A DNA stretch of 55,056 nt from Aromatoleum toluolicum (GTDB taxonomy: Bacteria > Pseudomonadota > Gammaproteobacteria > Burkholderiales > Rhodocyclaceae), in the NCBI RefSeq assembly GCF_012911005.2, contig NZ_WTVS01000040.1, positions 1 to 55,056 on the forward strand, written 5' to 3'. A program made the translations under genes and the position numbers. Shown here piece after piece: positions 1-55,056 of the stretch. The notes under the pieces are model-generated. The model saw only the letters and a list, made by a program, of their open reading frames with translations. It was not told where the DNA came from and did no database searches. Positions within the stretch are counted from its first letter, which is position 1. Each line of letters starts with the position of its first letter.

Positions 1-203
1 CGTGCTCCTGTCGAAGACGAGGCCGATTGCCTCATCTCCAACTTGGCAGAGCACTGCCTATAAAACCCGGGACGCCATGACCGTACGGAGCGGTTCAGCA
101 TGCCCTACCGCGCGAGCGGTTTAGTCCAAGGCCGAGTACTTGTCGTCCGACCGTCGCCGCTAGACCATCCCGTCTGACGTGCCCGTAACGACCGCCGCGC
201 CGC

Positions 204-1115
204 TCAGCTCCCGCAAGCCTGTATCAGGAACTGCCTGAACGCGTCGGCGGATCGTTCCAGCGTGCCGTCGTGCCGCCAGATCAGCCCGACTTCCATGTCG
301 GGTACCACATCGAGAATGGGGCGGGCCTCGATCTTCTTGCCTTCCAGCGACCACGGCCGATACACCATGTCGGACAGGATGGTGACGCCGAAGCCGTGCG
401 CGACGAGCCCGCGCAGCGCTTCGACCGAGCCGGTGCGAAACGCGATGTCGGGCTGAATGCCCTTGGCTGCCCAATAACGCTGCGTCGACAGTTCGCCTTC
501 GTCAACGGTGACCTGGATGTAGGGATAGGCAGCGACGTCGGCGAGGGCCGCGTTGTCTTTTTGCAGGAGCGGGTGGGCGGCCGAAGTCCATAGCTGGCGG
601 CGGGAGCGCAGCAGCACGTGGTGGCCGAAGCGTTCGCGCTCGACGACGTTGGACAGGATCACCACGCCCAACTCGATATCGCCGGCCGCGACGCCGGCTT
701 CGATGGCTTCGCGGTTCATGTCGTGGAGGTCGAGTTCGACGTCCGGATAGTTCGCGCGAAAGCGGGCGAGCAGCGGGGGCAGGAAATAGCCGAGCACGGT
801 GTACGAAGCACCGATGCGGATCGCGCCTTTCAGGTGGTGGGCCTGGAAGCGCGGTTCGCGCAGAGCGTCTTCGAGCGCGTCGAGGATGTCGCGCGTGCGT
901 CGATAGAAGCTGTGCCCCTCGGCGGTGAGGCCCACGCCGTGGGGTTTGCGGTCGAACAGGCGCACCCCCAGCGATTCTTCCAGGAGCAGCACCGCATTGG
1001 TGATGGCCGATTGCGAAACGTGGGCGCGCGTGGCGGCCATCGAGAACTGGCCGGTCTCCGCGGCGGCGATGAAGTAGCGCAGCTGGCGCAGGGTGACATT
1101 GTTGTCGACCGGCAT
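204..1115 (-). CDS. LysR-family transcriptional regulator
   Basis: A 303-residue protein of normal LysR length. The N-terminal winged HTH (about residues 8-66) has the typical LRQLRYFIAAAETGQFS opening and the SQSAITNAVLLLE recognition helix. The rest is the periplasmic-binding-like co-inducer domain (about 95-300). The gene is divergent from the indolepyruvate oxidoreductase operon, with a 94-bp shared promoter region, the usual arrangement for a LysR activator and its target. An AATAC-N9-GTATT inverted repeat just upstream of its start is a candidate LysR box. The start at 1115 is preceded by an AGGA ribosome site. Family assignment is firm; the effector is unknown, and an aryl 2-oxoacid is only a guess from the neighbour. 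Confidence 0.93.
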   Translation of the reverse strand: MPVDNNVTLRQLRYFIAAAETGQFSMAATRAHVSQSAITNAVLLLEESLGVRLFDRKPHGVGLTAEGHSFYRRTRDILDALEDALREPRFQAHHLKGAIRIGASYTVLGYFLPPLLARFRANYPDVELDLHDMNREAIEAGVAAGDIELGVVILSNVVERERFGHHVLLRSRRQLWTSAAHPLLQKDNAALADVAAYPYIQVTVDEGELSTQRYWAAKGIQPDIAFRTGSVEALRGLVAHGFGVTILSDMVYRPWSLEGKKIEARPILDVVPDMEVGLIWRHDGTLERSADAFRQFLIQACGS

Positions 1116-1125
1116 CCGTTTTCCT

Positions 1126-1144
1126 AATACCAGAACTCAGTATT
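1126..1144. promoter_or_regulatory. Candidate LysR-box inverted repeat
   Basis: AATAC (1126-1130) and GTATT (1140-1144) form a perfect 5-bp inverted repeat separated by 9 bases, and it contains the T-N11-A layout of LysR boxes. It lies just outside the LysR start, where autoregulatory LysR sites normally sit, and about 70 bases from the divergent oxidoreductase start. Assignment is by position and pattern only. Confidence 0.4.
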
Positions 1145-1160
1145 GGTGATTTTACGATAC

Positions 1161-1187
1161 ATAGACAGATTCGTACTATGTGTCGAT
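1161..1187. promoter_or_regulatory. ACA-N13-TGT operator, copy 1
   Basis: Left half ATAGACAGA (1161-1169), 9-base spacer, right half TGTGTCGAT (1179-1187), so ACA and TGT are exactly 16 bases apart. The left half is identical to the copy at 15765, and the layout matches six other promoter regions in this window. A TATAAA at 1187-1192 could be the -10 of the rightward promoter, which would place the operator across the -35 region. Likely controls the oxidoreductase-ETF operon, possibly with the LysR protein. Confidence 0.55.
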
Positions 1188-1209
1188 ATAAATAGAGAGT
1201 CTGGAGGGG

Positions 1210-4200
1210 ATGATGAACTCACCGCTGTCTGCCGAGGCGAGGGATGCACTGCTTTCGGTCACGCTGGAGGACAAGTACACCCAGGAGTCCGGACGCATCT
1301 ACCTGAGCGGTACTCAGGCCTTGGCGCGCCTGCCCATGCTGCAGAAGGAGCGCGACCGGCGCGCGGGGCTGAACACCGGCGGCTACATTTCGGGCTATCG
1401 CGGCTCGCCGCTGGGCGGGCTGGACATGGCGCTGTGGAAGGCGAAAAAGCATCTTGCCTCCCACGACGTAGTCTTTCAGCCCGGCCTCAACGAAGACCTC
1501 GCTGCGACCGCCGTGTGGGGCACGCAGCAGGTGAATCTTTACCCCAACGCCCAGCGCGACGGGGTATTCGGCATGTGGTATGGCAAGGGGCCGGGCGTGG
1601 ACCGCTCGGCCGACGTGCTGAAGCACGCGAACGCCGCAGGGACCTCGCCCCATGGCGGCGTGCTGATGCTCGCCGGCGACGACCATGCGGCGAAGTCGTC
1701 GTCGGTCGCGCATCAGTCGGAACACCTGCTGATCGCCTGTGGCATTCCGGTGCTGTACCCGGCGAACGTGCAGGAGTATCTCGACTTCGGCCTGCATGGC
1801 TGGGCGATGAGCCGCTACTCCGGGTTGTGGGTGTCGATGAAGTGCGTCACCGATGTCGTCGAGTCGTCCGCATCGGTCGAGATCGATCCGGACCGCCTGC
1901 AGATCGTCATTCCGGATAGCTTCGCAATGCCTGAAGGCGGGCTCAATATCCGCTGGCCGGATACGCCGCTCGCGCAGGAAGCGCGCATGCTCGATTACAA
2001 GTGGTATGCGGCGCTCGAATACGTCCGCGCGAACAAGCTCAACCGTATCGTGATCGATTCGCCCGACGCGCGCTTCGGGATCATGGCGGCAGGCAAAGCC
2101 TATCTCGACGTGCGTCAGGCGCTGACGGACCTGGGTTTGGACGACGATGCCTGTCGACGGATCGGCATCCGCCTCTTCAAGGTGGGCTGCGTGTGGCCGC
2201 TCGACGCCCACAATGCGCGCGCGTTTGCGACCGGACTGGAAGAAATCCTGGTGGTCGAGGAGAAGCGCCAGATTCTCGAGTACGCCCTCAAGGAGGAACT
2301 GTACAACTGGCGCGACGACGTCCGCCCGCGCGTCTACGGCAAATTCGACGAGCGCGACAACTCGGGGGGCGAGTGGTCGGTGCCGCGTGGGCAATGGCTG
2401 CTTCCGGCGCGCTACGAGCTGTCGCCGGCGATCATCGCGAAGGCCATCGCCGCGCGACTGGAGCGCGTGGGGCTGCCCGAAGACCTTCGCGCCCGCGTGT
2501 TCGCGCGCATCGATGTCATCGAGGCGAAGGAGCGCGAAGCGGCGCGGCCTCGCGTGACCGTCGAGCGCAAGCCCTGGTTCTGTTCGGGCTGTCCGCACAA
2601 CACGTCCACCCGCGTGCCGGAAGGCTCGCGCGCGCTCGCCGGCATCGGTTGTCACTACATGGCGATGTGGATGGACCGGCGCACCGAGACTTTCACGCAG
2701 ATGGGCGGGGAGGGCGTGAGCTGGCTCGGCCAGATGCACTTCTCGGGCGACAAGCACGTCTTCGTGAACCTCGGTGACGGCACCTATTTCCATTCGGGCC
2801 TGCTCGCCATCCGCGCGGCGATCGCCGCCAAGGCGACCCTCACTTACAAGATCCTCTACAACGACGCGGTCGCGATGACGGGGGGGCAGCCGGTCGACGG
2901 GGTGCTGACGGTGCCGCAGATCGCGCAGCAGGTGAGCGCCGAAGGTGCTAGCCGGGTCCTGATCGTGAGCGACGAGCCGGAGAAGTACGCGATGCGCGCC
3001 GGTCTGCCGGATGCGGTGACGGTGCACCATCGGGATGAGCTTGACGCGTTGCAGCTCGAGCTGCGCGAGAGTTCGGGGGTGTCGGTCCTGATCTACGATC
3101 AGACCTGCGCCACCGAGAAGCGCCGCCGCCGCAAGCGCGGCGATTACCCTGATCCGGCCCGCCGCGCATTCATCAACCCGGCAGTCTGCGAGGGTTGTGG
3201 CGACTGCTCCGTGGCCTCCAACTGCCTGTCGGTGGAGCCACTGGAAACGCCGCTAGGCACCAAGCGCAAGATCAATCAGAGCGGCTGCAACAAGGATTTC
3301 TCCTGCCTGAAGGGTTTTTGCCCGAGCTTCGTGACCGCCGAGGGCGCGCAATTGCGCAAGCCCGCAGCGCGCGAGTCGGCGCCGGTGACTGCCTCGGAAG
3401 CGCTGCCTGAACCCGCACTGCCCGGGCTGGACAAACCCTGCGGTATCGTCGTGACGGGGGTCGGCGGAACGGGGGTAGTGACGATCGGTGCGCTGTTGGG
3501 CATGGCGGCTCATCTGGAACAAAAGGGCGTCACCGTGCTCGACATGACCGGGCTCGCGCAGAAGGGCGGGGCGGTGTTGAGCCACGTGCAGATCGCGGCG
3601 ACCCCGGCGGCCATTCACGCCACCCGGATCGCTACCGGCGAGGCCGACGTGCTGATCGGCTGCGACGAGATCGTCTCGGCTTCGGCCGAAGCGCTCTCCA
3701 AGGTTCGTCAGGGACGCACGCGAGCGGTGGTCAATAGCGCGCAGACCCCGGCGGCGGAGTTCCTGTCGAATCCCGACTGGAAGTTTCCGGGGGCGGCGGC
3801 CGAGGGCGACATCCGCGCCAGTGTGGGCGATGCCTGTGAATTCATCGACGCGAACGCGCTTGCACTGCGGCTGCTCGGCGACACGATCTACGCCAATCCG
3901 CTCGTGCTGGGGTTCGCGTGGCAGAAAGGCTGGATTCCGGTCGGCAAGGCGGCATTGCTGCGCGCGATCGAGCTGAATGGCGTCTCGGTCGAAAAGAACC
4001 AGCAGGCGTTCGAGTGGGGACGGCTTGCGGCACACGACGCGGGAAAACTGCCGGTGGCCGACGCTTCGGGGCGGGGTGAGGCGGTGGTGCTGGCTATGCC
4101 GGAGTCGCTGGACCGGCTGATCGAACGCCGCGTCAGGCTGCTCAGCGATTATCAGAATGGTGTCTATGGCGAGCGTTACCGAAAGGCCGTGGCGCGGGTG

Positions 4201-4770
4201 CAAGAGGCCGAGCGAGCGGTGGTTGGACAAGGCCGACTCGCCCTGACCGAGGCTGTCGCGCGCAACCTCGCGAAGCTCATGGCGTACAAGGACGAGTACG
4301 AGGTGGCGCGGTTGCACAGCGCGCCCGAATTCCTCGCCCAGTTGCGCGAACAGTTCGAGGGCGAGCCCGGCCGGGATTACCGGCTCAACTTCCACCTCGC
4401 GCCACCCCTGTTCGCGAAGCGTGGCGTTGACGGCCTGCCCCAGAAGCGCGCCTACGGTCCGTGGATGATGCGTACCTTCCGCCTGCTCTCCCGCTTCAAG
4501 GGCCTGCGTGGCACCGCCCTGGATCCCTTTGGCAGGAGCGCGGAGCGGCGCCAGGAGCGCGAACTGGTGAAGGACTATTTCGTCTTCATCGACCGCATCT
4601 GCGACGGCCTGTCGCGAGACCGGCTGGATGTCGCGATCGAGCTTGCGCGCATCCCGGAACAGATTCGTGGCTATGGCCACGTCAAGGAACGCAGCATGGC
4701 CGGCGCGACCAAGCGTCGCGAAGAGCTGCAGGCCCGGTTCGAGGCTGGCCGGTCGGAACGGGCAGCCTGA
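1210..4770 (+). CDS. Indolepyruvate:ferredoxin oxidoreductase, fused single-chain form
   Basis: A 1186-residue 2-oxoacid:ferredoxin oxidoreductase of the large fused IorA/IorB type, which oxidatively decarboxylates aryl pyruvates to aryl-acetyl-CoA and reduces ferredoxin. An N-terminal pyruvate-oxidoreductase-like domain is followed by a TPP domain (GDGTYFHSG near residue 521, then [11 protein letters not shown]). Next is a cysteine-rich iron-sulfur segment (CEGCGDC near 660, further Cys to about 710) and a gamma-type domain (GVGGTGVV near 750). A C-terminal family-specific extension follows. The length is normal and no frameshift is seen. GGAGG at 1203-1207 sits too close to the ATG at 1210, so the adjacent ATG at 1213 may be the real start. 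It is first in an operon with etfBA. Substrate specificity cannot be read from sequence. Confidence 0.92.
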
Positions 4771-4856
4771 AGTGCGCCGGACAACAACATCGAGGCGCTC
4801 GCGCCCTTGATGGTCGTACGGCGCGAATCAACCAGCAATCGACAACAAGGAGACTC

Positions 4857-5618
4857 ATGAAGATCCTGGTACCCGTCAAGCGCGTGCTTGACTACAACGT
4901 GAAGGCCCGCGTGAAAGCGGACGGTTCGGGCATGGACCTCGCCAACGTGAAGATGGCCATGAACCCCTTCGACGAGATCGCGGTGGAAGAGGCAGTGCGG
5001 CTGAAGGAAGCGGGCATCGCGACCGAAGTGATCGCCGTGAGCTGCGGCGCGGCGGTGTGTTCCGAAACCCTGCGCGCGGCGATGGCGATCGGGGCCGACC
5101 GCGGCATCCTCGTCGATTGTGGTGAACTGAGCGACGCGGAGTTGCAGCCGCTCGCCGTCGCCAAACTCCTGAAGGCCGTGTGCGACACGGAAGCCCCGGA
5201 GCTGGTGATCTGCGGCAAGCAGGCGATCGACGACGACGCGAACCAGACCGGTCAGATGCTCGCCGCCCTGATGGGCTGGCCGCAGGCCACCTTTGCGTCG
5301 AAGCTGTCATTGGACGGGAGACTTGCCACGGTCACGCGCGAGATCGATGGCGGCCTCGAAACCCTCGAGATGACGCTGCCCGCGGTGGTGACCACTGACC
5401 TGCGCCTCAACGAGCCGCGTTATGCGACGCTGCCCAACATCATGAAGGCAAAGAAGAAGCCGCTCGATAGCGTGAAGCCCGCGGAGCTAGGCGTTGATGT
5501 CGCACCGCGACTGGCGATTCTGAAAGTGGCCGAGCCGTCCAGGCGCAGTGCCGGCGTGCTGGTGCCGGACGTCGCGACGCTGGTCGATAAACTGAAGAAC
5601 GAAGCAAAGGTGATCTGA
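4857..5618 (+). CDS. etfB: Electron transfer flavoprotein beta subunit
   Basis: A 253-residue EtfB starting [16 protein letters not shown], with the typical [13 protein letters not shown] and [12 protein letters not shown] signatures. As half of the ETF heterodimer it binds AMP and collects electrons from flavin dehydrogenases for the quinone pool. The start at 4857 follows AAGGAG at spacing 5; the frame stays open upstream but has no comparable ribosome site. The gene lies 86 bases after the oxidoreductase and overlaps etfA by one base (TGATG), so translation is probably coupled. No acyl-CoA dehydrogenase is in this window; the ETF partner may be encoded elsewhere. Confidence 0.95.
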
Positions 5619-6547
5619 TGGCCGTCCTCGTCATTGCGGAACACGACAACCAGTCGATCAAGACCGCGACTCTCAACGCCGTGACCGCCGCGCAAGTGGT
5701 CGGAGCGGACATCCACGTCCTGGTCGCGGGCAACGGCTGCTACGCCGCCGCTCAAGCCGCGGCCGCCATCGGCGGCGTCGCGAAGGTGCTGGTATGCGAC
5801 GCGGCCCATTACGCAACGCAGACCGCCGAGAACGTCGCCGAACTCGTGCGCGCGCTCGCCGCCGACTACGGTCACGTCTTCGCCGCGGCAACCAGCGCCG
5901 GCAAGAACATGCTGCCGCGCGTCGCCGCACAGCTCGACGTCGCGCAGATCTCCGACATCGTCGCGGTGGAGTCGGCCGACACCTTCGTGCGACCGATCTA
6001 CGCCGGCAATGCGCTGGCGACCGTCAAGAGCACCGACCGCGTGAAGGTGGTGACCGTGCGCACCGCTGCGTTCGACGCCGCGCCGCTCGGCGGCTCCGCG
6101 CCGATCGAAGCTGTGCCCGCCGCGAAGGACCTGGGCCTGACCCGTGTCGTCGGCCGCGAACTCACGAAGAGCGAACGCCCCGAACTCGGTGCCGCCAAGA
6201 TCATCGTCTCCGGTGGCCGGGGGCTGGGCAACGGCGAGAACTACCGTACCTTGCTCGAGCCCCTCGCGGACAAGCTCGGCGCCGCGCTCGGTGCGAGCCG
6301 CGCCGCGGTCGATGCGGGCTTCGTCCCCAACGACTATCAGGTCGGCCAGACCGGCAAGATCGTCGCGCCCCAGGTCTACATCGCGATCGGCATCTCCGGT
6401 GCGATCCAGCATCTGGCAGGCATGAAGGATTCCAGGCTGATCGTCGCGATCAACAAGGACCCGGAGGCGCCGATCTTCCACGTCGCGGACTACGGCCTTG
6501 TCGCGGATCTGTTCGCCGTGGTTCCTGAACTGACAGCGACCATTTGA
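5618..6547 (+). CDS. etfA: Electron transfer flavoprotein alpha subunit
   Basis: A 309-residue EtfA. The C-terminal FAD-binding domain is clear: SGGRGLG near residue 205, [12 protein letters not shown] near 245, and the [12 protein letters not shown] and [10 protein letters not shown] motifs. Partner of the preceding EtfB. It ends the operon and is followed by a strong rho-independent terminator at 6655. Its presence beside a 2-oxoacid:ferredoxin oxidoreductase and within a beta-oxidation-rich island suggests it serves CoA-ester dehydrogenations of the same pathway. The family is certain; the specific electron donor is inferred. Confidence 0.95.
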
Positions 6548-6654
6548 TCTCCAGGCCATGCCGATTGGCTGGCCGTGATGCCAACCCGTTCCCGCAGGAT
6601 TCTTCGGTGGCAGCTATTCCTCTCCTGCTGCAATCCCCGCCGAAGATCCCTTCG

Positions 6655-6685
6655 CCCATCGGTCGCAAACCGATGGGTTTTTTTT
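6655..6685 (+). terminator. Rho-independent terminator after etfA
   Basis: Perfect 9-bp stem CCCATCGGT (6655-6663) with ACCGATGGG (6669-6677), loop CGCAA, followed by eight T residues (6678-6685). Ends the oxidoreductase-etfBA transcript. Confidence 0.9.
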
Positions 6686-6747
6686 GATTCGACCCCGCCG
6701 GGGATACGGCAAAAAATCCTTGCGCTCGTTCAGGGTATTGTCTACTC

Positions 6748-6774
6748 TTGAACAAAAGCGCACATAGTGTGTAA
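6748..6774. promoter_or_regulatory. ACA-N13-TGT operator, copy 2
   Basis: Left half TTGAACAAA, right half TAGTGTGTAA region, with ACA at 6752-6754 and TGT at 6768-6770, the same 16-base offset as the other copies. The ATAGTGTG core is shared with the copy at 23669. It lies about 50 bases upstream of the small exported protein and downstream of the etfA terminator, so it is most likely part of that gene's own promoter. Confidence 0.45.
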
Positions 6775-6824
6775 ATAAAGAAACATCGCCCGATAGAGGC
6801 GCACCTTCGACAGGAGGAGACATC

Positions 6825-7043
6825 ATGGCTCTCAGAACACTCGGCATCAGCGCCGTTGCGGCGGCGTTGCTGACCGCTACCGACGGTTCCTTCGTTTCGC
6901 TGCACCCCCCAGGTGTCGCCCAAGCGTGCGCTTCGGCTCCGTCGTGCGACGGAATGCTGGAGACTCACGCGTATGCGGTGTCGCATCTCTATGCGCACAA
7001 GACGATGAACGAGTTCGTCGGCATGGTGTTGATGCACCGCTAA
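6825..7043 (+). CDS. Small putative exported protein, 72 residues
   Basis: I do not recognise a family. The 72-residue product starts MALRTLGISAVAAALLTATDG, a weak signal-peptide or membrane-anchor-like N-terminus. It contains two cysteines (CASAPSC) and ends with a His/Met-rich stretch (HAYAVSHLYAHKTMNEF, then MVLMHR). Support for a real gene: a strong GGAGG ribosome site (6814-6818), a preceding terminator that separates it from etfA, and an upstream palindrome of the window-wide operator type. It is the only gene between etfA and the convergent MFS gene. The Cys/His/Met content could bind metal or heme, but no known motif supports that. Confidence 0.6.
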   Translation: MALRTLGISAVAAALLTATDGSFVSLHPPGVAQACASAPSCDGMLETHAYAVSHLYAHKTMNEFVGMVLMHR

Positions 7044-7117
7044 GTGTCGAGGGGACGGTAAGGCGTCCCCGGCCGCGCCGGCACGCTGCGGAAGGTTCTC
7101 CCGACCGCCTTCAGGTG

Positions 7118-8704
7118 TCACGCTTCCGCGATAAAGCGGCGTGTGAGCGAGTTCCCGTCCGTGGTGAGTGCCTCCAGGCGGCGTTCGATGTCGCGGTCCT
7201 GCCGGGTGACACGGTCGCGTTGGCGCAGGTAGTCGAGCCACGAGTCCACCAGGAAGCGTTCTGCAAGACAATCCGTGTGTTCGAGATCCCTGTAGAGGCG
7301 CCAGGCGATCGCCCCGTTTCGTCGACGGGAGATGCCGACTTCGTGGGCAGCGCGCACGAATTCCTCGTGCCGTTCGGCCGGTACGCGGTAAGTGATTTCT
7401 ACCGCAATGGGCCCCTGCTCATGGTCGGCGGGACTGGCAGCGGGGCCTGTTTCCGGCGCGTCGGCTACACTGAAATCGGACTCCGATCCAAGTTGCATGC
7501 GAGCTCTTCCAGCCAGCATCAGCCCGGCCGCAATCGATCCGGCTGCAATCCACAGGCTTGCCCCGACGCCCATGCGTTCGGCGATCGCGCCCCACAATAC
7601 GCCGCCCGCTGCCATCGCCCCCATGATGACGAGCAGGTATACCGACGCAACGCGAGCACGTACCCAGGCTGCGGCGGAGGTCTGGATCACGGTCCCGGTG
7701 GTGGTATTGACAGCCATCCACGCCATTCCGCCGACGAAGAGCAGTGCACTCATGACAAAGAGATTGTGTACCACCGGAATCAGCGCTGTGACGGCCATGA
7801 ACAACAGGCCGCCGCCGGTCACGATGCGGCGCACGGAGAAACGACGATACAGTCGGGTGACCTGTAATGCCGCGATGACTGCGCCCGCGCCGAGACTGCC
7901 GAGGAGCAGGCTGAACCCGCCCGCAGCGAGCCCGAGCTGGTCACGGGCGACGAGTGGCAGCAATGCCCAGATCGCGCTGCCTGCGGTCACGAAAGCGAAG
8001 ACCAGTCGCAGCGCGAGCCGCAGCTGCGCGGAATGCTGCATGTAACGTACGCCGCTGCGGATGCCGCTCCACAGCCGCTCGGGCGGCAGGCCGGGCCGCA
8101 GATCCGTGTCGGGCAGGGCGCGCAGCAGCCCCAGTGAGATCAAGAAACCGACCGCGACCACGACGAACAGCGTCGGGACGCCCGCGAATGCGATCAGTGC
8201 CCCCGCGGCGGCCGGTCCCACGACGCGCGCGATGTTGGGTGTGACCGTGGACAGGGCGATCGCTGCCGGTATCTGCCCCTTCGGCGCGCTGTCGATGTTG
8301 GCGGCAATCCACGCCGCCATGCCGAACGCGTTGCTGCACCCGAGCGCGAAGGTGAGGCCGAGGAGCAGCCAGGCGCCGATGCCGCCAGCCAGGGCCGTGG
8401 CTGCGAGCAGGCAGGCGCATGCGAGGGAACAGGTCTGGGTGATCAGAAGGAGGCGCCTGCGGTTGACCAGATCGGCGATCACGCCGCTCGGGAGTCCGAG
8501 CAGAAAGGCCGGCAGCGCCATCGCCGTCTGGACCAAGGACACCATGAGCGGCGAATCGGGCCGCAGTTCGGTCATCATCCAGGCGGCGCCGATGTTCTGC
8601 ATCCACATCGACAGGTTGACCGCGATCGCCGCGATCCACAGCGCGCGAAACGGCCGATGGAGGAGAGGTGCCCACGCACCCGTGGCATTGCGCTCGACAC
8701 TCAC
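7118..8704 (-). CDS. MFS transporter with C-terminal monooxygenase-like domain
   Basis: A 528-residue protein with a 12-helix MFS permease of the EntS/DUF894 type over residues 1 to about 405 (RPFRALWIAAIAVNLSMWMQ at the start). A soluble tail (about 425-525, beginning ITYRVPAERHEEFV) resembles the ferredoxin-like antibiotic-biosynthesis-monooxygenase fold. The start at 8704 is GTG. The gene lies 19 bases downstream of the USP-hemerythrin gene and is probably co-transcribed with it. The exported compound is unknown; the ABM-like tail could bind or modify a small aromatic, but no active-site residue can be assigned. Confidence 0.88.
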   Translation of the reverse strand: MSVERNATGAWAPLLHRPFRALWIAAIAVNLSMWMQNIGAAWMMTELRPDSPLMVSLVQTAMALPAFLLGLPSGVIADLVNRRRLLLITQTCSLACACLLAATALAGGIGAWLLLGLTFALGCSNAFGMAAWIAANIDSAPKGQIPAAIALSTVTPNIARVVGPAAAGALIAFAGVPTLFVVVAVGFLISLGLLRALPDTDLRPGLPPERLWSGIRSGVRYMQHSAQLRLALRLVFAFVTAGSAIWALLPLVARDQLGLAAGGFSLLLGSLGAGAVIAALQVTRLYRRFSVRRIVTGGGLLFMAVTALIPVVHNLFVMSALLFVGGMAWMAVNTTTGTVIQTSAAAWVRARVASVYLLVIMGAMAAGGVLWGAIAERMGVGASLWIAAGSIAAGLMLAGRARMQLGSESDFSVADAPETGPAASPADHEQGPIAVEITYRVPAERHEEFVRAAHEVGISRRRNGAIAWRLYRDLEHTDCLAERFLVDSWLDYLRQRDRVTRQDRDIERRLEALTTDGNSLTRRFIAEA

Positions 8705-8723
8705 GGGCGGGGCACCGGCGTCG

Positions 8724-9776
8724 TCATGACTGGCCGGGCGTGCTCATGCGGGGCAGCGTCTGGTGCAGGTTGGCAATCCGCGAATACAGGCGTCGGTAGG
8801 TCTCGCGTTCGCGATGGTTGAAGCGCGCGTCGCCGTTCGGTCCGAAGGCCGCCACGATCTCCTTCCAGTCCTGTTCCGCGAGGTGTTCGCAGGCGCCCGG
8901 GATGACCGCCCGCTCCTCGAGTGCGATATGCCTGAGCTGCCCGAGGGCGAAGGCGTCGATGGCGCTCGCGAGCGTTTCTGCGTCTGGGTCGGGAGACGCC
9001 TGATAGTGGGCGACCGCCGCGCGCAGGGCAGCAAGTTGTCGGTCGCCATCCAGGTGCTCCTGTTGCAGGTCGTCGATGACTTGGTCGAGCGAAGACGTGC
9101 GCCTCCTGAGTGCAGCGAAGAGATAGGCATCTTCCTTTGGATGGTGCAGTTTGGCCGGGAACTCGTCGAGGTAGGTGAGCATGCCGTCGAGCAGGCCGAT
9201 ATCCGCAGGTTTGCCGTCGCGCAGTCCGCCGGCCAGCATCCGCATGCCGTAGGACACGACCGCGATCGAGCGGTGCTCGTCCTTGATAATCGCGCAGACC
9301 TTCGTCATCGCCGGGTTCGGGTCGTTCTTTTCGACCGACGACACGAGCACCGGAATGCGGCTGCCAGCGAGCACCTTGAGCGTTTCGGAGGCGAGCATGA
9401 CGCCGCCGATGCTGCGCGGCCCATGCGATGCCATGAAGATCAGGTCGCAGCCCAATTCCTTTGCCGCGGCGAGAATGGCCTCGTGCGGCCGGTTGCTCCG
9501 CCGGGTCACGCACTCGCAGTCGATGTCGCCCGCGCGCGCCGACACCTCGGCCTTCGCGAGGATCTCGCGGGCGCGCCCGCCGAAGTCGTCCTGGTACAGG
9601 CCGGGGTCGAGAAGGTGGATCAGCGCACCGTCGTCGGTCAGAGAGGCGCCGGCATCCGGGTCGGCATAGAAGAACGTGATGCGCGCCCCCACGCTGCGGG
9701 CGAACTGGACGGCCTGAGAGATCGTCTGGCTGGCGAGATGGGTACCGTCGGTCGGAACGAGGATATGGCTGTACAT
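8724..9776 (-). CDS. Universal stress protein-hemerythrin fusion
   Basis: A 350-residue protein from the preferred start MYSHILVPTDGT, seven codons inside the longest frame and preceded by GGAG. Residues 1 to about 150 form a UspA domain (GCDLIFMASHGPRSIGG carries the ATP-loop-like motif). Residues about 165-330 form a hemerythrin HHE domain with the expected iron ligands (KDEHRS, HHPKEDAYLF, EHLDGD, LRHIALEERAVIP). Such fusions are usually stress or oxygen/redox sensors. First gene of a leftward pair with the MFS transporter. Its role in an oxygenase-rich island, such as oxygen or NO sensing, is inference. Confidence 0.88.
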   Translation of the reverse strand: MYSHILVPTDGTHLASQTISQAVQFARSVGARITFFYADPDAGASLTDDGALIHLLDPGLYQDDFGGRAREILAKAEVSARAGDIDCECVTRRSNRPHEAILAAAKELGCDLIFMASHGPRSIGGVMLASETLKVLAGSRIPVLVSSVEKNDPNPAMTKVCAIIKDEHRSIAVVSYGMRMLAGGLRDGKPADIGLLDGMLTYLDEFPAKLHHPKEDAYLFAALRRRTSSLDQVIDDLQQEHLDGDRQLAALRAAVAHYQASPDPDAETLASAIDAFALGQLRHIALEERAVIPGACEHLAEQDWKEIVAAFGPNGDARFNHRERETYRRLYSRIANLHQTLPRMSTPGQS

Positions 9777-9890
9777 CGCGTGCTCCGGTGGCTGCATTCA
9801 GATGATGTCGATAGGGTGCGCGGTAGCGGCCGGCGCCGCAACCGGCGCGCGCAGTGCGGAACCCGGTCCGGCTGGTGCGCTCGCAGGCAC

Positions 9891-10832
9891 TCAGCCCCTG
9901 GCGTGGAGAACCTCGGGGTCGAAGACCTCCGCCGGTGTGCGCACGCTAGGGCCGAGGATGGGGCCGACGATCTCATGACCCCAGGTGGAGAGCTGCTCCG
10001 GATTGAGTTCGAAGCCGTCATCGTGCCAGGGTTCGAGTTCGGTGATGCATTCGATCGCGAAGCCGGACGGCGTGAAGTGATAGAAGGACATGTGCGGGTC
10101 CTGCGAATGCTGTCCCAGCGTCATCATCATCTGTAGTCCGTTCTTCTTGACCAGATCGTAGGTTTCGCCGACGTCGCGAACCGAGCGCACGAAGAGGCCG
10201 ATGTGCTGCACGCCGGCCTTGCCCGGGCCGAAACCGTAAGCGATGTCGTGGCTCGTCTTGTCGTTGAGCCTGGAGCGGAAGAACCCCGTCTTGCCCTTGC
10301 CGGCGCCCGAGCCGTACCAGTGCATGCCCATGATGCCGGTGAGGAAGTGTTCGAGTTCGGGCGTGTATTCGGGCGTGATCACGACGATGTGGCCGACGCC
10401 CCGTTCGCCGCAGACGAATCCGCCGTGCGGACGGCCCGGCACGAAGGAGCGCGGGCTCCATTTCTGGGCATAGAACAGCTCGTGCTGGTATCCGACCGGG
10501 TCACGGAAACGGATCAGCTCCTTCACGCCGCGTTTGTCGCACAGTTCTGGATCGCCGAAGCTGATCTCGACACCATGGCTGCGGAAGCGCTCGACGGCGG
10601 CGTGAAACTCCAGCTTGCCCTTGGCTTCCCAGCCGATGTAAGCGAGGCGGTCGATCTTGCCCGTATGGAATGCGAGCCGATGACGACGGTCATCGAGCTT
10701 GAAGTAGAGGGTGTCCGGATCCGCAGTCGGGGATGTCCCGATCTGAAAGCCCATGACCTTCGGGCCATATTCGCGCCAGGCATCGAGGTTCGCCGATTCG
10801 AACCCCAGGTAGCCGATACCGATGATGTCCAT
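9891..10832 (-). CDS. Extradiol (catechol meta-cleavage) dioxygenase, VOC family
   Basis: A 313-residue two-module vicinal-oxygen-chelate protein of the BphC/HsaC length class. The iron ligands of the C-terminal module are intact: H148 (GVGHIVV), H210 (VQHIGLF) and E261 (FAIECIT), with the neighbouring His243 and Tyr251 also in place. It should open a bicyclic or substituted catechol between one hydroxylated and one adjacent carbon. AGGAGGA precedes the start. It is third in a leftward set behind the 3Fe-4S ferredoxin and SDR, 130 bases from the SDR. The preferred catechol is unknown; biphenyl-, steroid- and diterpenoid-type catechols are all possible. Confidence 0.92.
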   Translation of the reverse strand: MDIIGIGYLGFESANLDAWREYGPKVMGFQIGTSPTADPDTLYFKLDDRRHRLAFHTGKIDRLAYIGWEAKGKLEFHAAVERFRSHGVEISFGDPELCDKRGVKELIRFRDPVGYQHELFYAQKWSPRSFVPGRPHGGFVCGERGVGHIVVITPEYTPELEHFLTGIMGMHWYGSGAGKGKTGFFRSRLNDKTSHDIAYGFGPGKAGVQHIGLFVRSVRDVGETYDLVKKNGLQMMMTLGQHSQDPHMSFYHFTPSGFAIECITELEPWHDDGFELNPEQLSTWGHEIVGPILGPSVRTPAEVFDPEVLHARG

Positions 10833-10962
10833 GCTGTCTTCCTCCTGTTTTGAGCGACCTGCGCCCGCGATTTACACCGCGCTTTGCGCAGACTTCGGAC
10901 TGTGCCGCAGGGGCACGACGTCCGTTCGTTCACTGTTGGGTTACGAACTTTCGGGCTCGTGC

Positions 10963-11721
10963 TCAGATTGCGAGCAGACCCCCGTCGATGACGAGGTCCG
11001 AACCGGTCATGAAGGCGGCTTCGTCCGAGGCCACGTACAGGGCCAGCGACACGACTTCCTCGGGTTCCCCCGGCCGATCCTGCAGCACGCCATCGAGTAG
11101 CGCCCGGCGGGTGACGGGGTTCTCGACGAAGGCCGCGGTGCCGGGCGTCTTCACGAAGCCCGGACTGATGCTGACCGCGCGTATGCCGACCGGCGCCCCT
11201 TCGACCGCCAGCTGGCGGGTGAAGGAGACGACCGCACCCTTGGCGGCGCAGTGGGCGCTGATGCCTGCAACCTTTGAGCCGCCCCAGGCGGCGGTCGAGG
11301 CGATGTTGATGATCACGCCACCGCGCACGGCGAGATGCTTCCACGCGTATTTGGTCGTGTAGAAGATGAGGTCGATCTCGTTCCGGATCGTGTAGTGCCA
11401 GTCAGCGATCGAGAATTCCGCCACCGGTCCGAAACGCGCGGCCGATGCGTTGTTGTAGAGAACGTCGATGCGCCCGAACTGTTCCGCCGCGGACTCGACC
11501 CAGGCGCGGGCCTGTTCGTGGTCGCCGAGGTCCACCGGGGCGGAGCCGTGCAACTCGAATCCTTCGGCCTCGACCAGCCGGCGCGTTTCGGCGTGGGCGG
11601 CTGCATCCGTGTCGCAACCTACCACCACGGCGCCCTCGCGCGCGAAGCGCAAGGCTGCGACACGACCCTGACCGCCGCCGGTGCCGGTGATCAGCGCTAC
11701 TTTTCCTTCAAGACGATTCAT
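10963..11721 (-). CDS. SDR-family oxidoreductase with His in place of the catalytic Tyr
   Basis: A 252-residue classical-length SDR with a normal Rossmann motif (TGTGGGQGRVAAL, residues 13-25) and the NNASA motif. The active-site YxxxK reads H-C-A-A-K (ISAHCAAKGAVV), so tyrosine is replaced by histidine while lysine remains. I checked the codon: CAC on the minus strand. The conserved serine region (NIASTAAW) is present. GGAG precedes the start. It lies between the ferredoxin (60-bp gap) and the extradiol dioxygenase, where a cis-dihydrodiol dehydrogenase would be expected. Whether the His variant is active is not known from sequence. Confidence 0.9.
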   Translation of the reverse strand: MNRLEGKVALITGTGGGQGRVAALRFAREGAVVVGCDTDAAAHAETRRLVEAEGFELHGSAPVDLGDHEQARAWVESAAEQFGRIDVLYNNASAARFGPVAEFSIADWHYTIRNEIDLIFYTTKYAWKHLAVRGGVIINIASTAAWGGSKVAGISAHCAAKGAVVSFTRQLAVEGAPVGIRAVSISPGFVKTPGTAAFVENPVTRRALLDGVLQDRPGEPEEVVSLALYVASDEAAFMTGSDLVIDGGLLAI

Positions 11722-11781
11722 TCGGATCTCCGCGAAGTGGGCAGTTCCAGCGCTTTTCGCGCTACCAGTCCGGCGAAGAAC

Positions 11782-12006
11782 TCAGGCGCCCGGTGCTTCG
11801 ACCCGGATCGCCTCGGCGGGACAGGCGGCAGCCCCCTCGATCGCGGCCTCTTCCTGGCCGGCGGGAACGAACTCGCTGTCCAGATAGACGATGCCGTCGC
11901 CGTCCAGCTTGTACACGTCGGGGCACAGGGCCGCGCACAATCCGTAACCGCAGCAGCGGCTGCGATCGATAATTACCTTGTGAAGTTTTTCGTTCTGTTC
12001 GCTCAT
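11782..12006 (-). CDS. 3Fe-4S-type ferredoxin
   Basis: A 74-residue ferredoxin. Cysteines C18, C24, C28 and C62 fit a single 3Fe-4S (or convertible 4Fe-4S) cluster: in the motif CCGYGLCAALCP the second canonical cysteine is replaced by Tyr21, and C62 is in ACPAEAI. C28 corresponds to a cysteine that forms a disulfide in some single-cluster ferredoxins. The start at 12006 follows GGAGACACGCC; the open frame extends upstream without family similarity. Ferredoxins of this type serve P450s and some Rieske dioxygenases (for example the diterpenoid dioxygenase DitA3 type). No P450 is in the window, so the partner may be one of the Rieske oxygenases. Confidence 0.9.
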   Translation of the reverse strand: MSEQNEKLHKVIIDRSRCCGYGLCAALCPDVYKLDGDGIVYLDSEFVPAGQEEAAIEGAAACPAEAIRVEAPGA

Positions 12007-12054
12007 GGCGTGTCTCCTCATCTGCTTGGGGCCATTGAGGCCTGCGAGATGATT

Positions 12055-12081
12055 ATGCACAGAAAAGGAAAAAGTGTCACT
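12055..12081. promoter_or_regulatory. ACA-N13-TGT operator, copy 3
   Basis: Left half ATGCACAGA (12055-12063), right half AGTGTCACT (12073-12081), with ACA and TGT 16 bases apart. It sits in the 146-bp gap between IclR and the ferredoxin, about 50 bases upstream of the ferredoxin start, and would control the ferredoxin-SDR-extradiol set. Weaker than the copies at 15765 and 25274. Confidence 0.4.
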
Positions 12082-12152
12082 ATTTTTGCTGGGCGTATCG
12101 CAGGGTCGCAAAAGGGTTGCCGAAGGACCGACGGCCGCCCTCGCGACGACAC

Positions 12153-12941
12153 TCAAAACAGCAGGTTCGACAGCTTGTCCGCGAGTTTGCGCACCTCGCC
12201 CCCGAGCTTGTCCGCGTCGGCGCCAATGTACTGGCCCCGGAACATCACCGCCGATACGGCAAAGGAAATGGCACCGGCGCGGTCGCGCACGGGGGCCGCA
12301 ATAGCCATGATGCCGGCCGAGAAGTAGCCGTCATCGATCGCCCACTGGTGTTCCTTGGCGAACTGCACCTGCTGACAGTACTCGTCGAACTCCAGCGGTC
12401 GGGCCCAGCGGATCTTGTCGAATGCGGCGCGCATCGCGGTTGGGTCGAGATCCACCTCCGCCGCGAACAGTCTGCCGCTGGCGCCCATGAAGATGGGCAA
12501 ACGCTGACCGATCGCCATGTCGATGCGCAGATCGGTCGGGCTTGCCTCCGAACTCACCAGCACGATGCGGTCGTATCCCATCTGACGCCACAGGGTGACC
12601 GTGACATGGAAGCGGGCGGCGAATTGCTGCAGCAGTGGGCGCGCGATGTCGAGCCGCTGGCCCTGCGTCACGAGGTGGCCTACGAGTTTGGCGAGCCCCA
12701 GGCCGGGCGAATAGGTCTTCGACGCGGGATCGAATGCAACCATGTCCTCGGCGGCCAGTGTGCGCAGGATGTTGAAGCAGGTACTGGGGTTGATCGACAA
12801 CTGCCGGGCGATGTCCGCCGCGCGCTCCGGGGTGTCGGTCTCCGTCAGAAAACGCAGGATCCGCACCGCATTGACGACAGGCTTGACGGTGACCCCGCTT
12901 GACGACCGGCCCGCGGTTTCATCCTCTTGTGTGGTGTCCAT
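12153..12941 (-). CDS. IclR-family transcriptional regulator
   Basis: A 262-residue IclR protein from the start MDTTQEDETAGR, chosen because GGAGGAGACA precedes it and earlier in-frame sequence lacks family similarity. Winged HTH at about residues 20-85 (VVNAVRILRFLTE, then NPSTCFNILRTLAAEDMV); effector domain at about 100-260 (FHVTVTLWRQMGYDRIVLV, GASGRLFAAE). IclR proteins commonly govern aromatic and diterpenoid catabolism. It lies upstream of and parallel to the ferredoxin-SDR-extradiol set. Its upstream region carries AT-rich palindromes (13094-13117) that could be its operator. The effector is unknown. Confidence 0.92.
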   Translation of the reverse strand: MDTTQEDETAGRSSSGVTVKPVVNAVRILRFLTETDTPERAADIARQLSINPSTCFNILRTLAAEDMVAFDPASKTYSPGLGLAKLVGHLVTQGQRLDIARPLLQQFAARFHVTVTLWRQMGYDRIVLVSSEASPTDLRIDMAIGQRLPIFMGASGRLFAAEVDLDPTAMRAAFDKIRWARPLEFDEYCQQVQFAKEHQWAIDDGYFSAGIMAIAAPVRDRAGAISFAVSAVMFRGQYIGADADKLGGEVRKLADKLSNLLF

Positions 12942-13093
12942 CCCTTGTCTCCTCCGTCCGTCGTGCAGGCGTCCCGGTCGGCAAACGGGAGACGTCTTCC
13001 TCGCGTGTGCCCCAGGCGAGGCGTCCAAGGAATCAGGGTGCCCATCCGTGAGCCGGAGAATCTGCACGTAAAACGGTTTTGTGTTTGCGTATT

Positions 13094-13117
13094 AGAATTA
13101 AATTCTGTCCGCAGAAT
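13094..13117. promoter_or_regulatory. Nested AT-rich palindromes upstream of IclR
   Basis: Two overlapping inverted repeats lie in the IclR upstream region: AGAATT-A-AATTCT (13094-13106) and ATTCTG-TCCG-CAGAAT (13102-13117). They sit about 150 bases upstream of the IclR start in sequence far richer in A+T than the surroundings. A similar AGAATT/AATTCT pattern recurs before the DUF1302 operon at 30481. Autoregulation by IclR is possible but unproven. Confidence 0.35.
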
Positions 13118-13175
13118 ACTACGGCGACGACGAAAAGGCGACAGCCGGGCCGGCTTACGACAAGGGGAAATGACT

Positions 13176-14045
13176 TCAGGGTTTGAAGTAGCCCACCGCG
13201 ACGATGTGGTCGCCGACGACTTCGAACAGCGTGTGCTTTTCCTCTGTTCTTTTCGTGACAGGGTTTTTCCACAGGTAGTCGAGTTCGCCTCGCGGTCGGT
13301 TCGCGGTCTGCTCGAGCATCTTGCGAACGATGGGCGTGCCGGCCTGGTCGTACAGGTCCCGACCGTCGGAGCCGACCAGGCGCGGCATCGTGCCGTGGGC
13401 GACGAAGCGTCCCGTTTTCCGGTCGATTACGAACACGTAGAGATCGTCCCGCACGAAGCGGCCCTCGATGCGGTTGAATTCGGCAATTGCGCTGGCAGGC
13501 GCGGCCTTCATCGCCGCAACGGCCTGTTCCAGGAAGGCCTGCGCCTGGTCCGGGGACGAGCGGCTGATGTAGTAACCGACCGCGACCACTCGTTCGCCAA
13601 CCTTCTCGAAGAACGCATGCTTGCGCTGAACAGTGTTGTCGGTCCAGTTGACCCAGCGGTACTCGACTTCGCCGCGGCCATCGGCACGCGCCTTGTTCAG
13701 CATCTCCGCGAAGAAAGCCTTTCCGCTGGCGTCGCGCATCTCGGAGACCTTGCGGCCGATCAGGGTCGTGGACGAGCCCCCGCTCGTCAGCATGGTGCCG
13801 TCCATGTCGAGCACGTACACATAGAGCTCACGGTCGATGAAGTCGCCCTGCCGGCCGAATTCCGCCAGTGCCCGGTCGCCGACGGCACGAAGTCGGGCGG
13901 TGGCCTTCTCCAGCAATGCCTGCGCGCGCGTGGCGGAATCCGGTGCTGACACCGGGCTACCCGAAACCGCTTCGGCCGCGCTTGCCGGCGGCAGCCAGGT
14001 GCTCGCAAGAATGAGCAGTCCCACCACGAGTGTTCTTATCGCCAT
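13176..14045 (-). CDS. Periplasmic tandem Cache-domain protein
   Basis: A 289-residue protein with a clear signal peptide (MAIRTLVVGLLILASTWL, cleavage near ASAAEA) and two similar single-Cache modules. Module 1 (about 40-160) has ELYVYVLDMDGTMLTSGG and ends ERVVAVGYYISRS; module 2 (about 165-289) has DLYVFVIDRKTGRFVAHG and ends DHIVAVGYFKP. Cache modules bind small organic ligands outside the membrane. No transmembrane anchor or signalling domain follows, so it is a free periplasmic ligand-binding protein. A GGAGGGGAG ribosome site supports the start. Its partner receptor is not in the window. A role in sensing the substrate of this island is inferred from position only. Confidence 0.85.
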   Translation of the reverse strand: MAIRTLVVGLLILASTWLPPASAAEAVSGSPVSAPDSATRAQALLEKATARLRAVGDRALAEFGRQGDFIDRELYVYVLDMDGTMLTSGGSSTTLIGRKVSEMRDASGKAFFAEMLNKARADGRGEVEYRWVNWTDNTVQRKHAFFEKVGERVVAVGYYISRSSPDQAQAFLEQAVAAMKAAPASAIAEFNRIEGRFVRDDLYVFVIDRKTGRFVAHGTMPRLVGSDGRDLYDQAGTPIVRKMLEQTANRPRGELDYLWKNPVTKRTEEKHTLFEVVGDHIVAVGYFKP

Positions 14046-14119
14046 GCTCCCCTCCGAATAGTCGAAAATTGGACAGTAAATCTGATTGTGAAGGAATCCG
14101 CCTGCGACCGTGGCCGGGC

Positions 14120-15313
14120 TCAGTCACGGACCAGCAGCACACTGCCGCCCAGCGGTCCACCGCCTGCCGCAACCACTGAAACGTGATGGGGCGCGATCTG
14201 TCGTTCGCCCGCGCGTCCCCACAGCTGCGAGCAGGCTTCATGAACGTAGCCCAGACCGTGCGTGCGCCCACCGGAGAGCTGGCCGCCGTTGGTATTGATC
14301 GGCAACTGGCCGTCGCGGGCGATGCGGTGGCCACCTTCGACGAAGCGGCCGCTTTCGCCGCGCGGGCATAGCCCGAGTGCTTCGAGCCAGATCATCGTGA
14401 GGATCGAGAATCCATCGTAGAGCTGGGCCGAGCCGACGTCCTTGGGCTTGAGATCGGTGCGCGCCCACATCATTTCGCCGACATCGCGCGCGGCGGTCGC
14501 GGTGAGGTCGATCTGGTCCCACGACCAGGGTTGGTGCAGTGCGGCGCCGATCGCTTCGAGGCGGATTGGTGGATTTGGCCCGTCCCTGGCGACGTCGGCA
14601 CGCGAAAGGATGATCGCGGTCGAGGCGTCGCAATGGACGTCGCAGTCGAGCATGCGCAGTGGAGTCGAGATCATGCGCGAGGCAAAGTAGTCATCGAGCG
14701 AGAGCGGCGTCCGGTAGATCGCCTTGGGGTTCAGCGCGGCGTTGCTGCGGCAGGTGAGGGCGATCTGGGCGAGTTGTTCGGGCGTCGTGCCGTATTCGTG
14801 AAAGTGGCGCTGGGTGTAGAGCGCCATGAGGTTGATCGCGGAGAGCACATTGAATGGCGTGTACCACTGCCAGAAGAAGCTGCTGTCGCGTCCGATCGTC
14901 TTGTTCGTCAGGGCGCTGGCATTCTTGTCGACCTTGCGGCGGCTCGCTTCCGTGATGGTGCGGAAGACCAGCACGTGGCGGCACAGGCCGGATGCGATCG
15001 CCATCGCGCCGTTGATGATGCCTGCGAGCGGTCCGGGGCCTTCGTAGCCCCCTCCGTACCAGTTGACCTGGAGGCCGAGGGTGCCGATCAGCGCGTTGGG
15101 GCCGACGGGCGAGAAGGCATCGCCATTGTTGTTGTCGCCCGGCCAGCACGCCACGCCGTCGATGTCCGCGCGCGTGAGTCCGGCGTCGGCGATGGCTTCG
15201 AGGCAAGCGTCCAGCGTGAGTCGCATGCCCGATCGGGCAACCGGGCGTCCTACCGCGGACTGGCCGACACCGGTGATGGCGACGTCTTTTTCAAAGATTC
15301 GGTCGAACATCAT
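14120..15313 (-). CDS. Thiolase-fold protein lacking active-site Cys (Ltp/SCP-x-like)
   Basis: A 397-residue thiolase-superfamily protein of the lipid-transfer-protein/SCP-x thiolase type. Both thiolase cysteines are missing: the N-terminal Cys site reads YEGPGPLAGI and the C-terminal one reads VAAGGGPLGG, although NGG and the His of GGRTHGLG remain. Start chosen at 15313, where ATGA overlaps the stop of the DUF35 gene upstream. This pairing matches the Ltp-DUF35 retro-aldolases of steroid side-chain degradation, which cleave a beta-hydroxyacyl-CoA without the cysteine; a conserved tyrosine (QLYDGFS) is present. Aldolase function is inferred from the missing Cys and the partner. The aldol substrate and the released ketone or aldehyde are unknown. 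Confidence 0.85.
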   Translation of the reverse strand: MMFDRIFEKDVAITGVGQSAVGRPVARSGMRLTLDACLEAIADAGLTRADIDGVACWPGDNNNGDAFSPVGPNALIGTLGLQVNWYGGGYEGPGPLAGIINGAMAIASGLCRHVLVFRTITEASRRKVDKNASALTNKTIGRDSSFFWQWYTPFNVLSAINLMALYTQRHFHEYGTTPEQLAQIALTCRSNAALNPKAIYRTPLSLDDYFASRMISTPLRMLDCDVHCDASTAIILSRADVARDGPNPPIRLEAIGAALHQPWSWDQIDLTATAARDVGEMMWARTDLKPKDVGSAQLYDGFSILTMIWLEALGLCPRGESGRFVEGGHRIARDGQLPINTNGGQLSGGRTHGLGYVHEACSQLWGRAGERQIAPHHVSVVAAGGGPLGGSVLLVRD

Positions 15314-15708
15314 GCGTCCTTCTCGAAGAGGGGGAGCCACACGTCCTCGTGCTGCTCGAAGCGCACCCTGACGGGCATGTCGATATGCACCGCCTCGGCG
15401 GGAAGTCCCACGACATTCGTGACGAAGCGCAGGCCGCTCTGTTCCGCGAGTTCGACGATCGCCACCACATAAGGCTCGGTGAGGTCGGGGCGCCATGCCT
15501 GGTGATTGATCGTGTAGCTCAGGACCTTGCCCTTGCCGGAGACCGCCCGCGGTGCCACCTCGAAACTGCCGCAGTGCGGGCAGATCGGGGCGGGCGGATG
15601 AAAGAAGCGCGTGCAGTCCGCGCAATGATGTATGAGGAGGCGCCCCTGCGCGCCGCCCTGCCAGAACGGGGAGTTGTCCTCGGTGAGGAGGGGGAGTTTT
15701 CGGGTCAT
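15310..15708 (-). CDS. DUF35 zinc-ribbon/OB-fold protein, partner of the Ltp-like thiolase
   Basis: A 132-residue DUF35 protein. The rubredoxin-like zinc ribbon (HHCADC and CPHCG, four cysteines, about residues 29-52) is followed by an OB fold with the typical GKGKVLSYT segment. Start MTRKLPLLTEDNSPFW; the long in-frame extension upstream has no family similarity and crosses the promoter. DUF35 proteins bind acyl-CoA and act as obligate partners of Ltp-type thiolases. Overlap with the next gene by ATGA indicates a stoichiometric complex. First gene of the leftward pair, read from a promoter shared with the SDR-FAH-Rieske operon. Confidence 0.9.
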   Translation of the reverse strand: MTRKLPLLTEDNSPFWQGGAQGRLLIHHCADCTRFFHPPAPICPHCGSFEVAPRAVSGKGKVLSYTINHQAWRPDLTEPYVVAIVELAEQSGLRFVTNVVGLPAEAVHIDMPVRVRFEQHEDVWLPLFEKDA

Positions 15709-15764
15709 GGTCTGCGCGTTCTCGACGATTTGACGATCGGTCAAGCGGGATTCTACATGCACAT

Positions 15765-15791
15765 ATAGACAGAAGTGCAAAATCTGTCTAA
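15765..15791. promoter_or_regulatory. ACA-N13-TGT operator, copy 4 (divergent promoter)
   Basis: Nearly perfect palindrome: ATAGACAGA (15765-15773), 9-base spacer, TCTGTCTAA (15783-15791); TAGACAGA/TCTGTCTA is exact over 8 bp. The spacer centre TGCAAAA is shared with the copy at 25274. It lies midway between the DUF35 start (15708, leftward) and the SDR start (15859, rightward), so one site could govern both operons. TAGACA at 15766-15771 also resembles a -35 element with TAAAGT 17 bases on. Confidence 0.65.
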
Positions 15792-15858
15792 AGTTTGTCG
15801 CAAGGACCTGCCTGCCAGCGTGCAACGACGCGGAGGCCATACAAGGAACTCTGATCCC

Positions 15859-16560
15859 ATGAGTACTCGACTCGAAGCTAGAAGTATCGTCGTAACCGGT
15901 GGATTCGGCGCGCTTGGCCGCGCGGTGGCGCAGCGCCTCGTGGAAGACGGTGCGCACGTCACGCTTGTGGACCGTGCGGCGGCGCCCGCTGGCGGCCTGC
16001 CTGCAGGCGTCGCGGTTGTGCTCGGCGGGGTCGACCTGAGCGACGAAGCGGCCTGCGCGGCAGCCTATGCGCGCGTGCGTGTGGCTGCTGGTGGCATCGA
16101 CGGCGTGGTGAATGTGGCAGGTGGCTTCGCGTGGGAGCCGATCGAAGGCGGAGCGCTCGAGACCTGGGATCGCCTGTACACGATGAATGTGCGTACCGCC
16201 GTAGCGAGTTGCCGGGCGGCTCTGCCGCATCTGCTGGCGCGCGGGGCGGGGCGCATCGTGAATGTCGGCGCACTGGCCGCGCAGAAGGCCGGAATGGGGA
16301 TGGCGGCGTATGCCGCATCGAAGTCCGGCGTCGCGCGGTTGACCGAATCACTTGCCGAAGAGCTCAAGGACCGTGGCGTCACCGTGAATGCGGTGTTGCC
16401 GAGCATCATCGACACCCCCGCCAACCGCGCCGACATGCCGGACGCCGATGCCAGCCGCTGGGTGGCGCCGGACAAGCTCGCCGCGGTGATCGCTTTCCTG
16501 CTCTCGGATGACGCCTCGGCCGTCACCGGAGCCTGCGTGCCGGTGAGCGGCCGGGTGTAG
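15859..16560 (+). CDS. SDR-family oxidoreductase
   Basis: A 233-residue SDR from MSTRLEARSIVVTGG (start 15859; the longer frame upstream crosses the operator). The nucleotide-binding TGGFGALGRA motif and the catalytic YAASK are present. The position 13 residues before the Tyr, normally Ser, is Ala (NVGALAAQKAG), although variants of this kind occur in the NVGA subgroup. First gene of the rightward SDR-FAH-Rieske operon. A dihydrodiol or hydroxyacyl dehydrogenase role is plausible but not distinguishable from sequence. Confidence 0.88.
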   Translation: MSTRLEARSIVVTGGFGALGRAVAQRLVEDGAHVTLVDRAAAPAGGLPAGVAVVLGGVDLSDEAACAAAYARVRVAAGGIDGVVNVAGGFAWEPIEGGALETWDRLYTMNVRTAVASCRAALPHLLARGAGRIVNVGALAAQKAGMGMAAYAASKSGVARLTESLAEELKDRGVTVNAVLPSIIDTPANRADMPDADASRWVAPDKLAAVIAFLLSDDASAVTGACVPVSGRV

Positions 16561-16656
16561 CAACCGCCAGCGCCTCTTCCGTGGGGAGGGGCAGAACTCG
16601 AAGAAGAGAGGATTCGCCCGCATCGAGCGGGACGAGTCCCCGACAGGAGACAATAG

Positions 16657-17643
16657 ATGCGACTCGTCACATATCGTGACTCTCACGGCTTTCAGCGTGC
16701 CGGCGCGCTGATCGAATCGGATTCGGCGATCGTCGACCTCGCCACGGCTTGCGAAGTCGTAAACGGCCATGGGTCCCCCACCTTCGCGAGCGTGCTCGGT
16801 TTGGTCGAGGCCGGTGAAGAGGCTCTTGCAGCGGCACGCGTCCTGGTCCGGAAAGCTCCGTCGGCGGCGGTCATCGCGCGTGAGGGCGTGAAGCTGTGCG
16901 CACCCATCCAGCCGCCGCCGCAGATGCGCGACTGCTCCTGTTTCGAGCTGCATCTGCGACAGAGCTTCGCTGCTGCGCGGCGCGCGCGCGTGGCGCACTT
17001 GCCCGACCCCGAGGAGGCGCTGCGGCAGATGAACACGCGCGCCGACGAGCGCGTCATCGAGACCTTCAATCGCCAGCCGATCTATTACAAGTGCAATCGC
17101 TTCGCGGTGATCGGTCCCGACGACGACGTCGTGTGGCCGGCGTACAGCAAGGCGATGGACTTCGAACTCGAGCTGGCCTGCTACATCGGCCGCAAGGGGA
17201 AGGACGTGCCGCGCGACAAGGCGCGCGATTACATCGTTGGCTACACGATCTTCAACGACATGAGCGCCCGCGATGCGCAGGCCCTCGAGATGCCCGGCAT
17301 GCTCGGCCCGGCGAAGAGCAAGGACTTCGACACCGGTAACGTGATGGGGCCTTGCCTCGTCACTGCGGACGAGGTACCCGATCCTTACGACCTGCAGATG
17401 ATCGCGCGCGTGAATGGCGAGGAATGGGGGCGTGGCACCACGCGCGACATGCGCTGGACCTTCGAGGACGTGATCGCGCACATCTCCCGCTCGGAAACGC
17501 TCTATCCGGGCGAAGTGCTGGGCTCGGGCACGGTCGGCAACGGCTGCGGACTCGAGCAGCTGCGCTATCTCAAACCGGGCGACGTCGTCGAACTCGAGAT
17601 CGAGGCGATCGGCACGTTGCGCACGCGCGTGACGAAGCCGTGA
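16657..17643 (+). CDS. Fumarylacetoacetate hydrolase-family protein (larger form)
   Basis: A 328-residue FAH-family protein starting MRLVTYRDSHGFQRAG, after ACAGGAGAC. The metal-site motifs FELELACYIG (paired Glu) and NDMSARDAQ (Asp) are present, followed by SKDFDTGNVMGPCLVT. The family cleaves C-C bonds of 3-oxo or 2-hydroxy-dienoic acids, or hydrates or decarboxylates them. Position between an SDR and a ring-hydroxylating dioxygenase suggests it acts on a ring-cleavage product. A 6-bp hairpin (GTCCTT/AAGGAC, 17656-17673) lies downstream without a T-run. The smaller FAH protein at 26550 is a separate paralogue. Confidence 0.9.
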   Translation: MRLVTYRDSHGFQRAGALIESDSAIVDLATACEVVNGHGSPTFASVLGLVEAGEEALAAARVLVRKAPSAAVIAREGVKLCAPIQPPPQMRDCSCFELHLRQSFAAARRARVAHLPDPEEALRQMNTRADERVIETFNRQPIYYKCNRFAVIGPDDDVVWPAYSKAMDFELELACYIGRKGKDVPRDKARDYIVGYTIFNDMSARDAQALEMPGMLGPAKSKDFDTGNVMGPCLVTADEVPDPYDLQMIARVNGEEWGRGTTRDMRWTFEDVIAHISRSETLYPGEVLGSGTVGNGCGLEQLRYLKPGDVVELEIEAIGTLRTRVTKP

Positions 17644-17815
17644 CGGGAAGACGCAGTCCTTCGCAATAAGGACGTTAGACGGTGGGCAACGGCTACCGAA
17701 ATACAGGGTGCCGAACACCGGTGCCCGAGCAATTGAACAACCCACAAGAAGTGGCCGTCAGGCCCATCGAACGAGGATCGTCCTTACGGACGGCTTCACT
17801 CCACAGGAGATGACA

Positions 17816-19210
17816 ATGTTGACCAAGGCAAGCTACACGTTGGCGGACGGTACGCCGCTGTCCGATCTGGTTCGCGTCCCGACGCGGGAAGTCCAGATGC
17901 GGGCCCTGTCGGATCCGGAGATCTATCAGCTGGAGATGGATCGCGTCTTCGGCAAGACCTGGCTGCTGCTCGGGCACGAATCCGAAGTGCCCAACTCGGG
18001 CGATTTCGTCGTGCGCGACATGGGGTCGGACTCGGTCATCGTCGCGCGTGCGAAGGACGGGAACATCCACGTCTCGCTTAACGTGTGTCCCCACCGCGGC
18101 ATGCGCATCTCGACGGTCGACGCGGGCAATACCCAGATTCACAAGTGCATCTACCACGGGTGGGCATTCAAGCCGAGCGGCGAGTTCATCGGAGCGCCTG
18201 TCGAGAAGGAGTGCATGCACGGCAAGATGATGCCGAAGGAGGAGCTGGGCCTGCCGCAGGCGCGGGTGACGCTCTACGGCGGCATCATTTTCGCGACCTG
18301 GGACTTGGAGGGACCGTCGTTCGAAGAATTCCTCGGTGATGCGAAATGGTACTTCGACACCCTGTTCGAGCGCAGCGACAAGGGGCTCGAAGTGCTCGGC
18401 CCGCCGCAGCGTTTCATCGTGCGCGCGAACTGGAAAGCCGCGGGCGAACAGTCCGCCGCCGACGGCTATCACACGCTGACCCTGCACCGCTGGCTGGGTG
18501 AGGTCGGCAACTACTCCAAGAGTGGCGACGGCGGCAGCGCGGACCTGTCGCCCGAGATGTACGGCGTCGAGGTGAGCTCGCCGCATGGCCATGCGCTGCG
18601 CTGCATCGACCTCGGACGCAAAATCAAGAAGCTCTCCGGCCTCGATCCGGCGGAGCTGACGGTGGATCAGAAACTCGAAGCACTGCCGCCGCCGGGGATG
18701 ACGCGTGAAATGTTGCCTCAGCTCAGGAAGCACCTGAGCGAAGAGCAGCTCGAAGTGATGGTGTCGATGCCGCCGCAGGTGGGCGGGATTTTCCCCAACG
18801 TGCTGTTCGCGTTCGTGTACATCCCGCAGGCCGACGGCTCCGTGCTCGGCCTCACGCTGCTGCACGCCTACGTGCCGAAGGGGCCGGATCAACTCGAGTT
18901 CGTGAACTGGGTGCTCGCTGAGAAGGATGCCCCGCAGGAGCTCAAGGACAGGATGCTGATGCAGAGCATCCAGTTGTTCGGCACCTCGGGCATGGTCGAG
19001 CAGGACGACTCCGATACCTGGCCCCACATGACCCTCGCCGCCAAGGGCGCGCGCGGGCGTCGCTCGACCCTCAAGTACCAGGCGGTGTACGAGACCGGCG
19101 CCCCTGCCGGCTGGCCCGGGCCGGGCATTGTGAATGAAGGGTTCACCAAGGACGACACCCAGTGGCACTGGTGGCTGTACTGGAACGAACTGATGAACGC
19201 CAAGGCCTGA
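17816..19210 (+). CDS. Rieske ring-hydroxylating dioxygenase alpha subunit (set 1)
   Basis: A 464-residue terminal oxygenase large subunit. Rieske 2Fe-2S ligands are C91-P-H93 and C111-x2-H114. The mononuclear iron motif is D216-x2-H219-x4-H224, with the distal Asp region EQDDSDTW near 395-402. Start at 17816: AGGAG at 17805-17809 favours this ATG over an in-frame ATG two codons earlier. Beta subunit, MFS, 2Fe-2S ferredoxin and reductase genes follow, giving a complete three-component system. It is closely similar to the 46879 paralogue and identical in length. The hydroxylated substrate is unknown; the type is consistent with polycyclic or diterpenoid aromatics. Confidence 0.95.
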   Translation: MLTKASYTLADGTPLSDLVRVPTREVQMRALSDPEIYQLEMDRVFGKTWLLLGHESEVPNSGDFVVRDMGSDSVIVARAKDGNIHVSLNVCPHRGMRISTVDAGNTQIHKCIYHGWAFKPSGEFIGAPVEKECMHGKMMPKEELGLPQARVTLYGGIIFATWDLEGPSFEEFLGDAKWYFDTLFERSDKGLEVLGPPQRFIVRANWKAAGEQSAADGYHTLTLHRWLGEVGNYSKSGDGGSADLSPEMYGVEVSSPHGHALRCIDLGRKIKKLSGLDPAELTVDQKLEALPPPGMTREMLPQLRKHLSEEQLEVMVSMPPQVGGIFPNVLFAFVYIPQADGSVLGLTLLHAYVPKGPDQLEFVNWVLAEKDAPQELKDRMLMQSIQLFGTSGMVEQDDSDTWPHMTLAAKGARGRRSTLKYQAVYETGAPAGWPGPGIVNEGFTKDDTQWHWWLYWNELMNAKA

Positions 19211-19249
19211 GCCGTCCGGTCCGACCCAACACCTTCGAAGGAGCGACAC

Positions 19250-19813
19250 ATGAGCGCCGCACAACAAGTTGCCGAGAACGCCCCCGTCATCGGAAACCCG
19301 ATCCCGGTCGGGGCCGAAGTCTATAATCGCATCGTCGGCTTCCTCTACCAGGAAGCGACCCTGCTCGACACGATCCGTCTCAAGGAGTGGGGCGCGACGC
19401 TTGCGCCCGACCTGGTCTACACCGTGCCTCTGCGACAGACCCGCCCGATGTCCCAGCAGGCCCAGTCGGTTATCCGCACCGTGCAGCACTACCACGACAA
19501 CTACCGCTCGATCATGGGGCGCATCATGCGGCTCACCGAGACACGTAGCGCGTGGGCCGAGGATCCCCCGTCACGCACCCGCCGCATGGTCAGCAACGTG
19601 CAGGTATTCGCTACCGACAGGCCCGACGAGTTCGCGGTCGTGAGCTATCTGCTGCTGACACGCAGCCGTTTCGACTTTCCGGACATGGATGTCATCAGCG
19701 GGGAGCGCAACGATCTGCTGCGCGTCGATGGCGAGGGATTCAAGCTCGTGCGTCGCGAAGTCATTCTCGACCAGGCGGTGCTGGGCACGCCGAACCTCGC
19801 GATCTTCCTCTAG
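19250..19813 (+). CDS. Rieske dioxygenase beta subunit (set 1)
   Basis: A 187-residue small subunit of the NTF2-like dioxygenase beta family (VYNRIVGFLYQEATLLDTIRL, then TRTRRMVSNVQVF-like core as PPSRTRRMVSNVQVF). It forms the structural half of the alpha3beta3 oxygenase. GAAGGAGCGACAC precedes the start; 39 bases after the alpha subunit. It shares the WAEDPPSR segment with the second beta subunit at 46270 (WGEDPPSR), so the two sets appear to derive from one ancestral pair. Confidence 0.93.
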   Translation: MSAAQQVAENAPVIGNPIPVGAEVYNRIVGFLYQEATLLDTIRLKEWGATLAPDLVYTVPLRQTRPMSQQAQSVIRTVQHYHDNYRSIMGRIMRLTETRSAWAEDPPSRTRRMVSNVQVFATDRPDEFAVVSYLLLTRSRFDFPDMDVISGERNDLLRVDGEGFKLVRREVILDQAVLGTPNLAIFL

Positions 19814-19915
19814 GCAACCCGGGCGCCGCCGGTCCGGTTACGGATCGGACGGTGCCCGTTCTGTCCTTCGGCACGAGGCTGGTACGAGAGCCAGGACGGG
19901 GAGCGGAGTAGAAAA

Positions 19916-21187
19916 ATGGCATCAAACGGAAATCACGCGGCGATCGATCTGACCGAGTTCAGGCAGGGCTGGCAGGTCGTGGTTCTGTCGGTGATCGGGG
20001 TGGCGATCAGCATCAACGCCGCATTGCTGTATGGCTTCGGCGTCCTGGTGATCCCCCTCGAGCAGGCTTTCGGGTGGGACCGTGGTTCGCTGCAAGCAGC
20101 AATCACCTTTCTGTTCGGCGGCGCCGTGCTCGGCCTGCAACTCGTCGGCTGGCTCAACCTGCGTTTCGGCATGAAGCGCGTGACAGTGATTTCGCTGCTG
20201 CTGATGGCGCTCGGCTATCTGGCGACGACGCAGATTGGCGGCTCGATCTGGTCGCTCTACGCAGCATTTTTCCTGCTCCCGATCATCGGCATGGGTGCGC
20301 TGGCGGTCACGTGGACGCAACTCCTCAATCTCTGGTTTCACCGCAACCGCGGACTGGCGCTCGCGATCGGGCTTTCGGGCACCGGCATCACCGCCGCGCT
20401 GGTACCGAGACTGTTGGGTTGGGGGGTCGAGAACTGGGACTGGCGGGCCGCCTTCGTCATCCTGGCGCTGCTCAATGTGCTGGTGGGACTGCCGCTGACC
20501 CTATGGTGGTTCCGCCTGCCTGGCGAACGTGCGGTGAGCGGCGCGAAGGCAGACGACGGTCCGCCGCTGGTGCGGAGCGGCGTGAGCTTCCAGGAAGGAA
20601 TGCTCCTGCCGCGATTCTGGATCTGCAATGTGGCGTTGTCGCTGGTCGTGTCGGCGGTGGTGGGCCTCGTTACCAGTACCGTGCCGATGTTGCGAGATAA
20701 GGGGCTGTCGGCGGCGGATGCGACCCTGGTCTTCGGTTACTTCGGCATTGCGCTGATTTGCGGTCGCCTGGTGGTCGGCTACCTGCTCGATCGGCTGTGG
20801 CCGCCCGGCGTGGCGGCCTTGAGCCTTTCCCTGCCCGGGGTGGGTTGTCTGATTTTCCTGTCGGGAACCACCGATCCGGCTGTCATGAGTCTTGCCGCGG
20901 CGCTGGTCGGACTTGGCGCCGGCGCCGAATTCGACATCGCGGCCTTCCTCATCGCGCGCTACTTCGGCCTCAAGGATTACGGCCGGTTGTTCGGCGTGCA
21001 TCAGGGGCTCATCACGGTAGCGTCGGCAGCCGCGCCGCTGATGTTTGCAGCGATGCTGAGTGTCACCGGTAGCTACTTTGCCATGCTCGTCTATTGCACC
21101 GTGGCCACCCTGCTCGGCGCGTCATTGCTGCTGACGCTCGGGCGCAGTCCCCAGTTTGCCCTGCACGCCGAAGCGCAGCGGGCCTGA
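19916..21187 (+). CDS. MFS transporter, probable uptake permease of the dioxygenase operon
   Basis: A 423-residue MFS permease with about 12 hydrophobic segments, of the monocarboxylate/OFA-like type (GWDRGSLQAAITFLFGG after TM1). Location inside the dioxygenase operon, between beta subunit and ferredoxin, suggests it imports an acidic pathway substrate or intermediate. The start MASNGNHAAIDL follows GGAGCGGAG. No soluble extra domain. The transported compound cannot be named from sequence. Confidence 0.9.
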   Translation: MASNGNHAAIDLTEFRQGWQVVVLSVIGVAISINAALLYGFGVLVIPLEQAFGWDRGSLQAAITFLFGGAVLGLQLVGWLNLRFGMKRVTVISLLLMALGYLATTQIGGSIWSLYAAFFLLPIIGMGALAVTWTQLLNLWFHRNRGLALAIGLSGTGITAALVPRLLGWGVENWDWRAAFVILALLNVLVGLPLTLWWFRLPGERAVSGAKADDGPPLVRSGVSFQEGMLLPRFWICNVALSLVVSAVVGLVTSTVPMLRDKGLSAADATLVFGYFGIALICGRLVVGYLLDRLWPPGVAALSLSLPGVGCLIFLSGTTDPAVMSLAAALVGLGAGAEFDIAAFLIARYFGLKDYGRLFGVHQGLITVASAAAPLMFAAMLSVTGSYFAMLVYCTVATLLGASLLLTLGRSPQFALHAEAQRA

Positions 21188-21214
21188 TTTCATCCCATTC
21201 ATCGGAGCCACCAA

Positions 21215-21535
21215 ATGCCCACGATCACCTTCATCGAACACAACGGCACCCGGCACGAAGTGCACGCCGAAGTCGGCCAGTCGGCCATGCAGGCCGCGAC
21301 CTTTGCCGGCGTTCCCGGCATTCCCGGTGACTGTGGCGGCGCCTGCGCCTGCGCCAGCTGCCATGCCTACGTCGACGACGCCTGGGCGGGGCGTTTTGCG
21401 CCCGCCGAAGGCACCGAATACGACATGCTCGAGAACGTCGTCGAGCGCCAGCCCACCAGTCGGCTCACCTGCCAGCTGGTCGTCGGAGCGGACATGGACG
21501 GCCTCACGCTGCGCCTGCCGGCTGCGCAGTTCTGA
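21215..21535 (+). CDS. 2Fe-2S adrenodoxin-type ferredoxin
   Basis: A 106-residue ferredoxin with the adrenodoxin/putidaredoxin cysteine pattern: C40, C46, C49 and C86 (CGGACACASC, then TCQLV), plus an extra C44. It carries single electrons from the adjacent reductase to the Rieske oxygenase. It is 27 bases after the MFS gene and 36 bases before the reductase. Adrenodoxin-type rather than Rieske-type ferredoxin is less usual for ring-hydroxylating dioxygenases but known. Confidence 0.95.
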   Translation: MPTITFIEHNGTRHEVHAEVGQSAMQAATFAGVPGIPGDCGGACACASCHAYVDDAWAGRFAPAEGTEYDMLENVVERQPTSRLTCQLVVGADMDGLTLRLPAAQF

Positions 21536-21571
21536 AGACGGCGATCTGAAAAACGACAAGGAGACGGGAAG

Positions 21572-22807
21572 ATGTCGCTCGATTCAGTGGTGATCGTGGG
21601 GGCGGGACACGGGGGCGTGCAAGTGGCGATTTCGCTGCGCCAGGAAGGTTTCGGGGGCCGCATCGTGCTCGTGAACGACGAGCCCGGTCTGCCTTACCAG
21701 CGACCGCCCCTGTCGAAGGCCTACCTTCTCGGCAAGATCAACGCCACTGCGATGCTCTTCCGGCCGGAGACCTTCTACGTCGATCAGCGCATCGAGCTCG
21801 TCCATGATCGGGTAGCGGCGATCGATCGGCAGAACCGTCGTGTCATGCTCGACTCGGGGAGTGCGCTCGACTTCGGCCATCTGGTGCTCGCGACCGGTGC
21901 CCACAATCGGCCGCTCAACGTGCCGGGTTCGACGCTGGGCGGCATCTTCGGCATCAAGACCAAGGCGGATGCCGATTTCTTGTCGCCGCTGGTGAAGCAG
22001 GCCAGGAACGTCGTCGTGATCGGTGCCGGCTTCATCGGTCTGGAGTTCGCCGCGGTGGCGGCGGCCGAAGGAGCTGCGGTCGAAGTGCTTGAACTCGGCG
22101 ACCGCCCGATGGCCCGGGCAGTGTCCCCGCAGATGTCGGAGCTCTTCCGTGCCGCACATCAAGGCTGGGGCGTGAAGTTCAACTTCCGTACCGGGCTGGC
22201 GGAGCTGGAAGGCGAGGACGGCAAGGTGAGCGCCGTGACGACATCGGACGGACGACGTCTGCCTGCCGAGCTGGTCGTCTACGGCATCGGCGTGATTCCC
22301 AACGTGCAGCTCGCGCTCGAGGCCGGACTCGACATCGATAACGGGATTCGCGTTAATTCCAGTCTCCTCACTTCGGACCCGCACATCTCGGCGCTGGGTG
22401 ACGTCGCCGCCTTCCCGTGCGTGCAAAACGGCGAAAATCTCACGCGCCTGGAGTCCGTGCAGAACGCGGTCGACCAAGGCAAGCTCATCGCGGCCCGCCT
22501 CGTGGGCAAACCCGCACCCTACACAGCGCTGCCCTGGTTCTGGACCGACCAGGGCAATCTCAAGCTGCAGATCGCCGGTCTGTCGATCGGGGCAGACAAC
22601 TACGTGACGCTGGGTGACGCCGCCGCGCAGCAGCTCTCGGTGCTGTGCTTCCGCGGGGACGAGCTGATCGCGGTCGAGTCCTGCAACCGTCCCGGCGATC
22701 ACGTGTTCGCACGCAAGATCCTCGCACGCCCCCCAGCGCTCACGCCCGCTGCCGCCGCTGCCCCCGACTTCGATCTGAAAGCCTGGGAAGCGGCCAACCG
22801 GCCCTGA
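21572..22807 (+). CDS. NAD(P)H:ferredoxin reductase, FAD-dependent
   Basis: A 411-residue reductase of the putidaredoxin/rhodocoxin reductase family. FAD-binding GAGHGG at residues 10-15, PYQRPPLSK motif near 45, NAD-binding GAGFIG near 150, and the LGDVAAFP FAD motif near 272, with the C-terminal reductase dimer-like domain (WFWTDQGNLKLQIAG). It supplies electrons to the preceding ferredoxin. AAGGAGACGGGAAG precedes the start. Last gene of the rightward operon that begins at 15859. Confidence 0.94.
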   Translation: MSLDSVVIVGAGHGGVQVAISLRQEGFGGRIVLVNDEPGLPYQRPPLSKAYLLGKINATAMLFRPETFYVDQRIELVHDRVAAIDRQNRRVMLDSGSALDFGHLVLATGAHNRPLNVPGSTLGGIFGIKTKADADFLSPLVKQARNVVVIGAGFIGLEFAAVAAAEGAAVEVLELGDRPMARAVSPQMSELFRAAHQGWGVKFNFRTGLAELEGEDGKVSAVTTSDGRRLPAELVVYGIGVIPNVQLALEAGLDIDNGIRVNSSLLTSDPHISALGDVAAFPCVQNGENLTRLESVQNAVDQGKLIAARLVGKPAPYTALPWFWTDQGNLKLQIAGLSIGADNYVTLGDAAAQQLSVLCFRGDELIAVESCNRPGDHVFARKILARPPALTPAAAAAPDFDLKAWEAANRP

Positions 22808-22837
22808 TCGTCCGGTGTGCTACTCGGCGCGATCGCA

Positions 22838-22871
22838 TGTCGGCGTCCGCCGCATCGCGCTCGCGCCGACA
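22838..22871. terminator. Hairpin between convergent genes
   Basis: Perfect 8-bp inverted repeat TGTCGGCG (22838-22845) and CGCCGACA (22864-22871) in the 76-bp gap between the convergent reductase and DUF2889 genes. No T-run, so it may be a weak bidirectional terminator or transcript-end stabiliser. Confidence 0.3.
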
Positions 22872-22883
22872 CCTGGAGCGTGC

Positions 22884-23627
22884 TTACTCCGCGAAAGCGT
22901 GGAGCCAGGACTGGTCGTCGCGGCAAAGGCGTTCCGGATGCGCGGTGAAGTCCCAGGTCGAGCCCACGATGCGAATCGCCTGGGGCGCGCGTTCGGGTTG
23001 CTGCACGAAGCAACGGCCGCTCGGGCGGGCGTGCAAGTCCTTGTCGATGTCCCGCAGACGTCCGAGCGCGATCAGCGCACAGCGGCGCAGCACGAGGGCC
23101 GCTTCCGCCTCGTCGGCCGCGAGACTGCTGAGCGCCCAGCGCGCCATGCCCTGGCGCATGTCGACGCCGGCATAGGGCGAGGGGGACACGATCGTACGGT
23201 CCTGCACTTCCCAGTCGAGCCGCAAACCGTCGTCACGGACCAGACGGGCGTGCGAACGGCCGTCGACATGACGGGGAATTTCGATGTCGAAGAGGCGATG
23301 GGAGATCCCCCTCGCCGCTGCGGCGATCGCGAGGCCGGCGAGGTCGAACATATGCGTGCACTGCAGGCTGGCGTCGGTATGGCGGGTTACTGCGCTGGCG
23401 ATGGGGTCCAGTTGCATGCCGCGTAGTGCGTTCAGCGGTGCGGCGGCATTCGGACACTCCGTGAACGGATGTCGCGGAGCCTCGGCGGAGATTTCGATCA
23501 CGCGGCCGAGGCGATGACGCAGCGCGACGCGGAAATGGTGAAAGTCGTCTTCGAGGACGGCACGGACTTCGCCCTCATGGCCGGTCTGGCGGCCTTCAAG
23601 CTGGATCCGTCGGCAAAAGGAGGGCAT
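22884..23627 (-). CDS. DUF2889-family protein
   Basis: A 247-residue soluble protein that matches my memory of the DUF2889 pattern: GEVRAVLEDDFHHFRVALRH near residue 20, then a Cys in TECPNAA and CTHMFDLAG near residue 90. No signal peptide or membrane segment. Function of the family is not established. It is divergent from the SDR-TetR pair, and a copy of the window-wide operator (23669) lies in between, which ties it to the same regulon. The start at 23627 has only a weak ribosome site. A role in CoA-ester or aromatic metabolism would be inference from context. Confidence 0.78.
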   Translation of the reverse strand: MPSFCRRIQLEGRQTGHEGEVRAVLEDDFHHFRVALRHRLGRVIEISAEAPRHPFTECPNAAAPLNALRGMQLDPIASAVTRHTDASLQCTHMFDLAGLAIAAAARGISHRLFDIEIPRHVDGRSHARLVRDDGLRLDWEVQDRTIVSPSPYAGVDMRQGMARWALSSLAADEAEAALVLRRCALIALGRLRDIDKDLHARPSGRCFVQQPERAPQAIRIVGSTWDFTAHPERLCRDDQSWLHAFAE

Positions 23628-23668
23628 TGCAATGGCTTCCGTTTGGGGAGTGTTTCTTTCTTCTTAAT

Positions 23669-23695
23669 GTGTACAATAACAAAAATAGTGTGCAA
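23669..23695. promoter_or_regulatory. ACA-N13-TGT operator, copy 5 (divergent promoter)
   Basis: ACA at 23673-23675 and TGT at 23689-23691, 16 bases apart, with TGTACAATA and TAGTGTGCA as 7-of-9 inverted halves. CAAAAATAGTG is shared with the opposite strand at copy 3. It lies between DUF2889 (start 23627, leftward) and the SDR (start 23714, rightward), only 19 bases from the latter, so binding would block it. If TetR binds here, the SDR-TetR pair is autoregulated. Confidence 0.5.
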
Positions 23696-23713
23696 AAACG
23701 CCAGGAGACGAAA

Positions 23714-24514
23714 ATGGGCTTGCTGAAGGACAAGGTTGCGTTGATTACCGGGGCCGGCGGCGGCATCGGGCGCGGCGTGGCGCACAGCTTCGCGCGCGAG
23801 GGGGCTGCCGTGGTGATCGCGGAGATCAACGAAGAGACTGGAGCCCAGGTGGCGCGCGAGATCGAGGAGTTGGGCGGGCGGGCGCTGTTCGTGCGTACCG
23901 ACGTGATGCAGAAGGCGTCCGTGACGGGAGCGATCGAGGCGGCAGTGGCCCATTTCGGCGGGCTGGACATCCTCGTGAACAACGCCTTCGTGCCGACGCC
24001 GAACGTGCGCCTCGAAGACAAGACGGACGAAATGCTCGAGCAGACGCTGACCTCGACGATCAAGGCGTCGTGGTGGGCGATGCAGGCATCGCTGCCGCAC
24101 ATGCGGGCGCGCGGGGGCGGGAAGATCGTCAATTTCTACTCGATCGACGTCGAGATCGGCGCGTGGCTGCATGCCGACTACAACACGGCGAAGGGAGGCA
24201 TCGTCGGCCTCACGCGCAGTGCGGCGGCGGAATGGGGACGCTTCAACATTACGGTGAATGCCGTCGCCCCGACGGCAATGGGTGCGACCTTCCACAAGCT
24301 GGCCGCGGAGAACCCCGGTTTCGCCGAACGCTCTGCCGCGATGCGCCCCCTCGGCCGGTGCGGCGATCCGGAACTCGACATCGGCCCCGTTGTGGTCTTT
24401 CTCGCATCGGACATGTCCCGCTATGTCACCGGCGAAATGCTGCATGTCGACGGCGGGCTGCACTTGCCCGGCTACAACTCGCGTCCGGCGGATGTGCCGG
24501 TGCGCGAATACTGA
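23714..24514 (+). CDS. SDR-family oxidoreductase
   Basis: A 266-residue SDR with an intact active site. TGAGGGIGRG nucleotide motif near residue 13, NNAF near 92, catalytic Ser (FYSIDVE) and Y-N-T-A-K (DYNTAKGG) correctly spaced by 13. Start MGLLKDKVALITG at 23714 after CAGGAGACG; the longer frame upstream runs through the operator. It is 61 bases upstream of the TetR gene and probably co-transcribed. A C-terminal extension (about 15 residues after the usual DGG motif) is unremarkable. Substrate unknown. Confidence 0.92.
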   Translation: MGLLKDKVALITGAGGGIGRGVAHSFAREGAAVVIAEINEETGAQVAREIEELGGRALFVRTDVMQKASVTGAIEAAVAHFGGLDILVNNAFVPTPNVRLEDKTDEMLEQTLTSTIKASWWAMQASLPHMRARGGGKIVNFYSIDVEIGAWLHADYNTAKGGIVGLTRSAAAEWGRFNITVNAVAPTAMGATFHKLAAENPGFAERSAAMRPLGRCGDPELDIGPVVVFLASDMSRYVTGEMLHVDGGLHLPGYNSRPADVPVREY

Positions 24515-24575
24515 ATCGAAGTTCTGATGGGCCCTGCGGTTCGCCCCGCGGTCCCTCCATTCCCAAGGCACACGC

Positions 24576-25277
24576 ATGAACGACGAAGCCGAGACAGTCG
24601 CTGAAGACGGACCGGTAATGGAGTCCGCTCGGCGCAATCGCCGCTCCGACGCGACCATTGCACGAATTCTGGCATCGACGGAAAGGATCATCCTCCAGGG
24701 AGGTGCCGAGCGCATTTCCATCATCGACGTGTGCGACGACGCAGGTGTCTCGCGGGGCACGTTCTACCGCTATTTCTCGTCGCAGGACGATCTGCTCGAT
24801 GCGTTTTCGCGCCACAAACGCGAGGGTTTTCACAGGGCGATGCAGGAAGTGACCGCCCCTTACGACGACCCCGACGAGAAATTTCGCGCCCTGATCGGTT
24901 ACCTGGAGCACTACGCGGCGCACGGACAGGCGCGGCGTCTGCTGGTGGTGGCACCCGATTATGCGATGAGTTTTTTTCGCCGCGTCTTCAACGACGCGCG
25001 CGTGCGCTTGCAGGACGTCCTCAGGGCCGTGTTCGACGCGTGGGATGGGCGTCTCGGCATCAGCATCGATCGCGAGCTCGTGTGCGAAATGCTGATCCGC
25101 TACGTATTGAGCGAACAACTCGTCCCCAATGAGCGCGTAAACGAAGGCACGGCACGCATCGAGCGTCTCGTGCGCTCGCTGATCGGTTTTCCTGCCACCA
25201 AGGGCGATGAGGCTGTCGAGGTGGCTGCGCCGGCACGTTCCACGGGCTCGCGCCGCCGCGAGAAAGAAAAAACATAA
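24576..25277 (+). CDS. TetR-family transcriptional regulator
   Basis: A 233-residue TetR/AcrR protein. The HTH spans about residues 22-70 (ATIARILASTERIILQGG, then DVCDDAGVSRGTFYRYFSS). The remaining alpha-helical ligand domain is unassignable, and a Lys/Arg-rich tail ends the protein. It follows the SDR at 23714. Its stop codon lies inside the best palindromic operator of the window (25271-25303), and a weaker copy precedes its own operon. It is therefore the leading candidate for the protein that binds ACA-N13-TGT sites across the island. The ligand is probably a pathway CoA-ester or acid (inference). Confidence 0.92.
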   Translation: MNDEAETVAEDGPVMESARRNRRSDATIARILASTERIILQGGAERISIIDVCDDAGVSRGTFYRYFSSQDDLLDAFSRHKREGFHRAMQEVTAPYDDPDEKFRALIGYLEHYAAHGQARRLLVVAPDYAMSFFRRVFNDARVRLQDVLRAVFDAWDGRLGISIDRELVCEMLIRYVLSEQLVPNERVNEGTARIERLVRSLIGFPATKGDEAVEVAAPARSTGSRRREKEKT

Positions 25278-25303
25278 ACAGATTTGCAAAATATGTTTAT
25301 GTT
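25271..25303. promoter_or_regulatory. ACA-N13-TGT operator, copy 6 (best palindrome)
   Basis: AACATAAACA (25271-25280) and TGTTTATGTT (25294-25303) form a perfect 10-bp inverted repeat with a 13-base spacer. The inner core ATAAACAGA, spacer with TGCAAAA, TATGTTTAT aligns base for base with copy 4. It overlaps the end of the TetR gene and lies about 160 bases upstream of the amidohydrolase operon. A repressor site with dyad arms this far apart fits TetR proteins that bind as paired dimers. Confidence 0.7.
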
Positions 25304-25461
25304 TGGCATGATGAATCTTATCGTTGCAAAGACACCGGTCGAGTGTCGCAGGCAGGAGACAAATCCCCGATAGCCAGGCGAGGTCCGTCCGGCGCATCGA
25401 TGCTCCCGTCCGCGATTGCGGCACTCGGCAGGTTCCACCAACCTGCACTGGGAGACACCAC

Positions 25462-26553
25462 ATGCTCATCGACCTCCACGCCCACGCCCCCCATCCGGAT
25501 TACTACGACCAGCACCCCTATTGGGGGCCGGCTTTCGAATCGCAGCCCGACGGCGACATCAAGCTTCGCGTCGGCGACTGGATCCTCACGCTCGGCGCGC
25601 CCGAGCGAAAAGCCGCCTTGCGCAAGGCGAAGGCCGAGGGCAATGCCCTGAACGTGCAGGACTACATGAGCCGTTGGCGCGACCCCAAGACGCGCCTTGC
25701 GGGGATGGATGCAGCCGGCCAAAACGCCCAGGTCGTCTCGGTGCCTTCGCATTGCTACATGTACTGGACGGAGCTCGACTACGCGATACCGTTCTCGCGC
25801 AAGGTCAACGACGTGCTCGCCGAGTACTGCTCGGCGGCGTCCGACCGACTGATGTTCTGGGCGCAGGCGCCCCTGCAGGATCCGAAGGAGGCAGCCAAGG
25901 AAATTCGCCGCGCGTGCACCCAACTGGGCGCAAAGGGTCTGGGTGCGGGGGGGTCGAATTTCGGCGGCCTGGAGTTCGATTCGCCTGAGATGGATCCGGT
26001 GTGGGAGGCCCTGTGCGACCTCGACCTGCCGATGTTCGTGCATGGCTACAACCAGTCGGTGACGTGGGGCAAGAAGGCCAATACCGACCGCTATGAAACC
26101 ACGGCCATCGTCGGCATGAACTACGACGAGACCAAGGCCTTCTGGTACCTGGTGAACGGTGGTGTGTTCGACCGCTTCCCCAAGCTCAAGGTCTACATCA
26201 CGCACGGTGGTGGCTATGTGCCTTATCAGCTCGGCCGCCTCGCGCAGACCAACCCCAACCTCGACACGTACCACAACAAGAAGCCTGTGCTGGAGTACAT
26301 GCGCAACTTCTGGTTCGACGTGGAGCTGCACGAGCTGCCGATGCGTCAGGCACTGATCGACGTCATCGGGGCCGACCGCATCCTCTACGGTTCGAATTTC
26401 GGAGGCAGTGATGCGGTGCGTCACGACCTCACCGAAGGCCTGCGCCTTTCGGAGGAAGATCTGCAGAAGATCCGCTGGAAGAATGCCTGCGAACTGCTCC
26501 ACCTCGATCCGGCGAAAGTGGGCGCCGTCGCAAAGGCCGAGGTGGCGGCATGA
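25462..26553 (+). CDS. Amidohydrolase-2 family protein (ACMSD/decarboxylase-like)
   Basis: A 363-residue TIM-barrel metal hydrolase of the COG2159 type. Metal ligands H6 and H8 (LIDLHAHAPH), H194 (MFVHGYN) and H248 (YITHGGGY) are visible. The late Asp usually found in a GSD/GTD motif is replaced: the loop reads YGSNFGGSD, with Asn312 in that place and an Asp four residues on. Start MLIDLHAHA after GGGAGACACCAC; the upstream frame lacks homology and crosses the operator. First gene of the operon amidohydrolase-FAH-HCDH-thiolase-SDR. Members decarboxylate or hydrolyse ring-derived carboxylates; the reaction here is not fixed. Confidence 0.9.
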   Translation: MLIDLHAHAPHPDYYDQHPYWGPAFESQPDGDIKLRVGDWILTLGAPERKAALRKAKAEGNALNVQDYMSRWRDPKTRLAGMDAAGQNAQVVSVPSHCYMYWTELDYAIPFSRKVNDVLAEYCSAASDRLMFWAQAPLQDPKEAAKEIRRACTQLGAKGLGAGGSNFGGLEFDSPEMDPVWEALCDLDLPMFVHGYNQSVTWGKKANTDRYETTAIVGMNYDETKAFWYLVNGGVFDRFPKLKVYITHGGGYVPYQLGRLAQTNPNLDTYHNKKPVLEYMRNFWFDVELHELPMRQALIDVIGADRILYGSNFGGSDAVRHDLTEGLRLSEEDLQKIRWKNACELLHLDPAKVGAVAKAEVAA

Positions 26554-27422
26554 AACTCGCGCGCTGCAGTGATGGCGGCGCGCCATTCTGGGCCGTCGTC
26601 AATGCCGAAGCCCGCACGGTCACACCGATCGTCGGCAGCTTCGCGGATTGGGGACCGGCGCTGACCCGCGCGATTGCCGCGGGGCAGGGCGGAGCAGCCC
26701 ATTCGGTGCTGACGCCCGGCGGCGATGCCCGGCCGCTGGATTCGGTGCGACTGCTGCCGCCGATCGAGCCGGTCAATCGGGTCGTCGTCGCGGGTGCGAA
26801 TTACGCGAAGCATCTGGCGGACGACTTCGGCCTGAAGTCTCCCCCGCAGCCCATCGCCTTCCTCAAGGCATACGGCGCCCTGATCGGTGCCAATGATCCG
26901 ATCCGTTATCCGCCGCTGACGAACGAACTCGATCACGAGGTCGAACTCGTCGTCATCGTGGGGGAGGTGCCGGTCGACCCGGAAGACCCGCTCGCCAGCG
27001 TTCTCGGCTATGCCGTGGGCAACGATGTATCGGCGCGCGACCTGCAGCGCAGCGGTCCGGCCGGCATCGGCATGGATCTCTTCGCGGCGAAAAGCCAGGA
27101 CCGCAGCACCGGAGTCGGTCCGTGGATCGTGACGCGCGACGAGTTCCCGGAGGGGAGCCCGAAACTGCGACTGACCCTGAAGGTGAACGGCGAGACGCGC
27201 CAGGACGGCAATACCGGCGAGATGACGTGGAACGTCGCGCAACTGGTGAAGTTCGTCGAAGAGCGTTCCAGTTTCGCGCCCGGCGACATCCTGTTTACCG
27301 GATCGCCGGCCGGCGTGGGCCAGGGTACAGGCCGATTCCTCAATCCCGGCGACGTCGTCGAAGCCGGAATCGAGGGGATCGGAACGATCACGAACATCGT
27401 CGGGCCCAAACCCGGCGTCTGA
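26550..27422 (+). CDS. Fumarylacetoacetate hydrolase-family protein (smaller form)
   Basis: A 290-residue FAH-family hydrolase or hydratase. Metal motif HEVELVVIVG (two Glu) and NDVSARDLQ (Asp), then KSQDRSTGVGPWIVT; the NYAKHLADD segment at about residue 85 is typical of the 2-hydroxyhepta-2,4-diene-1,7-dioate isomerase/hydrolase group. Overlaps the amidohydrolase stop by ATGA, indicating coupled translation. Probably hydrates, isomerises or cleaves a meta-cleavage-type intermediate before beta-oxidation. Distinct in length and N-terminus from the FAH protein at 16657. Confidence 0.92.
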   Translation: MKLARCSDGGAPFWAVVNAEARTVTPIVGSFADWGPALTRAIAAGQGGAAHSVLTPGGDARPLDSVRLLPPIEPVNRVVVAGANYAKHLADDFGLKSPPQPIAFLKAYGALIGANDPIRYPPLTNELDHEVELVVIVGEVPVDPEDPLASVLGYAVGNDVSARDLQRSGPAGIGMDLFAAKSQDRSTGVGPWIVTRDEFPEGSPKLRLTLKVNGETRQDGNTGEMTWNVAQLVKFVEERSSFAPGDILFTGSPAGVGQGTGRFLNPGDVVEAGIEGIGTITNIVGPKPGV

Positions 27423-27439
27423 GCAAGGAGGCAAGACAA

Positions 27440-28345
27440 ATGCTCGACAAGAATCACAAGGTTGTGGTGGTCGGCGCCGGCCTGATGGGCACCGGCATCG
27501 CCCATGCGTTCGCGAGCAGCGGCTTCGCGACGCAACTGGTGGATACCAGCGCCGACGCACTCGCCAAGGCGGAGAAGAGCATTCACGGCATCCTGGATGG
27601 TGGCGTGAAGCTCGGAAAGCTCGTCGTGGATGTGGCCGACGCCGCCAAGGCGCGGCTTTCCACGAATACCTCATTGAAACAGGCTGCCGAGGGGGCTCAC
27701 CTCCTGGTCGAGACCGTCTCGGAGAATCTCGCGGTCAAGAAGGCGGTGTTGGGCGAGGCGGTTCCCGTACTGGCCGCGAACGCGGTGATCGCGACCAACA
27801 CATCGGCGCTCAGCGTCACCGAGATTGCAGCTTCGGTGCCGTGTCCCGAGCGCGTCATCGGCATGCACTTTTTCAACCCGGTGCACAAGATGAAGCTCGT
27901 CGAGCTGGTGCTCGGTATCGCAACCGACGAAGCCACCGTCGCGACAAGCCGCGAATGGTGCGACGCGATCGGCAAGATCTCGATCCTGGTGAATGAGTCC
28001 CCCGGCCTGACGACCAGCCGCATGTCCGCGATGCTGGGGAACGAAGCGATGTGGATGCTGCAGGAAGGCACTGCCAGCGCCGAGGACATCGACACCGCGC
28101 TGCGGATGGGTTTCAACCACCCGATGGGGCCGCTCGAGCTGGGTGACCTGACCGGTTGGGATACGCGCCTGTCGGTGCTGCGCTACCTCCATTCGACGCT
28201 CGGCGAGAAGTTCCGTCCCTGCCCGCTGATCATCAAGATGGTGGCGGCCGGCCGCTACGGGCGCAAGACCGGGCACGGAGTATACAAGTATGACGAGACT
28301 GGCCAGCGCGTTCCGGGCTCGGGCCTGAAGGCGAGCAACCTATGA
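27440..28345 (+). CDS. 3-hydroxyacyl-CoA dehydrogenase
   Basis: A 301-residue single-domain HCDH. NAD-binding GAGLMGTGIAHAF at about residues 11-23, catalytic-His segment MHFFNPVHKMKLVELV near 140, and the C-terminal dimerisation domain with FNHPMGPLELGD near 220. It oxidises a 3-hydroxyacyl-CoA to the 3-oxo form in beta-oxidation. Start at 27440 after CAAGGAGGCAAGAC; the longer frame upstream overlaps the FAH gene. It overlaps the thiolase by ATGA, and the two would act in succession. Confidence 0.95.
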   Translation: MLDKNHKVVVVGAGLMGTGIAHAFASSGFATQLVDTSADALAKAEKSIHGILDGGVKLGKLVVDVADAAKARLSTNTSLKQAAEGAHLLVETVSENLAVKKAVLGEAVPVLAANAVIATNTSALSVTEIAASVPCPERVIGMHFFNPVHKMKLVELVLGIATDEATVATSREWCDAIGKISILVNESPGLTTSRMSAMLGNEAMWMLQEGTASAEDIDTALRMGFNHPMGPLELGDLTGWDTRLSVLRYLHSTLGEKFRPCPLIIKMVAAGRYGRKTGHGVYKYDETGQRVPGSGLKASNL

Positions 28346-29514
28346 GCGACGTCTTCATAGTCGAGGCCGTCCGCACGCCGGTCGGCAAGTACCGGGGGAG
28401 TCTGGCCGGCGTACGCGCGGACCACCTCGGCGCCCACGTCCTCAACGCCGTGGTCGAGCGCGCGGGCATCTCGGCGGGCGAGGTGGACGACGTCATCTTC
28501 GGCTGCGTCACCCAGGTCGGCGAGCAATCCGCGAACATTGCGCGCACCTCCCTGCTGGGGGCCGGCTGGCCGGATACGATTCCCGGTCTCACGATCGACC
28601 GCAAGTGCGGCTCCGGTGAGGCCGCGGTACACGTCGCCGCAGGACTGATCGCCGCCGGATCGGCGCAGGTCGTCGTGGCGGGCGGTGCCGAGAACATGAG
28701 CCGCGTGCGCATGGGCGGCAACCGCGAAATCTACGGCGAGCCCTTCGGCTGGCTGGCTTCCGAGCGCTACGAGCTCACCAGCCAGGGTGAGGCGGCCGAG
28801 CGGGTCGCGGACAAATGGGAATTGACCCGCGTCCAGCTCGACGCCTTCGCGATGGAGAGTCACCGCCGCGCTGCGGCCGCGGCCGAAGCGGGATATTTCC
28901 GCAAGGAGATCGCGCCGGTACCTGTCGCTGCGCTCAAGGATCGGGACTACGTAGAGCCCGCGCCGGAAGTCTTCGCCGCTGACGAAACGATTCGCCCCGG
29001 CACCAGTGCCGAGAAGCTTGCCACGTTGAAGACCAGCTTTCGCGACAACGGCAAGATGACCGCCGGCAATTCGTCGCAGATTTCCGACGGTGCAGCGGTG
29101 CTGCTGCTGATGTCCGCAGAGGCGGTCGACCGGCTCGGCGTCAAACCCCGTGCGCGCATCCGCGCCTTCACCACGGTCGGCTCCGACCCGACGCTGATGC
29201 TGACCGGGCCGATTGCCGCAACCCGGAAGGTGCTCGCCCAAGCCGGGTTGAATGTCGAGGACATTGATCTGTTCGAGGTCAACGAGGCGTTCGCGCCGGT
29301 GCCGATGGTATGGATGAAGGAGCTCGGTGTGTCGCATGACCGGCTCAACGTCAATGGCGGCGCGATCGCCCTCGGGCATCCGCTCGGCGGAAGCGGCTCG
29401 CGCATCATGACCTCGCTGCTGCACGAACTGGAACGGCGTGACGCGCGCTACGGCCTGCAGGCGATCTGCTGCGCGGGCGGCATGGGCACGGCGACGATCA
29501 TCGAGCGCATGTAA
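28342..29514 (+). CDS. Acetyl-CoA C-acyltransferase (beta-ketothiolase)
   Basis: A 390-residue thiolase with all catalytic motifs: nucleophile Cys in DRKCGSGEAA near residue 90, NEAFAP, NGGAIALGHPLGGSG (His) and final ICCAGGMG (Cys) near 380. It cleaves a 3-oxoacyl-CoA with CoA. Start overlaps the HCDH stop (ATGA). It contrasts with the Cys-less thiolase-fold protein at 14120, which cannot do this chemistry. Chain length or ring preference is unknown. Confidence 0.96.
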   Translation: MSDVFIVEAVRTPVGKYRGSLAGVRADHLGAHVLNAVVERAGISAGEVDDVIFGCVTQVGEQSANIARTSLLGAGWPDTIPGLTIDRKCGSGEAAVHVAAGLIAAGSAQVVVAGGAENMSRVRMGGNREIYGEPFGWLASERYELTSQGEAAERVADKWELTRVQLDAFAMESHRRAAAAAEAGYFRKEIAPVPVAALKDRDYVEPAPEVFAADETIRPGTSAEKLATLKTSFRDNGKMTAGNSSQISDGAAVLLLMSAEAVDRLGVKPRARIRAFTTVGSDPTLMLTGPIAATRKVLAQAGLNVEDIDLFEVNEAFAPVPMVWMKELGVSHDRLNVNGGAIALGHPLGGSGSRIMTSLLHELERRDARYGLQAICCAGGMGTATIIERM

Positions 29515-29551
29515 GCGGGCGCCGCGGCAGGCAAACGACAGGAGACACGAC

Positions 29552-30403
29552 ATGAACATCGACCTTAGCGACCGGCGCGTAATCGTAACCGGCGCCTCAC
29601 GCGGCATCGGGCGTGCGATCGCGCGTGCCTTCGCCGCGGAAGGTGCGCGCGTTGCGATCTGCGCACGCACTCCCGAAGCGGTCGAAGAGACTGGCAGGGA
29701 GCTTGCACAGCAGGCCCGGGCGGTCATCGCGCACGCGGTGGATGTGACCGACACGCCGGGTGTGAAGGCCTTCGTGGATGAGGTCGCCGAGAGCTGGGGC
29801 GGGGTCGATGTCCTCGTCAACAATGCCGGCCAGGGGCGGGGGGGGAATCTGGACACGCTCACCCCCGAGGCGATCCTCGAGCACGCCAACATTCTGCAGA
29901 TGGGGCACTTCCGCTTCGTGCAGGCGGTGGTCCCGTACATGCGCCGGCAACGCTGGGGTCGCATCATCGAGATCAACGCGCTGGCCGGTGCGATCCCGAC
30001 GCCGGACGGCATCCCGTCGGTCATCAATCGTGCGTCCTGCCTCGCGCTCTCCAAGTCCCTCGGGATGTCGCTCGCGAAGGAAAACATCCTCGTCAACTCG
30101 CTGAACATGGGTTGGATCGACACCGGCCAGTGGGAGCGCCATTTCAGGGAGGTCGGCCCCGGAGTCTCCCGTGAGGAGTTCAACGAGATGGTCCTCAAGG
30201 TGGTGCCGATCGGGCGTTTCGGCAAGCCGGAAGACGTGGCAGGCATGGCGCTGTTCCTCGCCAGCGAATACGCCAGCTTCATCAGCGCGGCCTCGATCGA
30301 TATCGCCGGTGGGCTGCAGGGCCAGATCGCGTACTACCCGACACTCAAGCGCGATTTCACCGAAGCCGTGAAGCGGCGCAACGAGGGCTCGGCGACGGTC
30401 TGA
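29552..30403 (+). CDS. SDR-fold protein with a degenerate active site
   Basis: A 283-residue SDR with a normal cofactor-binding N-terminus (TGASRGIGRAIARAF near residue 13, NNAGQG near 91). The active site is lost by alignment: the serine position is Ala (NALAG), and the YxxxK segment reads SVINR (GIPSVINRASCLALSKSLG), so Tyr becomes Ser and Lys becomes Arg. I checked the codons. Start 29552 after ACAGGAGACACGAC; last gene of the amidohydrolase-thiolase operon. It may be a non-redox SDR (hydratase, lyase or scaffold) or use other residues. Frame and operon position show it is maintained, not a pseudogene. Confidence 0.88.
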   Translation: MNIDLSDRRVIVTGASRGIGRAIARAFAAEGARVAICARTPEAVEETGRELAQQARAVIAHAVDVTDTPGVKAFVDEVAESWGGVDVLVNNAGQGRGGNLDTLTPEAILEHANILQMGHFRFVQAVVPYMRRQRWGRIIEINALAGAIPTPDGIPSVINRASCLALSKSLGMSLAKENILVNSLNMGWIDTGQWERHFREVGPGVSREEFNEMVLKVVPIGRFGKPEDVAGMALFLASEYASFISAASIDIAGGLQGQIAYYPTLKRDFTEAVKRRNEGSATV

Positions 30404-30434
30404 TTCGTCGGTGCCGATCTGGATCGGCGCGTGT

Positions 30435-30521
30435 TTTGACGATGTCAAATCAATTGCTGGGTAGGCGGGTGATGCGGGGTAAAATTCTAATTAGAGAATC
30501 GATGTTCGAATGTAGAATTTT
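30435..30521. promoter_or_regulatory. Palindrome-rich promoter region of the DUF1302 operon
   Basis: In the 274-bp gap before DUF1302, an AT-rich block holds TTTGAC-GAT-GTCAAA (30435-30449), the palindrome TCTAATTAGA (30486-30495), and AAAATTCTA (30481-30489) matched exactly by TAGAATTTT (30513-30521). It lacks an ACA-N13-TGT site. AATTCT/AGAATT elements resemble those upstream of IclR (13094), so IclR control is possible. TTGACG could be a -35 element. Confidence 0.4.
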
Positions 30522-30677
30522 AGGAAATTACTCGCTACAATTCAGTTGTGTGAAAACCCGCCGTACCGGGACACGCAGCGATTGATCTGAAAAGAGGCCG
30601 GATTCGCCCTTCAATGAGGCGTGAAAAGACAAGGTCAGGGCGTCACGGTCATCGATATAACCAGAGGAGACAAATTC

Positions 30678-32378
30678 ATGAATAATGGGAGCAGGTCTGT
30701 CCGTACCCGGTTCGCGCTGCGAGGCGTCACTGCCGCGCTTGCACTTGCATGGGTGGGGGGGGCGTCGGCGTTCGAGGTCGAAACCGGCAACCCGGACGTC
30801 AAGATGCGTTGGGATAACACGATCCGATATACGACGGGCGTGCGCGTCGAGGATCAGGACAAGAAGCTGATGCGCAACCCGGTCTATGACGAGGGCGACA
30901 GCAAGTTCGATCGAGGCGACGTCGTGACCAACCGTCTCGATCTGCTCTCAGAATTCGATGTTAGCTATCGCGGCAAATTCGGCGCTCGTGTAACCGGTGC
31001 GGCGTGGTATGACCATGCCTACGATGATCATTCGGTGACTGCGCCGACCGGCACTGCCACCGCCTACCGCAACGACAAGTACAACGGCACGGTCAAGCGC
31101 TATGTGAATGGTCCCTCGGGCGAAATCCTCGACGCCTTCGTCTGGACCAACCTCGATCTCGGCACGGTGCCGCTCAACCTGAAGGTCGGGCGCCAGACCA
31201 ACGTGTGGGGTGAAGGCCTGCTGATCGGTGCGCATGCAATCTCCTACGGACAGTCCCCGGTCGACGGCGTGAAGGCCGTAACCAACCCCGGCATCGAGAC
31301 CAAGGAAGTTTTCCTTCCGATCGGGCAGGTGCATGCAAGTGCCCAGCTCACGGACAGTGTGACCGTCGTCGGGCAGTATTTCTACGACTGGGAGCCTACC
31401 CGCGTACCGCACGCTGGCACTTACCTGATGGGTGCCGACACCGCGCCGTCGTCCGATAACCTTTCCTTCGGGATCGGCCAGCTCAAGGCCTCGATCATCG
31501 ACGCGAAGGAACCGAGCAAGCGCGGCAATTGGGGTGTGGGTGCGCGCTGGAATGCCGAGGCGATCGAGTCGACCTTCGGTGCCTACTACCGCAAGTTCGA
31601 CGACTACGCGCCGGAACTCGGTGTGCAGCTCTCGGACTTCGTTCGCCTCGGTCCCGCCGTATTGCCCAGCAAGGCACGCTTCCTGTATCCCGAGGACATC
31701 GAGCAATACAGTGTGAGCTTCTCGCGCGTGATCGGTGGCGTAAGCGTCGGTACCGAGTTGTCGTACCGCAAGAACGGGCCTTTGAATACGCCGGCGTCGC
31801 ATACGCTCGACTCGGGCGCGCGCGGCGACACCTGGCATGCGGTGGTGAATGGCGTTTATCTGTTACCGCAGACGCCGATGTGGGATACCGGGACATTGAT
31901 TGCGGAGGTCGCATACAACCGACTCGATCGCGTGACCGAGAACGAGCAGCTGTATCGCAAGGTCGGTGCGGCAAGTTGCGTCAATTCGGCAATCGGACGC
32001 CCGAGGACCGGCACCAAGCGCGACGGCTGTTCGACCGTCGATGCCCTGCAACTCGCGGTCAGGTTCTCGCCGCAATATCTCAACATCTTTCCGTCATGGG
32101 ACCTGGCGGTGCCGGTCAGCATCAACTACGGGCTTTCCGGAAACGCACCCTCTTCAGGTGGCGGCACAGAGGGTGAGCTGCGTTGGTCGATCGGTACCAC
32201 CTGGACCTATGCGTCCAAGTACGAATTCGCCCTCAACTACTCCGACCGCAGCTTGCCGGTGCGCAAGGGCGTCGTTCGCGGTGAGGAACGGATTACCGGC
32301 GGTGCGGCCCACAGCAACTCTTCGGTTGGTGTGATCGACCGTGGCTGGCTGTCCTTCACGTTCAAGACGGCTTTCTGA
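30678..32378 (+). CDS. DUF1302 family outer-membrane protein
   Basis: A 566-residue DUF1302 protein with a signal peptide (start MNNGSRSVRTRFALRG, cleavage near ASAFEVETG) and a long beta-strand-rich body that ends SFTFKTAF, the terminal Phe expected of an outer-membrane barrel. The start at 30678 follows AGAGGAGACAAATTC; an upstream in-frame ATG lacks a ribosome site. Genes of this family recur beside DUF1329 and RND/MMPL genes in hydrophobic-compound catabolism (from memory). Likely role: passage of a hydrophobic substrate or product across the outer membrane. First gene of a long rightward operon. Confidence 0.88.
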   Translation: MNNGSRSVRTRFALRGVTAALALAWVGGASAFEVETGNPDVKMRWDNTIRYTTGVRVEDQDKKLMRNPVYDEGDSKFDRGDVVTNRLDLLSEFDVSYRGKFGARVTGAAWYDHAYDDHSVTAPTGTATAYRNDKYNGTVKRYVNGPSGEILDAFVWTNLDLGTVPLNLKVGRQTNVWGEGLLIGAHAISYGQSPVDGVKAVTNPGIETKEVFLPIGQVHASAQLTDSVTVVGQYFYDWEPTRVPHAGTYLMGADTAPSSDNLSFGIGQLKASIIDAKEPSKRGNWGVGARWNAEAIESTFGAYYRKFDDYAPELGVQLSDFVRLGPAVLPSKARFLYPEDIEQYSVSFSRVIGGVSVGTELSYRKNGPLNTPASHTLDSGARGDTWHAVVNGVYLLPQTPMWDTGTLIAEVAYNRLDRVTENEQLYRKVGAASCVNSAIGRPRTGTKRDGCSTVDALQLAVRFSPQYLNIFPSWDLAVPVSINYGLSGNAPSSGGGTEGELRWSIGTTWTYASKYEFALNYSDRSLPVRKGVVRGEERITGGAAHSNSSVGVIDRGWLSFTFKTAF

Positions 32379-32404
32379 CAGGCCGCAAACAGGAGACGAG
32401 AGAC

Positions 32405-33760
32405 ATGAAGATGCGCAATTTTGTATGGGCCGCCGCGGCGGTCCTCTCGAGCCAAGCGATGGCGGCGGTTACGGCAGAAGAGGCGAAACAGCTCGGTGCG
32501 ACGCTGACCAAGTACGGCGCGATCCAGGCGGGCAACAAGGAAGGGACGATCCCGGAATACACCGGAGGGCTGACCAAGGCTCCGGCCGACTTCAAGCCCG
32601 ACAGCGGTTTCTGGGCGGATCCGTTCAAGGACGAAAAGCCCCTGCTCCGGATCGACGGCAAGAACTATCAGCAGCACGCAGACAAGCTGTCGGAAGGGCA
32701 GAAGGAGCTGTTGAAGAAGTATCCGAGCTTCTATATGGATATCTATCCGTCGCACCGTACGGCGTCGTATCCCGCCAAGATCCTGAACAATACGGTGCGC
32801 AATGCGACGACGTGCAACACCGCCAAGAACGGCCTCTCCGTCGAGGAAGCATGCCGGGGCGGTCTGCCGTTCCCCATGCCGAAGACCGGCTACGAGGTGA
32901 TGTGGAACCAGCAGCTTCGCTACAAGGCCGATACGACGACCAAGTCGTCGCGCTCGTGGGTCGTGGACTCCAACGGCAAGGTGGTCATGGCGGCGCAGCA
33001 GAAGACGATGGAAGAGACGCCTTACTACCATGACGACCTGGACGGCCGCGACGCAAAGCTCTACTGGCGAACCTACTCGGTAACGCAGGCGCCGATCCGC
33101 AAGGCAGGCGAGGCGACCGGCCTCTCGGACTTCCTCGATCCGACCGAGAAGCCACGCCGCGCGTGGAGCTACACGCCGGGACAGCGCCGCATCAAGCTCG
33201 CTCCGGAGTTCGCCTACGACACGCCGGTCGCGAGCATGGGCGGCGTCACGCTGTTCGACGAGCTCTTCGTATTCTCGGGACAGATGGACCGTTTCGAATT
33301 CAAGCTGGTCGGCAAGAAGGAGATGTACATCCCCTACAACGCCTACAAGCTTTATTTCGGTTGCGGCGTCGAAGAGCAGTTCATGGACAAGCACCCGAAT
33401 CCGGCCTGCTGGCGTTGGGAGCTTCACCGCGTCTGGGTCGTCGAAGCGACCCTGAAGCCGGGCGTGCGCCATGTGTACGCCAAGCGCATGTACTACTTCG
33501 ACGAGGATACTTACGGCGCAGGCCTGTACGACGCCTTCGACCAGAGCGGCCAGTTGTATCGCTCGATCTTCAACTCGATGGTTCAGCTCTATGACGTCCA
33601 GGCGCCCTACACCGTGAAGAACGTGGTGTATGACTTCAACAAGGGCATGTACGCGCTGGTGAATGACGGCCTGGTCGGCGGTTATGGCGTTCTGAAGGCG
33701 CCGATGGGCAACCGCGAACTCAACCCCGAGGCAATCGTCGCGCAGGAAACCGCGCGCTGA
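32405..33760 (+). CDS. DUF1329 family periplasmic or outer-membrane-associated protein
   Basis: A 451-residue DUF1329 protein with a signal peptide (MKMRNFVWAAAAVLSSQAMA, mature start near AVTAEEA). Typical motifs include YTPGQRRIKLAPEFAYDTP and the Trp/Tyr-rich CWRWELHRVWVVEATLKPG with YAKRMYYFDEDT. The family's function is not established; it commonly accompanies DUF1302. GGAGACGAGAGAC precedes the start, 26 bases after DUF1302. Probably works with the RND protein in moving hydrophobic compounds between membranes (inference). Confidence 0.9.
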   Translation: MKMRNFVWAAAAVLSSQAMAAVTAEEAKQLGATLTKYGAIQAGNKEGTIPEYTGGLTKAPADFKPDSGFWADPFKDEKPLLRIDGKNYQQHADKLSEGQKELLKKYPSFYMDIYPSHRTASYPAKILNNTVRNATTCNTAKNGLSVEEACRGGLPFPMPKTGYEVMWNQQLRYKADTTTKSSRSWVVDSNGKVVMAAQQKTMEETPYYHDDLDGRDAKLYWRTYSVTQAPIRKAGEATGLSDFLDPTEKPRRAWSYTPGQRRIKLAPEFAYDTPVASMGGVTLFDELFVFSGQMDRFEFKLVGKKEMYIPYNAYKLYFGCGVEEQFMDKHPNPACWRWELHRVWVVEATLKPGVRHVYAKRMYYFDEDTYGAGLYDAFDQSGQLYRSIFNSMVQLYDVQAPYTVKNVVYDFNKGMYALVNDGLVGGYGVLKAPMGNRELNPEAIVAQETAR

Positions 33761-33893
33761 TCGTCAGCCCTCATGTGGAAGCGGGCATCGCGGCTTGCCG
33801 TGTTGCCCCTTCCGGTTCCGGCTCACTCCAGATAGATCCCCCGCCCGGTGCTTGTTGTGGGCGGCGGGGATCGCATCGGCAAGGAGTTGTCTC

Positions 33894-35021
33894 TTGAATC
33901 GCGTTAGCAGTTCGATCTCCCGTTCCATGGTCCCGGGCCGGCGTCTGCGTCTGACCCTTGCGGCAGCGGTTCTCGGCGCGGCAGGCGTGGCGCTCGCCAC
34001 GGGTTCCGCCGTGCGCGACGTATTGGCCGTCCCCGCGGTGATCTCTCCCCAGTCCTTGCGGAGTGCAATGTCAGGTATCGCCAGCAAGGATGGGCGCGCC
34101 CTGGCCGTCGGGCCGCGCGGCATCATTCTGCTGTCACGCGATGCCGGTCGGAACTGGTCCCAGATCGTCGCGCCGGTGAGCGCAGACTTCACGACGGTGC
34201 GCTTCGGGGCGGGGAGCACCGCATGGGCACTCGGACACGATGCAGTCGTCCTGCGTTCGGATAACGGCGGGGAAACCTGGTCCCGTGTAATGGACGGTCA
34301 TGCTCTCTTCGAACTGCTCTCCAAACACTATGGCGCTCTGGCCGATGCGGGCAATGAAGAGGCAGGACGCGTGTTGCGGGACGTCGAGATGGCGGCCGAG
34401 CAGTCCGCGACGCCGGGCGTGCTGCCCTATCCGTTTCTCGACATCCACGTAAACGAGCGCGGCGAGGGTTTTCTGGCTGGCGCTTTCGGTCTGCTGCTGC
34501 ATACGACTGACGGTGGCACCACATGGGAGCCGTGGATCGAGCGCGCGGACAACGGGCTTCGCATGCACCTGTATGCGATCGAGCCGACGCCCGACGGTGG
34601 GGTGTTTCTTGCCGGAGAGCAAGGTCTGGTGCGTCGCCTCGATCGAGACGCGGCCCGGTTCCAGACCGTCGAAACGCCCTATAAGGGCACGTATTTCGGT
34701 ATCACCGCAGGGGACTCGAAGCTGATCGTCTACGGGCTGCGTGGCAATGCCTTTATTAGCCGCGATGGGGCGGCGAGCTGGTCCTCTCTCGCCATGGGCA
34801 GCGATGCGAGCCTCGTCGCCGCCCTCGACCGCGGCGCGGGACGCATGGTGTTCGTGACCCAATCCGGTCAGGTTTTGCTGAGTAACGATGATGGGGCGAG
34901 CGTGACGGCGCTCGAGGTGCCACGCGGCGGGGAGGCATTCGCCGCTGCGATGGCCGGTCCGGAAGAGCTCCTGCTCGCCCGGGTCAATGGCGTTGATCTG
35001 ATCCGTTTGCCCCTCCGGTAA
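33894..35021 (+). CDS. YCF48-like beta-propeller protein of the envelope transport set
   Basis: A 375-residue exported beta-propeller of the YCF48/BNR type. Repeats with the S.DAG/NGG..W pattern are visible: LLSRDAGRNWSQI, VLRSDNGGETWSRV, LLHTTDGGTTWEPW and FISRDGAASWSSL. I prefer a TTG start at 33894 because AAGGAG (33881-33886) lies 7 bases upstream; the ATG at 33927 would also leave the hydrophobic signal segment (LRLTLAAAVLGAAGVALA). The upstream in-frame ATG at 33795 gives an Arg-rich extension that does not look exported. YCF48-like proteins often sit beside RND transporters and may be assembly or periplasmic accessory proteins. Confidence 0.82.
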   Translation: MNRVSSSISRSMVPGRRLRLTLAAAVLGAAGVALATGSAVRDVLAVPAVISPQSLRSAMSGIASKDGRALAVGPRGIILLSRDAGRNWSQIVAPVSADFTTVRFGAGSTAWALGHDAVVLRSDNGGETWSRVMDGHALFELLSKHYGALADAGNEEAGRVLRDVEMAAEQSATPGVLPYPFLDIHVNERGEGFLAGAFGLLLHTTDGGTTWEPWIERADNGLRMHLYAIEPTPDGGVFLAGEQGLVRRLDRDAARFQTVETPYKGTYFGITAGDSKLIVYGLRGNAFISRDGAASWSSLAMGSDASLVAALDRGAGRMVFVTQSGQVLLSNDDGASVTALEVPRGGEAFAAAMAGPEELLLARVNGVDLIRLPLR

Positions 35022-35057
35022 CGGCCTCTTCCGATACTGAAATTTGCGAGACACAGC

Positions 35058-37505
35058 ATGGCAGGCCACAGCGAACAAAGAGTGATGCCGGTGATTCGGG
35101 ACCTGAAGGATTTCGATCTCGGTTCCGGCAGCGTGCTCGAGCGCATCATCTTCAACAATCGCATCGTCGTGCTCCTGGCATGCCTTGTGGCGACTCTCGT
35201 ACTCGGCTTCGCCGCGACGCGCATCCAGGTCAATGCGAATTTCGAGCGGATGATTCCGCTCGGCAGCCCGTACATCAAGAATTACCTGGATAACAAAAGC
35301 GAGTTGCCGGGTCTGGGCAATACGATCCGGATCGTCGTCGAGAACAAGTCGGGGGACGTCTTCGATCCCGGGTACCTCGACGTGCTCAAGAAAGTCAATG
35401 ACGACCTTTACCTGATTCCCGGCGTCGATCGTTCGTGGATGAAGTCGATCTGGATGCCGATCGTCCGCTGGCGGGAGGTGACCGAAGACGGCATCACCGG
35501 CGGCGCGGTCATGCCCGCGAGCTTCGACGGCAGCGCGAACGAAGTCGCGAAACTGCGCGAGAACATCGGCAAGGCGGGCATCGTCGGCAGACTCGTTGCA
35601 AATGACATGAAGTCGAGCATGATCGTGGCGCCGCTGCTGGATACCCATCCGAAAACCGGTGAAGCGCTGAATTACGGCGAGTTTGCGGACGCCCTCGAAG
35701 CGAAGATCCGCACCTACGAGAGTGACACGGTCGGCATCCACATCGTCGGCTTCGCGAAGATCGTCGGTGATCTGATCGCGGGCCTGCGCGAGGTGATGGT
35801 GTTCTTCGCGGTGTCAGTCGTCATTGCCGCGTTCTTCGTCTATCTCTACACCCGCTGCGTGCGTAGCACGATGCTTCTCGTGACGGTCGCCGTGATCGGC
35901 GTGGTGTGGCTGCTTGGGCTGATGCAGTTGCTCGGGTATGAGCTTGATCCGTATTCGATCCTGGTGCCTTTCCTGATCTTCGCCATCGGGCTGTCGCACG
36001 GCGCGCAGAAGATGAACGGGATCATCCAGGACATTGGCCGTGGCACCCACAAGTACGTCGCGTCGCGCTACACCTTCCGGCGCCTGTTCATGGCCGGCCT
36101 TACGGCACTGCTGGCGAACATCGTCGGTTTTGCTGTACTGATCATCATCGACATCCCGGTTATCCGCGATCTGGCCCTGACCACCAGCGTCGGCGTTTCG
36201 GTCCTGATCTTCACGAAGCTTTTCCTCATCCCGGTCGCACTCTCCTATATCGGCGTCAGCGAATCGGCCATCCGGCATGCCACGGCAGACGACATGAAGG
36301 CGGGCGGCCGGCGTTCGTTGCCGGGGAGAATCTGGCATGGTTTGGACGAACTCACCGAGCGGCGATGGGCGATTCCGGTTATCGCCATTGCCGCGATCGT
36401 GACAGTCGTCTCCGCAATCGTCATGCAGAACCTGCGGATCGGAGATCTGGATGCCGGGGCGCCCGAACTTCGGCCCGAGTCGCGCTACAACCGCGACAAC
36501 GCATACATCACGGAACACTACGGGCTCTCCAGCGACCAGTTCGTGGTCATCATGAAGACCGGCGACGAGGGCTGTCGCCTGTATTCGAGCCTGCAGAAGA
36601 TGGACGGGCTGGCACAACTGCTGCGGCAGGATCCGGCGGTCCAGACGACGACCTCACTGGCCGAAACGGTGCGTTTCGTGACCTCGGCGATGTTCGAGGG
36701 CAGTGGCAAGTGGCTCACGATCAGCCGTAACCAGTCGATCACCGACGGCTCCGTGTCGGCAGCCGTGATCGCGACGCCGGACATCACGAACCAGAGTTGC
36801 TCCGTGTCGCCCCTGGTCGCTTACCTGAAGGACCACAAGGCGGATACCGTGGGACGCATCCTGCAGACTGCGGAAGCGTACGCGGCTGCCAACAATACCG
36901 CGCCCGATGCAAAGGAGCCGGTGCAGTTCCTGCTGGCTGCGGGCAGCGCTGGTATCGAGGCGGCGACCAACATCGAGGTACAGAAGAGCATTGTCACGAT
37001 GTATCTCGCGGTCTATGGTGCAACGGCGCTGCTGTGCCTGATCACGTTCCGCAGCGTTCGCGCGACGATCGTCGCACTGATCCCGCTCGTCATCACCACG
37101 ATCCTCTGCAAGGCGCTGATGGTCTGGCTCGGTATCGGACTCAAGGTCGCGACCCTGCCGGTCATCGCGGTCGGCGTCGGTGTCGGTGTCGACTACGCGC
37201 TTTATCTGCTGAGCGTGCAGATTGCCGTCCAGCGCCGCGGGGGAACCTTGCGCGATGCCTATCGCAAGTCGCTCGATTTCACCGGCAAGGTGGTCGCGTT
37301 GGTGGGACTCACGATGGCTGCCGGCGTGATCACCTGGGCATGGTCGCCGATCAAGTTCCAGGCCGACATGGGGATCCTGCTGACGTTCATGTTCCTGTGG
37401 AACATGCTCGGTGCCCTGGTACTGATCCCGGCACTGTCGCATTTCATGCTCAACCCGCGCGAACCGAGCGGCGCACGCGGAGCCCTTTTGCGCGCGGCTG
37501 CCTGA
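35058..37505 (+). CDS. RND/MMPL-family transporter (HAE3-like)
   Basis: An 815-residue RND superfamily protein with an N-terminal helix (about 35-60), a periplasmic loop, a block of five or so helices (about 235-400), a second periplasmic loop, and a second block near 640-800. MMPL-type motifs are present (FLIFAIGLSHGAQKMNG; AVGVGVGVDYALYLLSV). It could move hydrophobic substrate, such as lipid-, hopanoid- or steroid-like molecules, using the proton gradient. Start has a weak GAGACA ribosome site, 36 bases after the YCF48-like gene. It probably forms an envelope system with DUF1302, DUF1329 and the YCF48-like protein; direction is unknown. Confidence 0.92.
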   Translation: MAGHSEQRVMPVIRDLKDFDLGSGSVLERIIFNNRIVVLLACLVATLVLGFAATRIQVNANFERMIPLGSPYIKNYLDNKSELPGLGNTIRIVVENKSGDVFDPGYLDVLKKVNDDLYLIPGVDRSWMKSIWMPIVRWREVTEDGITGGAVMPASFDGSANEVAKLRENIGKAGIVGRLVANDMKSSMIVAPLLDTHPKTGEALNYGEFADALEAKIRTYESDTVGIHIVGFAKIVGDLIAGLREVMVFFAVSVVIAAFFVYLYTRCVRSTMLLVTVAVIGVVWLLGLMQLLGYELDPYSILVPFLIFAIGLSHGAQKMNGIIQDIGRGTHKYVASRYTFRRLFMAGLTALLANIVGFAVLIIIDIPVIRDLALTTSVGVSVLIFTKLFLIPVALSYIGVSESAIRHATADDMKAGGRRSLPGRIWHGLDELTERRWAIPVIAIAAIVTVVSAIVMQNLRIGDLDAGAPELRPESRYNRDNAYITEHYGLSSDQFVVIMKTGDEGCRLYSSLQKMDGLAQLLRQDPAVQTTTSLAETVRFVTSAMFEGSGKWLTISRNQSITDGSVSAAVIATPDITNQSCSVSPLVAYLKDHKADTVGRILQTAEAYAAANNTAPDAKEPVQFLLAAGSAGIEAATNIEVQKSIVTMYLAVYGATALLCLITFRSVRATIVALIPLVITTILCKALMVWLGIGLKVATLPVIAVGVGVGVDYALYLLSVQIAVQRRGGTLRDAYRKSLDFTGKVVALVGLTMAAGVITWAWSPIKFQADMGILLTFMFLWNMLGALVLIPALSHFMLNPREPSGARGALLRAAA

Positions 37506-37585
37506 TCCCTCAATAAATTCAAGAAAGCCGACATCGCCCGGCAGGCGACTGGCGGACAAGACAGACCACAACTGGAGACAAAACG

Positions 37586-38551
37586 ATGTTCGACCTCTTG
37601 CTGAGTGCCGACATGATGCTGCCTGATCCCGACGACATGGCTGCGCGGCTGGTGAACAAGCTCGGCGTGCATGGCCATCCGAACTGGCGTCAGGCGTTCG
37701 ACGACCATCCCTACGTCGCGCACTTCCTGCGCGTGCACAAGTCGCTGGCGGTGTCGCCGACCCGGCTCGAACCGCAATGGCATATGGATCGCGAGAACCC
37801 CGGCGACCCGATGTTCCACGAGTTCCTCGAAAGCCTGAAGGACTACCAGGGACGCCATCGTCCGATGCTCACCCACTCGGTCGTGCTCGCGCTGCAAGGG
37901 CCGAAATTCGACGCCTTCGTCGACAAGCTGATGCGGCGCGGGTTGCCGTTCCGTATGGCCCAGCGCACGCCGGACATGCCGTTCGACCGGTTGTGGCTCG
38001 GCGCGACGCCAGAGCGGCCGCGTTACACCCCGGTGGTGGATGGCGGCCTGTGCATCGAGGTGATGCCGACCGAACCGCTGCAGATGCCGTCCGAGACATT
38101 CGCCGCGGAACCCATGCAGCCGCGCGACCCGAAGCCGGGCGACATGGTGCGCGTCAGTGCGCGCGGATTCCTTGTCCGCGATCTGGACGAGACGCTGCGC
38201 TGCTGCTCGAAGAATCTCGACTGGGAACCGAGCGGCGAAGTCGAAGCGCTGCATCGCGAGGGATACCGCCGCGCGACGATGCCCTTTACCGTGGCCAACA
38301 GCGCCAGCCTTGACGTGATCCAGCCCAGCCGCTGGAACGGCGACGCGGGCCTGTACCTGAACAACTGGGGGCCGGGTCTTTACTACATTCGCGTCGCAGT
38401 GAACGGCCTCAAGGCCAAGGCCGAGGACTTGCGCGCGCGCGGGACCCGTTTCCAATGGATCGAGGAGTCCGAAGCCGTCGGCGGCGGCGCGATGATCCGG
38501 ATCGATCCGAGCGAGATGCGCGGGCAGCTCATCGAGTTCGAGGAGGTCTGA
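37586..38551 (+). CDS. VOC-family (glyoxalase/bleomycin-resistance-like) protein
   Basis: A 321-residue vicinal-oxygen-chelate protein. The first module (about 90-165) has THSVVLAL (possible metal His) and LCIEVMP (Glu). A second module region follows (about 190-320), with RVSARGFLVRDLDETLRCCS, GLYYIRVAVNGL and the final QLIEFEEV. Unlike the extradiol enzyme at 9891, no GVGH or VQH motif is found, so it may be an isomerase, epimerase or binding protein rather than a catechol dioxygenase. First gene of the soluble part of the envelope operon, followed one base later by enoyl-CoA hydratase. Substrate unknown. Confidence 0.82.
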   Translation: MFDLLLSADMMLPDPDDMAARLVNKLGVHGHPNWRQAFDDHPYVAHFLRVHKSLAVSPTRLEPQWHMDRENPGDPMFHEFLESLKDYQGRHRPMLTHSVVLALQGPKFDAFVDKLMRRGLPFRMAQRTPDMPFDRLWLGATPERPRYTPVVDGGLCIEVMPTEPLQMPSETFAAEPMQPRDPKPGDMVRVSARGFLVRDLDETLRCCSKNLDWEPSGEVEALHREGYRRATMPFTVANSASLDVIQPSRWNGDAGLYLNNWGPGLYYIRVAVNGLKAKAEDLRARGTRFQWIEESEAVGGGAMIRIDPSEMRGQLIEFEEV

Positions 38552-38552
38552 C

Positions 38553-39389
38553 ATGGCATCCGACCTTGCGGTCAAGAATGCGGGCGCCGAATCGATGGCG
38601 GTTCCGCTCAATGACGCCGTGGCCGTGGAGCGTCAGGGCAGTATCGGCTGGATCGTGCTGACCCGCCCGGCCCAGATCAATGCGATCAACGACGACATTC
38701 GCACCGGCGTTCCGCAGGCTCTGCAGGATCTCGAGGCAGACCCGGCGATCCACGTGATCGTCATTCGCGGGGATGGCCCGCGGGGTTTCTGCGCGGGTGC
38801 CGACATCAAGGAACAGCGTGGCCCCGAGACCTCGATCGAAGTGCGCCGGCGCATGCAGGGCGCGCGCTGGGTCGAGGCGTTCGATGCCGCGGAGAAACCC
38901 ACGATTGCGGCCATTCATGGCTATTGCATGGGAGGGGGCATGGAGCTCGCGCTCGCTTGCGACATCCGCTTTGCCACGCCCGATGCGGTTTTCAGTCTGC
39001 CTGAGACTGCCCTGGGCCTGATTCCCGGCGGGGGAGGGACCCAGCGGTTGCCGCGCGTGGTCGGTCCGGGCCGGGCGATGGACCTGCTGCTCACCGGTGA
39101 CCGCCTGAGCGCCGATGAAGCGAAGGCGATCGGCCTGGTCACCCGGGTGGCGAGCGCGCCGGACAAGCTGGTGGAAGAGGTGCGCGCGTTCGCGATGCGC
39201 ATCGCCTCGCGCGCGCCGGCGGCGACGCTGTGCGTGAAGCGCGCCGCGCGTGCCGCACTGGACGTGGACCTCAAGAAGGGCCTGGACCTCGAGCTGGATC
39301 TTTTCGCATTGCTCAAACCCAGCGATGACGCGCGGGAGGCGGCGATCGCCTTTCGCGAAAAGCGCGAACCGCGCTTTACCGGTCGCTAA
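38553..39389 (+). CDS. Enoyl-CoA hydratase/isomerase (crotonase family)
   Basis: A 278-residue crotonase with an extra N-terminal stretch of about 25 residues. CAGADIKE oxyanion motif near 88, GGGMELALACDIRF near 130 and PETALGLIPGGGGTQRL near 150, which carries both catalytic glutamates. It hydrates an enoyl-CoA in beta-oxidation. Start MASDLAVKNAG follows GAGGAGGTCTGAC, one base after the VOC stop. It is remote from the HCDH/thiolase genes at 27-29 kb, yet together they would complete a beta-oxidation turn except for the acyl-CoA dehydrogenase. Confidence 0.94.
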   Translation: MASDLAVKNAGAESMAVPLNDAVAVERQGSIGWIVLTRPAQINAINDDIRTGVPQALQDLEADPAIHVIVIRGDGPRGFCAGADIKEQRGPETSIEVRRRMQGARWVEAFDAAEKPTIAAIHGYCMGGGMELALACDIRFATPDAVFSLPETALGLIPGGGGTQRLPRVVGPGRAMDLLLTGDRLSADEAKAIGLVTRVASAPDKLVEEVRAFAMRIASRAPAATLCVKRAARAALDVDLKKGLDLELDLFALLKPSDDAREAAIAFREKREPRFTGR

Positions 39390-39429
39390 GCGACGCGCTC
39401 CGCGCAGACAAGAATCAGGAGACAGACAG

Positions 39430-40260
39430 ATGAGCGAGCGAAAACTGGATGGCCGTGTCGCGATCGTGACCGGTGCGGCCGGCGGCCTCGGCGCCGAATC
39501 GGCCCGCGTGTTGGCGATGCACGGTGCGAGTGTGGCAATCACGGACATTGACCTCGACGGCGCACGCAAGGTGGCCGCCGAGATCGAGTCCGGCGGTGGG
39601 CGTGCGTTCGCCGTGCAGGCCGACGTCTCGTCCGAGGTGGATGTCGCGGCGATGGTCGCGGCGGTGGTGGACCGCTTCGGGCGAGTGGACGTCCTGTACA
39701 GCAATGCGGCGATCCTGAGTGTCGAGCAACGCCAGCGTGACCGCGACGTTGCCAACATGGACGTCGAGGCGTGGGACCGGGCGATGGCGGTGAATCTGCG
39801 CGGTGCAATGCTGTGCGCCAAGTATGCGATCCGCGAGATGCTCAAGCAGAAGAAAGGCTCCCTGATCTTCGCGACCTCGGGACTCGGCGCCCAAGGCGAC
39901 CTGTCGCTGTCGGCCTACGCCGCTTCGAAGGCGGCGCTGATGATGCTCAGCAAGTCGATCGCGACCCAGTACGGCAAGGAGGGCATCCGCTCCAACGCGC
40001 TGCAGATCGGCCTTGCGCCAGCAGAGAACGCCCACGGGAGCATGCCGCCGGCCGTGATTCAGATCCTCCGCGACAATCATCTCACGCCCGATGTCGGCAC
40101 CCCGCGCCAGATCGCCGACGTGGTGGCCTTCCTCGCGTCCGACGAGTCGTCCTTCGTGACCGGCACGACGCTGGTCGCCGATGGCGGTTTCTCCTGCCAC
40201 ACGCCCTCGCTTGTCGCAATGAAGGCCCTCTTCGCGCAGACCGGCGCGAAGAGCATGTGA
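39430..40260 (+). CDS. SDR-family oxidoreductase
   Basis: A 276-residue SDR with a canonical active site: TGAAGGLGAESAR near residue 14, SNAA near 91, catalytic Ser (ATSGLG) and YAASK (SAYAASKAAL) 13 residues apart. C-terminal DGG motif followed by an extra about 20 residues. Start MSERKLDGRVAIV at 39430 after CAGGAGACAGACAG. 10 bases before the quinone oxidoreductase gene. A dehydrogenase for a hydroxylated ring or hydroxyacyl intermediate; substrate not assigned. Confidence 0.92.
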   Translation: MSERKLDGRVAIVTGAAGGLGAESARVLAMHGASVAITDIDLDGARKVAAEIESGGGRAFAVQADVSSEVDVAAMVAAVVDRFGRVDVLYSNAAILSVEQRQRDRDVANMDVEAWDRAMAVNLRGAMLCAKYAIREMLKQKKGSLIFATSGLGAQGDLSLSAYAASKAALMMLSKSIATQYGKEGIRSNALQIGLAPAENAHGSMPPAVIQILRDNHLTPDVGTPRQIADVVAFLASDESSFVTGTTLVADGGFSCHTPSLVAMKALFAQTGAKSM

Positions 40261-40270
40261 GGAGTCATCC

Positions 40271-41197
40271 ATGAAAGCAGCTGTCATCAGCGAGCGGGGT
40301 GCCGCTCCGGTCGTGCAGGAGTTTCCGGAACCGGCGCCCCAGGAAGGCGCCGTCCTCATCGACATGGACACGGCGGGGCTCGGGGGCTGGGACGTACTCG
40401 GCGCGTACCGGCTGGGCGTGCAATACCCGTGCGTGATCCGCGGCGAAGGCGTGGGCAGGGCGCCGGACGGCCGCCGCGTGTATTTCGGCGAGCGCTCGGT
40501 GATGCCCTTCGGGGCGTGGGCAGAGCGTACGCTGGTGCCGGCCGATGAGGTGTGGAACGTGCCCGACGAGGTCGAGGACAAGACCGCGATCACGATGGGC
40601 ATCGCCGCCACCGGCGCACTGGTGCCGCTCGAGCAGGCCAACATCCAGCGGGGTGAGCAGGTTCTGGTGCTCGGTGCGACCGGCACGCTCGGGCAGGTCG
40701 CGCTGCAACTCGCCCGCTATCTCGGCGCGGGCAGGGTCGTCGCGGCCGCGCGCTCCGCCGAGACCCTTCAGCGCCTGAAGACGCGGGGGATTGCCGATGA
40801 AGTCGTGGCGCTCGGTAGCGAGAATGATGTCGCGGCGTTGAAGGACGCGGCGGGCGACGGTTTCGACGTCGTGCTCGATCTGGTGTGCGGGCAGCCGATG
40901 CTCAACGCCCTCAAGGCGACCCGCTGGGGGGCGCGCATCATGACGATCGGCACAGGTGCCGGGCGTCAAATCAATCTCGACATCGCCGATCTGCTTTTCC
41001 GCACGCTGTCGTGCGTGGGCACGGGGCAGCGCCCGCCGGCCGATCGCCGCGCGATCTGGGAGCGTCTGCTGCGCATTGCACGCACAGAAAATATCCACGT
41101 CGACTACGCCGACTATACGCTGGATCAGGCTGCCGCAGCCTGGGCGTCACAGATTGCCGGGCCGCACGCGAAGATCACCGCGCGGATCAGGGGCTGA
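40271..41197 (+). CDS. MDR-family quinone oxidoreductase-like reductase
   Basis: A 308-residue medium-chain reductase without catalytic zinc ligands, of the NADPH:quinone reductase group. The Rossmann segment is LVLGATGTLGQVALQLARYL near 135-155. The N-terminal GroES-like part is short (AVISERGAAPVVQEFPEP). GTGAGGAGTCATCC precedes the start. Last well-supported gene of the DUF1302 operon. It would reduce an enone or quinone-type intermediate; identity unproven. Confidence 0.88.
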   Translation: MKAAVISERGAAPVVQEFPEPAPQEGAVLIDMDTAGLGGWDVLGAYRLGVQYPCVIRGEGVGRAPDGRRVYFGERSVMPFGAWAERTLVPADEVWNVPDEVEDKTAITMGIAATGALVPLEQANIQRGEQVLVLGATGTLGQVALQLARYLGAGRVVAAARSAETLQRLKTRGIADEVVALGSENDVAALKDAAGDGFDVVLDLVCGQPMLNALKATRWGARIMTIGTGAGRQINLDIADLLFRTLSCVGTGQRPPADRRAIWERLLRIARTENIHVDYADYTLDQAAAAWASQIAGPHAKITARIRG

Positions 41198-41230
41198 GCG
41201 GCAAGGGCAGGGGAGGCTGGGCATGGGACG

Positions 41231-41599
41231 ATGGTGGGCGGTCGCGCTGTCCGAGGCGGTGCAAGGAACGTGCAGCCCTTTGTGCCTGTCGGCAAGCACC
41301 GTTCTCGTGTTGACCAGACGAACTACACCGTCCACGCGCCGGCACCGTTTCGCTGGCTGATGCCGCGCATCTCCTACGTGATCCAGCCTCAGGACAACTC
41401 GGTGCTGCGCCCTCAGAACGCACGCTATTTCGAGTCCACCGAACGCCGCGACCTGAGCTCGCGGTTCGACGGCCCCGGCAACCGCTACCGATTGCTGATG
41501 GTGCGTCTCGCCGAGAGGCAGCAGCGCGGGGATTTCGGCTATGGCGCCGACGCCGACCCGAGTGCCGACATTTCGGCAGTTCTCGGCATGCGGGGCTGA
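41231..41599 (+). CDS. Hypothetical protein, weak support
   Basis: A 122-residue open frame in the 450-bp gap between the quinone oxidoreductase and the next MFS gene. I recognise no family. The region from MPRISYVIQPQDN onward has a more protein-like composition than the first 40 residues, so a shorter product is possible. A longer antisense frame (41147-41806) covers the same stretch but is very rich in Arg/His/Gly as shadows usually are. The 41.2-41.6 kb stretch may be non-coding or a decayed gene. Confidence 0.25.
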   Translation: MVGGRAVRGGARNVQPFVPVGKHRSRVDQTNYTVHAPAPFRWLMPRISYVIQPQDNSVLRPQNARYFESTERRDLSSRFDGPGNRYRLLMVRLAERQQRGDFGYGADADPSADISAVLGMRG

Positions 41600-41647
41600 T
41601 TTCTGCAATCCGGATCCCGTCCCCGCACAGGGCAACTCGGCACGACC

Positions 41648-42802
41648 GTGATCCTGGCGGGCTTGGCGATGCTTGGCCCGTTTTCGATCAACACCTACCT
41701 GCCATCCTTCGGGGAAATGGCGGTAGTGCTCGGCACGGACCGAGTCGCATTGCAGCAGACAGTGGCGATCTACTTCGCCGCCTTTGCCTTCATGGCCTTG
41801 TGGCATGGCGCCATCTCGGATTCCTTCGGGCGCCGCCGCGTGGTGCTGGCCGGCCTGGTCGTCTATGCATTAGCGTCGCTGGGATGCGCGCTTGCAACGC
41901 AAGTGGAACAGTTGTGGGTTCTGCGGGCGTTCCAGGGCTTCTCGGCGGGAGCCGGGATCGTGATCGGTCGCGCCGTCGTCCGCGATCTGCATGAAGGGCT
42001 GCGCGCGCAGCGCATGATGTCGCAGGTGGTATTGATGTTCTCGATCGCGCCCGCCGTCGCGCCTTTGGTGGGCGGCTGGTTGCAGGTCGCGCTGGGCTGG
42101 CGCTCGGTATTCGTGTTCCTGTGCCTGCTTGCTACCAGCCTGCTCGCCGCCGTGTTTTTCGGATTGCCGGAGACTCTGCCAGCCGCGCAGCGTCACCCGT
42201 TCAATCCAGGGAGTGTGCTTCGCGGTTACGCGTCCGTGCTCGGAAACGCTCGCTTCATGAGCTGGGCACTGGCCTATGCCTGCATGTTCGGCGGCTTTTT
42301 CCTTTACGTCCTGTCTGCGCCGGTGTTCTTGATGGAGCACCTTGGCCTGGGCGAAACCGATTTCCTGTGGATGTTCGGACCTGCAACGGTGGGTCTGATG
42401 TTGGGCTCCGCGCTTGCGGGTCGCCTTGCGCAGCGCTGGTCCACGGCCGCCACGCTGAAGGCCGGCTTCTCGATCATGGCTGCCGCCACACTCTGGAATC
42501 TCGCCGTGTGCCTCGTTGAACCGGGCGGCACGGCGTGGTACGTGGCGTATCTCCTGTTCTTCAATCTGGGCATGTCGGTGATGATTCCAACGATCACGGT
42601 GCGCGGCCTGGATTGCGTACCCGAGCGCCGCGGCACCGGCTCATCGGTTCAGCTGTTCATCCAGACGGGATTCAACGCCTGGATTGCCGCGGTGCTGGCG
42701 CCACTGATGTGGCATTCGCTGCTGTCCCTCGCTCTGGGAGCCGCTGCTCTTGCCCTGTGCGGGGTCCTGGGGGTGATCGTGGCGGGCCGCCTGTCCAGCT
42801 GA
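41648..42802 (+). CDS. Bcr/CflA-type MFS drug-resistance transporter
   Basis: A 384-residue MFS permease of the Bcr/CflA group: first helix ends LGPFSINTYLPSFGEMA and the loop 2-3 motif HGAISDSFGRRRVVLAG is typical. The start is GTG with a poor ribosome site, and it lacks the usual few cytoplasmic residues before TM1, so the true start could be slightly upstream, using a rare codon. May export toxic intermediates. About 450 bases after the previous operon and probably read separately. Confidence 0.85.
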   Translation: MILAGLAMLGPFSINTYLPSFGEMAVVLGTDRVALQQTVAIYFAAFAFMALWHGAISDSFGRRRVVLAGLVVYALASLGCALATQVEQLWVLRAFQGFSAGAGIVIGRAVVRDLHEGLRAQRMMSQVVLMFSIAPAVAPLVGGWLQVALGWRSVFVFLCLLATSLLAAVFFGLPETLPAAQRHPFNPGSVLRGYASVLGNARFMSWALAYACMFGGFFLYVLSAPVFLMEHLGLGETDFLWMFGPATVGLMLGSALAGRLAQRWSTAATLKAGFSIMAAATLWNLAVCLVEPGGTAWYVAYLLFFNLGMSVMIPTITVRGLDCVPERRGTGSSVQLFIQTGFNAWIAAVLAPLMWHSLLSLALGAAALALCGVLGVIVAGRLSS

Positions 42803-42867
42803 AGATCCGAGGTCCATCCATGAGGGGGCGCTCCTTTACGGCTGCGCTATCTGTGAGCGACCGCTAA

Positions 42868-43095
42868 TCAGTTTGATCTTGCGGCCTGGCGGTAGCCCCT
42901 GAACAGGATCAGCGGCAGCCGCAGCAGCGTCCGCCACCCGAGCAGCTGGAGCGCCTGCCAGCAGTCTTCGGGGCGAATGAGGATGGTGGTCGCCATCGAG
43001 CCCATGACCTTGCCCTTCATGACCAGAGTGTCGTCCTTTCGCTGGATGGACTTCACTTCGACCATCTCCACGCCTTCCTTACTGAACATCTTCAC
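42868..43095 (-). CDS. Small conserved-looking protein after the FAD oxidoreductase
   Basis: A 75-residue protein from a GTG start (ATG two codons in is an alternative). It has the pattern MVEVKSIQRKDDTLVMKGKVMGSMATTILIRPEDCW in its first half, a beta-rich segment, and a hydrophobic/basic tail (LLRLPLILFRGYRQAARSN). I do not recognise a family. Support: GGAG ribosome-like site, good coding composition and position as last gene of the leftward Rieske-amidohydrolase-FAD operon, 66 bases after it. Could be an accessory or membrane-proximal partner of the oxidoreductase. Confidence 0.65.
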   Translation of the reverse strand: MKMFSKEGVEMVEVKSIQRKDDTLVMKGKVMGSMATTILIRPEDCWQALQLLGWRTLLRLPLILFRGYRQAARSN

Positions 43096-43161
43096 GGCTG
43101 CCGCTCTCCATCACGTTGGACGTGACCGCAACCGCGCAACGCGGTCGCGGCGTTCCACGGG

Positions 43162-44745
43162 TCAGTTTTCGATGAGGTCGTCGAAATCCATGCCCAGGTC
43201 TTCCAGCACCACCTGTGCCGCATTGCGTCCGGACGCCGCGGTGACCCCGCCCCCCGGATGGGTGGAGGCGCCCGCCATGTACAGACCCGCCACCGGCGAC
43301 TTGTACTGCCCGTAGCCCGGGGCAGGGCGGTTGCCCGCGATCTGCCAGTTGTACGAGCCGAAGTGCAGGATGTCCGCGCCGATCATCGCGTTGTTGTGGC
43401 GCTCGATATCGAGCGGGGTGAACCACGAGAAACCAATGATGTTGTCGTCACTCATGTTGGTCGTGAGCTTGCGCAGGTCGTCGAGGAATCCGTAGGCGAC
43501 TTCCTTGCCGATCTCGTCCCAACGCTGCGGGCCGCCCTTCACGTTGTAGGGGCAGAAAGCGTACATGTTGAGTACGCGCTTGCCCTCGGGTGCCCGCGTC
43601 TTGTCATAGACGTCCTGCATTACGTAGGCGACGAAGTCGCGGCGCGGGATGCCGTATTCGAGATCGGAGAAGGCGCGTGCGAACTCCTCCCAGTCGGAGT
43701 GCGAACGCTCGACCCAGAAGAAATCGTCCACCGCCGGACCGACCTTGTACTGCGGCGCCTCGTGCAGCGCGAGGTGCAGGTTGAAGGGCTGGAAGCTGTT
43801 GCGTTTCAGGCCCCGAATCCGCGGCTCGAATCCTTCCGGCAGATTTGCGCCCGGCACCATGTGCGGGAACACCTGTTGCACGTGCATCGTCGAGATGACG
43901 CCTTTCTTCGCCACGATCTCCTCGCCCGATTCGAGCACGACGCCCGTCACCTTGCTGCCATCCATGCGCATCTGCTTGACGGGCGCATTGACGCGTACTG
44001 CGCCGCCATGCGATTCGAAGCACTCCCGCAGCTTGTCCGCGAAGGCACCCGAGCCGCCGACCGGAATGCCGACGCCGTAACGGTGCATGAAGGGCAGAAT
44101 GATGTAGAAGCCGAATCCCGTGCCGTTGTTGAACGGGTTCATCATGGCTTCCGAGGCATAGCGGGCCAGCGCGATGCGCACCTTGGGGTGCTCGAACCAT
44201 TCGCAGATGAAGTCCCATGCGCTCATCGACTGGGTTCGCATCAGCGATTGCCCGACCACGCTCTGCTCCATCATCACGGCTTGGGCCCCCGCGTTCGGGG
44301 GCGCGTGGAACATGCCCATCACCATCATGTCGAGGTTCTGGAAAACCTCCTTGTTGAAGCGCCGGTAGGCCTCCGCGTCCTTCTGCGAGAATTTTGCGAT
44401 CGCCTGGGCAGTCTGTTCGAGATCGGTGTAGAACTCGAGCGTAGTCCCGTCGTCGTAGAAGATCGCAGTCATCTTGTCGGGATTGATGTACTTCAGCCCG
44501 AACTTCGATTTCAGCTGCAGTTCGTCGTTGCGCAGCAATGGGTTGGCCTGCAGCAGGGTGTGTGCGACGGAGCAGACGTCATGCTTGAAGCCCGGCACTG
44601 TCAGCTCGCGCGTCATGACGCCGCCGCCGACCTTGTCGTTCTTCTCGACGACGCATACCTTCAGTCCCGCCTTCGCCAGGTAGCACGCGGCCACCAGACC
44701 GTTGTGGCCGCCACCGGCGACCACGATGTCGTATTGTTCGCTCAT
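43162..44745 (-). CDS. Phytoene-desaturase-like FAD-dependent oxidoreductase
   Basis: A 527-residue flavoprotein of the COG1233 group. FAD motif VVAGGGHNGLVAACYLAKAG at residues 8-27 with the acidic VVEKNDKVGG, and the C-terminal FAD motif LYMAGASTHPGGGV near 490. Unlike carotenoid desaturases it sits beside a Rieske oxygenase and amidohydrolase, suggesting dehydrogenation or isomerisation of a cyclic intermediate. CGGGAGAAATCC precedes the start. Fourth gene of the leftward set that starts at the alpha subunit (48273). Its substrate is unknown. Confidence 0.92.
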   Translation of the reverse strand: MSEQYDIVVAGGGHNGLVAACYLAKAGLKVCVVEKNDKVGGGVMTRELTVPGFKHDVCSVAHTLLQANPLLRNDELQLKSKFGLKYINPDKMTAIFYDDGTTLEFYTDLEQTAQAIAKFSQKDAEAYRRFNKEVFQNLDMMVMGMFHAPPNAGAQAVMMEQSVVGQSLMRTQSMSAWDFICEWFEHPKVRIALARYASEAMMNPFNNGTGFGFYIILPFMHRYGVGIPVGGSGAFADKLRECFESHGGAVRVNAPVKQMRMDGSKVTGVVLESGEEIVAKKGVISTMHVQQVFPHMVPGANLPEGFEPRIRGLKRNSFQPFNLHLALHEAPQYKVGPAVDDFFWVERSHSDWEEFARAFSDLEYGIPRRDFVAYVMQDVYDKTRAPEGKRVLNMYAFCPYNVKGGPQRWDEIGKEVAYGFLDDLRKLTTNMSDDNIIGFSWFTPLDIERHNNAMIGADILHFGSYNWQIAGNRPAPGYGQYKSPVAGLYMAGASTHPGGGVTAASGRNAAQVVLEDLGMDFDDLIEN

Positions 44746-44859
44746 GGATTTCTCCCGTTATCGGTTCCGGCGTCGGGCGTGAGGGCGCCCGCCGCGCTAT
44801 CGCGGATAGCGCGGGATGTCTTCCTCTCATGCTGCGGGCGCCGTGAAGCGTCCCCCGGA

Positions 44860-46176
44860 TCAGAGTGCGGTTTCGGCGTCCGCCTGTTTGAACATCGCGT
44901 TGATGTCGCCCGAAGTGACCGGCTTGCCGGCTTCCCGCTTCGGTGCCGCGCCCCCCATGCCTTGCGTGGGCGAGGTGTCGATGCCCTTGGCGCGAGCCTG
45001 CGCGCGCAGCGCGCCGACGGTGCAGTTCTCGCGGCCGAGGATCGCGAACGGGTCGTAGCTGTATTCGCGCATCACGTTCCGGTGAGTGACCTTGGCGATG
45101 GTCTCGTCGGGGAGGTGCCTGAAGCTCTCCCACACCACTTCCGGAGAATTCGGCCAGGTGCAATCGGAATGCGGGTAGTCGCATTCCCAGCCAACCATGT
45201 CTTCACCGATGTGCTTCAGGTTCTGCAGTCCGAAGTCGTCCTCGATGAAACACGTGATGATGTGCTCCTTGAAGATGTCGCTCGGCTTCTTGCCGCCGAA
45301 GCTGGCATTCGTCCAGGCCTTGTGATGCCGGTGGGTGAAATCCGCGCGCTCGAGCAGGTAGGGAATCCACCCGATGCCGCCCTCGGAAAGCGCCATCTTC
45401 AGCGTCGGGTACTTCCTCCACATCGGCGCCCAGATCCAGTCGGCCGCCGAGTTCGCGATCGAGATCGGCATCGAAGTGATCCACGCGTCGATCGGCGACA
45501 GGTCGGAGGCGTGCTCGGCCTTGACGCCGGTGCCGATGTGGCAGTTGATGACCACCGCGTTGTCCGCGCAGGCCTTCCACACCGGGTCCCAGTACGAATC
45601 GTGGATCGACGGGAAACCATGCAGGGCGGGGTTGTCGGAGAAGGAGATCGCATGCACCCCGTCTTTCGCCATACGGTTGATTTCGGCGGCGGCCGCCTGT
45701 GGATCCCACCAGGGAATCAGCGCCATCGGGATGAAGCGACCCGGGGCGGCGTTGCACCAGTCGTGCAGGTGCCAGTCGTTGTAGGCCTGGATGGCGGCGA
45801 GCGATACGTCGCGCGCTTCCTCGTAGTGCTGGAAGCGCTGGCCCGCGAAACCGGGGAAGGTCGGGAAGCACAGCGAGCCGAGCACGCCATTGGCGTTCAT
45901 GTCGTCGACGCGCGCCTGGACGTCCCAGGTGCCGCGCCTCATGTGTTCGTAACCGAGCGGTTCCATGCCGTACTCTTCCTTGGGACGGCCGACGACCGAG
46001 TTGAGGCCCATGTAGCCGGTGGCCCGTCCTTCGAAAACCCACACATCGCGGCCCTTATGCTTCTCGATGTGAGGCTCGCGCCCTTTGAAGCGGGCCGGCA
46101 TGTGGCGCGCAAAGGCGTTCGGGGGTTCGATGGCGTGGTCGTCGATGCTGACGAGGATGAGATCTTCAAGTTTCAT
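44860..46176 (-). CDS. Amidohydrolase-2 family protein (longer form)
   Basis: A 438-residue COG2159-type protein. The start MKLEDLILVSIDDHAIEPP (46176) follows GGAGACAACACGCC; the longer frame is unsupported. It belongs to the SxDDHxxEPP subgroup, in which the first metal motif is D-D-H rather than H-x-H. NCHIGTG, WECDYPHSDCTWP (late Asp present) and THRHHKAW are visible. A C-terminal tail of about 40 residues follows the barrel. It differs in length and motifs from the amidohydrolase at 25462. Probably decarboxylates or hydrolyses an intermediate of the second Rieske branch. Confidence 0.9.
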   Translation of the reverse strand: MKLEDLILVSIDDHAIEPPNAFARHMPARFKGREPHIEKHKGRDVWVFEGRATGYMGLNSVVGRPKEEYGMEPLGYEHMRRGTWDVQARVDDMNANGVLGSLCFPTFPGFAGQRFQHYEEARDVSLAAIQAYNDWHLHDWCNAAPGRFIPMALIPWWDPQAAAAEINRMAKDGVHAISFSDNPALHGFPSIHDSYWDPVWKACADNAVVINCHIGTGVKAEHASDLSPIDAWITSMPISIANSAADWIWAPMWRKYPTLKMALSEGGIGWIPYLLERADFTHRHHKAWTNASFGGKKPSDIFKEHIITCFIEDDFGLQNLKHIGEDMVGWECDYPHSDCTWPNSPEVVWESFRHLPDETIAKVTHRNVMREYSYDPFAILGRENCTVGALRAQARAKGIDTSPTQGMGGAAPKREAGKPVTSGDINAMFKQADAETAL

Positions 46177-46269
46177 GGCGTGTTGTCTCCTATCCCGCCC
46201 TGGCATGCCGCGCACGTGGCCGAGCGGCATGCAGGCGGTGTGTTTGTGGTAGTGGCCGTCGTCACGCGT

Positions 46270-46839
46270 CTAAAGGATCACGCCCAGATTGGGGGTGCCG
46301 ATGACGACCTGGTCGAGCAGGATCTCGCGGCGCGCGAGTTTCAGCGCGCCATTCTCGCGGCGCAGAATGTCGTGGCGGACGCAGGGGATCAGGTCGAAGT
46401 AGTCGAAATCGAAGCGGCTGCGTGTGAGGAGCAGATAGCTCTCGACCTTCAGGTCATCGCTGTCGTCGATTCGGTAGACGCGTACGTTCGTGACCAGACG
46501 CTTGATGCGCGATGGCGGATCCTCGCCCCAGGCGCTTTTGGTGTCGGTAATGCGCTTGACCCGCATGAGCATCGATCCGTAATTCTCGTGCAGGTGCTGG
46601 ACGTTGCGCGAATAGGTCTGGTCGAACTGGGACGTCGAACGTGTGTGGCGCAGGGGCGCGTTGTATTCGAGGTCCTTGGTGAGCAGTTCTGCCCATTCGC
46701 CGAGGCGCAGGTTGTCGAGCATTTCGGCTTCGTCATAGAGGAAGTCGAGCACCTCGTTGTAGGTATCGCTGCCGGAGGGAATACGGTTCGCCTTGATCGA
46801 GGGCGGCAGCGGAGTCGGTTCGAGCAGTTGCTGAAGCAT
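46270..46839 (-). CDS. Rieske dioxygenase beta subunit (set 2)
   Basis: A 189-residue NTF2-like beta subunit (YNEVLDFLYDEAEMLDNLRLGEW; WGEDPPSRIKRLVTNVRVY). Clear homologue of the 19250 protein, with a longer N-terminus. CAGGAGACCTCC precedes the start, 39 bases after the alpha subunit. No ferredoxin or reductase follows; the operon continues with amidohydrolase instead, so electrons probably come from the ferredoxins encoded at 21215 or 11782. Confidence 0.93.
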   Translation of the reverse strand: MLQQLLEPTPLPPSIKANRIPSGSDTYNEVLDFLYDEAEMLDNLRLGEWAELLTKDLEYNAPLRHTRSTSQFDQTYSRNVQHLHENYGSMLMRVKRITDTKSAWGEDPPSRIKRLVTNVRVYRIDDSDDLKVESYLLLTRSRFDFDYFDLIPCVRHDILRRENGALKLARREILLDQVVIGTPNLGVIL

Positions 46840-46878
46840 GGAGGTCTCCTGAAATAGGGGTAGGTAGTCGTGCTGTGA

Positions 46879-48273
46879 TCAGTTCTCGGCAGTCATCAGT
46901 TCGTACCAGTATTCCCACCAGCGCCACTGGGTGTCGTCCTTCGTGAAGCCGTCGCCGACATCGCCGGGGCCCGGCCAGCCTTCGAGCCGGTTGTTCTCGT
47001 ACATCGATTGATACTTCATCGTGATGTGCTTGCTAACGGCACCCTTCGCAGCGAGCGTCTGGTGCGGCCAGGTGTCCGAATCGTCCTGCTCGACCATGCC
47101 CGAGGTGCCCAGGAGTTGGACGCCGAGGCGCAGCATCTTGGCCTTCAGTTCCGGCGGAGTGTCCTTCTCGGCCAGGATCCAGTTCACGAATTCGAGCTTG
47201 TCCGGCCCCTTCGGGACATACGCGTGCAGCGCCATGACCCCGATCACGCCATCGGGCGAGGGGATGTAGACGAACTCGAACAGCCCGTTGGGAAAGAAGT
47301 TGCCCACCTGGGGCGGACGCCAGGCCATGACGCGTAGCTGGTCATCACTGAAGCGACGGAGCACTTCCGGCAGCATCTCGGGCGTGATGCCCGGCGGGGG
47401 CAGCGCCTCGAGTTTCTCCTTGATCGACAACTCGCTCGGGTCCTTCCCCGTCAGGCGTCGGATCTTGCGGTCCAACTCGATGCATCGCATGGTGTGTGCG
47501 TGCGCCGTGTAGACCTCGGTGCCGTACATCTCCGGCGTCAGGTCGCCACCACCACCTTCGCTGCCTGGCTTGCGATAGGGGCCCACTTCCGACAACCAGC
47601 GGTGCAAGGTCAGCACATGGAATCCGTCCGACGCCGACTGCTCGCAGGCGGTCTTCCAGTTCGCACGGATGGTGAAACGCTGCGGGGGGCCGAGCACTTC
47701 CATGCCCTTTTCAGTGCGGCACCAGAGCGTGTCGAAATACCATTTCGCGTCCCCGAGGAAGTCCTCGAAGCTGGGGCCCTCGATGTTCCACGTCGCAAAG
47801 ACCAAGCCGCCATAGATCGCGACGCGCGCCTTCTTCAAGCCGAGTTCCTGCTTGGTCATCATCTTCCCGTGCATGCATTCCTTCTCGACCGGCGCACCGA
47901 TGAAGTCGCCGTTCGGCTTGAATGCCCAGCCGTGGTAGATACAGACGTGAGTCATCGTATTACCCACGTCATGGGTCGAGATTTTCATGCCTCGATGGGG
48001 GCATACGTTGAGTGAGACGTACACCTCGCCGTCCGACCCGCGTGCCATCAGCACGGAATCCGATCCCATGTCGCGGACGACGAAATCGCCCTTGTTCGGG
48101 ATTTCGGTTTCGTGCCCCAGGAATACCCAAGTCTTGGCGAAGATGCGCTCCATCTCGAGCTCGAACAGTTCGGGATCGGAAAGCGCCCGCATCTTGACTT
48201 CGCGGGTTTCGAGGTTGATCAGGTCGGAAAGCAGGGTGCCGTCCGAGAGTTTGGGGTTTGATTTTCTGTCCAT
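46879..48273 (-). CDS. Rieske ring-hydroxylating dioxygenase alpha subunit (set 2)
   Basis: A 464-residue terminal oxygenase with Rieske ligands C91, H93, C111 and H114 and the mononuclear-iron motif D-G-F-H-V-L-T-L-H (D216, H219, H224). Distal Asp region EQDDSDTWPHQ is conserved. Same length as the 17816 protein and highly similar, with differences concentrated in the catalytic domain (for example EQSASDGFH versus EQSAADGYH), suggesting related but different substrates. GGAGGAGGAACAC precedes the start. First gene of the leftward operon that ends at 42868; operator copy 7 lies upstream. Confidence 0.95.
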   Translation of the reverse strand: MDRKSNPKLSDGTLLSDLINLETREVKMRALSDPELFELEMERIFAKTWVFLGHETEIPNKGDFVVRDMGSDSVLMARGSDGEVYVSLNVCPHRGMKISTHDVGNTMTHVCIYHGWAFKPNGDFIGAPVEKECMHGKMMTKQELGLKKARVAIYGGLVFATWNIEGPSFEDFLGDAKWYFDTLWCRTEKGMEVLGPPQRFTIRANWKTACEQSASDGFHVLTLHRWLSEVGPYRKPGSEGGGGDLTPEMYGTEVYTAHAHTMRCIELDRKIRRLTGKDPSELSIKEKLEALPPPGITPEMLPEVLRRFSDDQLRVMAWRPPQVGNFFPNGLFEFVYIPSPDGVIGVMALHAYVPKGPDKLEFVNWILAEKDTPPELKAKMLRLGVQLLGTSGMVEQDDSDTWPHQTLAAKGAVSKHITMKYQSMYENNRLEGWPGPGDVGDGFTKDDTQWRWWEYWYELMTAEN

Positions 48274-48306
48274 GTGTTCCTCCTCCTTGAAGGTCGTCCG
48301 TTCGTC

Positions 48307-48355
48307 TGCGCTTAAAAACTGAACACAAACACAAAAGATGTATAATTTAAGCGCA
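48307..48355. promoter_or_regulatory. ACA-N13-TGT operator, copy 7, inside a larger palindrome
   Basis: Inner site: ACA at 48323-48325 and TGT at 48339-48341, 16 bases apart. It is framed by a perfect 10-bp inverted repeat TGCGCTTAAA (48307-48316) and TTTAAGCGCA (48346-48355), centred within one base of it. TATAAT at 48341-48346 could be the -10 of the rightward SDR promoter. It lies between the divergent Rieske alpha (start 48273) and SDR (start 48533) genes, so it can control both. Confidence 0.55.
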
Positions 48356-48532
48356 GTATCCTACCGTTGATCACGGTTAGATTTGATCTATGTCAACAAA
48401 ACGGGCGGTGGTGCCTCGACTAAACGCGACATGCGCAGGCTTGCGTGGCTTTGGTGAAAGTGAACACTTTTACCTGAAAGTGGATCAATTCCGTCCCTGC
48501 GAGGCAAATTCAAGACGTGGCAGGAGAGCTGA

Positions 48533-49312
48533 ATGGATTTCGGAATCAATGGACGTCGGGCGATCGTGTGCGCCTCCTCGCGAGGACTTGGAAAAGCCTG
48601 TGCCTTGGAGTTGGCGCGGGAAGGCTGTGCGGTCTTCCTCAACGGACGTGACGAAGAGCGCCTGACCTTGGCGGCGGACGAGATCGCGCGGGAGACCGGA
48701 GTGAGGCCCGCAACCGTCGTTGCCGATCTCGATACCGAGCGAGGGCGGCAGCTTCTGCTCGCCGCATGCGATGAACCGGACATCCTGGTCACCAATAACG
48801 GCGGGCCCGCGCCCGGCAGAATCGAGGATTGGGATCACGCAGCGTGGCTGGGCGCCATCGAGGCCAACATGCTGTCCGGGATACTCCTCATCCAGGCCGT
48901 CGTGGGGGGAATGCGGAAGCGCAAGTTCGGGCGCATCGTCAATATCACCTCCGCGATGGTGAAATCACCGCAGCTCCCGCTCGGGCTTTCGACTGCCGCG
49001 CGCGCCGGATTGACGGCCTTCTCCAAGGCGCTATCGCGAGCCGTCGCGCGCGACAATGTCACGATCAACAACCTGCTGCCGGAGCGGATCGAAACCGACC
49101 GACTGCGCTACATGATCGAACAGCAGGCGACTAGAGCCGGGTGCAGCTTCGAGGAGGCCCGGAATGACATGCTCAAGCCTGTCGCCGCAGGCAGATTCGG
49201 CCGCCCCGAGGAGTTCGCCGCCGCATGTGCGTTTCTTTGTTCAATGCAGGCTTCCTACATAACAGGACAGAACTTGCAGGTGGACGGCGGAAGCTACAGC
49301 GGGCTCATATAA
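48533..49312 (+). CDS. SDR-fold protein of the BKR-like group with atypical active site
   Basis: A 259-residue SDR-like protein. The nucleotide motif is altered (VCASSRGLGKACA, with the first Gly missing). The YxxxK segment reads STAAR (LGLSTAARAGLTAFSK), so catalytic Tyr is Ser and Lys is Arg, while NITSAMVK keeps the Ser. This matches an SDR subgroup known to lack the usual tetrad, and I judge it functional in a non-standard way rather than broken. GCAGGAGAGCTG precedes the start. It pairs with the small VOC gene 69 bases on. Confidence 0.85.
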   Translation: MDFGINGRRAIVCASSRGLGKACALELAREGCAVFLNGRDEERLTLAADEIARETGVRPATVVADLDTERGRQLLLAACDEPDILVTNNGGPAPGRIEDWDHAAWLGAIEANMLSGILLIQAVVGGMRKRKFGRIVNITSAMVKSPQLPLGLSTAARAGLTAFSKALSRAVARDNVTINNLLPERIETDRLRYMIEQQATRAGCSFEEARNDMLKPVAAGRFGRPEEFAAACAFLCSMQASYITGQNLQVDGGSYSGLI

Positions 49313-49381
49313 GCGCGCTCACCCGTTGCAACTCGCGGCGTCCGGCCGCCTTACAGAATTCAACCTCCGTCGGAGCAATTC

Positions 49382-49792
49382 ATGATCACGCGAATGGACC
49401 ACTTCACGATCGTTACCGATCGCCTCGATGTGACGCGTCGCTTCTACATGGAACTGCTCGAGATGGAGGAAGGGCCGCGTCCGCCTTTTCCCGTCCCAGG
49501 CTGCTGGCTCTACATATCGCAGCAAGCCGTGCTGCACGTCATCAGTGTCAAGGAGATGCCCGAGCCGCGTCGGGGCGTTCTCGACCACATGGCATTTCGT
49601 GCCGAGGGACTGGTGCGCACGCTGGATCGCCTGGATGCGGCCGGCGTCAGCTACCGCATCATTCGCGCGCCGGGCGAACTGCGCACGTGGCAGGTCTTTT
49701 TCACGGATCCGAATGGGGTTGAAGTCGAACTCGACTTCGACCCCTCCGAGAGCGGTCCCGATGATTTGGCTCTCCGGAGAAGGGCGCTCTGA
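49382..49792 (+). CDS. Small VOC-family protein
   Basis: A 136-residue single-module vicinal-oxygen-chelate protein. Likely metal ligands: H7 (RMDHFT), a His in VLDHMAF near 68 and Glu in GVEVELDFD near 116; PNG before the last strand is typical. CGGAGCAATTC precedes the start. Single-module VOC proteins include isomerases, epimerases, lactoylglutathione lyases and some extradiol enzymes; nothing in the sequence decides. Last gene of the catabolic island on the right side. Confidence 0.85.
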   Translation: MITRMDHFTIVTDRLDVTRRFYMELLEMEEGPRPPFPVPGCWLYISQQAVLHVISVKEMPEPRRGVLDHMAFRAEGLVRTLDRLDAAGVSYRIIRAPGELRTWQVFFTDPNGVEVELDFDPSESGPDDLALRRRAL

Positions 49793-49860
49793 ATTGTGAG
49801 GTGCTCCCCTAGAACAGGGCCACAAAGTGCGAAGCGCACCTCTCGCAGACAGGCGAACAA

Positions 49861-50034
49861 AGTTCTGTACCCGCCCGCAACCTCTCGAACAAGGAGGCCG
49901 CGCAGACCATTGGCGTCGGCGAAGAGAGCGTAAATTGGCGCCTAAAAAATCGGTTCGCCAAGCTTGACGCCGCGCACGGGAAGCATGTCGTGCGGCGGGC
50001 GGAGTTGCTGGGCTTGCTCGACGGGGCCGAATAG
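49861..50034 (+). pseudogene. Remnant of a LuxR-type regulator (C-terminal HTH)
   Basis: Translation in the frame ending at TAG 50032-50034 gives NLSNKEAAQTIGVGEESVNW and then RLKNRFAKLDAA, ending AELLGLLDGAE. That is the tail of a LuxR/MalT-type HTH (the SNKEIA...TVKWHLKNIFAKLG pattern). No upstream start or N-terminal domain exists in the 70 bases after the VOC gene, so only the last 50 or so residues survive. It marks the boundary of the catabolic island. Confidence 0.6.
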
Positions 50035-50048
50035 CCCGATCGAATCGC

Positions 50049-51788
50049 TCACGCTTCAGCGAGCGATTCGATTGCGGCCTCCGCGGGTTCCACCGCACGC
50101 AGCACCCGGTTCCCCGCACCGGGCAGGACGCGCAGCCGCGGCCCGGCAATCGTCCGGTAGGCCCGACTCTTCACCGTGCTGATGAAATGCCACTCCGCCA
50201 GACACTGGAAGCGAGTAGCGGTGACGACCATGAAGCCACGGTGCCCGGTCTCAGCGAACTTCAGCGAGTCGATCATGCGGACCAGGCCGCTCGCCAGCTG
50301 CTCGCCGGGGCGGTAATATTCCAGACCCGGTGACGACACCGACGCGGTCGCGAACTCCACGCCGACGGGTGTTCCATTTGTGTCCGCGAGATTGCTTGCC
50401 CATGCATTGTGCGTGTCCCCGGCGAACACCACGAGGTTCTTATCGAGATCGCGTGCCATGCCGAGCACGGTCTCGCGGGCCGCGGGGTAACCGTCCCACG
50501 CATCGAGGTTGTTGGGCAGACGGGATCGGGCCAGTTGTTCGCGCTCAACGCTGTTCAATGCGGTCGGCGTGATCGCTGCCTTGTCCTGCAGTGCCAGGTA
50601 TTCGCTGACGCCCAACTGGTCAAGCGCGACCGGCGCGGGCACGTCCATCCGCCCCATCAGCACCTGCTGGCCGAGCACCTGCCATTGTGCGCGGGAGCGA
50701 GCCAAGGCTTGCCCCAACCATTCGGTCTGGGCCTCGCCGATGAGTTGTCGCGTCGGGTCCTCGAGGTCCCGGGAAAAGCCCGCCTCATCGAAGCTGCCGT
50801 CACCCGCGAGGTAGTCGCCGAAGATCAGCTGCCTGTCACGCGCGACGTGCCGCGTATCGAGCATGTGCAGGCTCACGAGATCGCCGAAATCGAAGGAACG
50901 CGAAATCTTGGCGCGATCATCCGGATCGGGCGCTCGGATGGGAAGCCACTCGTGGTACGCCCGCATGGCCGCCGCGCGACGGGCGAAGAAATTGCCTTCC
51001 GTGTCGGGATCGTGGTTGTCCGCGCCTCCGTGCCAGGCGTCGTTGCATAACTCATGATCGTCCCACACGTTAATGAAGGGCAGGGCGGCATGCACCGCCT
51101 GCAGGTCCGGATCGCTGCGGTACTGCGCGTGGCGCTGGCGATAGTCTTCCAGTACGAGCAGCTCGTGCGCAGGCTCCACCTCCCGGCCGAGTGCCGCCGC
51201 GTCCTCCGAGGCGTAGCCGTCCCGCTGGTACTCGTACAGATAGTCGCCGAGGTGCACGGCGGCATGCACCCCTTCCAGCTTCGCCGCTTCGCGGTAGGCG
51301 TGGAAATACCCCGCCGGGTAGTTGGAGCAGGAGAACACGACCAGCTTCACCTGATCCACCGGTCCGACGGGCAGCGTCCGCGTGCGTCCGCTCCGGGACA
51401 ATCCCGCAGCCGTTCGGAAGCGGTAGAAGTAGACCGTGTCCGGCGTCAGCTCCGCCGCATCCACCTTGACCGTGTAGTCCCGTTCCGGCCCGGTGACGAA
51501 CACGCCGGCGCGGAGGATGTGGCGGAAATCTGCGTCCGCCGCCATCTCCCACGAGACCACCTGCGGCCCCGGCTGTTCGGGCGTGACGCGCGTCCAGAGA
51601 ATCACCCGATCCGACAGCGGATCGCCGCTTGCCACCCCATGGCGGAACGGGGAGAACTCCCGGGCCAGCGCGGAAGGATCCGGCTGATTCGCCAGCGACT
51701 GGAAGCTCGATAGCGACAGGACGCCGGTCGCTGCCGCCGCCCCCAGTGTGAAATCCCGGATGAATTGGCGACGGCTGGGGCGAAGCAT
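50049..51788 (-). CDS. phoD: PhoD-type alkaline phosphatase/phosphodiesterase, Tat-exported
   Basis: A 579-residue PhoD-family enzyme with a Tat signal (SRRQFIRDFTLGAAAATG) at residues 5-22. Metal-site motifs: FSCSNYPAGYFHAYRE (Cys/Asn) near 155, HLGDYLYEY near 180, WDDHELCNDAWHGG near 242, and VFAGDTHNAWASNL near 455. It hydrolyses phosphate mono- or diesters outside the cytoplasm using calcium and iron. GCCAGGAGTCCGCC precedes the start. Divergent from arsC; not obviously linked to the catabolic island. Confidence 0.93.
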   Translation of the reverse strand: MLRPSRRQFIRDFTLGAAAATGVLSLSSFQSLANQPDPSALAREFSPFRHGVASGDPLSDRVILWTRVTPEQPGPQVVSWEMAADADFRHILRAGVFVTGPERDYTVKVDAAELTPDTVYFYRFRTAAGLSRSGRTRTLPVGPVDQVKLVVFSCSNYPAGYFHAYREAAKLEGVHAAVHLGDYLYEYQRDGYASEDAAALGREVEPAHELLVLEDYRQRHAQYRSDPDLQAVHAALPFINVWDDHELCNDAWHGGADNHDPDTEGNFFARRAAAMRAYHEWLPIRAPDPDDRAKISRSFDFGDLVSLHMLDTRHVARDRQLIFGDYLAGDGSFDEAGFSRDLEDPTRQLIGEAQTEWLGQALARSRAQWQVLGQQVLMGRMDVPAPVALDQLGVSEYLALQDKAAITPTALNSVEREQLARSRLPNNLDAWDGYPAARETVLGMARDLDKNLVVFAGDTHNAWASNLADTNGTPVGVEFATASVSSPGLEYYRPGEQLASGLVRMIDSLKFAETGHRGFMVVTATRFQCLAEWHFISTVKSRAYRTIAGPRLRVLPGAGNRVLRAVEPAEAAIESLAEA

Positions 51789-51969
51789 GGCGGACTCCTG
51801 GCTGCGATGCGGCCAGTGTCGCCGGCGTTCATGACGGAAAGATCACATCGGGGTTGCGGTTTGGTTGCGACGCTGGATTGCAGGTAGCCGCGACCCGACA
51901 CCTTCGCGGCCAGGGGTTCGTGCATACTGCCCGCCACAAGAACTGACCTTTCCAACCCCGAGAGCGCAC

Positions 51970-52329
51970 ATGAGCAAGATCAGGATCTACCACAACCCCC
52001 GATGCGGAACCTCCCGCAATACCCTGGCACTGATCCGCGACCGCGGCATGGAACCCGAAGTGATCGAATACCTCAAGACGCCTCCGACCCAGGCGGAACT
52101 CGTCGCCCTGATCGCCAACAGCGGCCTGACAGTGCGGGAAGTGATCCGCAGCAAGGAGCCGATTTTTGTGGAACTGGGCCTTGCGGACGCGGCCAAGACC
52201 GACGATCAACTGATCGACGCGATGATCGCGCATCCGATCTTGATGAATCGGCCGATCGTCGTCACGCTGATCGGGACGCGGTTGTGCCGACCGGCGGAAA
52301 TTGTGCTCGACATCCTGCCGCAGCAATAG
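51970..52329 (+). CDS. arsC: Arsenate reductase, ArsC glutaredoxin-type
   Basis: A 119-residue ArsC/Spx-family protein. Catalytic C12 in YHNPRCGTSRNT, and arginines in VREVIRSKE, NRPIVVT and RLCRPAE correspond to the arsenate-binding set of E. coli ArsC. It reduces arsenate to arsenite with glutathione and glutaredoxin. No arsB, arsR or acr3 is nearby, so it may be the housekeeping form often called YffB/ArsC-like; C12 and the last arginine support genuine reductase chemistry. Confidence 0.88.
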   Translation: MSKIRIYHNPRCGTSRNTLALIRDRGMEPEVIEYLKTPPTQAELVALIANSGLTVREVIRSKEPIFVELGLADAAKTDDQLIDAMIAHPILMNRPIVVTLIGTRLCRPAEIVLDILPQQ

Positions 52330-52673
52330 TGGGGTCGGCGGCGACAGCGCTATCGAGGCCGCCGGCGAGTCACACCGCCAAGCATTCGCTTTAGTGCCAT
52401 TCGTCGAACCAACCGCTTCACGAAAGTCTCCTTTCGTTGAACCTTCTTCTAACATGGGGTGGAGCGGGTTGAAGGTAAGCGTCGTACGCCAATGCGACGA
52501 GCCTTCCTCCGGACGTCGTCGGCTGAACCCGGACCGAAGTGCGGCGTTTCCTGTCAAAAAGCTCGCGTGAGATTTGCGTGACTTCACGAACCACCAACCT
52601 GCTGAAACCATGCATCTGCAATGGGTGCGTGGTGTAGACAATCAATAAAAACAGTAACGTAGATGTGACGGCT
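52330..52673. other. No gene seen
   Basis: About 340 bases after arsC with no convincing reading frame, ribosome site or repeat. Base composition falls toward A+T near 52640. It lies between the intact arsC gene and a run of truncated genes, so it may be the edge of an inserted or deleted segment. Confidence 0.4.
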
Positions 52674-52720
52674 GGTTGTAGCTCCAGTTGTCACCAGTTC
52701 GATACCGGTAGGTCGCCCCA
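52674..52720 (+). other. tRNA 3'-end-like fragment
   Basis: A T-arm-like stretch ACCAG-TTCGATA-CCGGT (52693-52709, one mismatch in the stem) is followed by AGGTCGC and a terminal CCCA (to 52720), then 15 bases later by a strong terminator. No matching 5' acceptor strand (GCGACCT) or anticodon arm is found upstream. This looks like the 3' end of a tRNA left at an integration junction, next to integrase and recombinase remnants. It could also be chance. Confidence 0.25.
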
Positions 52721-52735
52721 TAAAGTCAAGGAATT

Positions 52736-52761
52736 ACGGCACCCGCGGGGTGCCGTCTTTT
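52736..52761 (+). terminator. Rho-independent terminator
   Basis: Perfect 9-bp stem ACGGCACCC (52736-52744) with GGGTGCCGT (52748-52756), GCG loop, then CTTTT. Strong hairpin directly after the tRNA-like fragment, as is usual for stable RNA genes. Confidence 0.8.
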
Positions 52762-52910
52762 CAAAAGAAGGGGAATAATGTCCGCACGGACACGGTTCGA
52801 TCGCCTCCTGCCGCGCGTCCCGGAAGCGCTTGGCGGGAGAAGCGGCAACGGACGGCGGTCCAACCCGAGCGATGCTGGATTTCACCAGGGCCCAACGACG
52901 CGCAAACGCC

Positions 52911-53297
52911 CTATTTGCCCGAAACCCACGGGCCCGCTTGATTTCGCCGCGCTTGTCGAAACGCCCGCGGCGGCGGCTGCGCGTCGTGCCACAGGCCGCG
53001 CAGGGCCTTGCGGGCGTCCGCCGCGGCCTGTGCATACGGACCTCGGTCTGCGACGGGCTGTTCATGCGCGTAGCGCTTGTAACGCTTGGCGAACCCCGCG
53101 CGCAGTTGCACAAGGTTCGCATCGACCTGGTCGACGATGACCTTTCCGACTTGGTGACCGTAGCGGTCCGTCCTGGCGGTGACGATCGTCACTGTCTTGC
53201 CAAACAGCATGCGGGCCAAGTGTCGGCGGGAGGCATGGCCGTACGACTGTGACCTTTCGGGCGCGTCGATGCCGGAGAGGCGAATCTTGTGCTGAAC
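52911..53297 (-). pseudogene. 5'-truncated thermonuclease (SNase-like)
   Basis: On the minus strand, reading from about 53290, the translation VQHKIRLSGIDAPERSQSYG, then RTDRYGHQVGKV and ALRGLWHDAQPPP, matches the SNase family (conserved RLSGIDAPE and RTDRYGRQVGKV motifs). The signal peptide and the early DGDT segment are missing. Upstream of VQHKIR the sequence is instead the serine-recombinase fragment on the other strand, so the gene was cut there. An in-frame ATG at 53219 remains, but the product would lack the active site Arg/Asp of the first strand. Confidence 0.7.
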
Positions 53298-53716
53298 CTG
53301 GCTACGCGCTCAAGCGCGAATATGACGCGGAGGGCAAGCACTTGGGGTCGCTCTGGGTCATCGACGAACCGGCGGCAGCGGTTGTCCGTGACATCTTTGC
53401 GGGCCGCGACCACGGGCAGTCGATGCACCAGATTGCGCGGGACTTGAATGCCGCGGCCGTCCCGACCTGCCACCGCGACCGCAAGAACGAAGCCGATTAC
53501 TGGCGTCCTTCGCGTATCCGGGTAATCCTGTCCAACCCGGTTTACAAGGGGGAGTTCATTTGGAATGGGTCGTCTACCATCCGGGCGCAGGCGAAGAAGG
53601 AGGGGCGGTCGCTCGAGCCGATTACTTACGTTCGTCCAGAATTGCGGCTGGTGGGTGACGAGGTGTGGGCCCGTTGTAATGCCAAGATGGTGAGCCGATC
53701 CGGTCCGGCGGCATGA
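53298..53716 (+). pseudogene. Truncated large serine recombinase fragment
   Basis: From about 53298 the frame encodes YALKREYDAEGKHLGSLWVI, then AVVRDIFAGRDHGQSMHQIA, YWRPSRIRVILSNPVYKGEF and ELRLVGDEVW. That is the recombinase (Pfam Recombinase) domain of a large serine recombinase and the start of its zinc-ribbon region. Both the N-terminal catalytic serine domain and the C-terminus are absent (ends KMVSRSGPAA). It abuts the truncated thermonuclease on the left and the LivF tail on the right. A relic of an integrative element. Confidence 0.75.
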
Positions 53717-54012
53717 TGCGCAGCCAGATCCCGAAATTCCGCCTGCCCGACAGCGTCATCGACGAGGAGTGTGGCTACGTCGAGCACCTGGGCTCGCTGG
53801 GCCTCGCGCCTGCCGTCATCAAGGAGATCTACGTTGCGATGGCCGAGATCGCATGCAACGGGCTCACCGCGATCATCGTCGAGCAGGACGTTTATACCGC
53901 TCAACGCGTGTCGCAGCGACTGTATTGCTTCCAGGAAGGTCGGGTGTCGCTGAAGGGTAATTCCTCTGACCTGACCCACGAGCAGATTTCCCATGCCTAT
54001 TTCGGTGTTTGA
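53713..54012 (+). pseudogene. C-terminal fragment of a LivF-type ABC ATPase
   Basis: The stretch SLGLAPAVIKEIYVAMAEIA, then GLTAIIVEQDVYTAQRVSQR and GRVSLKGNSSDL, matches the end of branched-chain amino-acid ABC ATPases (EPSLGLAP, VEQ, GRIVLEG pattern). Walker A, the signature LSGGQ and Walker B are missing. The first 25 residues (QIPKFRLPDSVIDEECGYVE) do not belong to LivF and are unrecognised. It overlaps the recombinase fragment by 4 bases and the integrase fragment by 16. Non-functional. Confidence 0.65.
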
Positions 54013-54218
54013 ACAGGGCGCGGGAAGGCAAAGCGCGCGAGCCACGCCTGAATGGCCTGGAGGTCGTTGGCGGCCGCAATCTGGGCAACCTTGCCGACGG
54101 CCCGATTGTGGCCGTGACTGCCATCCAGATCCGACGGAAGCCGAAGGCCCTCGAACGGGCTGGGAACCAAGAGGGAATCAGCCATTTTGCGCATCCTCGG
54201 AATGATCCCAGAACTCAT
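53997..54218 (-). pseudogene. N-terminal fragment of a phage-type (tyrosine) integrase
   Basis: The minus-strand frame gives PSDLDGSHGHNRAVG, then QIAAANDLQAIQAWLARFA, which fits the N-terminus of a proteobacterial phage-integrase family (LPxDLDGSxGxNRA, NDxDAIxAWLARF). The frame stops within about 10 residues, so the SAM-like remainder and the catalytic R-H-R-Y domain are missing. Another relic in the 52.9-54.2 kb junkyard. The preferred start would be MADSLLVPSP (54185). Confidence 0.6.
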
Positions 54219-54342
54219 TGTTTTCTATCCACGAACATGCCGCAAGGCTTCGACACTAGAGTCATAATGTCTGCAGCATACGAGCCGACGCAAGAGTCCT
54301 TCGTTGAGTCCCAGCGAGGCGCGAGCGGATGTATTCGATGTG

Positions 54343-54786
54343 TCAGCGAATACTCAGGAGAGTTTCTCGCAGCCGCACCGCTTCCTTCTCGCCGAAACCA
54401 TCACGACAGAGAATCAGGTTCGGGCAATCGGTCGGAAAAAGCCGCGCATCATCGTCGAGCGCGATCCATGGGCGGTCCGGTTGGCCGCTTTCAGCCAAGT
54501 AACGCAAGACTTCTGCGTGCCGCAGCGGCGGCAACTTCGCGACCGACATTCCGTGTTCGCGCCGTCGAATCTCAGGCGTGTGACCGATGATGCGAGCGCG
54601 CAGGGCTTCAGGGACCTGGCGCCAGGCTGTCGTGTGCATGAGGAGTCGCCACGAGGACGACACGACGACATCGACGCCGGGAAAATCCTTGAGAACAGCG
54701 AGCAGCCGCGGTGTCGCGGAGAACGTTGCATCCGGTTGGCACGGCCAAGGGTGCAGCACACCGTCGAAATCCAAGAACAGGATCAC
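54343..54786 (-). CDS. HAD-type small protein
   Basis: A 147-residue HAD-fold protein. DxD motif in MILFLDFDGVLHPWP (residues 6-8), VVSSSWRLLMH (motif II Ser/Thr region) near 42, and WIALDDDARLFP (acidic motif) near 112. It resembles small HAD domains found near RNA repair and defence genes, and stand-alone proteins on mobile elements. The start follows an A+T-poor region with no clear GGAG. It lies beside integrase and recombinase relics, so it is probably accessory cargo. Function unknown. Confidence 0.8.
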   Translation of the reverse strand: MILFLDFDGVLHPWPCQPDATFSATPRLLAVLKDFPGVDVVVSSSWRLLMHTTAWRQVPEALRARIIGHTPEIRRREHGMSVAKLPPLRHAEVLRYLAESGQPDRPWIALDDDARLFPTDCPNLILCRDGFGEKEAVRLRETLLSIR

Positions 54787-54929
54787 CGCACCTCCGGCGA
54801 GCTAGCATCCACAAGCCGGATGAGGGCTTCCACCTTAATGGATTCGTCACTGCAGATCATCGGAATATGGGATACGAATATATCGTTACTTGCCGCACTA
54901 CTTTGCTGTGACTTTGTGGCCCTTACGGG

Positions 54930-55056
54930 GTAAGCGGTAACTGACCGGCGTTATTCCAGGGCACGTGATCGACGTGGACAATTGCCTCCAGGGTCAACAA
55001 TGGAGGGATCGTTCATGGCAGGGGTGCTCAAGCGCAAATGGCGCCGGCGCAGCCGA
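54930..55056 (+). mobile_element. Possible IS66-like element end and start of a partial ORF
   Basis: GTAAGCGGTAACTGACCGGC (54930-54949) resembles the GTAAGCG terminal repeat of IS66-family elements. An ATG at 55015 after GGAGGG opens a frame (MAGVLKRKWRRRSR) that runs off the window. The protein start is too short to identify. The 54787-54929 stretch before it shows no gene. The call is weak without the rest of the element. Confidence 0.3.

Follow-up and report, generated by a model that had tools for sequence, protein, structure and literature searches.

A 27-bp palindrome as the predicted operator of a TetR-family regulator of dit-like genes in Aromatoleum toluolicum

Seven promoter regions of an Aromatoleum toluolicum contig (NZ_WTVS01000040.1, positions 1 to 55,056; this whole stretch of 55,056 nucleotides is here called the window) carry the trinucleotides ACA and TGT at a fixed distance, which raises the question of whether they are operators of one regulator and, if so, of which. 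A sequence-only reading had proposed a candidate regulon of a TetR-family gene. All seven 27-mers, with ACA and TGT 16 bases apart, lie where that reading placed them; the common stretches ATAGACAGA, ATAAACAGA, TGCAAAA and ATAGTGTG are as it described, and the perfect 10-bp arms of the inverted repeat at the end of tetR (site 6) were verified at 25271–25303. Its statement that no site precedes the DUF1302 genes agrees with our matrix scan, which found none in front of the DUF1302-DUF1329-MMPL run, a point that weighs against the proposed regulon. An eighth match, at 14069, is weak (score 12.2), lacks any counterpart scoring at least 12 in the stretches of the relative G044, and was left uncounted.

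Table 1. Predicted operator sites and neighbouring genes, numbered from the first letter of the window.
Feature	Position	Strand	Context or basis
Site 1, predicted operator	1161..1187	.	between LysR gene (204-1115, -) and IOR-like gene (1210, +)
Site 2, predicted operator	6748..6774	.	~50 bp upstream of 72-codon ORF (6825-7043, +)
Site 3, predicted operator	12055..12081	.	between IclR gene end (12153) and SDR/extradiol genes (11721 downwards, -)
Site 4, predicted operator	15765..15791	.	upstream of SDR-FAH-Rieske-MFS-ferredoxin-reductase operon (+), divergent from thiolase gene (-)
Site 5, predicted operator	23669..23695	.	between DUF2889 gene (-) and SDR gene (+)
Site 6, predicted operator, best copy	25274..25300	.	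overlaps tetR end, upstream of amidohydrolase-FAH-HCDH-thiolase operon
Site 7, predicted operator	48319..48345	.	between second Rieske alpha gene (46879-48273, -) and SDR gene (48533, +)
TetR-family regulator, proposed repressor binding the sites	24576..25277	+	Pfam TetR_N E 1.2e-10; AlphaFold model
IclR-family regulator, DitR-like by family	12153..13067	-	Pfam; start may be 12941
Extradiol ring-cleavage dioxygenase, DitC-like by family	9891..10832	-	family profile matches
SDR dehydrogenase, DitB-like by family	10963..11721	-	family profile matches
Thiolase-like protein, DitF-like by family	14120..15625	-	actual start perhaps near 15313
Gene run: SDR, FAH-family, Rieske alpha and beta (DitA1/A2-like), MFS, ferredoxin, ferredoxin reductase	15859..22807	+	
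Gene run: amidohydrolase, FAH-family, 3-hydroxyacyl-CoA dehydrogenase, thiolase, SDR	25462..30403	+	
Indolepyruvate-ferredoxin-oxidoreductase-like (IOR-like) gene and ETF-family genes	1210..6547	+	behind site 1
Second Rieske alpha, amidohydrolase, amine-oxidase-family genes	43162..48273	-	behind site 7

The bare pair ACA-N13-TGT was rejected as evidence: it is too common, as the sequence-only reading had itself cautioned, with 12 occurrences in the window against 5.28 expected (1/100 shuffles reaches 12), and the five matches beyond the seven are without the extended palindrome. The extended similarity of the sites, on which the earlier argument leaned together with their promoter positions, is borne out by a longer form that it had not named, TRNACA-N13-TGTNYA, found five times in the window against 0.03 expected (0/100 shuffles reach 5); sites 1161 and 12055 keep the left half of this palindrome and partly miss the right. 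When each of the seven sites is left out of the matrix in turn, it scores between 13.9 and 28.7; the two highest of 339,558 background positions from this genome reach 16.3 and 13.6, so that one background position outscores each of the two weakest sites (23669 with 13.9 and 12055 with 15.8). On 347 kb of held-out homologous loci, a set kept apart from the near-identical L036–L039 and from the 34% homologue at L061, the seven-site matrix finds 69 sites, while 200 column-permuted matrices find a mean of 1.2 and a maximum of 11 on the same loci (0/200 reach 69); L058, the weakest homologue match (26% identity), lay outside the scans. The spacing is strict: a spacer of 13 gives 6 full palindromes in the genome's own two loci and 36 in the held-out loci, and every other spacer from 7 to 20 gives at most 3. 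The consensus is about wTRAACAnAwTTnnnAAwTnTGTTYAw, a 27-bp palindrome.

Among relatives, G044 has its sites in two groups, separated by about 81 kb of a single chromosome. Site 1 is identical there in 27/27 bases and site 2 is changed in 4/27 with the palindrome kept; site 3, which lies 334 bp from the SDR start, and site 7 also recur in G044, and sites 4 and 5 recur in G044, G067, and L036–L039. As footprinting evidence L036–L039 and G044 are of little use because their flanks are 93–100% identical. In G067, which is covered over 80 kb in two blocks with a 10 kb gap between them, plain identity is mixed. Site and flank identities are 24/27 and 0.70 at 15765, 23/27 and 0.78 at 23669, 24/28 and 0.88 at 25274, and 17/27 and 0.79 at 1161, where it is the motif score (19.5 at the matching position) that is kept, not the raw identity. 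Site 7 has a positional counterpart in G067 (L085:17339) and stands outside this comparison, as the alignment ends before it; counterparts of sites 2 and 3 were not found in the G067 stretches.

The sites lie mostly between genes rather than in coding sequence. By our home-made gene caller, 85 of the 91 sites scoring at least 17 (70 of the 91 being distinct) are intergenic, against 13.6% expected, and the six called genic lie between genes (three in L059, by the PLSDB annotation) or between homology matches (L041, L042, L046). Of the 85 intergenic sites, 78 precede one or more called starts and 7 precede none. In a set of 79 site orientations, drawn up without L037–L039, sites called genic, and starts more than 200 bp away, 56 have their centre 29–98 bp before the called start, and 15 of the 22 loci L036–L057 have a site scoring at least 17 centred 29–37 bp ahead of the start of the SDR gene that lies in front of tetR. 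In the window tetR starts 62 bp after the SDR gene behind site 5, and the placement of this site before the SDR-tetR pair suggests autoregulation. A repressor bound so close to the start codon could cover the promoter, and most TetR-family members characterised so far are repressors; on these two grounds we infer repression rather than activation. Were the TetR instead an activator, or the sites in some role other than classical ligand-released repression, the 19/79 orientations whose called start is over 98 bp away, such as site 25274 at 175 bp, would be readily understood; we consider this unlikely. The overlap of half-sites with −35-like sequence, once put forward for repression, exists as a likeness and falls away as independent support, because the motif itself imposes it (TNNACA against TTGACA); overlap with −35/−10 elements was accordingly rejected as separate evidence. 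The −10 and −35 signals near the sites are weak, with 22% and 18% of the 79 site orientations passing thresholds at the best offsets.

The proposed regulon extends beyond the window. A refined pattern, WTRNACANWWN7WWNTGTNYAW, was chosen after viewing the sites of the window, of a second contig (C215), and of L036–L057, L059, and L060; in the whole 6.16 Mb genome, 8/8 places matching it with at most one mismatch fall on two contigs, the window and C215, both of which bear a TetR, a count that is partly circular because the pattern came from those sites. C215 encodes a TetR paralogue (56–58% identical, with an identical SRGTFYRYFSSQDDLLDAFSRH stretch) that has a site within its divergent promoter region, and also carries P450, CoA-ligase, and acyl-CoA dehydrogenase genes. 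The candidate regulon is supported by the comparisons and was incomplete as first drawn.

The TetR of the window has a TetR_N helix-turn-helix (PF00440, 41.5 bits against a cut-off of 24). Its AlphaFold model (pLDDT 76.9, pTM 0.66) contains ten helices, and the best Foldseek matches are TetR-family chains (TM-scores about 0.4–0.7, E 3e-5 at best), in line with a predicted all-helical TetR fold with a C-terminal ligand/dimer domain. A palindromic operator in its own and its target promoters is a trait of the family, and one that the predicted sites display by sequence. All TetR homologues listed have SRGT[FL]YRY[FY] in common. The Croceicoccus homologue (L061, 34% identity) has SRGTLYRYF, and the matrix scan of its 30-kb stretch gave no match above 12.8, so this motif alone does not define the operator.

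Relatives carrying the same TetR family show that sites and regulator co-occur in both Rhodocyclaceae and Pseudomonadaceae. Of 150 Rhodocyclaceae genomes, three encode the TetR and have 8, 9, and 10 places, and the 147 without it have at most 6 each (none in 82); G067 contributed nothing to the refined pattern. A DitA1-like dioxygenase is found in 30/398 Pseudomonadaceae genomes, and all 30 have one homologue of the window TetR (that of G678 with a stop codon within the match) and 6–15 places each, with a site in the 2–4 kb surrounding tetR in 29/30. The 18 genomes of L040–L057, from whose loci the pattern was partly derived, which makes this count partly circular, hold 198 places against 42 for a reversed control; 27 further Pseudomonadaceae genomes, not used for the pattern, hold 284 against 39. 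The L051 genome shows no excess (13 places against 12), and the three DitA1-less Pseudomonadaceae controls that were run have 0, 1, and 0. Class-wide, among 369 genomes with no more than a few candidates scored per genome, DitA1-like genes were found in the own genome only. Because both travel together across distantly related bacteria, the site is very probably the docking site of this TetR-type regulator. The analysis establishes the palindrome as genuine, constant in its spacer, located between genes, and linked across genomes with this TetR family and with dit-like genes.

The same comparisons bear on whether a different island-encoded regulator owns the sites, with the TetR hitch-hiking. 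IclR and LysR genes both adjoin sites in the window, and the part of the literature on published dit clusters available to us names the IclR DitR, an unassigned ‘ydcR’ repressor, and ‘R’ (PMC12628601). Among 63 sequences, many short or partial, homologues at E 1e-8 of the window IclR are confined to the window and L052–L054 and those of the LysR to the window and G067 (L084); C215 (60 kb) and a 40-kb stretch of a Massilia plasmid carry sites, and neither gene was found on them. A symmetric dimeric binder fits a dyad with an invariant spacer, and LysR sites are usually less symmetric; we hold this explanation to be unlikely as well. Chance, by which ACA-N13-TGT pairs were picked by eye from the AT-rich promoter DNA of a GC-rich genome, draws on how common the bare pair is and on the choice of the seven sites by eye, and is virtually negligible against permuted matrices of equal AT content, the sole spacer peak at 13, and Rhodocyclaceae genomes without the TetR, which have no excess of places.

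We consider it highly likely that the sites are operators of the window TetR and its C215 paralogue, as ligand-released repressors of a resin-acid pathway. Apo-TetR dimers would bind the operator, perhaps two dimers per site, since conservation extends across some 26 bp, and would block the core promoters and leave the pathway silent. Under this control would come ring dioxygenase, ring cleavage, beta-oxidation, and transport genes in the window, CoA ligase and P450 genes on C215, and probably tetR itself. The ligand that frees TetR from the operator may be a resin acid or an early intermediate, as free acid or CoA thioester. A more tentative and rather doubtful extension is that the two TetR paralogues (three adjacent in four relatives), with nearly the same recognition stretch and diverged ligand domains, share one operator code and integrate several resin-acid intermediates, a multi-sensor, one-operator regulon.

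At the level of Pfam and NCBIfam families, the window and C215 together hold dit-type genes for a DitA-like dioxygenase, extradiol dioxygenase, IclR, permease, P450, and CoA ligase, and by its gene content the island resembles the dit cluster for abietane diterpenoids. The substrates look like conifer resin acids, an assignment drawn from gene content rather than from the original dit sequences. Shared with the dit cluster, as far as the accessible portions of the sources describe its gene list (PMC12628601) and pathway (PMC13063091), are ring-hydroxylating dioxygenase alpha/beta subunits, a ferredoxin, an extradiol dioxygenase, isomerase/decarboxylase-type (FAH-family) genes, a thiolase/sterol-carrier-like gene, an MFS permease, an IclR regulator, a P450, and a CoA ligase; unlike it, the A. 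toluolicum genes are split over two loci. P. resinovorans, the TetR-bearing relative L054, has 10 of 24 co-located dit genes according to the accessible part of a species-level report whose strain may differ (PMC10710418). The portions of open-access literature that were searched yielded no TetR regulator of dit or resin-acid genes. Resin-acid degradation bears on the treatment of pulp-mill effluent, on the decay of bark, and on conifer-insect symbioses. A portable 27-bp operator with its TetR would allow the regulon to be delimited in many genomes and would add unlinked pathway genes (P450s, a CoA ligase, an IOR-like oxidoreductase with ETF, a small putative secreted protein), and the pair would offer a handle on the metabolite sensed and parts for a diterpenoid biosensor.

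Among known systems, CymR/CuO of the Pseudomonas putida F1 cumate system likewise has a TetR-family repressor, CymR, of an aromatic isopropyl-acid pathway. The half-sites of CuO, given as AAACAGA...TCTGTTT in the part of the source available (PMC12868391), are similar to those of the window operator, the two systems being compared by operator only. They differ in spacing, with ACA-N12-TGT as the inner half-sites of CuO against N13 in the window, and the N12 form gave 0 full palindromes in the genome's own loci and 1 in the held-out loci. Regulators of the KstR and FadR type have a TetR fold and control a catabolic regulon through one palindrome, with ligands that are often CoA thioesters; their operators differ from that of the window. 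By NCBIfam the window TetR is not a member of KstR (NF033703, 28 bits against a cut-off of 280) or of FadR (26.5 bits against 200). What it has in common with them is weak sequence similarity and fold matches to SaFadR and KstR.

The ACA-N13-TGT palindrome is conserved with a fixed spacing, lies in promoter regions of one gene set and is linked to one TetR family. All seven 27-mers of the window (starting at 1161, 6748, 12055, 15765, 23669, 25274 and 48319) are present where the sequence-only reading had placed them, and its caution that the trinucleotide pair alone is common by chance was justified: bare ACA-N13-TGT is weak evidence, with 12 seen versus 5.28 expected. When aligned, 7/7 sites carry a T at position 2 followed by a purine at position 3, mirrored on the right side in five. 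The longer form TRNACA-N13-TGTNYA has 5 matches in the window versus 0.03 expected, and genome-wide (6.16 Mb in 289 contigs) it occurs at 10 places, five of them inside the window, which is the entire contig C224 and 0.9% of the genome. Two of the five outside places are one stretch, at identical coordinates on contigs C1 and C220, suggesting a duplicated contig in the assembly. All 8 places matching the refined pattern WTRNACANWWN7WWNTGTNYAW with at most one mismatch lie on C224 or on C215, a second contig with a TetR paralogue; two mismatches give 17 places (10 on these contigs, 7 elsewhere) versus 12 for the reversed pattern, and specificity is thus lost.

A matrix built from the seven window sites only was applied unchanged to 20 loci of more distant relatives (L040–L057, L059 and L060; 347,109 bases), whose TetR is 31–69% identical. 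These held-out loci contain 69 sites scoring ≥17, versus a mean of 1.2 and a maximum of 11 for 200 symmetric column permutations; the best score in 340 kb of own-genome sequence outside both loci is 16.3. The spacer is fixed at 13: TRNACA-Nx-TGTNYA at x = 13 has 6 matches in own loci, 36 in held-out loci and 2 in background; for the other values of x within 7–20 the count is ≤3. A home-made gene caller places 85/91 sites between genes, versus 13.6% expected from the intergenic share; of these 85, 78 lie upstream of a called start and 7 do not.

In a related genome, G044, seven of seven sites are kept; it was rejected as footprinting evidence, being too close a relative. In G067 (80 kb examined), 5/7 sites are at corresponding places (1161, 15765, 23669, 25274 and 48319), with raw site identity not uniformly higher than flanking identity.

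Comparison with relatives carrying the same TetR, proposed in the sequence-only reading, shows that sites and TetR family co-occur in Rhodocyclaceae and Pseudomonadaceae. The TetR (E 1e-30 or better) occurs in three of 150 Rhodocyclaceae genomes, with 8, 9 and 10 places versus 1, 0 and 0 for the reversed pattern; counts in the remaining 147 range from 0 to 6, and 82 of these lack any. A DitA1-like protein, the Rieske dioxygenase alpha subunit of resin-acid clusters, occurs in 30/398 Pseudomonadaceae genomes, and all 30 have one TetR homologue each at 1e-15 (52–60% identity, one of them interrupted by an in-frame stop) and between 6 and 15 places: 27 with a control of 0–4, the remaining three with 10, 10 and 12 places (control 0, 1 and 1). 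Three Pseudomonadaceae genomes without DitA1 have 0, 1 and 0 places. The 18 genomes of L040–L057 give 198 places versus 42 for the control, a partly circular count, the pattern having been chosen after seeing sites from these loci. A Massilia plasmid (TetR 60% identical) has five matches (scores 14.8–31.2), preceding a divergent CoA-ligase/tetR pair, two P450s, an amidohydrolase and a carboxymuconolactone decarboxylase gene. A Caulobacter plasmid (31% homologue) has three between genes (12.6–21.1), and a Croceicoccus plasmid (34% homologue) none above 12.8. Among 63 sequences searched, hits to the window's IclR were confined to the window and L052–L054, and those to its LysR to the window and G067.

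By Pfam/NCBIfam, the window encodes a Rieske dioxygenase alpha/beta pair, ferredoxin and reductase, an extradiol dioxygenase, FAH-family, thiolase, 3-hydroxyacyl-CoA dehydrogenase, amidohydrolase, MFS and DUF1302/DUF1329/MMPL proteins, and IclR and TetR regulators. Thauera and Aromatoleum carry TetR genes 96–100% identical to the window's, with gene order conserved. A second Rieske alpha subunit (46879–48273, −), 69% identical to the DitA1-like one, has its own operator site; 7/30 DitA1-bearing Pseudomonadaceae also have two DitA1-like copies. Behind another site, recurring at the same place in G067, are indolepyruvate:ferredoxin-oxidoreductase-like and ETF genes (1210–6547, +); since the operator site precedes its genes, this enzyme may belong to the pathway. 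The 72-codon ORF 6825–7043 (+), behind the site at 6748, has a signal-peptide-like start and a strong ribosome site; its protein has a 90% identical counterpart in G044 and, own-genome copies aside, was not found in the other loci examined. Near the contig end, 53249–53713 (+) encodes a piece of a recombinase-family protein (PF07508), perhaps a trace of island mobility.

The C215 paralogue is 56–58% identical to the window's TetR, with the SRGTFYRYFSSQDDLLDAFSRH stretch unchanged. Two P450s, an AMP-binding CoA ligase, acyl-CoA dehydrogenases, a CoA-transferase and an amidohydrolase (77% like one in the window) accompany it, with three strong sites; a reverse-transcriptase gene (RVT_1) lies at L016:4664–6106, a stretch of C215.

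Palindrome matches on contig C215
Start	Class	Score	Setting	G044 counterpart score
29825	strong		within divergent tetR/CoA-ligase region	
13788	strong		precedes amidohydrolase gene	
23401	strong			
15251	weaker	12.1	precedes P450 gene	12.5
26385	weaker	15.6	precedes P450 gene	15.6

The own genome, G044 and G067 have two TetR genes each, and L042, L049, L051 and L055 have three adjacent paralogues in a row, all with SRGTFYRYF. The recognition stretches of the paralogues are nearly identical, which makes a shared operator probable; a difference in the ligands sensed is our conjecture.

Judging from the sequence, a TetR of this family would bind the palindrome and repress by promoter occlusion, since 56/79 site orientations are centered 29–98 bp from a called start, and tetR would be autoregulated via the site at 23669. 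A resin-acid-derived ligand would release it, given that the regulon covers CoA ligase, P450, ring-attack and beta-oxidation genes. The conserved bases extend over about 26 bp, which suggests two TetR dimers per site; QacR places two dimers on each operator. An AlphaFold model built with 20 homologues (pLDDT 76.9) shows the TetR fold; its structure matches include EthR2, FadR and KstR, from which the ligand is not identified.

TetR operators as a kind are known. The window's TetR stays below the cut-off of every NCBIfam model, and our literature search turned up neither a TetR regulator nor an operator for the resin-acid genes; a TetR gene may well appear in the original dit papers, which were beyond its reach. 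The gene kinds of the window closely resemble the dit resin-acid cluster list, in the portions available of its published descriptions (PMC12628601, PMC13063091). The half-sites are similar to those of the cumate operator CuO, whose inner spacer is 12, whereas here it is 13.
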